From NCBI RefSeq assembly GCF_018446385.1, contig NC_055990.1:26001891-26065890 (forward strand): a stretch of DNA of 64,000 nt. Reading direction: 5' to 3'. The notes below the pieces were generated by a model. The model had not been told where the DNA came from. It searched no databases and saw nothing but the letters and a program-made list of their open reading frames with translations. Positions 1 to 64,000 of this stretch are shown here, piece by piece. Each line of letters starts with the position of its first letter. Positions within the stretch are counted from its first letter, which is position 1. A program made the translations under genes and the position numbers. The stretch comes from Zingiber officinale. Lineage: Eukaryota; Streptophyta; Magnoliopsida; Zingiberales; Zingiberaceae.

Positions 1-526
1 GGCAAACTATTGTTCGACAATTACATTTTCATCATTAGAACGTAGAAGATTTAAATTATTGCCTTGAAGGGGATTATGAAAGTTAAGGCTCATTTCCTTC
101 CCTACGTTTTGTTTCTGTAAAAATGAATTACAAATTTTCTTTTCTTTATAATGTATCCAATAAGATAAGAAACTTATTCTCCTGATATTTTGTTTCGACA
201 TAAGGTCTATTGGCCAACTTATTGAGTTGACAACTAGTTCAAAAAATCAACATGGCTTTATTGTTTCGCAAACATTCGCCAAGTGATCCAATTCCTTGCA
301 GCACAAGTATCTCAGCTATCATAACTCTTCCGTAAGTTAATTCAGGTGGTCTTGTTTTATCAAAAACTAGAGGGTTTCAATTGACTTACACCCCACCTAT
401 GTATCATCTTAGAAATCACATAAATGTTGATTGCCTTATTTGATGGATGTCTACAAATACTTGTTATGGCCAGTCCCTCTTCATTTTACTCTCAATTGCT
501 AACTTCCTAGGTTCTGTAATGTGCAG

Positions 527-1676
527 ATCTTAAGTTATCTCGATGACAGGGTTAGGGTGCACAAGGAGACAATCAACTTTTGCAAGGATGTTTTGCAGCG
601 CAAGTCCATCAATTGGGAACCTTTACTTCGTAACAATTTATCTCAACCGGTTCGTCATGTTGATCTAGTGATAACTGTTGGTGGGGATGGCACTCTTTTG
701 CAGGCTAGTCACTTTCTTGATGACTCTGTTCCAGTCTTAGGAGTGAATTCAGACCCTACACAAGCTGACGAGGTCAGCTTAGAATCTGTCTAAATGGATA
801 TATTTGCTAACAATTGTTTTTATTATTTCATTTATTAAGTTTTGTCAATCGATATTGTTTCTTTTGATTGTTCTATTTATGTAGGTTAACGCATTCAGTA
901 ATGAATTTGATGCGACTAGAAGCACTGGATATCTCTGTGCTGCTACTGCCGGAAACTTTGAGCAGGTTAAACTCTTAATATCAATTCTTCAATCTCTTCA
1001 ATTTTATTATGCTACTTATGCTAATTTGATTCCCTAAAGCTTATGTTTTTTAATTCTTTGTAGGTGCTGGATGAAATTCTTGAGGGCCACAAACTTCCTT
1101 CCCAGCTCTCAAGGATATCAGTAAGCTTAAATGGGCATTGCTTACCCACCTATGCACTGAATGATATTTTAGCTGCACATCCTTGCCCAGCCTCAGTTTC
1201 TCGATTTTCATTTCGGTACGATATGTTCCTACGATTCCAAACTAACTCTCTTGAAAGCTTTTCCTACTTCTCAACATCTCAATTCCTTGCTCTGCAGAAT
1301 CAAAAGGGATGCAGAAACGAGTTCGCGGTTAGTTAACTGCCGATCAAGCGGCCTTAGAGTCTCGACTGCAGCAGGATCGACAGCAGCGATGCTCTCAGCT
1401 GGAGGTTTTCGTATGCCATCCTCGAGCAACGTGCTTCAGTACATGGTGAGGGAGCCGATCTTGCTCAGCCCTGTAGAGAGTCCATGGCTGCACGGATCGA
1501 TAGAACCGGATCAGTCGATGCAGATTGCATGGTATAACCAAGAAGGTGTAATATATTTTGACGGCTCACATGTTCAGTACTCAATTCAGCATGGAGATAG
1601 CATTGAATTATCAGCATTGGCTCCCATTTTGAAGGTTTATTTGTCACAGCGAGAATCAACAAATGACATCTTTTGA
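527..1676 (+). CDS. NADK3: NADH/NAD kinase, NADK3-like, copy 1 (exons 2-5; exon 1 lies before the window)
   Basis: Phosphorylates NAD(H) to NADP(H) with ATP. It resembles the plant NADK3 group, known in Arabidopsis as a peroxisomal NADH-preferring kinase. Coding exons read as 527-772, 885-965, 1064-1215 and 1298-1676, and positions 1-526 are the end of intron 1. The exons join in frame across GT-AG introns; intron 4 starts with GT at 1216-1217. Visible motifs are the ATP/NAD-kinase GGDGT signature in exon 2, then LGVNSDP, and the conserved block SGLRVSTAAGSTAAM in exon 5. With exon 1 as seen in copy 2 the protein would be 321 aa, close to the 317 aa of the Arabidopsis protein. The C-terminus ends STNDIF and has no obvious PTS1 tripeptide, unlike the SRY end I recall for Arabidopsis NADK3, so peroxisomal location is not supported here. 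HSFA4 follows on the same strand about 0.7 kb on. Confidence 0.9.
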
Positions 1677-1844
1677 GACGTATGATCTCTGTTGAACAGA
1701 AATGGCATGAATTCATTTTTTTAAATGTTTAAATGATGTATTTAAAATAACGGTAAATTGCAATATAATTTTATCGTCTCAAACTTTGATGAATTAAATA
1801 CTAAGGTAATATTCCTCCTAAAATTTCAGTTTATGTGGTAAAAG

Positions 1845-1920
1845 ACGATTCGCTCGCCCCTAATATTCCCGTTAATTCGTCCCTAAGTTAATACGGAGGA
1901 GATGTGACTATTAGTTTTAG
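1845..1920 (-). repeat. SINE-like remnant, copy 1
   Basis: The stretch carries CCCGTTAATTCGTCCC and AATACGGAGGAG followed by GACTATTA. This is the same word order as the 3' part of the better preserved tRNA-related SINE candidate at about 51010-51195. Only the tail part is recognisable. It lies between NADK and HSFA4. Identical in copy 2 at about 24010-24085. Low confidence because the match is short. Confidence 0.3.
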
Positions 1921-2039
1921 AAGGTATGTGTGAATGAAGTTTAGTTATACTGACTTGAAAAATAGAATTTTACATTTATCTTATACTTGAATAAAACTAA
2001 TTTTTTCCAAGGAGTTGTATGAAAAATACTTTCCTTTCA

Positions 2040-2410
2040 CAGCTTAACCACAGAGCAAAGCGTACATAATCCCCGTTGACTGTTCTATGAGAAGCAAAGA
2101 GCTTCCATATCCACAAATCCGCAGAGAGAGAGAGAGAGAGAGAGCGCAGCGTGGATCGGAAAGGAGGTGATTTCTCTTCATCTTCTTCCTCGTCGCTCTT
2201 CGACGTCATCCTATTCTCCGCCTCAGCCGCCGCCGCCGCCGTTTCTGTCGCCGCCGCCGCCGTTCCTCATCATAAGGATCGGAACTGTCATCGAATCCTC
2301 GCTTCTTGCTTGATGCGTGGAAAAAGAAGACCTTTGTTGGCCCTTTTGAGGAGGCGATAGATAGCGGATCGGTTGGCGTTCCTGGATTTCGCCCTAATTT
2401 TTGCGCTGGA
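2040..2410 (+). promoter_or_regulatory. HSFA4 copy 1 proximal promoter / 5' leader
   Basis: The 370 bases upstream of the HSFA4 start hold a W-box-like TTGACT at about 2076, a (GA)11 tract at 2123-2144 and two GCC-repeat runs at about 2228-2262. GA/CT tracts and GCC runs are common in plant 5' leaders. The frame of the HSFA4 start stays open upstream to about 2306 but has no ATG there, so the ATG at 2411 is the start used here. No clear TATA box was seen. Confidence 0.45.
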
Positions 2411-4390
2411 ATGGAGGACGCAAGGGGGAACTCGAATTCCCCTCCCCCTTTCCTCGTCAAGACCTACGACATGGTGGACGACCCCACGACGAACTCCGTG
2501 GTCTCGTGGAGCCCCTCGAATTCGAGCTTCGTGGTGTTGAACCAGCCGGAGTTTGCCAGGGAATTGCTCCCCAAGTATTTCAAACACAATAATTTCTCCA
2601 GTTTTGTGAGGCAACTTAACACCTATGTAAGTGCCACCATCCTTGTAAAAGCCTCTCCTTTTCAATTGGAGCCTTACTGTTCTTCAGTTATAGTTTGTAT
2701 TCTGTTTGATTAATTGCCTCAGTTGGATTAACCTACTTTACTATGATAATTGCATGATTCATAGCCAAACAATTTGTTGATCAGAGAAAACAGAGAGTGG
2801 AGCTTTCGTATTAATTCTTTATGGTTTCAAATAGAAAAAGTGTTTAGAAGTTCTCAACCAATTAGATACTGAGTTTTTGTCTGGGAATTATTCAGGATAT
2901 TAATTCTTCTTTTTTCTCCATGGATTCACTTGTTCGATGGCTATTTGCATGTAAGCAAATTGGTTTAGTTGTCGTTCCTTGTAGTTAAGTTGAAATCAAG
3001 TAGGATGGAAGCTTTTCTCAAGTTGACATTATGGAAGTGTTAGGTAATAATCATCTATATGGTCAAGATAGAAGGGTTTTTATTTCCCAACATTTTAAGC
3101 TTTTTGAGTAATGATGGAACAGTTAAATCACTGACTTAAGGAAGGCGATGATCCATTGATTTATTTATCGTGTGTCACTTTGCTGCTAGATTAATATATA
3201 TGAATAAGATAAGTATCTATGAACGATCTTCTACTACTCTGGACTTTGTATTGTTTCAGTTTATACTAGGAAGAAACTCAAAAGTGTTCCTTGTGTGCTT
3301 ACCAGGGTTTCGGAAGATAGATCCTGATCAGTGGGAGTTTGCAAATGAGGATTTCATACGAGGGCGGCCGCACCTGCTGAAAAACATCCACCGACGCAAG
3401 GCAGTTCATAGTCATTCACTGAACAACCCCTCAAGTTCGTTATCTGAAGCTGAAAGACAGGAGCTTGAAGAGGAGATGGAGAAACTCAAGCAAGAAAAGG
3501 TTGTACTTTTGAATGAGCTTGATAAGCATATGCATCAGCACCATGGAATTGAGCACCAAATGCAGTCTTTAGAGGAAAGGCTGCAGGGTCTGGAAAATCG
3601 CCAAGGAAGTTTCATTGCCTTCTTGAAACAAATCGCACAGGAACCTCTGTTCCTCTCTGAATTATTACAGCAAACAGAGCTCCACTGCAGCAAAAGGAGG
3701 AGGCTACCACATATTGTGACCCTGGACGAGGATACTGAGATGGAAGGAAATCAGAATTTGGCTTTGCAGCCAATGTCTAGAGAGAAATCTTACATCGTTC
3801 CGATGCACTCACTCGACATGGAGCCTTTTGAGAGGATGGAATCATCTTTGAATTCATTAGAGAATTTCTTCAGAGGTGTTAGTCAAGCGTTTGGAGATGA
3901 CATGTCATACGATAGTGTTGTCCCTTTGCCTTCTGATGTAATTGCTACCGAGACTAATGCATCGACAGTGGAGACTGATGGAAACCTTCAACCTTCTTCA
4001 CTTCCAGCGATAGGTATCCACTCCTCTCCAGATATAGTTGAACGTGCTAACTATGTAGAAAATCAAACAGATTCAAGGGGTAAAGTATCAGGGATAGATA
4101 TGAATTTAGAACCTGCTGCGACTGAGGTTAACTCATCAAGAGATCAATTCACGGGGACGACAACATCATCTAGAGTGCAAACTGGTGCAAACGATGTGTT
4201 CTGGCAACAGTTTCTTACAGAGAATCCGGGTTCTTCTGATACACAGGAAGTTCAGTCCAAAAGAAGGGATTCAGATGACAAACAAAGCGAAGGAAAGACG
4301 CAAGAGCAGCAAAACACTTGTTGGAACAGGGAAGAAATCAATCATCTCATGGTAAAAATTGGGAATCTGACTTCAGTAGAGAAAGCCTGA
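2411..4390 (+). CDS. HSFA4: Heat stress transcription factor A4, copy 1 (frameshifted at exon 2)
   Basis: Class A heat stress factor; binds heat shock elements as a trimer and activates transcription in the nucleus. Exon 1 is 2411-2626 (72 codons, starting [10 protein letters not shown]) and ends at the intron position typical of plant HSFs, inside the DNA-binding domain after LNTY. Exon 2 is 3306-4390 and carries the rest of the domain, a heptad-repeat oligomerisation region, the basic motif KRRRLP, the acidic-aromatic activator motif [13 protein letters not shown] and a C-terminal LMVKIGNL export-like motif. The last two fit subclass A4. Odd point: exon 2 here is 1085 nt against 1086 in copy 2. 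The first codons read GGTTTCGGAAGATAG, so splicing at the usual CAG shifts the frame and stops after about four codons. Copy 2 reads GGTTTTCGAAAGATAG and stays open. This is either a null allele or a homopolymer sequencing error. Confidence 0.88.
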
Positions 4391-5200
4391 TGTCAACTAC
4401 ATGCTTTGATTGTGAAGTAGAACTCGGTAACCATAAATTGTATCTTGTTCAATTACCTTACTTGCCTTGTTGGCCAGGAAGCAACTTCTAGCTTCGATCA
4501 CCAATGTATTTTTCGATGTGCTTCCTACAGCACCTGCATTTACCCTGAGTCCATGTCAAGTATCGCGCATTCTTTCAGAACGATCAGTACATGTTCAAGT
4601 TGAATCCTTTCATTTGTAACCACTGATAGCAAAGGGCAGAAGCTTATTAAGTTTAATTATGTAAAGCTTTTCGTCGTTCCCATGAGTGAATTATGCATAT
4701 ATGTCTCAAGAATTGTATGTTTCATTTGAATAAGTCTCAAAATGATAGTTGTAAAGTAAGATTCAAGAACATTGGAATAATTGAGACTTTTTTTATGTAA
4801 TAATTCTGCTGTTTAAGACTCGCTAGATCATGCTTTGCTGGTGAAATGATCCATCGCATTTTTGGATTTTGTATATTTATTTATTTTCAAATTAAATAGG
4901 AGAGTGATCGTTGGACTGAATTTAATAAAATAAACACGAGCTGGGCAAACAGAATCGAATAAAACAAGCACGAGGCAAGCCGTTGGACATTCGTGGTGAC
5001 TAACACGTGGTGGGGGCCAGTACCGCAGAGGTTGACTGCATGGCTCCAGCTGGCACGAGACAAGGCACCTGGCTTCGTATCGACCTCATTGATTAATTTT
5101 TCAAAAATATTTTGACCACTACATTTTTGTCATTCAATGGTTGTTTATGATTTGTATAATAAAGATTTAAAATTTATATTCATATTTGAAAATTAAGATA
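4391..5200. other. HSFA4 3' region and spacer
   Basis: AT-rich sequence after the HSFA4 stop; I see no further open gene. The first 250-350 bases are probably the HSFA4 3' untranslated region. A G-box CACGTG lies at 5004-5009 and may belong to the regulatory region of the MIR156 locus downstream. Nothing else is recognisable. Confidence 0.4.
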
Positions 5201-5759
5201 AATTATTTTTTAACAGAAAATGGAGATACTTGAATTGAAAGGACACTTCGCCTCCACTGAGTTTGTCGAAATTACAGGACCCAATTACGCCGCTCATCCA
5301 ACTGCACAGCAATCACAACAGGGGTACGAATAGGGGTAGCTTATGCTCGCATTCCGTAGGCACAAGGACATATTCTGTGTTCTGCAGGGTAACACGACGG
5401 AGACTATCCGACGCAATTTTCTGACAATGCACAGGACCACCACCGCACTCTCTCTCTCTCTCTCTCTGACAGCAGGGGCCCACGCAGAAGAAGCTGGTTC
5501 CGATACCCCGGCGCTGCGGGTACAGATACGCGTAAACGTCTCCCGCACACCATTGATCGTACGGCGCGGAGACGTACGCCATACAAATCAGGACCAATGG
5601 ACGGTCGACAACGTCGTCATTCCGCCAAAACCCACAGATATTTTATTTTAACAAATAGTTAAAAGCCTTTTCATTCCCCGTCGTCATGTTTCTTCGTAAT
5701 TAATTATAGCCCAACGTAATTAGAAATCACTAACCACCTGACCAGGTTCATTGAATGGG

Positions 5760-5790
5760 CGACACGTGGGAGAGGCGAACGATAAAAGGA
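5760..5790 (+). promoter_or_regulatory. Putative MIR156 promoter elements (G-box and TATA-like), copy 1
   Basis: A G-box CACGTG sits at 5763-5768. A TATA-like GATAAAAG follows at 5781-5788, about 220 bases upstream of the miR156 sequence. Further up, at about 5450-5470, is a CT microsatellite. The spacing suits a transcription start shortly before 5820. The assignment is inferred from position only. The same elements occur in copy 2 at about 27930-27955. Confidence 0.4.
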
Positions 5791-5816
5791 TCCGGCGGGC
5801 GGAGGCGGGCGAGGAG

Positions 5817-5939
5817 ATGCAACTTCGCCTTGCCCTAGAATTGGACGCAGCCAGAGACGATGACGGTGGAGGCTTTAAGGCTATGGATTCTTCTTCCTCT
5901 CTTCATCTTCATAGTCCCGTTTCCTTATATGATCTTTGA
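5817..5939 (+). CDS. 40-aa ORF in the 5' part of the MIR156 primary transcript, copy 1
   Basis: First ATG downstream of the TATA-like box; it begins MQLRLALELDAARDD and ends PVSLYDL before TGA, about 70 bases upstream of the miR156 sequence. Short first ORFs in plant primary miRNA transcripts have been reported to encode regulatory micropeptides. Whether this one is translated is unknown. It is identical in copy 2 (27984-28106), but the copies are so similar that this says little about selection. It matches no family I recognise. Confidence 0.25.
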   Translation: MQLRLALELDAARDDDGGGFKAMDSSSSLHLHSPVSLYDL

Positions 5940-5986
5940 TTCGATCTATTTTAGTTGATTTTTTGGTTGCATGGACGGAGGCGATC

Positions 5987-6106
5987 GGCCGGGGTCGTGT
6001 TTTGGGTTGACAGAAGAGAGTGAGCACACGGCGGGGAGGGCATCGCGGCGGTGCTGTTGCTGTGGCGTGCTCACTTCTCTCTCTGTCATCTCCATCTCCC
6101 CGGGCC
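5987..6106 (+). ncRNA. MIR156: MIR156 precursor hairpin, copy 1
   Basis: The 5' arm holds mature miR156, TGACAGAAGAGAGTGAGCAC, at 6008-6027. The 3' arm holds the star strand, GCTCACTTCTCTCTCTGTCA, at 6069-6088. They pair with the small bulge usual in this family. The lower stem continues, with GGCCGGGG at 5987-5994 facing CCCCGGGCC at 6098-6106, around a loop-side region of about 40 nt. miR156 directs cleavage of SPL/SBP-box transcripts and keeps plants in the juvenile phase; it is also linked to heat-stress memory. No protein gene lies here: the open frames on both strands around 5880-6300 are by-products of GC-rich sequence. The primary transcript probably runs from about 5800 to beyond 6500 and may be spliced, for example at AGGTACGC near 6540. 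Repeated exactly in copy 2. Confidence 0.95.
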
Positions 6107-7130
6107 GGCGGCGCTGAGGGAAAACTAACAAACACGGTTCCTTTCGTTTCCCCTTTGGAGCTGATATACGAAAAGAATGGGGCGGTATCTCCATGCGATG
6201 CATCGGGGGAGGACACGCGTGGCGTGGACTTGGTCTCACTTATCTTGTATCAGCCATCAGCTTCTCTGTGGCCGAGACGTCTCGTCCGATTGGGTTAAAC
6301 CCGAGGTAGGGGAAGCTGTGTATCATTTTATGGCATGGCAGTCGTAGGGCGTAATCGTTTTGGGGACTCGATTAACTTTTCTTCGTCCTAATAAACGTTG
6401 TTTGAAAATTCTAAACTCGATAGATCAGACCGAAGAAATGGGAAAAATGGAATTTTTTTTTTCAGGTGGATTGGCGTGTGCAAGCGTGACTTTTGAGATG
6501 AAGAATACTCTGGAACGAGATTGGATAAGGATTCAGAGGAGGTACGCATAACATCCCTATCTGTATCCCCTGCCTCTTGTGCGGATTTAACGGATGTCAC
6601 TGTTAACCTTGTTCACTACTCCAGTTCTTCGTCTTCCTTCCGCTTCGACTGTCTTCTTCATTTTTTTTTTTTTTTTTTTTATTTTCTGGATTCTTCCCGG
6701 CTTGCTTTCTACTATGTCTTTAGGACTTTCTCTCATGGCCTGGCCTCGAGAAGCATCGATCGCCATTTCCTAGTAGATCTTCTTTCTCTTTCCTACAAAA
6801 TGATATATTTTCCTTTTTCTTGTGCTTCCCAAGCATTTTTTTCTTGCTAGATCTGATGTTATTTCTTGTTTTTTATTAATTTAAATTGTAAGAAGTTGAA
6901 GCTTGCTTCGGATATGTTGCTACTCCACGATTTCTTGGTCGTTTGCTGCATTCTTGGTCCATGGTGAAGCAAGTTGAGGAAGCAAGCGCATCTGAATGGG
7001 GCTTTCGTTCCTTCGTTCAAACGTGTTGGGTGGAACACTTGGATCGCTCGAGGTATGCAATAGGTTCTTTTCCACCGTCGTCTGATTTTATGTATTTTTC
7101 TCTACCAACTTTTATAATTCTGTGAGGTGG
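6107..7130 (+). other. Probable 3' part of the MIR156 primary transcript, copy 1
   Basis: Downstream of the hairpin the sequence stays mixed in composition, with a T-run at 6661-6680 and possible donor sites at about 6541 and 7052. Short open frames occur here but none shows a known domain or a coding pattern kept across frames. I read it as non-coding primary transcript or its introns. There is no direct evidence for its 3' end. Confidence 0.35.
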
Positions 7131-8960
7131 AAGTTTATGGTTCTTATGAAGAAAATATGCTGACTGGTAAAAAAACTTGTCAATTTTTTCTTTAGCCGCA
7201 TATTTGATGTCATTTCACCTCTTTGATGAATAACACTAAAGAATTGCAATAAATGTCGAACTGTATGATCATGAAGAGAAGACTGTAGATAGGTTTATTC
7301 TGTAATTTTCTTTAACCAAGAAAATGTAAAGCAATTATGTTGAGATGATCCAGTCTAGGTAGATTTTCTGAGTGACTAAGCTTTTCAACCTGAATGTAGA
7401 ATCCAAAGTAATTATTATTTTTATTTTTCGATCAAACAATAACTAGTAGGGATGCATTTAATCAGTTTTGATTCTTTTTTGTATGCCGTTAAGAATACAG
7501 TAATGTGAGCTATGCCATCATTATTCACCATTCCTTAAGTTTATTTTGCTTTAGTTGCTTGGTTTTCAAATTCATAGATTCTTATTCCTAAAGTTCCTTT
7601 GATTAAGTTTGTCAACATTTCCACAAGGTATAGATCTCCACCATCAATGAAAACACTTAATGACTCTCAATAATGACGATTTAACAAAACCAAATGGACT
7701 ATAGAAGAAGTTTGTCATCGAAGAGTTTAGTACAGCTACCAATAACTTAATTAGAACAAAGTTTTGCAATTTATATATTCTTCCATTTAAGTAACTACTG
7801 TTCTTTTTTGTTTTGATCTTGTTGAGAATACTTTCAATCTTTACCATCGTAATTCATCCACTAGAAAGGGTATTTTCTAGGTTATGCACAATACAAGGGC
7901 AGCCCTTATTCTAAGTATCATTTCAGACAAATGATCTTACTTACCTTTTTAGCCGTTGATTCTGATCCTTTCACTAGTAATAATCTCCTGATTAGAATTT
8001 TGCACTAAGATGTCAGGGATGATAAAAATACTAAGACTAATCATTTATTCAAAAAAAATATAAGTTAACCATTGGAAATGTAGAGTTTAAAAATATTGTT
8101 GAAAGTCTTCTAGTGTCAGTAGTACTAATATCCAAACCTCCTTATCCCTCCCTCATTATTGTTAAAACTCATTTGTGCAATCTCAGCTACTCATTTGTTT
8201 TGCCCAAGACATGAATTTTCATTTTAATTATTTTTATTCTCTTTGATTGCATATTGAATCGAAGCTAGGTTATGATGAAATGTTGATCAAACACAATGCT
8301 AGAAGATGTAATAGTAGCAAGTTTCTCAACTTTAATCATAAATATGGCCATGAACAAATATGGATGTGAGATTGTTGTCTCATATTTTGCTTCGGATTTT
8401 TAATACAACTATTACTATAACGATGAAAACACCAACACCAACACATGCAGGGTAAACTTCTATCTGAAATTGTGATATATAAAAGCCAGATAGAATAAAG
8501 AACAGTCAAAGCTACGAAAAACATTAGGGAAACTAAAGTAGCAGGCGCACAAAGATAAATAACTGTCAATTGAGTTTGTAAAACCGTGAAAATAACTCAC
8601 ATCGATACTTTTTAAGGGTCCAACTATTACTTTAGCCAGAAAAAAACCAAACTTAATACATGCAGTGTAAAACCGTGAAAATAATCTCACAATTCAAAAG
8701 GCAGAAACTGTTGCATATAACAACAAAAATAAGAGTATCTTGAAAAGGAAAAAAACTTGAGGGGCACTTCAGCAATTTGTATATCAATTGTAGCATTGTA
8801 ACATTTGTATATAACAAGATGATAGTTGGTGGTTCAATTATTGGAGGAAGTGGCTGCAGATGGGAGGTGATCGAGTGAGGCATGAATGGAGGAGAAAGTG
8901 GCATGTTAGGGAGTACTTGAAGACTGTGTGATAATGAGATGGCAAGACTGACGTCGGGTA
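7131..8960. other. AT-rich spacer, no gene seen
   Basis: About 1.8 kb of AT-rich sequence. Open frames are short, on both strands, and match nothing known. One local direct repeat of about 19 bases (GTAAAACCGTGAAAATAA) occurs near 8577 and 8668. The same stretch is present in copy 2 at about 29297-31127. Confidence 0.4.
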
Positions 8961-9639
8961 TGATAGCGATCATCCTATGGGCTGACAAGAAGGGGGTTTG
9001 AGGAGAAGACAAAAAGAGATAATTATTGTCCTCAGCTCTTTTTGAAAAAAAATTATTTAATATTCGAGAATTATTTCTTAAACAACTAAATACATATTTA
9101 TATTGACTTTAAACCCTAAGACCCAAAGAAAGGAAAAAAAGTCCTAATATATAGACTTCAATTCTTATCTTGTTGAGAAAGGAAATGAATTCTAAAAAAA
9201 GAAAAATTTATTAACATATCACAATCCTAAAATTCCTAAACATACTCAAAATCTTAAATACAAAAAAATAAAAATTATCAAAAATACCTTAAATACAAAA
9301 TTATCAAAAATAATAAAAAAAATATTCCGATCCTCATCACCTCGGGTTGGAAATAACTTATCTTCAAATTTAGAGTAGTATCAGGTGGTAGCCCAGGAGG
9401 AACATCATTTGGACTTTCGTCATTTGCATTATCTTTATGATCACCTTTTACCAAATGTCAAATTGATCTACTTGTAGCATGTTCATGATTCTTCTACTAT
9501 TTTTGTTGATGACATATGCAGTCTCTTTTAGTGAATTAATGTAGCTCCATTTCACAAGTTTTTCACCTTTACAAGGTGTCAAAACTTCTCCAACATACTC
9601 TCTAAAATGTCTAAAATGGAACATTAGATTCTATGACCT

Positions 9640-9845
9640 TTCTGTCAAATTCGAGCCATAGTTGGATTGTTACTTGGTTAGAACCTCTGGTGAATGCCAA
9701 ATGCATGGATTTGCCATGGCCTTGAATTTCTTGGCTGGTGAGAGCCCAAAATCAATGATCTTCTCTTGCAGAGGAAGGGTTTCTCACTTTCACCTAGATG
9801 TTGAGAGGATTCAAGTCCCCATGGTAGATCTTCTTCGGTTGGAGG
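9640..9845 (-). pseudogene. Protein kinase gene fragment inside the gypsy-like element, copy 1
   Basis: On the minus strand three kinase subdomain signatures appear in order: KKIYHGDLNPLNI (catalytic loop), KIIDFGLSPAKKF (DFG motif) and ANPCIWHSPEVL (P+1/APE region). The HGDLNP form recalls a plant serine/threonine kinase group with an N-terminal DUF1221-type region; that assignment is from memory and uncertain. Only about 70 codons remain, in more than one frame and with stops, so it cannot make a kinase. It lies directly beside the HSP90 fragment, which suggests both were carried by the same element. Confidence 0.55.
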
Positions 9846-9849
9846 TCTA

Positions 9850-10312
9850 ACTCAACACAGTCGTGTTGCGGTGGTGCAAGATGACTTTGCTCCACCAGTC
9901 GCTAGGCTCTAGGCACCACCGAACATATTGCTCATCGTCACTGTGTTTGGTCTTCACCACGATTCGCTTAGCAATGAAATACGCAGAATAAAACCCCACA
10001 CTGAACTGGCCAATCATGCCGATGTCAGCCCAGCAGCAAGTGCCTCCATGAATTCCTTGGTGCCAAATTGTGCAATGGTACTGATCAGACTTTGTCATGC
10101 CGATACTTTTGTCAACGATGGACAAAGTGTATGTGGCCTTGTCGGGGATGATATGGATGAAGAGCTCTGATTGTGCATCGAGCTCGCTCTTGTCAGTTTG
10201 GCTCTCAAATCAGATCGCATCGGAGAAGTTGCTAATGAGCTCGCGAAGGAAGAGCTCCTTATCGGAGTAACATGAGGCTTAGAAGCTAGTTGATCTCCGT
10301 CTCGGCCGCCAT
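9850..10312 (-). pseudogene. HSP90 N-terminal domain fragment inside the gypsy-like element, copy 1
   Basis: The minus strand starts MAAETEIN at 10312, then keeps cytosolic HSP90 words: DKELFLRELISN, LFIHIIPDKAT, SIVDKSIGMTKSD, MIGQFSVGFYSAYF and TKHSDDEQYV. These cover roughly the first 150 residues of the family's ATP-binding domain. No intron interrupts it, so it may derive from an mRNA, although this region can also lie in one exon. It contains stops and frame changes and stops short of the middle domain. Upstream (higher coordinates) is the gag-like segment and downstream the kinase fragment. It is a dead fragment, not a chaperone gene. Confidence 0.75.
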
Positions 10313-11818
10313 GATTGACCCCAACGAGAAGAACAATTTAGAATTAGAGAAGAATGAGATCAAATGATGTGATGACGTTAGCAAGGGCGAGACGATGGGG
10401 ATTGGGGCTTCGTCAATAGAAAAACCAAGCTGCTGATTGTCGTCAGACAAGGTGGCCTTTTGGTCTTCGATTAACGCTTTGTCTAGGTCTCTCCTCTTCA
10501 TTAGGATCTTCCACAACTTACAGTGTGTTAGGTTAATCAAGTTCTTCTGGGTGATGATCTTGTTGTTCTATACCTAATAAGTCCGAGCTTAAAACAAAGT
10601 CTTTCATAGGATAGGTAAATCTTGAGCGCCATTAATAAATTTATCTAATTCCATCAGTCAATCCTTGGAAATCAAGAAACCCTCTCAAACGATTAAAGTC
10701 TTAGGATCATCATCATAAAGTACCTCGTCAACTTCTTCCTCCAAATCATTTTCGAACTCGTCAAGGTCATCTTGGGCGTCAAAGCTATCGCCCTCCATGG
10801 TAAACCTAATTATCCTTGGAATGAAGTTTGAGTGTACCCATAAAGAAGAAAGTGATTTTTCATCTTTTTCTTCATCTTCTCTCAATCCTTGATATTGGTT
10901 TTGCCCTGTCTGTCTCGTGAGCGCTGCAAGTGCTCCCATTACGTCGATGCTAGACCCTTGAGTCTAATGGAAATCACTTTCACTTTCATCCGATCTGAAA
11001 CTTGCTTATAGTCGAAGATCTACTTCACTTTGACTTTCTTATAGTCGAAGATCCACTCTACTTTGTTGATCCAATCAACAAAATTTTTTGTCTGTGACGT
11101 ACTAAAAAATTTGGGTTGATCAACTTGACATCCGATGTCTCTAAGTTGTTCCTCTCGATCATGTACCTCACGATCTTCAAGATTATGCGTTGTCGTCGTT
11201 ACACAGGTGAAATTTGTGCTTGCTTCTGTATCGTCTTAATCTCGTCTTGGGTGCTACGACCACGGTGCGATGCTTCCTCAGTTGGAACCTATCTATCATG
11301 ACCATGATCACGACTACAATGACCTTCCATTGGATCTGATGCTCGACTGCCTCAATTGGAATGACGCTAGGTAGGATAGTGATTATCCTACTGGTTGACG
11401 AGAAGGAGATTTGAGGAGAATGCATGAAGAAATAACCGATGTCGTCCGTATCTTTTCGAAAAAAGGAAATTTTATTTAATAATCGAGGATTATCTCTTAA
11501 ACAGTTAAACACATATTATATATTCTCTAGACCCTAAGACCTAAAGAAAGGAAAAAAAAATCCTAATTTATATACTCCAATTCTTATCTTGTAAAGAAAG
11601 AAAAGGAATTTTAAAAGAAAGGAAAAATTATTAATAGACTCACAATCCTAAAATTTCTAAACAGACTCAAAATCTAAAAAATATAAAAAATAGAAATTAC
11701 CAAATATATCTTAAATACCAAAAGAATGAAAATTAACAATAATAATAATAATCTTTGGCTAATCCTACGTCAAAGCATGACATGGATAAATCCTACTTTG
11801 ATTGATTGGGTAGGAATA

Positions 11819-12218
11819 GGGATGTAAATGAGCCAAGCCGCTCGTGAACTATTCGAAGCTCGATTCGATAAAAGCTCGTTTGAGCTCATTTAATGAGGCT
11901 CGTTAAGATAAACAAACCAAGCTCAAGCTTTACATATTCGGCTCGTTAGCTCGTGAACATGTTCGTTAAGCTCATGAATCAATTTTTAAATAAAAAAATA
12001 ATAGTAATATTGAATTTATAGATTTTACACTTCACTTATGAAAAACATAGATAAATATATTAAATTTATTTATTAGAATAAAATTATAAACTTTAACAAG
12101 AATATTATAATTTTTTAAAATATATAATTTAGTTTTTTAATGAATATTTAAATTTATAATTTATATTTATTAAGCTCGTTTAAGCTTGATAAAAACTCGA
12201 ATAAGCTCGTGAGCCATA
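11819..12218. mobile_element. Short terminal-inverted-repeat element, copy 1 (right end deleted)
   Basis: Begins GGGATGTAAATGAGCCAAGC and is full of GAGCTCG/AGCTCGTT words on both strands, a known style of plant miniature DNA element. Copy 2 keeps the whole element (33984-34475), whose right end GCTCGATTACACCCC mirrors the left end. Here about 107 bp are missing, including the right terminus and the left edge of the next repeat. The superfamily is uncertain. A TA dinucleotide flanks both ends in copy 2. Confidence 0.6.
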
Positions 12219-12220
12219 AT

Positions 12221-12507
12221 ATCCTGTGGGCTGACGGAAGAAATAACCGATGTCGTCCATATCTTTTCGAAAAAAGAAAATTTTATTTAATATTCGAGGA
12301 TTATCCCTCAAATAGCTAAACACATATTATATACACTCTAGACCCTAAGATCCAAAGAAAGGAAAGAAACCCTAATTTATACACTCGATTCCTATTTTGT
12401 AAAGAAAGAAAAGTAATTTTAAAAGAAAAGAAAAATGATTAACCGACTCAACAACTAAAAAAAATCTAAAAAATAGAAATATCAAATATATCTTAAATAC
12501 CAAAAGA

Positions 12508-12552
<45 letters not shown>

Positions 12553-12565
12553 TTTGGCTCCTGCA
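12221..12565. mobile_element. Solo-LTR-like copy of the gypsy-like element repeat, copy 1
   Basis: Shares with the right repeat at about 11370-11770 the blocks CGATGTCGTCCATATCTTTTC, TTTAATATTCGAGGATTATC and GACCCTAAGATCCAAAGAAAGG, and also right-hand flank words such as ATAAATCCTACTTTGAT. No interior sequence is attached. It looks like a third, separate insertion or a duplicated end of the same family. A (AAT)15 microsatellite sits near its right end. Confidence 0.5.
12508..12552. repeat. (AAT)15 microsatellite, copy 1
   Basis: Forty-five bases of perfect AAT repeats. The same length is found in copy 2 at 34781-34825. Confidence 0.95.
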
Positions 12566-14703
12566 TTAAAGACTGACATGCATAAATCCTACTTTGATCA
12601 ATTGGGAAACATTTGATTATGCTTCATGATAGATAGGGATACTGAAAGTTAACAAATGTATTAATGCAAAAGCATATGACTCGAGTGAATAGGTGAAGAA
12701 GAGGAAAGAGAGGCCAGGAATGTAAAGAAAATAAAGACGGGGAAGAAATTATGAAGGTTGAAGGAAGACGATTAGTGTGGATAAGGTCATGAAACAAGTT
12801 TGCTTTGAACTACAATTGCTGCAGAGAAGATTTACATATCAAGCAATCCTTGTGGCCAAAAGATCATTAGAGTTTATATTGACTTTATCCCATTAGGCCA
12901 TGAGTTTATTGGGATCGTCTGTTAGGATAGTAATATTTATGGGGTCTGTATGGATAGTATTTTTGTATGGATTCTATTAGAGCTCATGAGGATCCCTTCC
13001 AAAGAAGAACACTAATCTATATAGCTCCCGAGTAACGTACATCACCAACCAACTCTAAAGTAGCCTTACTTACAATTACTGATTCACTAAAGAAAGTGAT
13101 CTGGTTACTTGATCTAAGACAAATAAAATTACTCAGCAAGTATATTATTGCACTTTGAGCCTGAATGAGTTTTTGATTGATGATTTAGCTGAAAATTGGT
13201 CGGCAAATGTATCCTTACTATCAAATATATAATATATTATTTAGCTCATGGCAAATTTTGCAGTTTCAAGTTGTCCTAAAAGTTTTAGTCTCTGATTGGA
13301 GCAATGTAATTTCGGAACCCTGTTATAGTGCCAACTTATAATGCCAGTAGTAAATTAGGGATTGAAGGGGAAAGAAACAGAGAGAGAGAGAGAGAGAGAG
13401 AAGGATAAACAAGAGATGATAATTCATATTTGGGGTAAAATGGTTTCTAAAAAGAATTGTAGTTCTTCAATATCTTTTCACTTAGGCTATTTACTTGTGA
13501 AAACGAGAGTATAATAAGTAGATAACTAATCGATTTAAAATTTATTATAGTATGTCGTACAAGTACTTGACAATACTTGATATGTTTATGCATTCGTTAT
13601 AGTTAACCTACACATATTTATTCATCTTATTTAGAGTTTTTTTACTTTTAATAATATTATATCAAATAATAGTTGAATTTAAAATATTGTTTATTTTATT
13701 TTTACTTTGCCGAAGTGAATACGTATTAATTTTATTTCACTTCACTTATTTGCTAATAAAAATACAACTATAAGAATTAGATCATCAATTGAATTTAAAC
13801 TTTAGAAGAACAAACTAATATGAATTTATGTTGAAGAGTGTGATAACATGGCAAAGCCTGTTGATCGCCTATACGACAAGATGCTTTTTTTTTTTTTGTT
13901 GATATTGAAGAGTGTGCTGATTAATATTGAGTTTTGATGATTTATCGAAGTAATATATTTTAATCATATCCCTAGTCACAAGCAAAAGATTTGTCATCCT
14001 AAGATTTAGGCATGCATATTAAGGAATGGTTAAATGAGCTCCATCACTTTTGGAGCATTAGCATTTATTTTTGTTTTTTTTAGAATGGGTGCATAGAAAT
14101 TCTATCAAATAGTATTGCTAGCAACGGATCAAAAAGCTAGAAGGCAAAGTGATTTTTTTATCGCTATATACACTATTGATCCTTGTTAATTTGTTGGAAA
14201 GATCATTGAAGTTGATTCTAGAAGAGACAAATTGACTAATTAGATAGTGGAGTTGCAGAGGAACAGACTGAATTAAAGAAGGCGTGCAAGTTTCTGAAAT
14301 ATGTTGAAGATATGCCCATCTTGACTGTGTAATCTGACTAATTTTATTGCTTTTCAGTTATTTTGAGTATGACATTTAAGGTAAGATGTCTGGGGAAGAG
14401 ATCCAAAAAAAAAAAGGGAAAATTAACGGCTAAATTCTAGGTTTCTAGCCTCACAAACTAACAATTCATACCAAATACCGTGTCAAACAACTATGTAGAT
14501 GTCGGAATTATTCACTGTGAATCTGTGATTCGGAAGGGCGTAAACATGGCAAACAATGTTGTTTTCTCAAGGTGGACGAACACATTTGCATGTAAAGCCA
14601 CTGTTGCTATATCATCATACTAGTAGGCTTCATGGCGCATGTAGAGACAGTTTGGCAAGAAGACTCAAATTGTCTTGAACAACTCTAAGGCATACTTTCA
14701 GTA
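12566..14703. other. Spacer without recognisable gene, copy 1
   Basis: About 2.1 kb of AT-rich sequence. It contains a (GA)n tract at about 13379-13402, after which copies 1 and 2 differ for about 35 bases, and a long T-run near 13886. No open frame over about 60 codons and no known motif. Its right edge is the insertion site of a CACTA transposon. Confidence 0.4.
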
Positions 14704-15589
14704 CACTACAGGAAATATGTGATTTAGCGGCAAATTATTTTGTCGCTAATAAAACAATTTTCGTCGCTAAAAGAACATAGCGACGATAAATATTCACCGC
14801 TAACATCATCGCTATAGGCTTGTCGTAAACCATATTTAGCGACAAAAGCTAAGATTTCGTCGCTAAGATTAATGACATAACATAAACTGTTGTCAAGATG
14901 GTCATAATTGCTGCTAATATTCAACTAGGTTAGTGACGAATTGGCGCATTTTTGCCACTAAATCCATCCCTGTTAGCGACGAATTGGCGTATTTTCATCG
15001 CTAAATCTACCTCGGTTAGCGATGAATTACACAAAATTTGTCACTATTCATGGTCTAGTTTCACGATGAATCATGGATAATTCGTCGCTAACCATTTAAA
15101 AAAAACCTAGTAGCTACAATATGTTTCGATAACCCAGGTCCCATATAAGGAATTAGCGACGAATTCCCATTAATTCGTCACTAATACTCTTTATTAGCGA
15201 CGACTTCCGATAAATTCATCACTAACACTATTTTTTTAAAAATAATTTTATTTATGTATATTAATATCCTATATACAAATTTATAACTCACAACAAAGTC
15301 ACAACATTCACAAATTTTACCAACTCATAGCATTCATAAATTTGTACTCATACTTTACAACATTCACAAAACATTATAAAGTTAACAACTCTAACAACGA
15401 GTAACACAAGAAAATAAAGTTCACATCCAAATTCATAACTTTAACAACAAGTTCACAACATGAATTCTAACGTGGAGGAGGAGGAGATGGAGCTGAAGAG
15501 AAATCATGGATCAAGGATTGTAATACTCAAAGCCAATCTGTTAAGAATTTGTTCAAACATATTTTGTCTTGATCTTATTAATGTCAACT

Positions 15590-16960
15590 AATCTTGGGTG
15601 CTTGCTAACTGAACTCGGGTGTTTGCTAACTCTTCTTTGCCTTCTAGTTGTTGCTCTGGTTCAAGCTTTTTATGCAATGCTGCGTTAATTAATCTGGATG
15701 CGGTGGCATTTGAAGAAGTGGACCTAACTAACTTTGATCCACTTCCAAGTCCTCTAATATATCCGCAATGAGTACCAAGGACCTGATGTAGCTTAACAAT
15801 AAAATACCAAGTTATGAAAATTTAATTCAAGAATGAAAGATAACCATAACGAGATGTGCAAGTACATGAATCTTGCTAAAAGTAGTGACCAAACAAGTTA
15901 TACTGGATTATACGACATTCTCCTTCACAAGTAAATGACACTTGTGCATATACCATGTATGAAAAAAAGATGAATATAGGCTTTTACATTTCAAGATGAT
16001 GCAGAATATACTAAATGCTTCATATGAGGTGTATGTTAATATAGAACAAACGTGTTGGCTAGAGTTTTAATACTAAGTCACCAAAACAATACAAGTTTTG
16101 AAGATAATAAACATATGATATGATGATATCTTGAGCATGCAGATAAGGTTTAACTCATCTGGGTATCTCAAATGACCAACATGGAACAACCTAACAAAAT
16201 GAGTATCGTGGACCTGATCACAAATTATATCCTCAATTTGGACTGCATCGATGACATTTTCTGTATTTTCTTGTATTTGAACATACTCATCACAGTCTCA
16301 CCATATCATCCTAGAAATAATAAACATATAAAAAATATCATAAAAAATAATTATGCAAAGTTAAGAATCACTAAATAAGATCATAGCATACATATACGAT
16401 TTCGACCCTCTCCCCAATCTACCCTTTTGACGAGTTATAATGAATTTCATTAAAGACAATAATCCGATCTTTTCTTTGTGACTTGATCAGTTTGAAAAAA
16501 AAAATGTGATACTATTTTAATGAACACAATATATGATAATTATAAAATTCGCACTTACACCGTCGTAACAATATTGAATGAAGGATTTAGAACCTCTGCG
16601 ATGGTTATATGAGAGTTTCTCTCAATTTTTAATAGTTGTTGCAGATCTTTTCTATGACGCAAAATTTTGCATAAATAAAACATTAGTTAAAGAATAAATA
16701 ATTAATTTTTTTTAATAAAAAAGACATTTGTTATAGAATGAGTTAACCTGAAATGCCTCTTATTCAAACAGAGTACACATGTAGTCCCAGTTATCTTGCG
16801 TCTTACAAAACTCGATCGACATATGTTGTCAGCGCTCAACAAGAGGAAGGTGCAATAGCTTCTTATAATGACTATGCATTTTAATTATATTGTCTCTATA
16901 CCTTGTACTCATTAACCGATCGGTCTCCTTTCTGACTAACGATGAACCATCTTAAAAACT
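15590..16960 (-). pseudogene. CACTA transposase-associated protein remnant, copy 1
   Basis: Two minus-strand stretches are readable. The first, about 16960-16780, includes RKETDRLMSTRYRDNI and HYKKLLHLPLVER followed by WDYMCTLFE. The second, about 15785-15600, includes LGTHCGYIRGLGSGSK and SSNATASRLINAAL. These resemble the plant transposase family PF03004 (Transposase_24) usually found in CACTA elements. Frames are broken in between, so the element could not move without help. I saw no TNP2-type catalytic region in this copy. Confidence 0.55.
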
Positions 16961-17109
16961 GATATCAAAAGTAGCTTGAAAAAAAATAAACTTATTTATT
17001 TTGCATGTGGTTAGTAATAAAGGAGTGGTTATAAATATGTTGAATTAGTTGTACTTACTGATAATTGATCATATATCATCTTTTTATTATTCGTGAGGAC
17101 GACTTTTAG

Positions 17110-18605
17110 GTTATAAGGGAGCTGATCCTGTCCAAAAGTCAAAGAGACGAAAAGCTGGGGATGTGGTGCTCACGCTGACCTTCTATGGACTTCGCGCGGA
17201 CCTGCAACACAGATGTCAGTGCCGAGCCAGGGAAGGGATCCCGGCGTTGGCCCTCCGACGTTCAAGTCAGTCACCGGCGATGAAGTGGAAAGCGAAGCAA
17301 CAAGAAGACTACTGTAGCGTAAACAATGAATATCGCATACCTCCGCTGTTGCTTGGACCCTCCTTTATATAGAGCTCCGGTAGCGCATGTACACACTTCC
17401 TAAGGCGAGCACGCTTCTCAAAGCTTTCCCTGACAAGACTTGTCAGTAAAGTGTCCCTGACGCAGTATCTTAACGGGCCGAGCATATTTCCGAAGTGACA
17501 GTGGAACCTTCTGCCATACGAACTTCTGGCAGCTCATGCCCGGTGTTGGCGACACCAATTCCCAAAAGGATGTTGAGGGATATCAACGTACTGTACCACT
17601 AGGCCGAGCGGGTTGGTCCCTCGGCCGTCCATTCGTCGCTCTGGTGCCCCGTCCGATCGGCCAGAACCTTGGTACTCCTAGTCTGCTTGAACGAAGTTTC
17701 ACTCTACCACTATCGAGTCCTGCTGTCAAGCCCAGCGGGGTAGCTGCTCGGCCGAAGTTGAACTCTGTCAATGTCAGGCTTTGCTGTCTGGCCGAGCGAG
17801 GTAGTCGCTCGGCTCGACTTCTGCTACCCCGCTCGGCTCGACTTCTGCACATCGTTCTCCCTTGGGCGTTAGTTGTTTGAATGCTCCTCGTGTCGAAGGC
17901 GACGGCGGGTCGAAGACTTCTCCCCGATTGGGGCATACTTCGCCCGATTGGCCGATGCCACCTACGCGTTGAGCGCCTTGACTTTGACCTCCTTTGACCT
18001 CCACCGTGGCAGTGGTGTGGGGCCCTTCATCATCACTGCATCACAAGTCTCCCCCTCAAGTCTAGTCGAAGGAGGCTGTAAGTTTGACTGACTGAACAAT
18101 TGTCTGAGCAGATTTCCTCCCGATCGACCTTCGACACTGTGTGGTTTCTGATCGGGATGTGACCGTTCCTTGCCGATCAACCTGTTGAAGCTTGTTGTTC
18201 GGGCGTAGGTTTGCTCCCTTGATCCGATTGGAACGACGAAGGTTTTCACTTGTGAACTCTTTCCTTGGGCTGTCTTGTGCGAGCGCGAGTCAAGCTGACG
18301 TCACCCATATTTCTGGGAAATCGTGTAAATCTCTGTGCATTAAGGCTGAGCGCGCTCCCATGCTGTCATTAAATGTCGACCCATAGCGATGTGCCACGTG
18401 TCCTACCCCTGCCGCCACACGCTTGACATGACAGGGTACCGATGTGATGTTTGACAGTTTAAATTCAGCGGTCAGATCTCACCCTAGGTTTCAGCGACCT
18501 AGATCGGACGGCTCCGGTCGGCCGACCCCAGGCTTATAAGCCCGTGTGTGTCACCGTCTTTGCACATTTCGCCTTCGTGCTCTTTGGTGCTGCTCGTTTC
18601 ATGCT
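17110..18605. mobile_element. GC-rich LTR-type retroelement nested in the CACTA, copy 1 (incomplete)
   Basis: Composition changes sharply from AT-rich to GC-rich at about 17110. The stretch holds a TATA-like CTTTATATAGAGC at about 17370 (readable on the minus strand as CTCTATATAAAG) and a second one, GGCTTATAAGCCC, at about 18530. The contig stops at 18605 inside what copy 2 shows to be one arm of an inverted repeat. Copy 2 continues into a gag-like reading frame. Compared with copy 2, this region is much more diverged than the rest of the duplication. Confidence 0.6.
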
Positions 18606-18705
18606 NNNNNNNNNNNNNNNNNNNNNNNNNNNNNNNNNNNNNNNNNNNNNNNNNNNNNNNNNNNNNNNNNNNNNNNNNNNNNNNNNNNNNNNNNNNNNNN
18701 NNNNN
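18606..18705. other. Assembly gap of 100 N
   Basis: Exactly 100 unknown bases, the conventional size for a gap of unknown length between contigs. The sequence to the left ends within a repeat. The sequence to the right begins upstream of GAUT exons whose 5' partners are absent. Confidence 1.
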
Positions 18706-19441
18706 AATTTTTATAATTTTAAAATATTTATAATGTATTAAAAATAGGAAGATAATGTATTTCATTTATTAAATTATTATTTTAACTATATATTACTCGT
18801 AAGTTGTGGTCGGTAAGAAGCTCGTGCTTGGTTTAAAGTTGATAATATTTTTAATAAAGAAGCTTGAAGAAGCTCAATAAGTAAATGGTTAAGTATGAAA
18901 ATAGTTAAACTTGATGCATCTCGGTTCGTTTACACCACTCAACATGGTCGTACACTGATGTTAGTGATCTTTCCTTTGCTTTATCGTGAAAGTTAAAAGG
19001 CTCTTGATCAGTCTATTAAGAAAGAAGAGAGGGGAGGGGGAATCAATTGACTACTTAATACTTAGATGCATGCATGACTTTGTCAACAACTCAGCATTAA
19101 AGTATACCATTTCCTGCTTTGATATTTGTTATAGTTTTTTATGAATTAATGGAAATACAAGATAGTATTACTAAAATGCTGCAAATACAAAGTTAGGAAC
19201 TGATATGATGCGTAAATTTAGTACAAAAGTTGATATGGAAATGGAACTTGAGCGATCACTGAGGGATTAGTTATGCAGTTGATCCTTAATCTTTCTGTTA
19301 TCATACATTTTTAATAATTTAGTAATGGAGCTAAAGAATTGCTCACTTCCTACCTTACACAAGTTGACTAGATTTCCAGGTTATTTGCCCTCTCATGCTC
19401 TCATCATATTCAAACCTATCTGTTTTGTGGTATTTGATCAG
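18706..19441 (+). other. GAUT intron or upstream sequence after the gap
   Basis: AT-rich and without recognisable exons. It ends in TTTGATCAG, the acceptor of the first visible GAUT exon. The frame is open back to 19325, but the residues before 19442 are not GAUT-like, so I treat it as intron. The N-terminal exons of the gene are expected to the left and must lie in or beyond the gap. Confidence 0.5.
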
Positions 19442-20763
19442 CTACTGAAGATGGACCAGAAAGTTCAGTCTGCAAGGCTTCAAGCGGTAATCTTCCGGCA
19501 CTTGGCTTCAGTTGGGCTTCCAAAGAGCATCCATTGCCTTACATTGAGGTTGGCACAGCTGTACCTTATAAATGCTGCTGCTCGATCTTCTCTGCCACCA
19601 CCTGAATACGCCTCACGGTTGACAAACAACTCTTATCACCACATTGCACTCATAACCGACAATGTAGTTGCTGCTGCCGTTGTGGTCTCATCCACCATAT
19701 CTAGTTGTGCTGATCCTGAGAAACTAGTGTTCCACATTGTCACTGATAAGAAAACTTGCAACTCAATGCATGCCTGGTTTGCTCTCCACTCTTTCCTTCC
19801 TGCAGTGGTGGAGGTAAGGGGACTTCACCAGTTTGACTTTCCTCCTGATGCGAATGCTGTGATCATGAACACTGTAGAGGAACTCCGTCAGAGCTCGTCT
19901 GCTTATCGCTACTACAGGGGATCAGGTAAAGAATACAGAAGACTTTTAGCTCTCAGACCAAGCATGTTTTCGCTCTTGAACTATATGTGGATACATCTTC
20001 CTGAGGTAAGCCGCATATCAAATTATACAACTATAAAAAGAGGTTGTGAAGTTTGAAGTGACAATTACTGGTTTTATGTTACAGCTCTTTACAAAATTAG
20101 AGAAGTTGATTTTTCTGGAAGATGATGTGGTGGTTCAGAGAGACTTAACACCCCTTTGGCACTTAGAACTACAAGGGCTTGTCATGGGTGCAGTAAGTTC
20201 ACAGGACTCGGACGAAGTGCTGAACACTGGACCTTGTGTTGGGAAGATGTTTGCCGACTACCTAAATTTCTCGAATTCCCTGCTTTCATCACCATTACTT
20301 GGGCTGCAGCACAATAGTTGTGCATGGTTGCAAGGCCTAAACATATTTGATCTGCAAGCATGGAGAAAGAACAACATCACCCGTGCTTACCAGCACTGGC
20401 TCAAATTGGCAAGTGCTCTTCATTGAACTTACAAGTTCAAAAAACCTCTGATGATCTCTTTCAACCAAATCTTTGTTTTGTGAGCAGAATCGCGAGTCTG
20501 GATTCACGCTATGGCCGATGGGATCACTGCCACCAGCTTTAATAGCATTCAACAAACAGAATCTGCAGATCGAGCACTCATGGCTTCTGACAGGACTAGG
20601 TTGGCGAATGCCTGATCCTGATGAACTCGAATCTGCTGCAGTCATTCATTTCAGCGGGGCAGGGAAGCCATGGCTCGAAACCGGGCATGCTGAACTACAA
20701 AGAATTTGGCAAAGCCACTTAAACCATTCTGATGAGTTGATAAGCAGCTGCATGGTCATTTGA
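19442..20763 (+). CDS. Galacturonosyltransferase-like GT8 protein (GAUT15-like), 3' exons only
   Basis: Golgi glycosyltransferase family 8 protein of the GAUT group, expected to add galacturonic acid to pectin or related polymers. Visible exons are 19442-20005, 20085-20408 and 20488-20763, all joined in phase 0, giving 387 residues. Family words include FHIVTDKKT, MHAWFALHS, VVEVRGLHQFD, LINAAAR, the metal-binding region FLEDDVVVQRDLTPLW, CAWLQGLNIFDLQAWR and the C-terminal HFSGAGKPWL. Oddities: the usual DDD before VVVQ reads EDD, and the last intron (20409-20487) starts with GCAAGT, a GC-AG intron. The family is usually about 530-560 aa, so roughly 150 N-terminal residues with the membrane anchor are missing upstream because of the assembly gap. 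Assignment to GAUT15 rather than GAUT12-14 is tentative. Confidence 0.85.
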
Positions 20764-21416
20764 GGGGCGACATATAGAGGAGCATTAGTCAATCCAATTC
20801 ATAGCTGAGAAAGCAAAATATATAGAAAACATATACATTCTTATTTGTTTTGGGGTCTGCAGAGCAGCAGAGGTTTAGGAAGGTTGAGCAGAGAGAAGAA
20901 GGTGTTGCCTTCAGTCTCTGCTCTATCTATCAGTCTCTCTGCATACTTTTCAGCTAAAGTTTGTACAAAAGCAAGCAGAAAATTTCCTCTTTTGTCTTGT
21001 TAGTGATGAACAATTGGCCTCTGTGTTAATAATCTAATTAAGTCTCTATTAGTGTCTATTTTCAGTTGGCAGTTGCTAATTTTTAATTAAATTTATTTAA
21101 AAATATCCTTACTATAATTTTGCATTTTGTTTTACTTTAATCATCCTTTTTTATCGAACTGGCTGTCATTTCAAAATGTTTAAATATTATTTTAAAATTT
21201 CAATAGGCACTCGCAGAATTAAAATTTCGAATTTGGCGGCGATGATAATATTGAGAGTTGGAGGGGGATTTTGTTAAGAATGATTTTCAATGATAATCAC
21301 ATCTTATTTGAGGGACTATGTTGCAAAAAGGGCGACCGTAGTTTTTCACTTTTTTTCTGGCGATAAGTTGGGGCGGCGGTCGCAGTCGCACTCACTCCGC
21401 TGTGACCGACGGAGCA
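20764..21416 (+). promoter_or_regulatory. Spacer between GAUT and NADK copy 2; NADK promoter region
   Basis: About 650 bases, AT-rich in the middle and GC-rich near the NADK start. It must hold the GAUT 3' untranslated end and the NADK promoter. No TATA box or other element is convincing. Confidence 0.35.
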
Positions 21417-23841
21417 ATGTCGGTGAGGCGGCGAGTCCTGCTGCTGCTCAAGCCTCTCGACGTCTACCCGACGAGGCCAACCGCTGTGCCCAAATCGCCT
21501 TCCTCTTCCCCCCTCGCCCCAAAGGCATGCGATTTCTTTTTCATCCGGCCATCGTAGTACAAAATCGTTGCTTGCTCAATCATTAATCAGTGAGGAACAC
21601 TTCGATTTCGTCCTTGTTGTTCCTAATTTGATGTTTAGAACTCATGGTAATGGTCACTCTACCTAACAGACTGTAGATCTGTGGCAAAACTGCGCTCCTT
21701 GAGCAATTCTTTCGTTATTTTTTTGTAAATTTCAGAAATAGTATTTCACAAAAATGTATACCTTTATCAGGGACTTCAGGTGTAAATTCTCTTATATCTC
21801 ACTTATTTAACCTAATTGTGAAGCATATTTATCTGCACGAAAATTCCCTAAATCTAATTGTGATCCTATGAAATAGTTGACTTTCTTACTCACTACTTTA
21901 CACACTAATTTCAATTTGACAATTGAAATTGTTTCTTGGATGCAGAATTATGAATTGGTCTTTTTGGTTAAGAATTATCTTTGATATCCTATCATATGGT
22001 TAATGGTTGAAGGCTTGAACGATGAGTTTGTGATGAATTTAGAACAATATGCTGATTGTTCTATCAGCTCTGATGCAACTACAATTATACATACATCTGA
22101 TGTCTTGATTCTGTAGAATGTCTATGTTCCCTTTTATTTTTCTCTTTTTCCCAATGCAATCTTGGAGGCAAACTATTGTTCGACAATTACATTTTCATCA
22201 TTAGAACGTAGAAGATTTAAATTATTGCCTTGAAGGGGATTATGAAAGTTAAGGCTCATTTCCTTCCCTACGTTTTGTTTCTGTAAAAATGAATTACAAA
22301 TTTTCTTTTCTTTATAATGTATCCAATAAGATAAGAAACTTATTCTCCTGATATTTTGTTTCGACATAAGGTCTATTGGCCAACTTATTGAGTTGACAAC
22401 TAGTTCAAAAAATCAACATGGCTTTATTGTTTCGCAAACATTCGCCAAGTGATCCAATTCCTTGCAGCACAAGTATCTCAGCTATCATAACTCTTCCGTA
22501 AGTTAATTCAGGTGGTCTTGTTTTATCAAAAACTAGAGGGTTTCAATTGACTTACACCCCACCTATGTATCATCTTAGAAATCACATAAATGTTGATTGC
22601 CTTATTTGATGGATGTCTACAAATACTTGTTATGGCCAGTCCCTCTTCATTTTACTCTCAATTGCTAACTTCCTAGGTTCTGTAATGTGCAGATCTTAAG
22701 TTATCTCGATGACAGGGTTAGGGTGCACAAGGAGACAATCAACTTTTGCAAGGATGTTTTGCAGCGCAAGTCCATCAATTGGGAACCTTTACTTCGTAAC
22801 AATTTATCTCAACCGGTTCGTCATGTTGATCTAGTGATAACTGTTGGTGGGGATGGCACTCTTTTGCAGGCTAGTCACTTTCTTGATGACTCTGTTCCAG
22901 TCTTAGGAGTGAATTCAGACCCTACACAAGCTGACGAGGTCAGCTTAGAATCTGTCTAAATGGATATATTTGCTAACAATTGTTTTTATTATTTCATTTA
23001 TTAAGTTTTGTCAATCGATATTGTTTCTTTTGATTGTTCTATTTATGTAGGTTAACGCATTCAGTAATGAATTTGATGCGACTAGAAGCACTGGATATCT
23101 CTGTGCTGCTACTGCCGGAAACTTTGAGCAGGTTAAACTCTTAATATCAATTCTTCACTCTCTTCAATTTTATTATGCTACTTATGCTAATTTGATTCCC
23201 TAAAGCTTATGTTTTTAATTCTTTGTAGGTGCTGGATGAAATTCTTGAGGGCCACAAACTTCCTTCCCAGCTCTCAAGGATATCAGTAAGCTTAAATGGG
23301 CATTGCTTACCCACCTATGCACTGAATGATATTTTAGCTGCACATCCTTGCCCAGCCTCAGTTTCTCGATTTTCATTTCGATACGATATGTTCCTACGAT
23401 TCCAAACTAACTCTCTTGAAAGCTTTTCCTACTTCTCAACATCTCAATTCCTTGCTCTGCAGAATCAAAAGGGATGCAGAAACGAGTTCGCGGTTAGTTA
23501 ACTGCCGATCAAGCGGCCTTAGAGTCTCGACTGCAGCAGGATCGACAGCAGCGATGCTCTCAGCTGGAGGTTTTCGTATGCCATCCTCGAGCAACGTGCT
23601 TCAGTACATGGTGAGGGAGCCGATCTTGCTCAGCCCTGTAGAGAGTCCATGGCTGCACGGATCGATAGAACCGGATCAGTCGATGCAGATTGCATGGTAT
23701 AACCAAGAAGGTGTAATATATTTTGACGGCTCACATGTTCAGTACTCAATTCAGCATGGAGATAGCATTGAATTATCAGCATTGGCTCCCATTTTGAAGG
23801 TTTATTTGTCACAGCGAGAATCAACAAATGACATCTTTTGA
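21417..23841 (+). CDS. NADK3: NADH/NAD kinase, NADK3-like, copy 2 (full exon set; intron 4 donor mutated)
   Basis: Same gene as copy 1 but with its first exon. Exons are 21417-21524, 22693-22938, 23051-23131, 23229-23380 and 23463-23841, giving 321 aa if spliced as in copy 1. Exon 1 encodes MSVRRRVLLLLKPLDVYP, matching the start of plant NADK3 proteins, and ends LAPK; exon 2 continues ILSYLDDRVRVHKE. GGDGT falls at residues 88-92. Two splice oddities are visible. Intron 1 begins GCATGC after AAG, so it must be a GC-AG intron if this junction is right. Intron 4 begins AT (23381-23382) where copy 1 has GT, so normal splicing there should fail; retention would add RYDMFLRFQ and run to an early stop near 23499. 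This copy may be a weak or null allele. Confidence 0.9.
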
Positions 23842-24009
23842 GACGTATGATCTCTGTTGAACAGAAATGGCATGAATTCATTTTTTTAAATGTTTAAATG
23901 ATGTATTTAAAATAACGGTAAATTGCAATATAATTTTATCGTCTCAAACTTTGATGAATTAAATACTAAGGTAATATTCCTCCTAAAATTTCAGTTTATG
24001 TGGTAAAAG

Positions 24010-24085
24010 ACGATTCGCTCGCCCCTAATATTCCCGTTAATTCGTCCCTAAGTTAATACGGAGGAGATGTGACTATTAGTTTTAG
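24010..24085 (-). repeat. SINE-like remnant, copy 2
   Basis: Identical to the remnant at 1845-1920: the words CCCGTTAATTCGTCCC and AATACGGAGGAG match the 3' part of the SINE candidate at about 51010-51195. Short match, low confidence. Confidence 0.3.
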
Positions 24086-24204
24086 AAGGTATGTGTGAAT
24101 GAAGTTTAGTTATACTGACTTGAAAAATAGAATTTTACATTTATCTTATACTTGAATAAAACTAATTTTTTCCAAGGAGTTGTATGAAAAATACTTTCCT
24201 TTCA

Positions 24205-24575
24205 CAGCTTAACCACAGAGCAAAGCGTACATAATCCCCGTTGACTGTTCTATGAGAAGCAAAGAGCTTCCATATCCACAAATCCGCAGAGAGAGAGAGA
24301 GAGAGAGAGCGCAGCGTGGATCGGAAAGGAGGTGATTTCTCTTCATCTTCTTCCTCGTCGCTCTTCGACGTCATCCTATTCTCCGCCTCAGCCGCCGCCG
24401 CCGCCGTTTCTGTCGCCGCCGCCGCCGTTCCTCATCATAAGGATCGGAACTGTCATCGAATCCTCGCTTCTTGCTTGATGCGTGGAAAAAGAAGACCTTT
24501 GTTGGCCCTTTTGAGGAGGCGATAGATAGCGGATCGGTTGGCGTTCCTGGATTTCGCCCTAATTTTTGCGCTGGA
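24205..24575 (+). promoter_or_regulatory. HSFA4 copy 2 proximal promoter / 5' leader
   Basis: Same elements as upstream of copy 1: TTGACT near 24241, a (GA)11 tract at 24288-24309 and GCC runs at about 24393-24427. No difference from copy 1 stands out, so the two alleles probably share expression control. Confidence 0.45.
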
Positions 24576-26556
24576 ATGGAGGACGCAAGGGGGAACTCGA
24601 ATTCCCCTCCCCCTTTCCTCGTCAAGACCTACGACATGGTGGACGACCCCACGACGAACTCCGTGGTCTCGTGGAGCCCCTCGAATTCGAGCTTCGTGGT
24701 GTTGAACCAGCCGGAGTTTGCCAGGGAATTGCTCCCCAAGTATTTCAAACACAATAATTTCTCCAGTTTTGTGAGGCAACTTAACACCTATGTAAGTGCC
24801 ACCATCCTTGTAAAAGCCTCTCCTTTTCAATTGGAGCCTTACTGTTCTTCAGTTATAGTTTGTATTCTGTTTGATTAATTGCCTCAGTTGGATTAACCTA
24901 CTTTACTATGATAATTGCATGATTCATAGCCAAACAATTTGTTGATCAGAGAAAACAGAGAGTGGAGCTTTCGTATTAATTCTTTATGGTTTCAAATAGA
25001 AAAAGTGTTTAGAAGTTCTCAACCAATTAGATACTGAGTTTTTGTCTGGGAATTATTCAGGATATTAATTCTTCTTTTTTCTCCATGGATTCACTTGTTC
25101 GATGGCTATTTGCATGTAAGCAAATTGGTTTAGTTGTCGTTCCTTGTAGTTAAGTTGAAATCAAGTAGGATGGAAGCTTTTCTCAAGTTGACATTATGGA
25201 AGTGTTAGGTAATAATCATCTATATGGTCAAGATAGAAGGGTTTTTATTTCCCAACATTTTAAGCTTTTTGAGTAATGATGGAACAGTTAAATCACTGAC
25301 TTAAGGAAGGCGATGATCCATTGATTTATTTATCGTGTGTCACTTTGCTGCTAGATTAATATATATGAATAAGATAAGTATCTATGAACGATCTTCTACT
25401 ACTCTGGACTTTGTATTGTTTCAGTTTATACTAGGAAGAAACTCAAAAGTGTTCCTTGTGTGCTTACCAGGGTTTTCGAAAGATAGATCCTGATCAGTGG
25501 GAGTTTGCAAATGAGGATTTCATACGAGGGCGGCCGCACCTGCTGAAAAACATCCACCGACGCAAGGCAGTTCATAGTCATTCACTGAACAACCCCTCAA
25601 GTTCGTTATCTGAAGCTGAAAGACAGGAGCTTGAAGAGGAGATGGAGAAACTCAAGCAAGAAAAGGTTGTACTTTTGAATGAGCTTGATAAGCATATGCA
25701 TCAGCACCATGGAATTGAGCACCAAATGCAGTCTTTAGAGGAAAGGCTGCAGGGTCTGGAAAATCGCCAAGGAAGTTTCATTGCCTTCTTGAAACAAATC
25801 GCACAGGAACCTCTGTTCCTCTCTGAATTATTACAGCAAACAGAGCTCCACTGCAGCAAAAGGAGGAGGCTACCACAAATTGTGACCCTGGACGAGGATA
25901 CTGAGATGGAAGGAAATCAGAATTTGGCTTTGCAGCCAATGTCTAGAGAGAAATCTTACATCGTTCCGATGCACTCACTCGACATGGAGCCTTTTGAGAG
26001 GATGGAATCATCTTTGAATTCATTAGAGAATTTCTTCAGAGGTGTTAGTCAAGCGTTTGGAGATGACATGTCATATGATAGTGTTGTCCCTTTGCCTTCT
26101 GATGTAATTGCTACCGAGACTAATGCATCGACAGTGGAGACTGATGGAAACCTTCAACCTTCTTCACTTCCAGCGATAGGTATCCACTCCTCTCCAGATA
26201 TAGTTGAACGTGCTAACTATGTAGAAAATCAAACAGATTCAAGGGGTAAAGTATCAGGGATAGATATGAATTTAGAACCTGCTGCGACTGAGGTTAACTC
26301 ATCAAGAGATCAATTCACGGGGACGACAACATCATCTAGAGTGCAAACTGGTGCAAACGATGTGTTCTGGCAACAGTTTCTTACAGAGAATCCGGGTTCT
26401 TCTGATACACAGGAAGTTCAGTCCAAAAGAAGGGATTCAGATGACAAACAAAGCGAAGGAAAGACGCAAGAGCAGCAAAACACTTGTTGGAACAGGGAAG
26501 AAATCAATCATCTCATGGTAAAAATTGGGAATCTGACTTCAGTAGAGAAAGCCTGA
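24576..26556 (+). CDS. HSFA4: Heat stress transcription factor A4, copy 2 (intact)
   Basis: Activator of stress genes through heat shock elements. Exons 24576-24791 and 25471-26556 join in phase 0 to 433 aa. The DNA-binding domain covers about residues 12-105 and is split by the intron after residue 72 (LNTY/GFRK), as in other plant HSFs. The heptad-repeat oligomerisation region spans about 120-182 and has the HR-A/B insertion of class A factors. KRRRLP at 202-207 is the likely nuclear localisation signal. The acidic-aromatic motif [13 protein letters not shown] begins near 369 and the C-terminal export-like motif LMVKIGNL lies near 420. The A4 assignment rests on that C-terminal half, including [10 protein letters not shown] and [11 protein letters not shown]. 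It is intact where copy 1 is frameshifted. NADK lies about 0.7 kb upstream and MIR156 about 1.6 kb downstream, all on the same strand. Confidence 0.95.
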
Positions 26557-27366
26557 TGTCAACTACATGCTTTGATTGTGAAGTAGAACTCGGTAACCAT
26601 AAATTGTATCTTGTTCAATTACCTTACTTGCCTTGTTGGCCAGGAAGCAACTTCTAGCTTCGATCACCAATGTATTTTTCGATGTGCTTCCTACAGCACC
26701 TGCATTTACCCTGAGTCCATGTCAAGTATCGCGCATTCTTTCAGAACGATCAGTACATGTTCAAGTTGAATCCTTTCATTTGTAACCACTGATAGCAAAG
26801 GGCAGAAGCTTATTAAGTTTAATTATGTAAAGCTTTTCGTCGTTCCCATGAGTGAATTATGCATATATGTCTCAAGAATTGTATGTTTCATTTGAATAAG
26901 TCTCAAAATGATAGTTGTAAAGTAAGATTCAAGAACATTGGAATAATTGAGACTTTTTTTATGTAATAATTCTGCTGTTTAAGACTCGCTAGATCATGCT
27001 TTGCTGGTGAAATGATCCATCGCATTTTTGGATTTTGTATATTTATTTATTTTCAAATTAAATAGGAGAGTGATCGTTGGACTGAATTTAATAAAATAAA
27101 CACGAGCTGGGCAAACAGAATCGAATAAAACAAGCACGAGGCAAGCCGTTGGACATTCGTGGTGACTAACACGTGGTGGGGGCCAGTACCGCAGAGGTTG
27201 ACTGCATGGCTCCAGCTGGCACGAGACAAGGCACCTGGCTTCGTATCGACCTCATTGATTAATTTTTCAAAAATATTTTGACCACTACATTTTTGTCATT
27301 CAATGGTTGTTTATGATTTGTATAATAAAGATTTAAAATTTATATTCATATTTGAAAATTAAGATA
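26557..27366. other. HSFA4 copy 2 3' region and spacer
   Basis: Probable 3' untranslated region followed by AT-rich spacer, as at 4391-5200. A G-box CACGTG lies at about 27170. No gene seen. Confidence 0.4.
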
Positions 27367-27983
27367 AATTATTTTTTAACAGAAAATGGAGATACTTGAA
27401 TTGAAAGGACACTTCGCCTCCACTGAGTTTGTCGAAATTACAGGACCCAATTACGCCGCTCATCCAACTGCACAGCAATCACAACAGGGGTACGAATAGG
27501 GGTAGCTTATGCTCGCATTCCGTAGGCACAAGGACATATTCTGTGTTCTGCAGGGTAACACGACGGAGACTATCCGACGCAATTTTCTGACAATGCACAG
27601 GACCACCACCGCACTCTCTCTCTCTCTCTCTCTGACAGCAGGGGCCCACGCAGAAGAAGCTGGTTCCGATACCCCGGCGCTGCGGGTACAGATACGCGTA
27701 AACGTCTCCCGCACACCATTGATCGTACGGCGCGGAGACGTACGCCATACAAATCAGGACCAATGGACGGTCGACAACGTCGTCATTCCGCCAAAACCCA
27801 CAGATATTTTATTTTAACAAATAGTTAAAAGCCTTTTCATTCCCCCGTCGTCATGTTTCTTCGTAATTAATTATAGCCCAACGTAATTAGAAATCACTAA
27901 CCACCTGACCAGGTTCATTGAATGGGCGACACGTGGGAGAGGCGAACGATAAAAGGATCCGGCGGGCGGAGGCGGGCGAGGAG

Positions 27984-28106
27984 ATGCAACTTCGCCTTGC
28001 CCTAGAATTGGACGCAGCCAGAGACGATGACGGTGGAGGCTTTAAGGCTATGGATTCTTCTTCCTCTCTTCATCTTCATAGTCCCGTTTCCTTATATGAT
28101 CTTTGA
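27984..28106 (+). CDS. 40-aa ORF in the 5' part of the MIR156 primary transcript, copy 2
   Basis: Identical to 5817-5939. It starts MQLRLALELDAARDD, lies about 70 bases upstream of the miR156 sequence, and follows a TATA-like GATAAAAG at about 27948. It is a possible micropeptide ORF; translation is unproven. Confidence 0.25.
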   Translation: MQLRLALELDAARDDDGGGFKAMDSSSSLHLHSPVSLYDL

Positions 28107-28153
28107 TTCGATCTATTTTAGTTGATTTTTTGGTTGCATGGACGGAGGCGATC

Positions 28154-28273
28154 GGCCGGGGTCGTGTTTTGGGTTGACAGAAGAGAGTGAGCACACGGCG
28201 GGGAGGGCATCGCGGCGGTGCTGTTGCTGTGGCGTGCTCACTTCTCTCTCTGTCATCTCCATCTCCCCGGGCC
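28154..28273 (+). ncRNA. MIR156: MIR156 precursor hairpin, copy 2
   Basis: Mature miR156 TGACAGAAGAGAGTGAGCAC is at 28175-28194 and the star strand GCTCACTTCTCTCTCTGTCA at 28236-28255. The lower stem pairs GGCCGGGG with CCCCGGGCC. The hairpin is identical to copy 1, including the loop side. Acts on SPL transcripts through ARGONAUTE. If the two blocks are alleles, this is one MIR156 locus and not two. Confidence 0.95.
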
Positions 28274-29296
28274 GGCGGCGCTGAGGGAAAACTAACAAAC
28301 ACGGTTCCTTTCGTTTCCCCTTTGGAGCTGATATACGAAAAGAATGGGGCGGTATCTCCATGCGATGCATCGGGGGAGGACACGCGTGGCGTGGACTTGG
28401 TCTCACTTATCTTGTATCAGCCATCAGCTTCTCTGTGGCCGAGACGTCTCGTCCGATTGGGTTAAACCCGAGGTAGGGGAAGCTGTGTATCATTTTATGG
28501 CATGGCAGTCGTAGGGCGTAATCGTTTTGGGGACTCGATTAACTTTTCTTCGTCCTAATAAACGTTGTTTGAAAATTCTAAACTCGATAGATCAGACCGA
28601 AGAAATGGGAAAAATGGAATTTTTTTTTTCAGGTGGATTGGCGTGTGCAAGCGTGACTTTTGAGATGAAGAATACTCTGGAACGAGATTGGATAAGGATT
28701 CAGAGGAGGTACGCATAACATCCCTATCTGTATCCCCTGCCTCTTGTGCGGATTTAACGGATGTCACTGTTAACCTTGTTCACTACTCCAGTTCTTCGTC
28801 TTCCTTCCGCTTCGACTGTCTTCTTCATTTTTTTTTTTTTTTTTTTTATTTTCTGGATTCTTCCCGGCTTGCTTTCTACTATGTCTTTAGGACTTTCTCT
28901 CATGGCCTGGCCTCGAGAAGCATCGATCGCCATTTCCTAGTAGATCTTTTTTCTCTTTCCTTCAAAATTATATATTTTCCTTTTTCTTGTGCTTCCCAAG
29001 CATTTTTTCTTGCTAGATCTGATGTTATTTCTTGTTTTTTATTAATTTAAATTGTAAGAAGTTGAAGCTTGCTTCGGATATGTTGCTACTCCACGATTTC
29101 TTGGTCGTTTGCTGCATTCTTGGTCCATGGTGAAGCAAGTTGAGGAAGCAAGCGCATCTGAATGGGGCTTTCGTTCCTTCGTTCAAACGTGTTGGGTGGA
29201 ACACTTGGATCGCTCGAGGTATGCAATAGGTTCTTTTCCACCGTCGTCTGATTTTATGTATTTTTCTCTACCAACTTTTATAATTCTGTGAGGTGG
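28274..29296 (+). other. Probable 3' part of the MIR156 primary transcript, copy 2
   Basis: Same content as 6107-7130: non-coding in appearance, with a T-run near 28829 and scattered possible splice donors. Small indels near 28950-29010 change the short open frames between copies, which argues against coding. Confidence 0.35.
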
Positions 29297-31127
29297 AAGT
29301 TTATGGTTCTTATGAAGAAAATATGCTGACTGGTAAAAAAACTTGTCAATTTTTTCTTTAGCCGCATATTTGATGTCATTTCACCTCTTTGATGAATAAC
29401 ACTAAAGAATTGCAATAAATGTCGAACTGTATGATCATGAAGAGAAGACTGTAGATAGGTTTATTCTGTAATTTTCTTTAACCAAGAAAATGTAAAGCAA
29501 TTATGTTGAGATGATCCAGTCTAGGTAGATTTTCTGAGTGACTAAGCTTTTCAACCTGAATGTAGAATCCAAAGTAATTATTATTTTTATTTTTCGATCA
29601 AACAATAACTAGTAGGGATGCATTTAATCAGTTTTGATTCTTTTTTGTATGCCGTTAAGAATACAGTAATGTGAGCTATGCCATCATTATTCACCATTCC
29701 TTAAGTTTATTTTGCTTTAGTTGCTTGGTTTTCAAATTCATAGATTCTTATTCCTAAAGTTCCTTTGATTAAGTTTGTCAACATTTCCACAAGGTATAGA
29801 TCTCCACCATCAATGAAAACACTTAATGACTCTCAATAATGACGATTTAACAAAACCAAATGGACTATAGAAGAAGTTTGTCATCGAAGAGTTTAGTACA
29901 GCTACCAATAACTTAATTAGAACAAAGTTTTGCAATTTATATATTCTTCCATTTAAGTAACTACTGTTCTTTTTTGTTTTGATCTTGTTGAGAATACTTT
30001 CAATCTTTACCATCGTAATTCATCCACTAGAAAGGGTATTTTCTAGGTTATGCACAATACAAGGGCAGCCCTTATTCTAAGTATCATTTCAGACAAATGA
30101 TCTTACTTACCTTTTTAGCCGTTGATTCTGATCCTTTCACTAGTAATAATCTCCTGATTAGAATTTTGCACTAAGATGTCAGGGATGATAAAAATACTAA
30201 GACTAATCATTTATTCAAAAAAAATATAAGTTAACCATTGGAAATGTAGAGTTTAAAAATATTGTTGAAAGTCTTCTAGTGTCAGTAGTACTAATATCCA
30301 AACCTCCTTATCCCTCCCTCATTATTGTTAAAACTCATTTGTGCAATCTCAGCTACTCATTTGTTTTGCCCAAGACATGAATTTTCATTTTAATTATTTT
30401 TATTCTCTTTGATTGCATATTGAATCGAAGCTAGGTTATGATGAAATGTTGATCAAACACAATGCTAGAAGATGTAATAGTAGCAAGTTTCTCAACTTTA
30501 ATCATAAATATGGCCATGAACAAATATGGATGTGAGATTGTTGTCTCATATTTTGCTTCGGATTTTTAATACAACTATTACTATAACGATGAAAACACCA
30601 ACACCAACACATGCAGGGTAAACTTCTATCTGAAATTGTGATATATAAAAGCCAGATAGAATAAAGAACAGTCAAAGCTACGAAAAACATTAGGGAAACT
30701 AAAGTAGCAGGCGCACAAAGATAAATAACTGTCAATTGAGTTTGTAAAACCGTGAAAATAACTCACATCGATACTTTTTAAGGGTCCAACTATTACTTTA
30801 GCCAGAAAAAAAAACCAAACTTAATACATGCAGTGTAAAACCGTGAAAATAATCTCACAATTCAAAAGGCAGAAACTGTTGCATATAACAACAAAAATAA
30901 GAGTATCTTGAAAAGGAAAAAAACTTGAGGGGCACTTCAGCAATTTGTATATCAATTGTAGCATTGTAACATTTGTATATAACAAGATGATAGTTGGTGG
31001 TTCAATTATTGGAGGAAGTGGCTGCAGATGGGAGGTGATCGAGTGAGGCATGAATGGAGGAGAAAGTGGCATGTTAGGGAGTACTTGAAGACTGTGTGAT
31101 AATGAGATGGCAAGACTGACGTCGGGT
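29297..31127. other. AT-rich spacer, copy 2
   Basis: Counterpart of 7131-8960. No gene, RNA or element recognised. Confidence 0.4.
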
Positions 31128-31807
31128 ATGATAGCGATCATCCTATGGGCTGACAAGAAGGGGGTTTGAGGAGAAGACAAAAAGAGATAATTATTGTCCT
31201 CAGCTCTTTTTGAAAAAAAATTATTTAATATTCGAGAATTATTTCTTAAACAACTAAATACATATTTATATTGACTTTAAACCCTAAGACCCAAAGAAAG
31301 GAAAAAAAGTCCTAATATATAGACTTCAATTCTTATCTTGTTGAGAAAGGAAATGAATTCTAAAAAAAGAAAAATTTATTAACATATCACAATCCTAAAA
31401 TTCCTAAACATACTCAAAATCTTAAATACAAAAAAATAAAAATTATCAAAAATACCTTAAATACAAAATTATCAAAAATAATAAAAAAAATATTCCGATC
31501 CTCATCACCTCGGGTTGGAAATAACTTATCTTCAAATTTAGAGTAGTATCAGGTGGTAGCCCAGGAGGAACATCATTTGGACTTTCGTCATTTGCATTAT
31601 CTTTATGATCACCTTTTACCAAATGTCAAATTGATCTACTTGTAGCATGTTCATGATTCTTCTACTATTTTTGTTGATGACATATGCAGTCTCTTTTAGT
31701 GAATTAATGTAGCTCCATTTCACAAGTTTTTCACCTTTACAAGGTGTCAAAACTTCTCCAACATACTCTCTAAAATGTCTAAAATGGAACATTAGATTCT
31801 ATGACCT

Positions 31808-32013
31808 TTCTGTCAAATTCGAGCCATAGTTGGATTGTTACTTGGTTAGAACCTCTGGTGAATGCCAAATGCATGGATTTGCCATGGCCTTGAATTTCTT
31901 GGCTGGTGAGAGCCCAAAATCAATGATCTTCTCTTGCAGAGGAAGGGTTTCTCACTTTCACCTAGATGTTGAGAGGATTCAAGTCCCCATGGTAGATCTT
32001 CTTCGGTTGGAGG
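31808..32013 (-). pseudogene. Protein kinase gene fragment, copy 2
   Basis: Counterpart of 9640-9845, with the same HGDLNP, DFGLSP and SPEVL signatures on the minus strand. Non-functional fragment inside the gypsy-like element. Confidence 0.55.
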
Positions 32014-32017
32014 TCTA

Positions 32018-32480
32018 ACTCAACACAGTCGTGTTGCGGTGGTGCAAGATGACTTTGCTCCACCAGTCGCTAGGCTCTAGGCACCACCGAACATATTGCT
32101 CATCGTCACTGTGTTTGGTCTTCACCACGATTCGCTTAGCAATGAAATACGCAGAATAAAACCCCACACTGAACTGGCCAATCATGCCGATGTCAGCCCA
32201 GCAGCAAGTGCCTCCATGAATTCCTTGGTGCCAAATTGTGCAATGGTACTGATCAGACTTTGTCATGCCGATACTTTTGTCAACGATGGACAAAGTGTAT
32301 GTGGCCTTGTCGGGGATGATATGGATGAAGAGCTCTGATTGTGCATCGAGCTCGCTCTTGTCAGTTTGGCTCTCAAATCAGATCGCATCGGAGAAGTTGC
32401 TAATGAGCTCGCGAAGGAAGAGCTCCTTATCGGAGTAACATGAGGCTTAGAAGCTAGTTGATCTCCGTCTCGGCCGCCAT
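32018..32480 (-). pseudogene. HSP90 N-terminal domain fragment, copy 2
   Basis: Counterpart of 9850-10312. It starts MAAETEIN at 32480 and keeps IGMTKSD, GQFSVGFYSAYF and KHSDDEQYV. Non-functional fragment covering part of the ATP-binding domain. Confidence 0.75.
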
Positions 32481-33983
32481 GATTGACCCCAACGAGAAGA
32501 ACAATTTAGAATTAGAGAAGAATGAGATCAAATGATGTGATGACGTTAGCAAGGGCGAGACGATGGGGATTGGGGCTTCGTCAATAGAAAAACCAAGCTG
32601 CTGATTGTCGTCAGACAAGGTGGCCTTTTGGTCTTCGATTAACGCTTTGTCTAGGTCTCTCCTCTTCATTAGGATCTTCCACAACTTACATGTTAGGTTA
32701 ATCAAGTTCTTCTGGGTGATGATCTTGTTGTTCTATACCTAATAAGTCCGAGCTTAAAACAAAGTCTTTCATAGGATAGGTAAATCTTGAGCGCCATTAA
32801 TAAATTTATCTAATTCCATCAGTCAATCCTTGGAAATCAAGAAACCCTCTCAAACGATTAAAGTCTTAGGATCATCATCATAAAGTACCTCGTCAACTTC
32901 TTCCTCCAAATCATTTTCGAACTCGTCAAGGTCATCTTGGGCGTCAAAGCTATCGCCCTCCATGGTAAACCTAATTATCCTTGGAATGAAGTTTGAGTGT
33001 ACCCATAAAGAAGAAAGTGATTTTTCATCTTTTTCTTCATCTTCTCTCAATCCTTGATATTGGTTTTGCCCTGTCTGTCTCGTGAGCGCTGCAAGTGCTC
33101 CCATTACGTCGATGCTAGACCCTTGAGTCTAATGGAAATCACTTTCACTTTCATCCGATCTGAAACTTGCTTATAGTCGAAGATCTACTTCACTTTGACT
33201 TTCTTATAGTCGAAGATCCACTCTACTTTGTTGATCCAATCAACAAAATTTTTTGTCTGTGACGTACTAAAAAATTTGGGTTGATCAACTTGACATCCGA
33301 TGTCTCTAAGTTGTTCCTCTCGATCATGTACCTCACGATCTTCAAGATTATGCGTTGTCGTCGTTACACAGGTGAAATTTGTGCTTGCTTCTGTATCGTC
33401 TTAATCTCGTCTTGGGTGCTACGACCACGGTGCGATGCTTCCTCAGTTGGAACCTATCTATCATGACCATGATCACGACTACAATGACCTTCCATTGGAT
33501 CCGATGCTCGATTGCCTCAATTGGAATGACGCTAGTTAGGATAGTGATTATCCTACTGGTTGACGAGAAGGAGATTTGAGGAGAATGCATGAAGAAATAA
33601 CCGATGTCGTCCGTATCTTTTCGAAAAAAGGAAATTTTATTTAATAATCGAGGATTATCTCTTAAACAGTTAAACACATATTATATATTCTCTAGACCCT
33701 AAGACCTAAAGAAAGGAAAAAAAAATCCTAATTTATATACTCCAATTCTTATCTTGTAAAGAAAGAAAAGGAATTTTAAAAGAAAGGAAAAATTATTAAT
33801 AGACTCACAATCCTAAAATTTCTAAACAGACTCAAAATCTAAAAAATATAAAAAATAGAAATTACCAAATATATCTTAAATACCAAAAGAATGAAAATTA
33901 ACAATAATAATAATAATCTTTGGCTAATCCTACGTCAAAGCATGACATGGATAAATCCTACTTTGATTGATTGGGTAGGAATA

Positions 33984-34475
33984 GGGATGTAAATGAGCCA
34001 AGCCGCTCGTGAACTATTCGAAGCTCGATTCGATAAAAGCTCGTTTGAGCTCATTTAATGAGGCTCGTTAAGATAAACAAACCAAGCTCAAGCTTTACAT
34101 ATTCGGCTCGTTAGCTCGTGAACATGTTCGTTAAGCTCATGAATCAATTTTTAAATAAAAAAATAATAGTAATATTGAATTTATAGATTTTACACTTCAC
34201 TTATGAAAAACATAGATAAATATATTAAATTTATTTATTAGAATAAAATTATAAACTTTAACAAGAATATTATAATTTTTTAAAATATATAATTTAGTTT
34301 TTTAATGAATATTTAAATTTATAATTTATATTTATTAAGCTCGTTTAAGCTTGATAAAAACTCGAATAAGCTCGTGAGCCATAAATACATTCGTTAAATA
34401 AAGCTCGAGCTCAGCTCGATTATAAACGAGCCAAGCTCAAACATCCAAGAGTTCGGCTCGGCTCGATTACACCCC
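33984..34475. mobile_element. Short terminal-inverted-repeat element, copy 2 (complete, 492 bp)
   Basis: Left end GGGATGTAAATGAGCCAAGC and right end GGCTCGGCTCGATTACACCCC are imperfect inverted repeats, flanked by TA on both sides. Many internal AGCTCG words repeat in both orientations, so the single strand could fold extensively. No coding capacity. It separates the right repeat of the gypsy-like element from the solo-LTR-like copy. The superfamily is not certain. Confidence 0.7.
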
Positions 34476-34780
34476 TAGGTAGGATACTAATTATCCTGCG
34501 GGCTGACGGAAGAAATAACCGATGTCGTCCATATCTTTTCGAAAAAAGAAAATTTTATTTAATATTCGAGGATTATCCCTCAAATAGCTAAACACATATT
34601 ATATACACTCTAGACCCTAAGATCCAAAGAAAGGAAAGAAACCCTAATTTATACACTCCAATTCCTATTTTGTAAAGAAAGAAAAGTAATTTTAAAAGAA
34701 AAGAAAAATGATTAACCGACTCAACATCTAAAAAAAATCTAAAAAATAGAAATATCAAATATATCTTAAATACCAAAAGA

Positions 34781-34825
<45 letters not shown>

Positions 34826-34830
34826 TTTGG
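34476..34830. mobile_element. Solo-LTR-like copy of the gypsy-like element repeat, copy 2
   Basis: Starts TAGGTAGGATACTAATTATCC, the same left edge as the repeat at about 33535. This edge was lost in copy 1. No interior sequence attached. Contains the (AAT)15 tract at 34781-34825. Confidence 0.5.
34781..34825. repeat. (AAT)15 microsatellite, copy 2
   Basis: Perfect AAT repeats, the same length as copy 1. Confidence 0.95.
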
Positions 34831-36965
34831 CTCCTGCATTAAAGACTGACATGCATAAATCCTACTTTGATCAATTGGGAAACATTTGATTATGCTTCAT
34901 GATAGATAGGGATACTGAAAGTTAACAAATGTATTAATGCAAAAGCATATGACTCGAGTGAATAGGTGAAGAAGAGGGAAGAGAGGCCAGGAATGTGAAG
35001 AAAATAAAGATGGGGAAGAAATATGAAGGTTGAAGGAAGACGATTAGTGTGGAAAAGGTCATGAAACAAGTTTGATTTGAACTACAATTGCTGCAGAGAA
35101 GATTTACATATCAAGCAATCCTTGTGGCCAAAAGATCATTAGAGTTTATATTGACTTTATCCCATTAGGCCATGAGTTTATTGGGATCGTCTGTTAGGAT
35201 AGTAATATTTATGGGGTCTGTATGGATAGTATTTTTGTATGGATTCTATTAGAGCTCATGAGGATCCCTTCCAAAGAAGAACACTAATCTATATAGCTCC
35301 CGAGTAACGTACATCACCAACCAACTCTAAAGTAGCCTTACTTACAATTACTGATTCACTAAAGAAAGTGATCTGGTTACTTGATCTAAGACAAATAAAA
35401 TTACTCAGCAAGTATATTATTGCACTTTGAGCCTGAATGAGTTTTTGATTGATGATTTAGCTGAAAATTGGTCGGCAAATGTATCCTTACTATCAAATAT
35501 ATAATATATTATTTAGCTCATGGCAAATTTTGCAGTTTCAAGTTGTCCTAAAAGTTTTAGTCTCTGATTGGAGCAATGTAATTTCGGAACCCTGTTATAG
35601 TGCCAACTTATAATGCCAGTAGTAAATTAGGGATTGAAGGGGAAAGAAACAGAGAGAGAGAGAGAGAGAGAGAAGGATATAATAGATATGATATATAAAT
35701 TGGTTTCTAAAAAGAATTGTAGTTCTTCAATATCTTTTCACTTAGGCTATTTACTTGTGAAAACGAGAGTATAATAAGTAGATAACTAATCGATTTAAAA
35801 TTTATTATAGTATGTCGTACAAGTACTTGACAATACTTGATATGTTTATGCATTCGTTATAGTTAACCTACACATATTTATTCATCTTATTTAGAGTTTT
35901 TTTACTTTTAATAATATTATATCAAATAATAGTTGAATTTAAAATATTGTTTATTTTATTTTTACTTTGCCGAAGTGAATACGTATTAATTTTATTTCAC
36001 TTCACTTATTTGCTAATAAAAATACAACTATAAGAATTAGATCATCAATTGAATTTAAACTTTAGAAGAACAAACTAATATGAATTTATGTTGAAGAGTG
36101 TGATAACATGGCAAAGCCTGTTGATCGCCTATACGACAAGATGCTTTTTTGTTGATATTGAAGAGTGTGCTGATTAATATTGAGTTTTGATGATTTATCG
36201 AAGTAATATATTTTAATCATATCCCTAGTCAATTAAGTCACAAGCAAAAGATTTGTCATCCTAAGATTTAGGCATGCATATTAAGGAATGGTTAAATGAG
36301 CTCCATCACTTTTGGAGCATTAGCATTTATTTTTGTTTTTTTTAGAATGGGTGCATAGAAATTCTATCAAATAGTATTGCTAGCAACGGATCAAAAAGCT
36401 AGAAGGCAAAGTGATTTTTTTATCGCTATATACACTATTGATCCTTGTTAATTTGTTGGAAAGATCATTGAAGTTGATTCTAGAAGAGACAAATTGACTA
36501 ATTAGATAGTGGAGTTGCAGAGGAACAGACTGAATTAAAGAAGGCGTGCAAGTTTCTGAAATATGTTGAAGATATGCCCATCTTGACTGTGTAATCTGAC
36601 TAATTTTATTGCTTTTCAGTTATTTTGAGTATGACATTTAAGGTAAGATGTCTGGGGAAGAGATCCAAAAAAAAAAAGGGAAAATTAACGGCTAAATTCT
36701 AGGTTTCTAGCCTCACAAACTAACAATTCATACCAAATACCGTGTCAAACAACTATGTAGATGTCGGAATTATTCACTGTGAATCTGTGATTCGGAAGGG
36801 CGTAAACATGGCAAACAATGTTGTTTTCCCAAGGTGGACGAACACATTTGCATGTAAAGCCACTGTTGCTATATCATCATACTAGTAGGCTTCATGGCGC
36901 ATGTAGAGACAGTTTGGCAAGAAGACTCAAATTGTCTTGAACAACTCTAAGGCATACTTTCAGTA
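34831..36965. other. Spacer without recognisable gene, copy 2
   Basis: Counterpart of 12566-14703. A GA tract lies at about 35650-35672, after which the copies differ. The last 35 bases before the CACTA element (GTCTTGAACAACTCTAAGGC and following) have a second, related copy to the right of that element at about 45273. Confidence 0.4.
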
Positions 36966-37859
36966 CACTACAGGAAATATGTGATTTAGCGGCAAATTAT
37001 TTTGTCGCTAATAAAACAATTTTCGTCGCTAAAAGAACATAGCGACGATAAATATTCACCGCTAACATCATCGCTATAGGCTTGTCGTAAACCATATTTA
37101 GCGACAAAAGCTAAGATTTCGTCGCTAAGATTAATGACATAACATAAACTGTTGTCAAGATGGTCATAATTGCTGCTAATATTCAACTAGGTTAGTGACG
37201 AATTGGCGCATTTTTGCCACTAAATCCATCCCTGTTAGCGACGAATTGGCGTATTTTCATCGCTAAATCTACCTCGGTTAGCGATGAATTACACAAAATT
37301 TGTCACTATTCATGGTCTAGTTTCACGATGAATCATGGATAATTCGTCGCTAACCATTTAAAAAAAACCTAGTAGCTACAATATGTTTCGATAACCCAGG
37401 TCCCATATAAGGAATTAGCGACGAATTCCCATTAATTCGTCACTAATACTCTTTATTAGCGACGACTTCCGATAAATTCATCACTAACACTATTTTTTTA
37501 AAAATAATTTTATTTATGTATATTAATATCCTATATACAAATTTATAACTCACAACAAAGTCACAACATTCACAAATTTTACCAACTCATAGCATTCATA
37601 AATTTGTACTCATACTTTACAACATTCACAAAACATTATAAAGTTAACAACTCTAACAACGAGTAACACAAGAAAATAAAGTTCACATCCAAATTCATAA
37701 CTTTAACAACAAGTTCACAACATCGAATTCTAACGTGGAGGAGGAGGAGATGGAGCTGAAGAGAAATCATGGATCAAGGATTGTAATGCTCAGGTGCCAA
37801 TCGGTTAAGAATTTGTTCAAACATATTTTGTCTTGATCTTATTAATGTCAACTAATCTT

Positions 37860-39240
37860 GGGTGCTTGCTAACTGAACTCGGGTGTTTGCTAACTCTTCT
37901 TTGCCTTCTAGTTGTTGCTCGGTGGATTCAAGCTTTTTATGCAATGCTGCGTTAATTAATCTGGATGCGGTGGCATTTGAAGAAGTGGACCTAACTAACT
38001 TTGATCCACTTCCAAGTCCTCTAATATATCCGCAATGAGTACCAAGGACCTGATGTAGCTTAACAATAAAAATACCAAGTTATGAAAATTTAATTCAAGA
38101 ATGAAAGATAACCATAACGAGATGTGCAAGTACATGAATCTTGCTAAAAGTAGTGACCAAATCAAGTTATACTGGATTATACGACATTCTCCTTCACAAG
38201 TAAATGACACTTGTGCATATACCATGTATGAAAAAAAAGATGAATATGAGGCTTTTACATTTCAAGATGATGCAGAATATACTAAATGCTTCATATGAGG
38301 TGTATGTTAATATAGAACAAACGTGTTGGCCTAGAGTTTTAATACTAAGTCACCAAAACAATACAAGTTTTGAAGATAATAAAACATATGATATGATGAT
38401 ATCTTGAGCATGCAGATAAGGTTTAACTCATCTGGGTATCTCAAATGACCAACATGGAACAACCTAACAAAATGAGTATCGTGGACCTGATCACAAATTA
38501 TATCCTCAATTTGGACTGCATCGATGACATTTTCTGTATTTTCTTGTATTTGAACATACTCATCACAGTCTCACCATATCATCCTAGAAATAATAAACAT
38601 ATAAAAAATATCATAAAAAATAATTATGCAAAGTTAAGAATCACTAAATAAGATCATAGCATACATATACGATTTCGACCCTCTCCCCAATCTACCCTTT
38701 TGACGAGTTATAATGAATTTCATTAAAGACAATAATCCGATCTTTTCTTTGTGACTTGATCAGTTTGAAAAAAAAAATGTGATACTATTTTAATGAACAC
38801 AATATATGATAATTATAAAATTCGCACTTACACCGTCGTAACAATATTGAATGAAGGATTTAGAACCTCTGCGATGGTTATATGAGAGTTTCTCTCAATT
38901 TTTAATAGTTGTTGCAGATCTTTTCTATGACGCAAAATTTTGTATAAATAAAACATTAGTTAAAGAATAAATAATTATTTTTTTTTAATTAAAAAGACAT
39001 TTGTTATAGAATGAGTTAACCTGAAATGCCTCTTATTCAAACAGAGTACACATGTAGTCCTAGTTATCTTGCATCTTACAAAACTCGATCGACATATGTT
39101 ATCAGTGCTCAACAAGAGGAAGGTGCAATAGCTTCTTATAATGACTATGCATTTTAATTATATTGTCTCTATACCTTGTACTCATTAACCGATCAGTCTC
39201 CTTTCTGACTGACGATGAACCATCTTGAAAACTAATATCA
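37860..39240 (-). pseudogene. CACTA transposase-associated protein remnant, copy 2
   Basis: Counterpart of 15590-16960, with LGTHCGYIRGLGSGSK and SSNATASRLINAAL on the minus strand, similar to PF03004. Frames are broken. Not functional. Confidence 0.55.
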
Positions 39241-40004
39241 AAAGCAACTTGAAAAAAAATAAATTTATTTATTTTGCATGTGGTTAGTAATAAAGGAGTG
39301 GTTATAAATATGTTGAATTAGTTGTACTTATTGATAATTGATCATATATCATCCTTTTATTATTCGTGAGGACGACTTTTAGATTAAGGGAGCTGATCCG
39401 GTCCAAAAGTTGAAAAGACGAAAAGCTGGGGATGTGGCGCTCACGCTGACCTTCTATGGACTCCGCGCGGACCTGCAACACAGACGTTAGTGCCGAGACA
39501 GGGAAGGGATCCCGGCGTTAGCCCTCCGACGCTCAAGTCAGTCACCGGCGATGAAGTGGAAAGCGAAGCAACAAGAAGACTACTGTAGCGTAAACAATGA
39601 ATATCACATACCTCCGCTGTTGCTTGGACCCTCCTTTATATAGAGCTCTGGTAGCGCATGTGCACACTTCCTAAGGCGAGCACGCTTCTCAAAACTTTCC
39701 CTGATAAGACTTGTCAGTAAAGTGTCCTTGACGCAGTATCTTAACGGGCCGAGCATATCTCCGAAGTGACAGTGAAACCTTCTACCGTACGATCTTCTGG
39801 CAGCTCATGCCCGGTGTTGGCGACACCAATTCCCAAAAGGATGTTGAGGGATATCAACGTACTGTACCACTAGGTCGAGCGGGTTGGTCGCTTGGCCGTC
39901 CATTCACCGCTCTGGTGCCCTGTCCGGTCGGGCAAAACCTTGGTACTCCTTGTCTTCTTGAACGAAGTTCCACTCTACCACTATCGAGTCCTACTGTTAG
40001 GCCC

Positions 40005-40127
40005 AGTGAGGTAGCCGCTCGGCCGAAGTTGAACTCTGTCGATATTTGGCCAAGCGGGGTAGCCGCTCGGCCGAAGTTGAACTCTGTCGATGTTTGGCCA
40101 AGCGGGGTAGCCGCTCGGCTCGGCTTC
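40005..40127 (+). repeat. 48-bp tandem repeats in the nested element
   Basis: About 2.5 units, each containing GGTAGCCGCTCGGCCGAAG and AACTCTGTCGAT. Copy 1 (about 17730-17850) has fewer and more altered units, so the array length differs between copies. Confidence 0.75.
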
Positions 40128-40734
40128 TGCACATCGTTCTCCCTTGGGCGTCAGTTGTTTGAATGAGACGGGTCGAAGACTTCTCCCCAATTGGGGCATG
40201 CTTCGCCCGATCAGTCGATGCCACCTACGCGTTGACCGCCTTGACTTTGACCTCCTTTGACCTCCACCGTGGCAGTGGGGTGGGACCCTTCATCATCACT
40301 GCATCACAAGCCTCCCCCTCAAGTCTAGTTGAAGGAGGCTGTAAGTTTGACTGACTGGACAATTGTCTGAACAGATTTCCTCCCGATCGACCTTCGACAC
40401 TGTGTGGTTTCTGATCGGGATGTCACCGTTCCTTGCCGATCGGCCTGTTGAAGCTTGTCGTTCGAGTGTAGGTTTGCTCCCTTGATCCGATTGGAATGAC
40501 GAAGGTTTTCACTTGTGAACTCTTTCCTTGGGTTGTCTTGTGTGAGCGCGAGTCAGGCTGACGTCACCCATATTTATGGGAAATCGTGCAAATTTCTGCG
40601 CATTAAGGCTAAGCGCGCTCCCATGCCGTCATTAAATGCCGACCCATGGCAATGCGCCACGTGTCCTGCCCCTGTCACCGCACGCTTGACGTGACAGGGT
40701 ATCGATATGACGTTTGGCGGTTTAAATTCATCGG

Positions 40735-40915
40735 TCAGATCTCACCCTAGGTTTCTGCAACCTAGATCGGATGACTCCGATCGGCCGGCCCCCAGGCTTA
40801 TAAGCCCGTGTGTGTCGCCGTCTTTGCACATTTCACCTTCGTGCTCTTTGGTGCTGCCCGTTTCGTGCTCCGACGACCTTCCCCTACTGCTCCTCCGGTG
40901 ATCTCCCCCCAGTAG
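40735..40915 (+). repeat. Left arm of a ~180-bp inverted repeat
   Basis: Contains GGCTTATAAGCCC, GCACATTTCACCTTCGTGC and GTGATCTCCCCCCAG. The reverse complement of this stretch lies at 44395-44585. Contig 1 ends inside the copy 1 version of this arm. Confidence 0.85.
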
Positions 40916-43006
40916 ACTTTCTTCGTCGACCTTTTACTTGTAAGCTTCCTCCCTATCGAACTGACCTCCGAGTTTTTTTTGTCTTTCAGCGTTCTTCTTC
41001 CCCGTTCTCGAGTTTTTCAGCATCTGTGTTCTGGTGATAGCTCCGTCAGTAGGTTTTCTTCAAATCTCCACTTTTATTTTATAATGGCAAGTTCTTCGCA
41101 GCCTCTTGCCGACATCCTGGGCCCTGGTACACCTCTACCGAGTCCCGATTTGACGCCGGCGATATTGAGAGTCTGAAAGCCGCTTTTGAACTGCCTCCCA
41201 AGTATAAAGTCATCCTTCTCCTTCGGATCGACTGAATTCTTCGCCGCCCGACTGTATCACCTTCTTTCGGGACCATTTTATCGTCGGTCTGCGGTTTCCC
41301 ATCCACCCATTCTCTTCTGTGTGTAAATATTTCCGAGTCTACCTCCATTAGCTGGTGCCGAACTCTTTTCGGCTACTGTGTGAGGTGGTTGTTCTCTTTC
41401 GCCTACACGGCATTCCGCTCACTTCCTGGCTCTTCCATTACTTTTATTATCCCAAGTCGTCCGAGCCGAGGACGTTTCTTTTCTAAGCCCGAGTGGACTT
41501 AGTTTTCTTTGATAAAATGCTGACTTCCAACAAACACTGGAAGGAGTACACTTCCTTTTTATGTGCTTTCCCAAGCGGTCAGATTTGCCCACACATTGGC
41601 AGCTTGACGTGACGCCTTATCCTCCCTTGAAAAAGTATAAGAGCCAATCGGACTACCTCAACGCAGTCACAATGTTGACCAGTCAGAAATACGTCATCCA
41701 CAAGCTGCTGCTGGAGGGTATCTTGTATATTTTCGGCTTGAGTCTGATCTGCACCGGCTGTCGACTAGTCTAGGTATGTCACTTCTTTTAATGCTTCTTT
41801 TGATTATAACTGATTTCTCTTCCTCTTTTACAGTCGAAATCATGGTACGCGCACGTCTGGCCGGCAAGGTGAAGCTCGCATATGTCGTGATCAATACAGC
41901 CGCTGTCGAAGAACTGGGGAGCTGCAGCTTATAGCCGGTTGGCTCGCAAGAGGAGCCGCAGGATGAGAGTGCGACGGCTCCCGCTCAGGCAAGTGTTGGA
42001 GCGACCGGTGGCTCCCAACCTTCTGAACGGTGCCCGCTCATTCCAGTTGAGGACTCGAGCTTAGCTTCCTCAAACGAGCCACTGGCTAGGCACAAGAGGC
42101 GTCGGGCGGAGCCTTCCTCTCGCTCAGCTACTTCGGGGGTGCGTTCCGTCGAACGGGTGGAGACGTCGACCCTCGCTTCTATCCAAGTAGCCATTGCCCC
42201 CGAGTCCTCAAATCGTCTCCAAGGATCTGACCCATCCATCAGCAACGAATGGATTGGTGGAACTTGTGAAATCCAGGGGTCCCATCTTACAAAATTTCTT
42301 GTACGACATGTCAGTCCTCGCCACCTGAGAGGTGTCGACATTCTGACGTAGTAAATGAGTCAGGCCATCTAACACCTGCTTGCTGCGTTCAACAGGGGCG
42401 GTGTAATCTGGCGTCTAGGAAGCATCTAGGGATACACCACAATCACTACTTAGTCACAGCATGCTCAGATAAAATGAATGTGTACATATCCTCATATCAT
42501 TAACAATTAACGTCATAAAATGCTCAACATCAGGAAATCATTTAGTATAGCTCAACCATCAGACAAAAGTATAAAATGCTAAAATTCACGGACTTTGGGG
42601 CATGATTCCTTGAGCTTCTTGCAACCAGCTGTAGGCATAACCCAAACCATGACTCTGGTCTGCCTCAGGGGACGGTCTGCGTCGTCGGTGGCCTTCCTAC
42701 CGCCAAAATCAAAGACCAAGAAGTCGGGCATCCGATCAGCTTCTTCATCATGGTCGTTCGAGTGGGCGACTTCTGCACAGTCAGCCCCGAGCGGTCAGCG
42801 CCACATTACGACGATTTTACATTTGTCGACCGAGGAGTGGCGCGAATCCAACGTCGAATCCCGAGCTCCGGACCACCAGATCATCATATAAGGGTCGCTC
42901 GTCAAGATATGGGAGGATGCCCAGGATCGTGCGATGGCGATGCCTCTGGGGGGCACTCACGTATAACCACACCTAGATATCCCCTGGGGTAAGTTTTACC
43001 TTACAT

Positions 43007-43762
43007 TTGTTTAATTCACACCCAATCAGCGCTTATATTTGCTTGCTTTTCGTAGTACTGGGTGGAGAGCCTGACTATATTCCAAAGGCTTGCGTTTTTG
43101 GAGGAGGAAGTAAAGCAATTGAAGGCGTCGAGCAACCAATTCTCCGTCGCTCAGGAATAAACAGATGCCGAGGTGGCCAAGCTACGGGTCGCTCTTGAGA
43201 AGAGCAACAAACTGCTTGAGGTCGAACGAGCTAATAGTGTCGGGCAGGCCACGATGCTAGAGCGGCTCAATAAACAGGTCACCACTTTTGACAATAAAAT
43301 CGAGTCGGCCAACGCACGAAAGAACCGGGTCATCGCAAACCCCGAGGAGAAGAATAAGGAGGCTCGACCCTCGCCCAAAAACTTAAGGAAGCTGAGGACT
43401 TCTTGTTTGCCGAGCGGCACAGCCGGTTGGTCGAAGAAACGACCTTTCGAGGCCAACTTGCCTCCAAGGATACTGTGCTGGCCACCGCCAAGGATGAGCT
43501 GGAGGCCTCTCGAGCGACCTTGAAGACCTACCAAGATGTTAAGCAGAGTCGTTTTGAGGTCATGAAGAAAAATTACCTCCGTTCAGATGTTTTTAACGAG
43601 GTCGCCAATCGTGCTATGCGCTTATTCAACCTGGCCATCGATGGGGCATTCAACCAACTCCGTAAGGGAGGTCATCTGTCGGCCGCTCTGACAAGCAGCA
43701 TCATTAGTCGGGATAAGCTCACTGTTGCATTACCTGATGATGTCTTGGATTATCTTGAGTGA
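43007..43762 (+). pseudogene. Coiled-coil gag-like reading frame of the nested retroelement (fossil)
   Basis: Frame segments such as EVAKLRVALEKSNKLLEVERAN and VFNEVANRAMRLFNLAID are rich in heptad-like leucine and charged residues and end DDVLDYLE. This matches the coiled-coil tail of plant gypsy-type 'transposon' proteins carrying PF04195. It is part of a broken element and no function is claimed. Confidence 0.5.
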
Positions 43763-44091
43763 GATCGAGCGTTACTGTAAGATGTAAAATTTTTGAAGTT
43801 TAAATGCATGCTCGTCCGTTCGGAAGCTTTACATCCTTGTATGTTTTTCAACTCCTTTTGAGTATTGCAAGAGCTCCATGATTAGTCTATCAGCCGACCG
43901 ATCCCTCTCGTATTCAGAGTTCATAATTCCGCGATCTCCCGCCCGGCTCTGGGAGTATTTTAAAGAATAGTGTCGAACGGTCAATATATTCTGAAGACTA
44001 GATAAGCTCACTCGACTTCTAGAGCCTGTGGCTCTAATATAACCCAAAACCTGGCTGATCCGCACGGGAGTCTCTGACTCAAGGGTTTATA

Positions 44092-44397
44092 GTCGTCGTT
44101 TGACTGTTGATGAAGACCCAGGTTTTAGTTCGCCTCTCGACCGCTGATGGAGATATGCGTTTAAGGTCGCCGCTCGACCGCTGATGGAGACACGCGTTTA
44201 AGGTCGTCGCTCGACCGCTGAAGTCGACTCGAGTCTAAGGTCACGGTTCGACCGCTGATGGAGACAAGAGTTTAAGTTCGCCGCTCGACCGTTGATGGGG
44301 ACACGCGTTTAAGGTCGTCGCTCGACCGTTGATGAAATCACGCGTTTAAGGTCGTTGCTCGACCGTTGATGAAATCACGCGTTTAAGGTCGCCGCTG
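44092..44397 (+). repeat. 37-bp tandem repeat array, about 8 units
   Basis: Units follow the pattern CGCTCGACCGCTGATGG then AGACACGCGTTTAAGGTCGT, with small variation; the first unit is the most degraded. The array sits between the gag-like region and the right arm of the inverted repeat. Confidence 0.9.
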
Positions 44398-44585
44398 GGG
44401 GGAGATCGCCGGAGCAGTACGTGAAGGTCATCGGAGCACGAAACGGGCAACACCAAAGAGCATGAAGGCGAAATGTGCAAAGACGGCGACACGCATGGGC
44501 TTATAAGCCTGGGGGCCGGTTGACCGGAGCCGTCCGATCTAGGTCGTAGAAACTTTGGTTGAGATCTGACCATTGAATTTAAACC
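44395..44585 (-). repeat. Right arm of the ~180-bp inverted repeat
   Basis: Reverse complement of about 40735-40915: CTGGGGGGAGATCGCCGG, GCACGAAACGGGCAACACC and GGGCTTATAAGCC. It probably comes from a second, oppositely oriented LTR or element end. Confidence 0.85.
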
Positions 44586-45157
44586 ATCAAAAAATTATTA
44601 TCTGAGCATCAAAATAATCCTAAAACCATCCTCTAAATATCAAAATATTCCTAAAATTATCATCTAAATATCAAAATAACTGATTAAAAATATTAAAAAT
44701 AATAAATGAAAAGCTTGGGAGAAAAGATTTGGAGGAGGGTCTAAATAGGAAAGCTACGCGTTGAGTTGGAGCAGAAGAAAGAGCAATCATCGGAGCAGGG
44801 AGTATGAGAAGGAAGATTTGTCGGAGTCACTGTGGCGTAAAAGAAAAAGCGAAGGAGAGGAAGAGTGTGGTGGAGTCGAGGAAAGGTAGGATTTTAATTT
44901 AAGTCACCAACATACCAATTAGCGACATAATATACTAATTTCATTGCTAATATCTAACTTTAGCAGTGAAGTAGGATATTTTGCTGCTAATCTCTCTTAA
45001 AAATGGGGTCCACCTAGTTTGATTTTTTTTGGAAAAACTAGTTTTAAATATTATTATTTGCGACAATCTGATATTTCCCCGCAAATAGTGATATTTAGCT
45101 ACTAACTATAATTTCGTCGCTAATAATTCATCACTCTTTTACTAGTTTCATGTAGTA

Positions 45158-46655
45158 GTTCCATCAAAGCGCTGATCTATTTTATATGGTAACTGATCCT
45201 AGTTCTCGTGTTATATTTATTGAACAATTAGTCCCTATAATGTATGGGCGATTGGAATATATAACTTAAAAAGTCTTGAACAACTCTAAGATATAAGTTC
45301 AGAAGTTCCATCAAAGTGGGAAGTAAATCTTTTACTTGATTTCATAAAGCTTTATAGGACAATTGGCATCATCTTCGTTGGGTTGATCTGCTTTGCAGTG
45401 TAACTACGGATCTAGTTCTCATTTTTCCTATTTGAACAAATGGGAGTATATATCAATCATTGATTGTGCCACTTTTGTTATGTATCACACAACAGAAGAA
45501 TCTTATATAACGATTGATTTCGACAGGATGTTATTTAGTAGTTTTCGATTGCTTGATCTTTGCCATCAAGTAAATTCTAAACCAACAACCCGAATTTACT
45601 AGACTATTATCAAGCAAAACTTAGGTCAATGCTTATGTCTCTATTCTCATTGAGTGAGCGACACCATGTATTCATATCAAATATCCTACGAAACACGTGT
45701 TATCCGAAGAGGATTTTATAGTTCAATCAAAGAGAACTCATGAATCCAATTTTTTCTGTCATTGTTATGAAAGTAAAGTCTATGCTAATTCTGACTTCAA
45801 GAGCGCCAACCATCTTAAGAACACTTGACCCTGGAGAAAAACTCTTATCCTAAGTTCTCCAACCTTCATTTAAACCTTGTATTTATTGCTCACAAGTTTT
45901 AGTTCTACTATATATTATCTGATCACAAGCGCAACCAGTTCATAGATGATCTTTTATGTGCTAAGCTTAAACACCAGTTCATATTCACATTAGAAATTAA
46001 ACTTGCCCTTTGTTGTGCCAGTTATTGATGCGTTGATTATTGAACTATTTTTATACGTTTTTCTTTTGCAAACATCAGAAAAAAAAAAACTTTAATTGTT
46101 CCGAACCGAAGCTAATTCTCCCTTGAGCAATCGCTGAAACAGATCGTATGCATTTTCAGTTTGCTGATATTAAAAGGAATAAGACATTACTCGCGAGCAG
46201 CAACAATTGCAGTGAAGCGGGAAAACTGGTGCTAAAGACGCATCTTATCAGGTATTATTATATCGTTCAAGGTCACGTCACTTGCTGCATTTCTTCGTAC
46301 CCTTTTCTTGGCTTGTTTATGTACGTACTAGTCCATTCTCTAATTGCTCTTCATTCGCTATGCCTATGATGTAACCCTTCACGAGTCCTTTTGCCTGCCT
46401 GTGTTGTTTAGTAGGTATCGCCGTATCGATAACTGGAGCAGCGTCCTGTGAAATTTAAGCCCATATTTTTCGTGCAAGGGTGTTTTGTCCATTTTGAAAC
46501 ATGCAGGGAGCGGTCTGCAAACATTTCGGTAGTCTGTTGTAAGTTATTAAATATATTTTTCGAAGCGTTTTATTTTTATTTTTTTTCCAACCGCTTGGAA
46601 CCTTCGGACGTGGGTACGATCAGTCAACACGAATCTTAAAGCGCACACCCGTTGC
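45158..46655. other. Spacer between the CACTA and the receptor kinase
   Basis: About 1.5 kb of AT-rich sequence with only short, unconvincing open frames. The right end includes the 3' untranslated region of the receptor kinase. No element or RNA gene recognised. Confidence 0.4.
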
Positions 46656-49600
46656 TTACCAGTAATCTGACGACGAGGCTCCGACGCTGGCGGACGACAG
46701 CCCGATGCTGGACGTGAACGTGGCGGTGGCGTCGCCGGCGAGATACTTCTTGAGACGATCCAAATCGTCGGCCGCGCCGAGCATTGTCGGCCGATTATCC
46801 GGGTTCTCGAGGGCGCAGACGAGCCCTAGCTCGAGCAGCTCCACGAGCGCGGTCTCCCACATCTTCCTCACCTCCAGGCTCTGATCGCTCACCTCCCTCG
46901 TCAACGGCGCATCCACCACCGTCTCCATCTTGCTCCGGTATTCCTTCCTCACCCACCTCTGCAAGCTCACTCCTTCCCCGAACATGTCGTCGGTGGGCCT
47001 CTTTCCGGTCACCATCTCTAGCACGAGAATCCCAAAGCTGTAGACGTCGCCCTTGGTCGATGCGCTTCTACCATAGCCATACTCTGGCAAACGCAATGAA
47101 ATTTATGCTTCGAATTTTCAAAAAGGGGCAAAATTTCTTTAATCCATTAGGGTTTTCGATCGCACCTGGAGCGACGTATCCAATCGATCCACAGAGAATG
47201 TTGGCGGTTGAGTTGGCCGTCGCCGCTGCCGTCTCCGCGCTCCCTTCCACCGTCATCACCAGCTTCGCGATCCCAAAGTCTGACACCAACGCGGTCATGT
47301 CGTCGTTGAGGAGAATATTACTGGGCTTGAGATCGCAATGTACGACCATGGCCGGCGAATGGTGATGCAGATAGGCCAGTCCCTCGGCGACGTCGCTGCA
47401 GATGTTGACCCGCTCCGCCAAGCTCAGCCGCGAGCTCGGCTCCCCCTTCGGGTAGAGATGGCTCTCCAGGCTCCCGTTCGCCATGAACGGGAGCACCAAG
47501 GCCTTGAAATCCGGGAGGCTACACGCCGTGATGATCCTCATCAGGTTCCTGTGCCGGATGTTCTTCAGGACCTCGCATTCCCTCTTGAAGCTCCTAGTGG
47601 AGTTGCCGGATTGCAGCTGTAGGACTTTGATCGCCACCGCCGTGCCGTCGCCAAGCACTCCTCTGTAGACTTTTCCGAAGCTGCCGGATCCTACCAATCT
47701 GCTCTTCTCGAACCCCTCTGTCGCCTCCACGAGCTCTCTGTAAGTGATTCTCGGGAAGCCCGAGGTAATACTCATGGAAAGATTCTTGCTCGCATCATCT
47801 CCTTTGTGTCTTTTGCTGCTCCTTTTTCTCATGATCATGTAAACTGTTCCGCATATGACTGTAGCCAAGAAAGCTGATACACTCACAATACCGACGAGCA
47901 ATATCAGCCCCCTGCGAGAATGCATCAAGCTCGTCCTCTTGCTATGGCAACTGGGAATTCCATGTCCAGGCAGCACGGCACAGAAATGGTTCCCTTTTAT
48001 CCGATCGGACGTCAACAAGTTGAAGATTCCGCCTTCCGGCAGGGCTCCGGAGAAGTTGTTGAAGGAGAGGTCCAGTATCGTGAGGCTGGAGCAGTGCTGA
48101 AGAGAGTACGTAATTGGTCCTGAGAGATGGTTAAAAGACAAGTCCAGTGTTTTGATGCTTAACAGATTTCCAATTGACTGAGGAATTTGTCCTTGTAAAT
48201 TGTTGTGTGACAAGTTCAGCAGCTCAACTACTACACAGCCTCCCAAGCTTTCAGGAATCTCACCACTGAATTTGTTCGTTGACAGATCGATTTCACCAAC
48301 CTTGTTCATCTGTCCCAGCTCTGTGGGCAGCTGCCCCTCTAACAAGTTGTGTGACAGATTGAAGTATAAGAGCAGGGAGTTCAAGCTCGCAACTTCAGCT
48401 GGTAGAGCTCCTGTTAGCCTGTTGTAGGACAGGTCCAAGAGCTCCAACTTTGTGTTTCCTAGGCTCAGAGGTATCGTTCCATTGAGCTGGTTTTCACTTA
48501 GTTTGAGTTGCCGCAGTTGAGTTAGATTTCCAAAAGCTGATGGAATTGGGCCTGAGAGATTGTTCTTTGATAAGTCGAGGAGGCCAATCTGACAACGAGC
48601 GGGTGGAGAAGGGATTTCTCCAGAAAAGGAGTTGTCGGACAGCCAGACTCTCAGCAGATTAGGCAGCAGCAGTAGTTCTGATGGGATCGAACCATGCAAA
48701 AGATTGTTCGACAGATCTAGCCATTTCAAGTTAACAAGCTTTGATAAGTTTGGAGGGATTGCCCCTTGAATTAGATTGTACCCGAGATCGATCTCAGAGA
48801 GATTGACACCTAGAAGACCGATACTCGCAGGCAGTTCACCTCCCAGAAGGTTACTTGCCAGTTCAAGCTCCTCCAGGTGAGTCAAGTTTGAGATGGCATC
48901 AAAGAAGGGGACAAGATTGGAGTTGCGGTCGTCCCCGGAGAAGTTGTTGTAGGAGAGGTGGAGTCTCCTCAAAGAAGACATCTGCATCAAGATCTTTGAT
49001 GGCAACACCCCACTGAAGGAGTTGTTCTCAATATCAATCTCCTCCAGTAATCTTGAATTTGTGAGAGATTCAGGGATGCCGCCGATGAGTTGGTTCGAAT
49101 ACAAAAGAAGGTTAGTCAGCAGGGGAAGATGGTACCCGAGCTGTGAGGGAATGTGGCCGGTGAACAAGTTCGTCGAAAGGTCCACATACCGCAACTTTGT
49201 GCAATTGTACAAGAGAATGACAGGAAGACGGCCATGGAGCTCATTGCCACTGAGATCAATGAATTCGAGTTTTGCAAGCATTCCAAAGCTCTCGGGGACG
49301 TTTCCTCCCAGGCCATTTTGCTTCAGAGCAAGCACCCTCAGCTGAGACAAAAATCCAAGTTCCACAGGAACCGATCCTCCGAGGGAATTATCAGACAATT
49401 CGAGCAGAATGAGATTCGAAAGATTGGACAAGAAGGGGGAGATGGTTCCTACCAAGGAGTTACCTTTAAGATTAACTCTCTCCACCCTCTGAGGAGTACT
49501 TGTGCTACAATTGATGCCATACCACTCGCAGACATGGTTTTGCTGACTCCAATCGCGCAGCGAATTTCCAGGATCAGAGACGATCCCCTTCTTGAACTCC

Positions 49601-49776
49601 AGTAGAGCAGATTGGTCTGTCCAAATTGTGCCGCTCTGATGCGAGGGACGGACGGATGAAATGAAGAGGAGGATAACAACTTTGGCCAAGACAACAGTGT
49701 GGCAATTCATTGGGGGCAAGTTTATGTTATTACTAGGGCGGTTACTCCCTGCAATCTTCTTAAGCAATGATGCCAT
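46656..49776 (-). CDS. LRR receptor-like serine/threonine kinase (At2g24130-like, non-RD)
   Basis: Plasma-membrane receptor kinase. Two exons on the minus strand, 49776-47166 and 47083-46656, joined across an 82-nt GT-AG intron that splits the APE codon region (GYVAP/EYGYGRS). The protein is 1012 aa from 49776, or 990 aa from the ATG at 49710, which would put a signal peptide (NCHTVVLAKVVILLFISSV) at the very N-terminus; I favour the latter for targeting. Order: LRR N-terminal cap (SALLEFKKGI, WYGINC), about 20 leucine-rich repeats, a transmembrane helix (LILLVGIVSVSAFLATVIC), then the kinase with GSGSFGKVYRG, AIKVL, HCDLKPSN and SDFGIAKL. Cysteine before the catalytic aspartate makes it a non-RD kinase, as in many pattern-recognition receptors. 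The frame reads 23 residues into the intron (GAIENPNG), which should not be taken as the end. Outside the duplicated block; no damage seen. Confidence 0.95.
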
Positions 49777-51005
49777 GTAGCACACTGATCAACAGTGACA
49801 CAGGTGGAGGAGGATGAAGGGTGCTGGTTAATGGATGTCCAAGTCACTATGATTGCAATCTATAGTGGTAAGTCAACTAGTGTATAGTATCTGAAAAATG
49901 ATTCCATTAAAATCATGAAAAGAACAGTGCTTCCTAATCCTATTGATTACAATGCAGATGCATACTTCCACTACATTTGGCTGTTCGAGGATTGTCTCCC
50001 ACAATACTGTAAAACATGAGGTTGGACAAGGAAGCTTCCATGTTTAATTATCCACCATCATGGTGATGAAAGGTGTAGACGCAAAGATGATAGAGAGGGA
50101 GGATAGGTGATGGCACATTCATGCTGACCCGTTCTTCCTAGCTAGTGGCCTCTTCTTGGTGCTCTTCTTTGGTGGCCTGTGGATCGAGAGGAAGATAATG
50201 CGTTAGGCAATTCTTGTCAGTGAGTGCTCCATCTCTTTCATCCCTTTCTTTTTCTTTTTCTTTTTCTCTTTCTTTTTCTTTTGTGTGGTTTTGAGATTAC
50301 AGAATGCTCTTCAGTTTTTATATCTGAAATGGTATAAGGAAAAGGTTGTTCTAACTTCTAAGTTGATGTGCAAAACGTGCATCATTTTTTTTTTCTCTAT
50401 TTTATCCTCCGAAGTTAGTAGCATTTCGATTTATTAAAATGAAAAAGTCTGATTTATCATTTTTAAAATTTTATAGATTAATCGGATCACAATGGCCAAC
50501 TCGGATCAGTGTTTATATGCGGCCCAGATTCTACGAATACACACTCCGTTTATACGGGACACGTGGTGGCCATCCAACCCATGTCACGATCGGACGGCGA
50601 ACAAAATGAATTCTTGTCCTTGGTATGGTTTCAGGGTGTAGTTTCGCTAGACAATTGCATAAATTCCTTGAAGATTGTTGCTGGTTGGGAGATCTATGAG
50701 CCGAAGCAACGTAATTAATTGGGGAACCCTAAAACTTGTGTACGGTTGCTTTGCTTTGTTGCGACTCATCAAAATCTGGCCTTGGCTTCAGGTGTCGTCG
50801 TTGGAGCCGACTGGATGTAGCCATGTAGGTGATCAGGAGAAGACTAGTTCGGTTTCTTATTTTGAAGATGCAAGTGATTTCTCACTCGAACGTAGCATTC
50901 GAATGGAGAAATGAGGGAGTTTAAACCTCACAACCCGGTTTCAAAAGTGCCGGAACCTTTCTGGAGAATGCAGAAAGTTTCAAGTCCTGTTCTTCCTACA
51001 ATTGT
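49777..51005. other. Receptor kinase promoter and spacer
   Basis: Intergenic, with a TTTTTC-type pyrimidine tract at about 50245-50282. A short basic frame near 50115-50185 (minus strand, PPKKSTKKRPLARK) is noted but not supported as a gene. A G-box-like ACACGTGG lies near 50557. Confidence 0.4.
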
Positions 51006-51009
51006 GGTA

Positions 51010-51195
51010 AAAGGTGAATACATTAGTCCACGTCAACCCGTCCCAAGGTCAATACGGAGGAGGTAAATCACGGGCGACTATTAACCTTTGGAATAGTGAC
51101 TAGCACATAAGGGAGGTATTTACCTCGGCTTTGCCCAGATTCGAACCTCAGATCTCATTGTGGCACATCTCATGCGCTAACCTTAGACCCATCCA
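51010..51195 (-). mobile_element. tRNA-related SINE candidate
   Basis: Read on the minus strand it begins GGGTCTAAGGTTAGCGCATG, with an A-box-like TTAGCGCATGAG. About 35 bases further comes a B-box-like GGTTCGAATCT. These are the internal polymerase III promoter parts of tRNA-derived SINEs. The 3' part holds CCTCCTCCGTATTGACC and GGGACGGGTTGACG. A fragment with the same 3' words lies upstream of HSFA4 in both copies. Family not identified; target duplications not found. Confidence 0.55.
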
Positions 51196-51659
51196 AAAAT
51201 ATATTGTTGGATGTTACATCATGTTTGATTTTTTAGCTATAGCCTGCGAGAAGTTGATTGATTGATGAAGATTTAAGAGTTCAAAGGGGAAAAGGATGGA
51301 AAGATTATAGTTTTGAAGAAAACTTGTATCATTTTTGATATTTTCTTGCAAGGAGTCTGGTTATTACGACGAGAATGCAGTCGAGATCTACATGCAGATG
51401 TTTGATTCTGGATTTAATCAAAATCTTCATATAACAGGTTCTATGATTGAAGAATCATGGACTTGAGCCTGGTTTGTATAGTTACAATACCTTGATAAAG
51501 GCATATCGAATTGCTGAAATGGTAGTAATGTGGTACAAGAAAGGAGAAGTAGAGGGATCAAACCTGATAGAATAATATATACTCCACAAGAACGACCTGG
51601 AGGCGGTTAGATGGTTAGTGTGGATGATGCAGATGGAATGTCATATTTAGCTCTGCCCG

Positions 51660-54400
51660 TCAAAAATTTACCTGCCAATAATTGCATCTTGTGAATGATA
51701 AATATGACTTGTTACTTGAGATATCTCAAAAAGAATTCATAAATTTCATTGAAAAGTGAACTATATTTATATACAAACTAGTAATCTATCTTAAAAACTA
51801 TAATTAGATATAATTAGATTAATTGACAATTTACTTACTTTTATATATATATATATAAAATACTCCCCCTCAAGTGTTGGAGTATTAATCATACCCAACT
51901 TATTACAACTAAAGTCGACTTAAACCTCTCCATTTAAAACTTTTGTGAAGATGTCCCCCAAGTTATTCTTCAATATTTACATATCTTGTAGAAATCATGT
52001 TTTATTGAATTTTCTCATGAACAAAATGACAATTAATTTTAATGTGCTTAGTTCCCTTATGAAACACAAAATTCGATGCAATATGAATAGCAACTTGATT
52101 ATCACACCACGGTTTTACTGGTATTAAAATTTTAAGTCTTACTTCAGTCAATAGTTGATATATTCATATTTTCTCATACATAAACTATATCATAGTCTTA
52201 TATTTTGACTCTGCATTGGATCTTGACATAATATTTTGCTTCTTACTCTTCCATGAGATTAAATTTCCTTCAACAAAGATATTATAACCTGAAATAGATC
52301 TATCCATTTTGGAACCTGCCCAATCTACATCTGAAAAAACATTTGATATGATTGTGCTTATGATTTTTATATACGATACCCCATCCAGGTGCTTCCTTCA
52401 AGTAATACAAAATTTTCTCTAACGTTGCCTAATGATAAACAGTTAGAGATGACATGAACTGACTAACAATACTAACCGAATATGTAATATCTAAACCAGT
52501 TACGGTAAAGTAATTCAACTTCCCAATCAACCTTCGATATCTCTCAGGATGTTCAAATAGTTTCCTATCTCCTGTGAGGTGTATGTTTTGTGTCATTGAA
52601 GTACTATAAGGCTTTACACCCAATTTTCTTGTCTCAATTAGTAAGTCGAGTACTTGTTTTCTCTGAGATAAAAATATACCTTTTTTACTCCTTGTAACCT
52701 CAACACCCAAGAAATACTTTAGCACTCCTAAGTCTTTCATATGAAACTGAGTATGAATGAAAGATTTAAAAGATGAGATTCTTATAGTATCACTTCCAAT
52801 GATAACAATATTATCCACATACACAACTAATAGAATGATACCTGCTGTTGATTACTTGTAGAACACAGAATGGTCAAACTTACTTTTTATCATACCAAAT
52901 TTTTCAACAGTCAAACTAAATTTTCCAAATAAAGTACGAGAACTCTGTTTCAAACCATACAAGCTTTTTGGAGACAACAAACTCGCCCTGACTTCCTTTG
53001 AGTAGCAAAATCAGGAGGTTGCTCTATATACATCTCCTTCTGAAGATCACAATGAAGAAAAACATTCTTGATATCAAGTTAATGTAAAGGTCAATTATAA
53101 ATAGCATCTATTGAGATAGACAATCGAACAGATGTCAACTTTGCAACAGAAGAAGAAAATGTCAAAATAGTCTACACTATAGGTTTGAGCATAACCTTTA
53201 GCAACAAAATGAGCTTTTAATTTGGCAACTGATCTATTTCGATTGATTTTAACTGTGAATACGCATTTGCATCCAATAGCCTATTTTCGTGAAGGTGAAT
53301 CGATAAAATCCAAGTGTTATTGTCATCTAAAGCATTCATCTCCTCTATTATTGCATTTTTCTAACCAGGATTAGATATGGTCTCACGGAGAGTTTTAGGA
53401 ATAGAGATAGAGTCAAATAAAGCAATAAATGAACAAGAGGAAGATGACAAACCATTATAAAAAGTAAAGGTAGGATAAGGATACTAGTGTTTACCTTTGC
53501 GTAATGCAATAGGAAGATCATCACTTAGAACTAGATCTGATGACGAATTAATAGGTATAGGACATGAATCAAGAGATTGACACCTGTAGTAGACTTGAAT
53601 AATAGGAGGCTTGATGGGAGCCGATTCTTGGACTAGTGCGGAGGATGTGATAGAATACATCAACATATCATCATCCTCTCTTTGACGAGTCAGAATAGGT
53701 GAGGATGAGAAATGAAATATATCTTCCATAAAAGCAATATCAATTGAGACAAGATATTTGTTAATACTGGGACAATAACACCTATAACCTTTTTAAAAAC
53801 GAGAATAACCAAGGAAGATACACTTCAAAGACTTGAGATCTAATTTAGTAACATACTGATGAATATCCCGAACAAAACAAGTGCTACTAAATATCCTAAG
53901 GTTAAGAGGAAACAACGACTTATTGGGAAAAAGGATTTTATAATGGGTCTCAATTTGATGAACAGAAAATGACATGAGGTTAATGAAAGAACATGTTATA
54001 GAAACTACATCAACCCAAAAAGATTTGGGAACATTCATTTGAAATAAAAAAAAACTCATGCAGTTTTAAGAAGATGTGTATTTTTACATTAAGTCACACC
54101 ATTTTGGAATGGAGTATTGACATAAGAGGTTTCATGAAGTATGTCATTCTGATCCATATAAGATTGGAATGAACCATATGTATATTCGTTGACATTATCA
54201 CTTTGTAAAATATGGATGAACGCATTAAACTGAGTTATAATCTCAATCCAAAAGATACAAAATAAAGAAAATAATTCAGAACAAGTTTTCATTAAATATA
54301 ACAAAGTTACACGAGAATAAGCATCCACAAAAGTAAAATACCTAAAATTGGGTTTAGACAAAATGGGACAAGTGTAAGTACTCTGGGTGAGTTTTGAAGT
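51660..54400 (-). mobile_element. Old Ty1/copia retrotransposon, pol 3' part (fossil, broken)
   Basis: On the minus strand, in element order: an integrase-like part at about 54400-53790 (SDNVNEYTYGSFQSYM, LKSLKCIFLGYSRF), reverse transcriptase at about 53050-52430 (IVIIGSDTIRISSFK, MKDLGVLKYFLGVEV), RNase H words near 52340-52220 (DVDWAGSKMDRS), then a polypurine tract CTTGAGGGGGAGTA at about 51860-51873 leading into the probable 3' LTR (about 51660-51859). It has many breaks and is old. Its 5' parts lie further right at 55320-55575 and 61456-61904, separated by later insertions. Confidence 0.8.
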
Positions 54401-55313
54401 GATCAATCAAGTTAAGTTAAGATCTACATATTTGATGCCTTGTATCTAAGTGTGCAGGGACTTAGGAGCATAAGAAGTCGAGTGGAAGATGTAATGAGTG
54501 AGAAGGATGGCATGGGAAGCGAGTTGACAAGCTTGGTACATCCGAGGGACAAAGAGTTGTGAAAGAGTACATTAGAAGACGAGAAGGACGCGTGCAACGT
54601 TTTTTAGCGACGAGAAACCGGGAGGAAGACTGCTCTAGGAGAAGGTTGGAGTTGGGTTCGGATGAGCTCAACTCTAGACGACTGGAAGAGCACCCAAGCG
54701 ACTGGACAAGTCAACTTGAGTTAACTCTTCCCAAGTGCTTAGACTAGGTCCAGGTGCCTGTACCAAGTCCAAGCATCTGGAATGTCCCAGCCACATCATC
54801 GACCCATTGCGAAGAGGATCAGAGTTGGAGTCCACGTCAGCAGACTCTAGGAGCCCAACCGAGTCCAGACACCTGGAAGCTAGCTAATAAGTCATTGATG
54901 AAGAGTCATTGTAGAGTGGATTTAGGCAACCACATCCAGCGCCCAGGAGCTGCCACGTCAACAAATGGCTAGTTTGACCAGTGAGCTATAAATAGAGCTC
55001 TGGTCTTCGAAGTTAAGAACAACACACTTGTATTTCACTTCGTGTTTTCTGTTTTCATTTCGTTTGTGCTTAGCTGCTATAAGAGGTTTCTCCACCTTCA
55101 ATAAAGGAGACTTTCTATTGGAGTTTTCACTGCCTTGGATTAGCAATCTCCCCGGTTGCAAACCAAGTAAATTTGGAGTCTTCTCTTACTTTATTTTTAT
55201 GCATTTATTTTTGTTCAACTAACGTGTGTTTATCCTTGCTAAATTTAGAAGCGAGAGAAAGTTTAAATTTATATTACAGGGCTATCACCCCCTCCTCTAG
55301 TCGACTTACACAG
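54400..55313 (+). mobile_element. Probable solo LTR inserted in the copia element
   Basis: About 0.9 kb that interrupts the copia integrase region. It has a TATA box (CTATAAATAGAG near 54985), an AATAAAGG polyadenylation-like signal near 55101, and ends GGTCCAACA. No interior or primer-binding site follows; copia sequence resumes directly after it. Left edge approximate. Confidence 0.55.
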
Positions 55314-55319
55314 GTCCAA

Positions 55320-55575
55320 CAACAAGGACCCTAAATATCATAATGAACTAATTTAAAAGGAATAGTAGCATGTTTATTTATTTTAGAACTCGAACTAAGA
55401 CGGTGATATTTTACAAACTAACACGACTCACAATCTAATAAAGACACCTTATCATATTACGGACAAAGTTTTTGAACAAAGGAAGAGATGGATGCTCCAA
55501 CCTATAATGGGCCTCAAAAGGAGAAGTGACACTCGAGCAAATAAAAAAATTTGGGAGCAATGTGCCAAGAATGTA
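55320..55575 (-). mobile_element. Copia fragment, region upstream of the integrase (fossil)
   Basis: Minus-strand words such as FKLVHYDI and LLDCESC match the segment just upstream of the integrase core in copia pol. It belongs to the same broken element as 51660-54400. Confidence 0.6.
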
Positions 55576-56389
55576 GTGTTAGGTCCCGTGCGGCCGACAA
55601 GAGGGGATGAATTGCCCTTCGAAAAGAAAATAAAACCTTTCTCAATATTTTTAAATATTAAAGCACTTGTATAAAAAGAATTGATAAACTAATTAAAAGA
55701 AAGAAGCTACCGATTTTACTTTGTTACAACTGAGAAAGTTGTTAATCTAAGACTTTGAAGCACTAACCAAATTCTCCTTTCGTCATAGGCGGAGAAGCCT
55801 CTTACAAGCATTGGAAGCACATAATGAAAGCAGTAGAACAGTAAATAAATTTATGTACAAGTGATTCTGAACTACTGGGATCAGGGTTGTATACATAGCC
55901 CTGATCTGGGAGCTTGGAAGGGTTCCGGGCACTTGGGTGTAGATAAACTTTTATCTATAGTACAACTGATCACAACAGCGTGGCAAACGATATATTTTGT
56001 GGTTCGAGTGCTTAGACCAAGTCAGGACACTCGGACTGGGTTGAACCAACCTGCGACCAAGGCTCGCACCCGGGGCACCCTGGCTGCCCAGGGTGATCTA
56101 GGTGCCCGGACCAGAGTCAACCACTAGTTGACTTTTTGTCCAGGTCTTCTGCACCAGTTTTGTTCGCTTGGGTGATTTCAGCCATCCAGAATAGGCTCAC
56201 CCGAATCCATTTTCTGGCCTTCTTGAGCAGTCTTCCGCTCCGACTTCTCGTCCCTCAGAAACGCCATGAGCCTTCTCGTCCACCAGCGTACACTTCCGCA
56301 ACGCCTCGTCCTTAGGATGCACTAAACCCATTGACTCTCTCCCATGTCGTCATTCTCGTTAATTGCATCTTTCTCTTTCTACGTATTCT
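55576..56389. mobile_element. LTR fragment of another retroelement
   Basis: Begins TGTTAGGTCCCGTGCGGCCG, typical of an LTR start, and runs about 0.8 kb until it meets the left LTR of the 56390-61455 element. GC-richer than the copia sequence around it. Its other end was not found. Family not assigned. Confidence 0.4.
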
Positions 56390-58372
56390 TGTTGGGGATC
56401 TTTGGATAGGCTAGAAGGGGGTTGAATAGACTATCACCCCAATTGTTCACTTCCTACGTATTCTTTAGTGCATAGCGGAAATATAAAACTAATACGAATA
56501 CAAAAGCTAAAGACAAGAAAGAAATGCAAACTCTAATACATTTGTTTAACATGGTTCAGAGATAAAACTACTACTCCATGGTTGTCTATAATGTGGGCGA
56601 TCCCTATCCATTGGTGGATTAGCCCTTGGCAAACTCTAGTTAACACAATCCTTCTTATTAGTGGAGAAACCTTGTCATAAACTCGATTAAGATCTTGGAG
56701 ACTCTAATTAGGTGTTAACTACTTCTAATTTCGCCACCAAGGCTAGCCTCTCCAAGCTCTATTATATAGGGATTAGGGAAATCAACAAGCTAATTTTATC
56801 ATTACCAGTCAATTGGTCCTTGTACTAGTCGACTGGTGCTAACCAACGACACTCCACAAAATCTGTGATTCTGCCAATGACTCTTTACTAGTCGATTGGT
56901 AACATCACCAGTTGATTGGTGTCTCAGTCATCAGGAACAGATACATTTTGTGCCATGCCCTAATCGACTTGTCCAGTTGTCAGTCGACTGGTAAACCCTT
57001 AAACCTAAGGTTTCCTTTCTCTAGTACATTTCTCTCACACTCGGACCGTTACAACTCATTTGACTCTTCCTTGCAGCCTTGACCTCTTACCTTTAAGCCT
57101 CTATCCTTTGGCTTTTGTCCCTCAGATGCATTCAAGCCCACGGCTTGTCCCAATATCATCCTTTACGTATGCCTCAAAGTGTGCTTCCCTTGGCTTATCC
57201 TTGCTGCCTTGTCCATGGTCCCTCAGTTGCTCCATCTTTCACCAAACCCCAAGGCATCAAGTTAAGTTAAATGCATATCCTACAAACCTGCACAACTCAA
57301 ATACACATATCAAATACAAGGATAAACTTAACTTAAATATTTTGCCCAAACATCAAAACTCATGGTCACACCGGACCCTTAAGATTGCTTCCAACAATCT
57401 CCCTCCTTTTTAATGTTCGGCAATACGTTTAAGTTAGGAAAAATATAATAGCAATCAACCATGCTATTGAAATATGCAACATGCATTGGAACCTATCACA
57501 AGGTTACCCCTGCACCTAAGCTCCCCATTGAGCTAGGCCACGAAGGTATTTAAAGGTTTTCCACTTAAACCTTACTTCTCCCCCATTATCTAATATTAAA
57601 AAGTTTCCAATAATATCCCAATTGTTGAAACTTGATCATCCAAATTGACCTTAAACTCGTGTATGTATCCCCCAAAAATCTCATACACCTATACGAGTTG
57701 TCTCGGTCAAACCTAATGCTGAGAAACAGTTTCAGACTGTATCAGTCGATTTCCATAGACCCCAATTGATTGCCCTCATCGAATTCAACTCACATAAATA
57801 TTTTGTATTTGATGAATATTGTTACCAATCGACTGGTAATTCATGCAGTTAACTGGCAACCTATTTCAACCCAAACTACAATCTGAACCCAATTTTAGAA
57901 ATACACCAAAAATTTTATAGACTTATAAAAATGTATGGAAATGTCTATTTTACCATTGTCTACTTGAAAAAAATATATTTAAAAATATATCTATCAAGGA
58001 TCCCAAGATTAACACAAAGTCCAAAACTATTTAAATGGTTCAACTGAATCTTGACCTAAAGTCCTAGTTTTGGTTTCTTCTTAATGTATTTGCTCATACT
58101 AAACCATATTACATACCTAGAATTAGTTTATATGACATCTATACATGTAAAACCAATTTTAATGCCATATGTACTCAATTTCATATTTGCATGCATGAAA
58201 CTCATTCCAAATGTGTCAACTAACTCAATGGAGACTCAAGTTCATTTCTAAATCTTGTGACACATTTTATGACCCATCTAGAATCCCAAGCAAGGTCCAC
58301 TTGAGATCCATTGACCATGGGTCCTAACTTGACTCTTTAAGCTCCCCTAGAGCTCTTAACCTTGGACACCTC

Positions 58373-59036
58373 TGTTGGGATTGTAAGGTTTCAAACATAG
58401 TCCAACATTGAAAACACATGGGAGATATCATGGGTTTATAAGAGAAAGATATCTCCATTGGTATGAGGCCTTTTGGGTAGAGCCCAAGAGCAAAACCATA
58501 AGGGATTAGGCCCAAAGTGGATAATATCATGCAATTATGGAGATATCTAAATTCTTTTCGATCTAACAATTGGTATCAGAGCCCGGACTGCTATAAGGTT
58601 TAACCACCAACTGTGCACAAGAGCTATGGTCTGATTGAGCCATGTGGGTACAATATTGACCTTGAACAAAGAAAGTGGGGGGCTCCTATGTTCGGATCAA
58701 GAGGACCAGACACCAGGCAGGAAGTCCTAGTTGCGGCTAGGCAAGGAAGTCCTAGTAGGTCGGGTGGACCGAGGGGCAGGAAGACTTGGTGGGTCAAGGA
58801 TCGGATATTGGAAGCCTGTGGTCCTTTGTTTGAGGGGGGATTGTTGGGGTTGCAAGATTGCAAACATAGTCCCACATTGAAAACATATAGAAAGATCATG
58901 GGTTTATAAGCGAAAGATATCTCCATTGACATGAGACCTTTTGGGTAGAGCCCAAGAGCAAAACCATGATGGCTTAGGCCCAAAGTGGACAATATCATGC
59001 AATTGTGGAGATATCTAAATTCTTTTCAATCCAACA
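58373..59036 (+). mobile_element. TRIM (miniature LTR retrotransposon), 664 bp
   Basis: LTRs of 196 and 195 bp (58373-58568 and 58842-59036), both starting TGTTGGG and ending CAACA or TAACA. Primer-binding site TGGTATCAGAGCC at 58571-58583; polypurine tract GAGGGGGGA at 58832-58840. A perfect 5-bp target duplication ACCTC lies at 58368-58372 and 59037-59041. The interior of about 270 bp has no coding capacity, as expected for this class. Structurally whole; its two LTRs differ at several per cent of sites, so it is not young. It lies inside the copia-type element at 56390-61455. Confidence 0.93.
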
Positions 59037-59158
59037 ACCTCATCCTTGCCATAATCATATGCAACTCTTGCATATTTCTTCTCATTGACCTTGGATGACT
59101 CTCCCTTTCCCTTGGTTGCTCCTCCCTTGCCATTATCATGTGCCACCCTAGCATATGA

Positions 59159-60103
59159 TCATTTTTTGACCTTGGAGGGACTAGATCGGTATCCCAAACT
59201 TGATCTATCATTGTTAAATTTTTTACTATACAAAATATTATCTAACCCTATAGATCCAATCTTGAATCTCTCTAGTGTTTCCTCTAAACTATAAAGCTTT
59301 GCCTTCAAAGCTTGATTCTCCTTTTCTAGATTCCTAATTTTGGACTCTTGTTGTCCACCTTGGGCATTCCTAGATCTACCCATCTTTCTAGGTATGTGCC
59401 TCCCCTTCATAGGATTTTTACCTAGGTTCTCCATTACCTTCTCCTTAAGTAATGAGAATCTAACTTGTCTAGGTTTATCATGCATTGGTACCTTAGGATT
59501 AATTCTAAAATTTATCCTACTTTTATCATGATACTTAAAGCCAAAATTCTTCATTGCTATATGATGATAATTATTATCAATCCTAGCATGCATGGAAAAA
59601 TAACAATTTGAATTATAATTCAAATTAGGGTATACCTCCCTTACTCTTACAGCACCCTCTTGACTTGAGCTTTTCCTCTTCTCCCATTTCTTCAAATGCG
59701 CTAGCTTCTCGATTTTCCTCTTCTTAGGGCATTTGGTGTGGTAGTGACCTTTCTCCCCACATGTGAAGCACACAATGCACATTCTCCTCCTTTCGGCTTC
59801 TTCATTTCTATAGCCCATATTAGTATCTAAAACAACTCGAGTGGGTTTAGGGTTTACCTTCTTCCTACCCATTACACACCTACTCTTGTAGTATCCCTTC
59901 TCATTGCAACCGAAGCAAATGATGTGATCCTTTGACTTGACTTCAGTGGAGATGCTTGCTAGGTTGACTTCCAAGATTTCCTCTTCACTTATCTTGGATT
60001 TTTCTTCAACCCTTGAAGATGTGGACGACACTTCCTCATCTTCCTTCTCCTTGGAAGTTGAACACATGTCAACTTTCGGTTGCCCCTTCTCCACTTGAGC
60101 CAC
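59159..60103 (-). pseudogene. Gag-like frame with CCHC zinc knuckles, of the 56390-61455 element (fossil)
   Basis: A minus-strand frame of 314 codons. It has two zinc-knuckle-like motifs, CFGCNEKGYYKSRC and CFTCGEKGHYHTKC, and is rich in lysine and glutamate. The C-terminal part, EKENQALKAKLYSLEETLE, looks coiled-coil. This fits the nucleocapsid part of a plant copia-type gag; the UBN2-like N-terminal part would lie upstream near 60110-60510. Part of a non-autonomous element. Confidence 0.65.
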
Positions 60104-61455
60104 TACATCACTTTCCTCGGACTTTTATTCTTCATGTGTAGGTTTAGGTTCTTCACCTAGAACCATCTTTACCTTGCTCCACAAATCATGAGTGTTCTTG
60201 TACTCACCTACATGACTCATCACACCATTAGGTAAAATATCAATAAAAATTGATATTACCTTTTTATTTGCCTTTGATCGTGAGTTTTGCTCTCCGGTCC
60301 AATAATGTGGTCAAAGTCTCTTCCCTTTTAGTCTCTTGGAACTTCAAACGACTCCTTAACAACCATCATGGTGTTCCAATCTGTCTCGAAGAAAGCTTCC
60401 ATTTTCATCATCCAAAGGTGATATCCCATAGATTCCCCCCTCTATACTTTGGAGGAACAATCAAGCTGGTCATCCTTAGCTTCCTCGACGGCTAGTCCGA
60501 CGGAGAGCAACTTTGCTCTAATACCACTTGTTGGGGATCTTTGGACCGGCTAGAAGGGGGGTTAAATAGACAATCACCCCAATCGTTCGCTTCCTACATA
60601 TTAATTAATGCACAATGGAAATACAAAACTAATATGAATACAAAAGCTAAAGAGATGAAAGAAATGCAAACTCTAACACACTCGTTTAACATGGTTCAAA
60701 GATAAAGCTCCTTCTACAGCTATTCATAAGGTGGATGATCCCTATCCATCAGTGGATTAGTCCTCGACAATATCTGGCTAGCACAATCCTTCTTATCGGT
60801 GGAGAAACCTAGCCACAAATTTGATCGAGACCTAGGATTTCACTAAGAACTTGGAGACCCTAATTAGGGGTTAACCACCTCTAATTTTATCGACTAGTGT
60901 TGGCCAATGACACTCCATAGAATTTGCAATTCTACTAATGGATCTTTACCAATAGACTGGTAACATCACCAGTCGACTGGTGTCTCAGCCGTCAGGCACA
61001 GAAACATTCTGTGCCCTATCCCAGTCAACTGGTCCAGTTGCCAGTCAACTAATAAAACCCTAAACCTAGGGTTTCTCTTCCTGAGTATATTTCTCTCACA
61101 CTCAAACCCTTACGACTTACTTGACTCTTTCTCGCAGCCTTGACCTCTTGCCTTCAAGTCTCCTTCCTTTGGATCTCATCCCTCAGATGCATTCAAGCTT
61201 GCGACTTATCCCAATGTCATCCTTCGTGCATGCCTCGTAGTGTGCTTCCCTTGCTTGTTTTTGTTGTCTTGTCCACGGTTCCTTGGATGTTCCATCCTTC
61301 ACCAGACTTGAAACCATCAAGCTAAGTCATATTGTATCCTGTAAATTTGCACAACTCAAATACACATATAAAAAATAAGGGTAAACCTAACTTAAACCAT
61401 TTACCCAAACATCAAAACTCATGGTCACACCAGACTCTCAAGATTGTTTCCAACA

Positions 61456-61904
61456 ATAATCTTCTTCGATCATCAAAAGATCCTAAAATAAGTAATGATT
61501 AGGAAAAAATGAGATGCAATAGTTATGATTATGAGTTAGTTGACTAACACAGAGCAAATCAAAGGATAAATTAGGTAAATGTAAGATAGAGGACAGAGGA
61601 AGCAAAGGGGTAGGACTGATTGTGTCAGATCCACAAATACAAGATAGAGACCTATCGGCTAAAGTAATGGTAGGAGTGCTAGGTTATAACTAAAAATTAG
61701 AAAAGAGACTAGAATTACCTATCATATGATCCGTGGCACCAGAATCAAAAATCCATTTGGAAGATGAGGAAACAAAACATGCGTTGTGTTTACCTGAATC
61801 AGCAATAGTAGTGACAGAGGAAGATAAAGACTTGAGTGATTCCTAATATTGTGATAACTTGGCAAATTCTTCTTCAGAAATAAGCACTGATTTATCAGAG
61901 ACAT
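61456..61904 (-). mobile_element. Copia fragment, protease region (fossil)
   Basis: The minus strand carries WIFDSGATDHMI at about 61755-61720, the aspartic protease signature of copia polyproteins. It is the furthest 5' piece seen of the old copia element at 51660-54400. Cut on the right by a gypsy LTR. Confidence 0.7.
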
Positions 61905-63929
61905 TGTAACGACCACCCTTCTCACTACTCTCTAAAGGTGTCCGTTACATAACTACTATAAACTCTTACTTAACTAGTGTAACAAACTGTACTTAAATTT
62001 TTCCAGAAAACTTAAAATTTCGGCAGAGTATATGCTGTTCGGCAGGACTAAAATACAATACAATACTCCAAAATTCAGAACATGCACATATAACTCATAG
62101 CAAACAAAACTAGGAAATAAATCTGCTCATGCATATTCAATAGCAAGGGAAATTACTCATGCTCAATTAATAGCAAGTAACTAGAAATAAGAATCAATAC
62201 TGCTCATGTATATCTAGTAGTAAAGGAAAAAACTAGGAAATACTGCTCGTGCTCCCTAATAGAAAAATGGAAAATCTGGAATGCTTATCACTTGGCTGCA
62301 CATGTCCATTTACTGCACTGCTACATATGGTGGTTCACGCCTAATACAAACACAAAGGGAAGACTAGAAACTTAAAGGGAAATCTAACTGTGTGCTTGGA
62401 ATAAAAGGGTAGTTCAGTTTTTGTACAGCAGCAAGGAAAACTAACTCGAAACTGAATTTGCACTTGCTAAAACTGCAAATTTAAAGGGTTGTTCTAAACC
62501 CCATGTGAAACTGTTTGGGCCTGCAGGAATGCAATTAACGAAAAACTGTTCTAAGCTCTAAACAGAGTTGTTCATGCTTGCAGAAATGCAAATACAGAAA
62601 AGTTGTTCTAAGCTCTAAACAGGGATGTTCATGTTCAGGGAACATGGAAATCCAAGGTTAACATACCAAACTTGAAGCTAATCATGTTCATAGTATTAGC
62701 AAGGAAAAACTAAACTACAAAGTACACTATGTATGGTTGTTCGTGCCCATCCGATAGCAAAGAAAACTATATAACTGAAATTAGCTAACGTGCTGAAATA
62801 AACTAAAATAGCTAACTCGCTGAAATTGAAACTGATATAAAGTTTTTTTTTTTGTTCCAAAAGTCTACACTGTTTCATACTCACTGCCCAGTAACAAAAC
62901 TTAAAACTACAAGGCTAAATGAAATCCGATCGTACCCATCAAGGTAACAAGGAAGTCTAAATTGAAATACTAACTAAAAGGGGCTGCTCTTTTTTCATTT
63001 CAGCAAGGAAAAACATGAACAAATCTAAAACTAAGATTCATGGCAGCATAGAATCTAAAATGCTAATCATAAGGCTAAAGAATCTAAACCACATGCCTTA
63101 TCTATACAATATATTTATTTTCTTTTCTTTTCCTTTGAATTCGCAGCAGCAATCAACAAGATCTACACTGAATTACTAAAGCCATAAGCACAAACTGGAA
63201 ACTAAAGTTCGGATTATAGCCCTTGAAGCGAATAAATCACACATGCATGCTAGGGTTTTACGGCTACCACAATCTTTACAGCAATAAGGAAGAAAATCAC
63301 AGAACTATTCTTACTGCAGGTGAGAGCACTTACCGAGGTGTTCTTGAACTTACAACCGAATCGCCTTCAAGGGCTTCGGAAAATCTCGAAATTTCCGGCC
63401 TCTTCTTGCGCCCACAGATCCTCCTCGACGAAAGGATCGTGATGGTGGTGACAACCGCTCGGAGATCCCCCTTGGCCAGTCGTCGGAGAGAAACCTAACC
63501 TCCAGCTTCATTTTCGCCCGAGAGGAACCGCCGCGGACGCAAGAGGAAGAAGGGAACGGATTTAGGTCACGGGCAAAAATAATCCCCTTCCCCTCTTAAG
63601 CTATCCTTTTATAACCTAGGGTTATTTTTAGGTTCGGTTATTGCTCAAGATAATTTCACTTCCCTTTTTATCATGAAACACACGTTGGGATGCCTGGCTA
63701 GCCGAAACCACTTAAGACTTGGTTCGGGTCGGACGTCGTGGGTTCGAACCTCGGTCGAACCTCTTTATTTTTGAAACTTCTTCCTTTTGGTAAAAATATC
63801 AAACGACCTCCAAAAATGGCATAAAAATACTCTAAAACTTCCTAAAATTCTCTAGAATATTTCTAAAGCATTTCTAAGTATTAATAAGGACTTTTAGAAC
63901 TTAAGACAAGGAAATTTTGGGTCGTTACA
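61905..63929 (-). mobile_element. ~2-kb LTR of a Ty3/gypsy-type element running out of the window
   Basis: Bounded by TGTAACGACC at 61905 and GGGTCGTTACA ending 63929. On the minus strand the sequence just outside (63930-63945) reads AAGGTATGGGGGAT, a polypurine tract, so this is the 3' LTR of a minus-strand element whose interior lies to the right. The tail 63930-64000 resembles the end of a pol frame. It inserted into the copia protease region after 61904. Whether the rest is whole cannot be seen. Confidence 0.75.
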
Positions 63930-64000
63930 ATCCCCCATACCTTATAAAAAGTTCGTCCTCGAACTTAGAATAATTCTGGATATTTCTGTCTCATGTTGTC

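Follow-up and report, generated by a model that had tools for sequence, protein, structure and literature searches.

False duplication is a known type of assembly error, and two of its described forms lie closest to the locus considered here. In the homotype form, as described by the Vertebrate Genomes Project, overlapping sequence at contig boundaries becomes, after scaffolding, a tandemly duplicated sequence with a gap (PMC8081667); the same source describes that the contig ends produced by overlap assemblers can overlap at graph branches. In the heterotype form, both alleles are found within one copy of the assembly (PMC8081667, PMC9516828). The marks of false duplication given in PMC9516828 include gaps between the duplicated pairs and lowered read depth.

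For diploid ginger, one described assembly recipe combines ONT reads, SMARTdenovo and wtdbg2, Pilon, 3D-DNA misjoin correction and Juicebox review (PMC8342452). That assembly took 3.09 Gb into scaffolding and is described as 3.1 Gb in its final form, with 22 pseudochromosomes (the longer partner being called A), 219 scaffolds, 577 gaps and 39.18% GC. A second ginger assembly, haplotype-resolved and from another cultivar, is described with 11 scaffolds per haplotype and a total of about 3.03 Gb (PMC8342499).

The locus analysed here lies in a 64-kb stretch of chromosome C5 (C5:26001891-26065890; 39.3% GC), hereafter the window, in a genome of 3.09 Gb in 211 contigs. Judged from its sequence, the case has the features of a homotype, or contig-boundary, false duplication as that error is described in PMC8081667: one locus from one haplotype is represented by two copies that lie at contig boundaries, separated by a gap. 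It differs from that description in that the haplotype is shared to the left of 16.69 kb and not in the last 1.9 kb of copy 1, a tail that matches the other haplotype, and in that a mirrored fault is found on the partner chromosome, C6. Likeness to the heterotype form (PMC8081667, PMC9516828) is limited to this 1.9-kb tail, where the two copies do carry different alleles; over the first 20.1 kb of about 22.1 kb they do not, and the second allele, rather than being placed beside the first, lies on C6, this assembly giving the second haplotype a separate chromosome.

Results

Self-comparison of the window aligned positions 1-12219 with 22167-34384 at 99.84% identity (11 mismatches) and positions 12217-18605 with 34488-40869 at 96.4% identity (150 mismatches). 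The earlier note, made from the window alone, had described a block present twice, at 1-18605 and 22167-40869, with the first copy ending exactly at a 100-N gap, and it was correct on both points. Comparison with the neighbouring C5 sequence indicated that the overlap extends further than this, as the repeat starts 3.46 kb to the left of the window: its left border lies at window position -3459 (C5:25998431) and pairs with position 18706, the first base after the gap. The overlap therefore spans 22,065 bases of copy 1 and 22,164 bases of copy 2 (about 22.07 kb). Both inner borders of the repeat are the gap itself, which is the sole run of N within the window; the left-hand contig has its last base at 18605 and the right-hand contig its first base at 18706. 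The duplication thus sits at a contig boundary with an intervening gap, as in homotype false duplication, and does not have the gap-independent borders of a true tandem duplication. We refer to the C5 contigs to the left and right of this gap as A and B, and to the C6 contigs to the left and right of the corresponding C6 gap as A' and B'. Contigs were compared using pairwise BLAST chains and three-way MAFFT alignments of shorter pieces, and the resulting features are collected in Table 1.

Table 1. Features of the duplicated locus, in window coordinates (negative positions lie to the left of the window).
Feature	Position	Strand	Details
Glycosyltransferase-8 exon	-2128 to -1742		Just left of the window, within the overlap; PF01501, E 1.5e-22
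Copy 1, right end of left-hand contig A	1..18605 in window; begins at -3459	+	NAD kinase, HSF and MIR156 once each
NAD kinase domain	503-790		PF01513, E 6.9e-10
HSF DNA-binding domain	2276-2710		PF00447, E 3e-21
MIR156 hairpin, copy 1	6007-6089	+	Rfam RF00073, 57.4 bits, E 6.7e-11, below the gathering score of 62
Haplotype switch in contig A, from C5 to C6 haplotype	16669..16705	+	Best single switch, between the nearest deciding SNPs
Contig A tail, C6 haplotype	16705..18605	+	126/129 decidable SNPs with C6
Scaffold gap, 100 N	18606..18705	.	Boundary of contig A and contig B
Copy 2, left end of right-hand contig B	18706..40869	+	Glycosyltransferase-8 (GAUT-like) exon, then NAD kinase, HSF and MIR156 again
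About 104 bases, 3' end of an insertion	34385..34487	+	Insertion partial in copy 1, absent from C6
Stretch of contig B single on C5	40870..55797	+	Doubled on C6 around the C6 gap
LRR receptor-like kinase gene, two open frames	46659..49788	-	One copy on C5, two near-identical copies on C6

The repeated block carries matches to the NAD kinase, HSF and glycosyltransferase-8 families and to MIR156. The profile matches reach the family level; NADK3, HSFA4 and GAUT are the finer names given in the earlier note. Comparison with NCBIfam gave only weak matches, far below the cut-offs, for two NAD kinase frames, against the NAD kinase model and a small number of others, and no match for the HSF frames. 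One GAUT-like open frame had no match in a PDB search and no Pfam match, the PF01501 match lying in a neighbouring frame. The GAUT-like gene in contig B is probably truncated, with its 5' part missing. An Rfam scan of the window at the gathering score gave no match; the mature MIR156 sequence is present at 6008-6027 in copy 1 and at 28175-28194 in copy 2. The HSF exon likewise recurs in copy 2 in a genome search. Based on the alignment for NAD kinase, the exon search for HSF and the positions of the mature sequence for MIR156, each haplotype has one of each gene at this locus. The block also contains a minus-strand open frame at 9850-10209, which we take to resemble an HSP90 fragment; its only Pfam match was DUF1221, below the cut-off.

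In this genome search, the HSF exon gave 43 matches. With four second-exon rows and three rows from the studied locus set aside, 15 other HSF loci were each matched once on one chromosome and once on its partner, pairing chromosomes 1/2, 3/4, 5/6, 7/8, 9/10, 13/14, 15/16, 17/18 and 21/22; the remaining matches were a C14-C28 pair, a locus in a 2:1 state on C14/C13 and an isolated fragment on C18. Matches of a probe from 46.5-48 kb of the window indicated that C11 and C12 also pair, such that pairs were seen in all for 10 of 11. Because the HSF loci pair on partner chromosomes in this way, the assembly contains both haplotypes as paired chromosomes, with C6 (134.2 Mb) as the partner of C5 (165.9 Mb). 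The studied HSF locus was itself 2:1, matching C5 twice and C6 once. The same distribution was obtained with a 601-base probe taken from the block, which had three matches in the genome, two on C5 and one on C6 (all three first-look candidates were scored), and C6 holds a single copy of the repeated block.

Contigs A and B were nearly identical between window positions -3459 and 12219, their alignment of 15,684 columns containing 13 mismatches and 7 gap openings (99.85% identity), whereas the pieces of this stretch aligned between A and A' or between B and A' had about 1.2-2.2% mismatches. In the three-way alignment, 313 SNPs to the left of 16.69 kb were decidable; 295 of them placed A with B, and the other 18 placed it with A' on C6. 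At 13 further sites A stood alone, and one site had three states. To the right of 16.69 kb the relationship was reversed: of 129 decidable SNPs, A shared its base with A' at 126 and with B at 3. These counts cover 21,196 gap-free three-way columns. Here and in the three-way comparison around the C6 gap given below, columns with gaps are excluded, as are segments that failed to align cleanly across all three sequences (window positions 1833-2152 and 11824-12219 and, on the right side, C6 index 71665-71882, each together with its counterparts, and B 53661-53842); a single C6 base where two pieces meet was entered twice. Contig A thus follows the C5 haplotype and then ends in 1.9 kb of the C6 haplotype.

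A probe from window 16500-18000, which spans the switch, had at least 42 matches in the genome (40 of 7782 candidates were scored). Among the matches listed, 39 lay elsewhere at 77-85% identity, and 37 of these 39 began at about window position 17115-17125. The tail of contig A therefore enters a dispersed repeat, which could have caused the assembler to cross from one haplotype to the other.

The partner chromosome exhibited a fault of the same kind. A 100-N gap on C6 (C6:18678827-18678926) lies inside a 14.6-kb self-overlap, in which A' (C6:18664198-18678826) and B' (C6:18678927-18693563) align over 14,639 columns at 99.67% identity. Across 14,325 gap-free columns of A', B' and B there were 505 variable sites: A' and B' agreed against B at 469, A' agreed with B at 30, B' agreed with B at 5, and one site had three states. 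The last base of A aligns to C6:18664197 and B' starts at the base matching C6:18664198, leaving zero gap and zero overlap between a contig end on C5 and a contig start on C6. The doubled sequence was also evident from the 46.5-48 kb probe, for which three of the 18 matches listed were 99-100% identical, one on C5 and two on C6, and the next was at 87%.

The LRR kinase region has a relative on another chromosome pair, at C11:136778996 and C12:150105693 (86-87% identical), perhaps a remnant of an old genome duplication. The same part of the window contains separate copia-type retrotransposon frames on the minus strand at 52432-54406, in which reverse transcriptase scored above the Pfam cut-off and SH3-like and integrase matches below it, and a tandem array of 7.8 copies of a 37-base unit at 44108-44396.

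Differences also remained between copies of the same haplotype. An insertion of about 490 bases (window 11824-12219 and 33989-34487) was found in the C5 haplotype only and not on C6, and copy 1 has it without its last part, about 104 bases including the border; this difference is perhaps a local consensus error in A. The 18 of 313 sites to the left of the switch at which A agrees with C6 fell mostly in small clusters. Similarly, A' and B' differed by 36 mismatches; at 30 of these A' has the base of B, and most of the 30 form two patches. We read these residual differences as probable consensus noise together with local haplotype mixing near the contig ends.

Discussion

We are highly confident that the repeat is a false duplication that arose at the scaffolding stage, when overlapping contig ends from the same chromosome copy were placed end to end. 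One contig, running through A and then B', would have carried a haplotype switch near window 16.69 kb and would have been cut about 1.9 kb beyond that switch. The left piece, A, would then have been assigned to C5 and set in front of contig B, whose first 22 kb cover the same C5-haplotype sequence, and the right piece, B', would have gone to C6 behind contig A', whose last 14.6 kb cover the same C6-haplotype sequence. Both overlaps were left unmerged, giving two copies of each with 100 N between them. Because two contig ends on two chromosomes abut to the exact base, we infer that A and B' were formerly one contig. The cut was presumably made by Hi-C misjoin correction. Such a cut and such a cause agree with the recipe described in PMC8342452, which includes 3D-DNA misjoin correction.

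Two observations count against this explanation: the copies assigned to one haplotype, A with B and A' with B', are not identical, and a 2:1 state was also observed at the C14/C13 HSF locus and so is not unique to the locus studied. From the sequence alone, the labels could also be exchanged, so that B and A' each switch at one shared point and the contig made up of A and B' is unswitched; however, this would require two coincident switches rather than one.

The earlier note had proposed instead that two haplotigs were placed end to end, such that copies 1 and 2 would be the two alleles on one chromosome. We regard such an unpurged haplotype as quite improbable. The last 1.9 kb of copy 1 does come from the other haplotype by 126 of 129 sites, and to this extent the proposal stands, but across some 20.1 of the 22.1 kb both copies carry a single haplotype (295 of 313 decidable sites). 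The second haplotype, which the earlier note took to be left over at the C5 locus, has its allele separately on C6. For the block as a whole, the shared haplotype and the allele on C6 speak against the proposal. The broader claim of the earlier note, an assembly artefact at a contig join, is correct, as is its expectation of one copy of each gene per haplotype and inflated gene counts.

If the NAD kinase-HSF-MIR156 block had truly and very recently been duplicated in tandem on the C5 haplotype, with the junction in the sequencing gap, the observed order, orientation and genes and the slight differences between the copies would result. The probability of such a duplication is nonetheless very low: both copies stop exactly at the gap, the left copy changes to the C6 haplotype ahead of its own end, and the C6 contig starts at the next homologous base, none of which a real duplication predicts.

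As unmerged contig-end overlaps, these duplications call for correction of gene counts on both chromosomes: NAD kinase, HSF and MIR156 are doubled on C5, where the GAUT-like exon is also repeated, and the LRR receptor-like kinase is doubled on C6. Studies of allele-specific expression and copy number of these genes would be misled, because reads would be split between near-identical copies. Other gaps in the assembly may conceal the same fault.

Two further HSF loci had an unusual arrangement. An HSF relative occurs twice, 28 kb apart, at C14:60605340 and C14:60633635 and once at C13:73243304, and the two C14 copies are either genuinely tandem or the product of a similar assembly fault. The HSF locus at C14:98089938 has its apparent second allele at C28:65156-65869 rather than on C13, and C28 is probably an unplaced contig.
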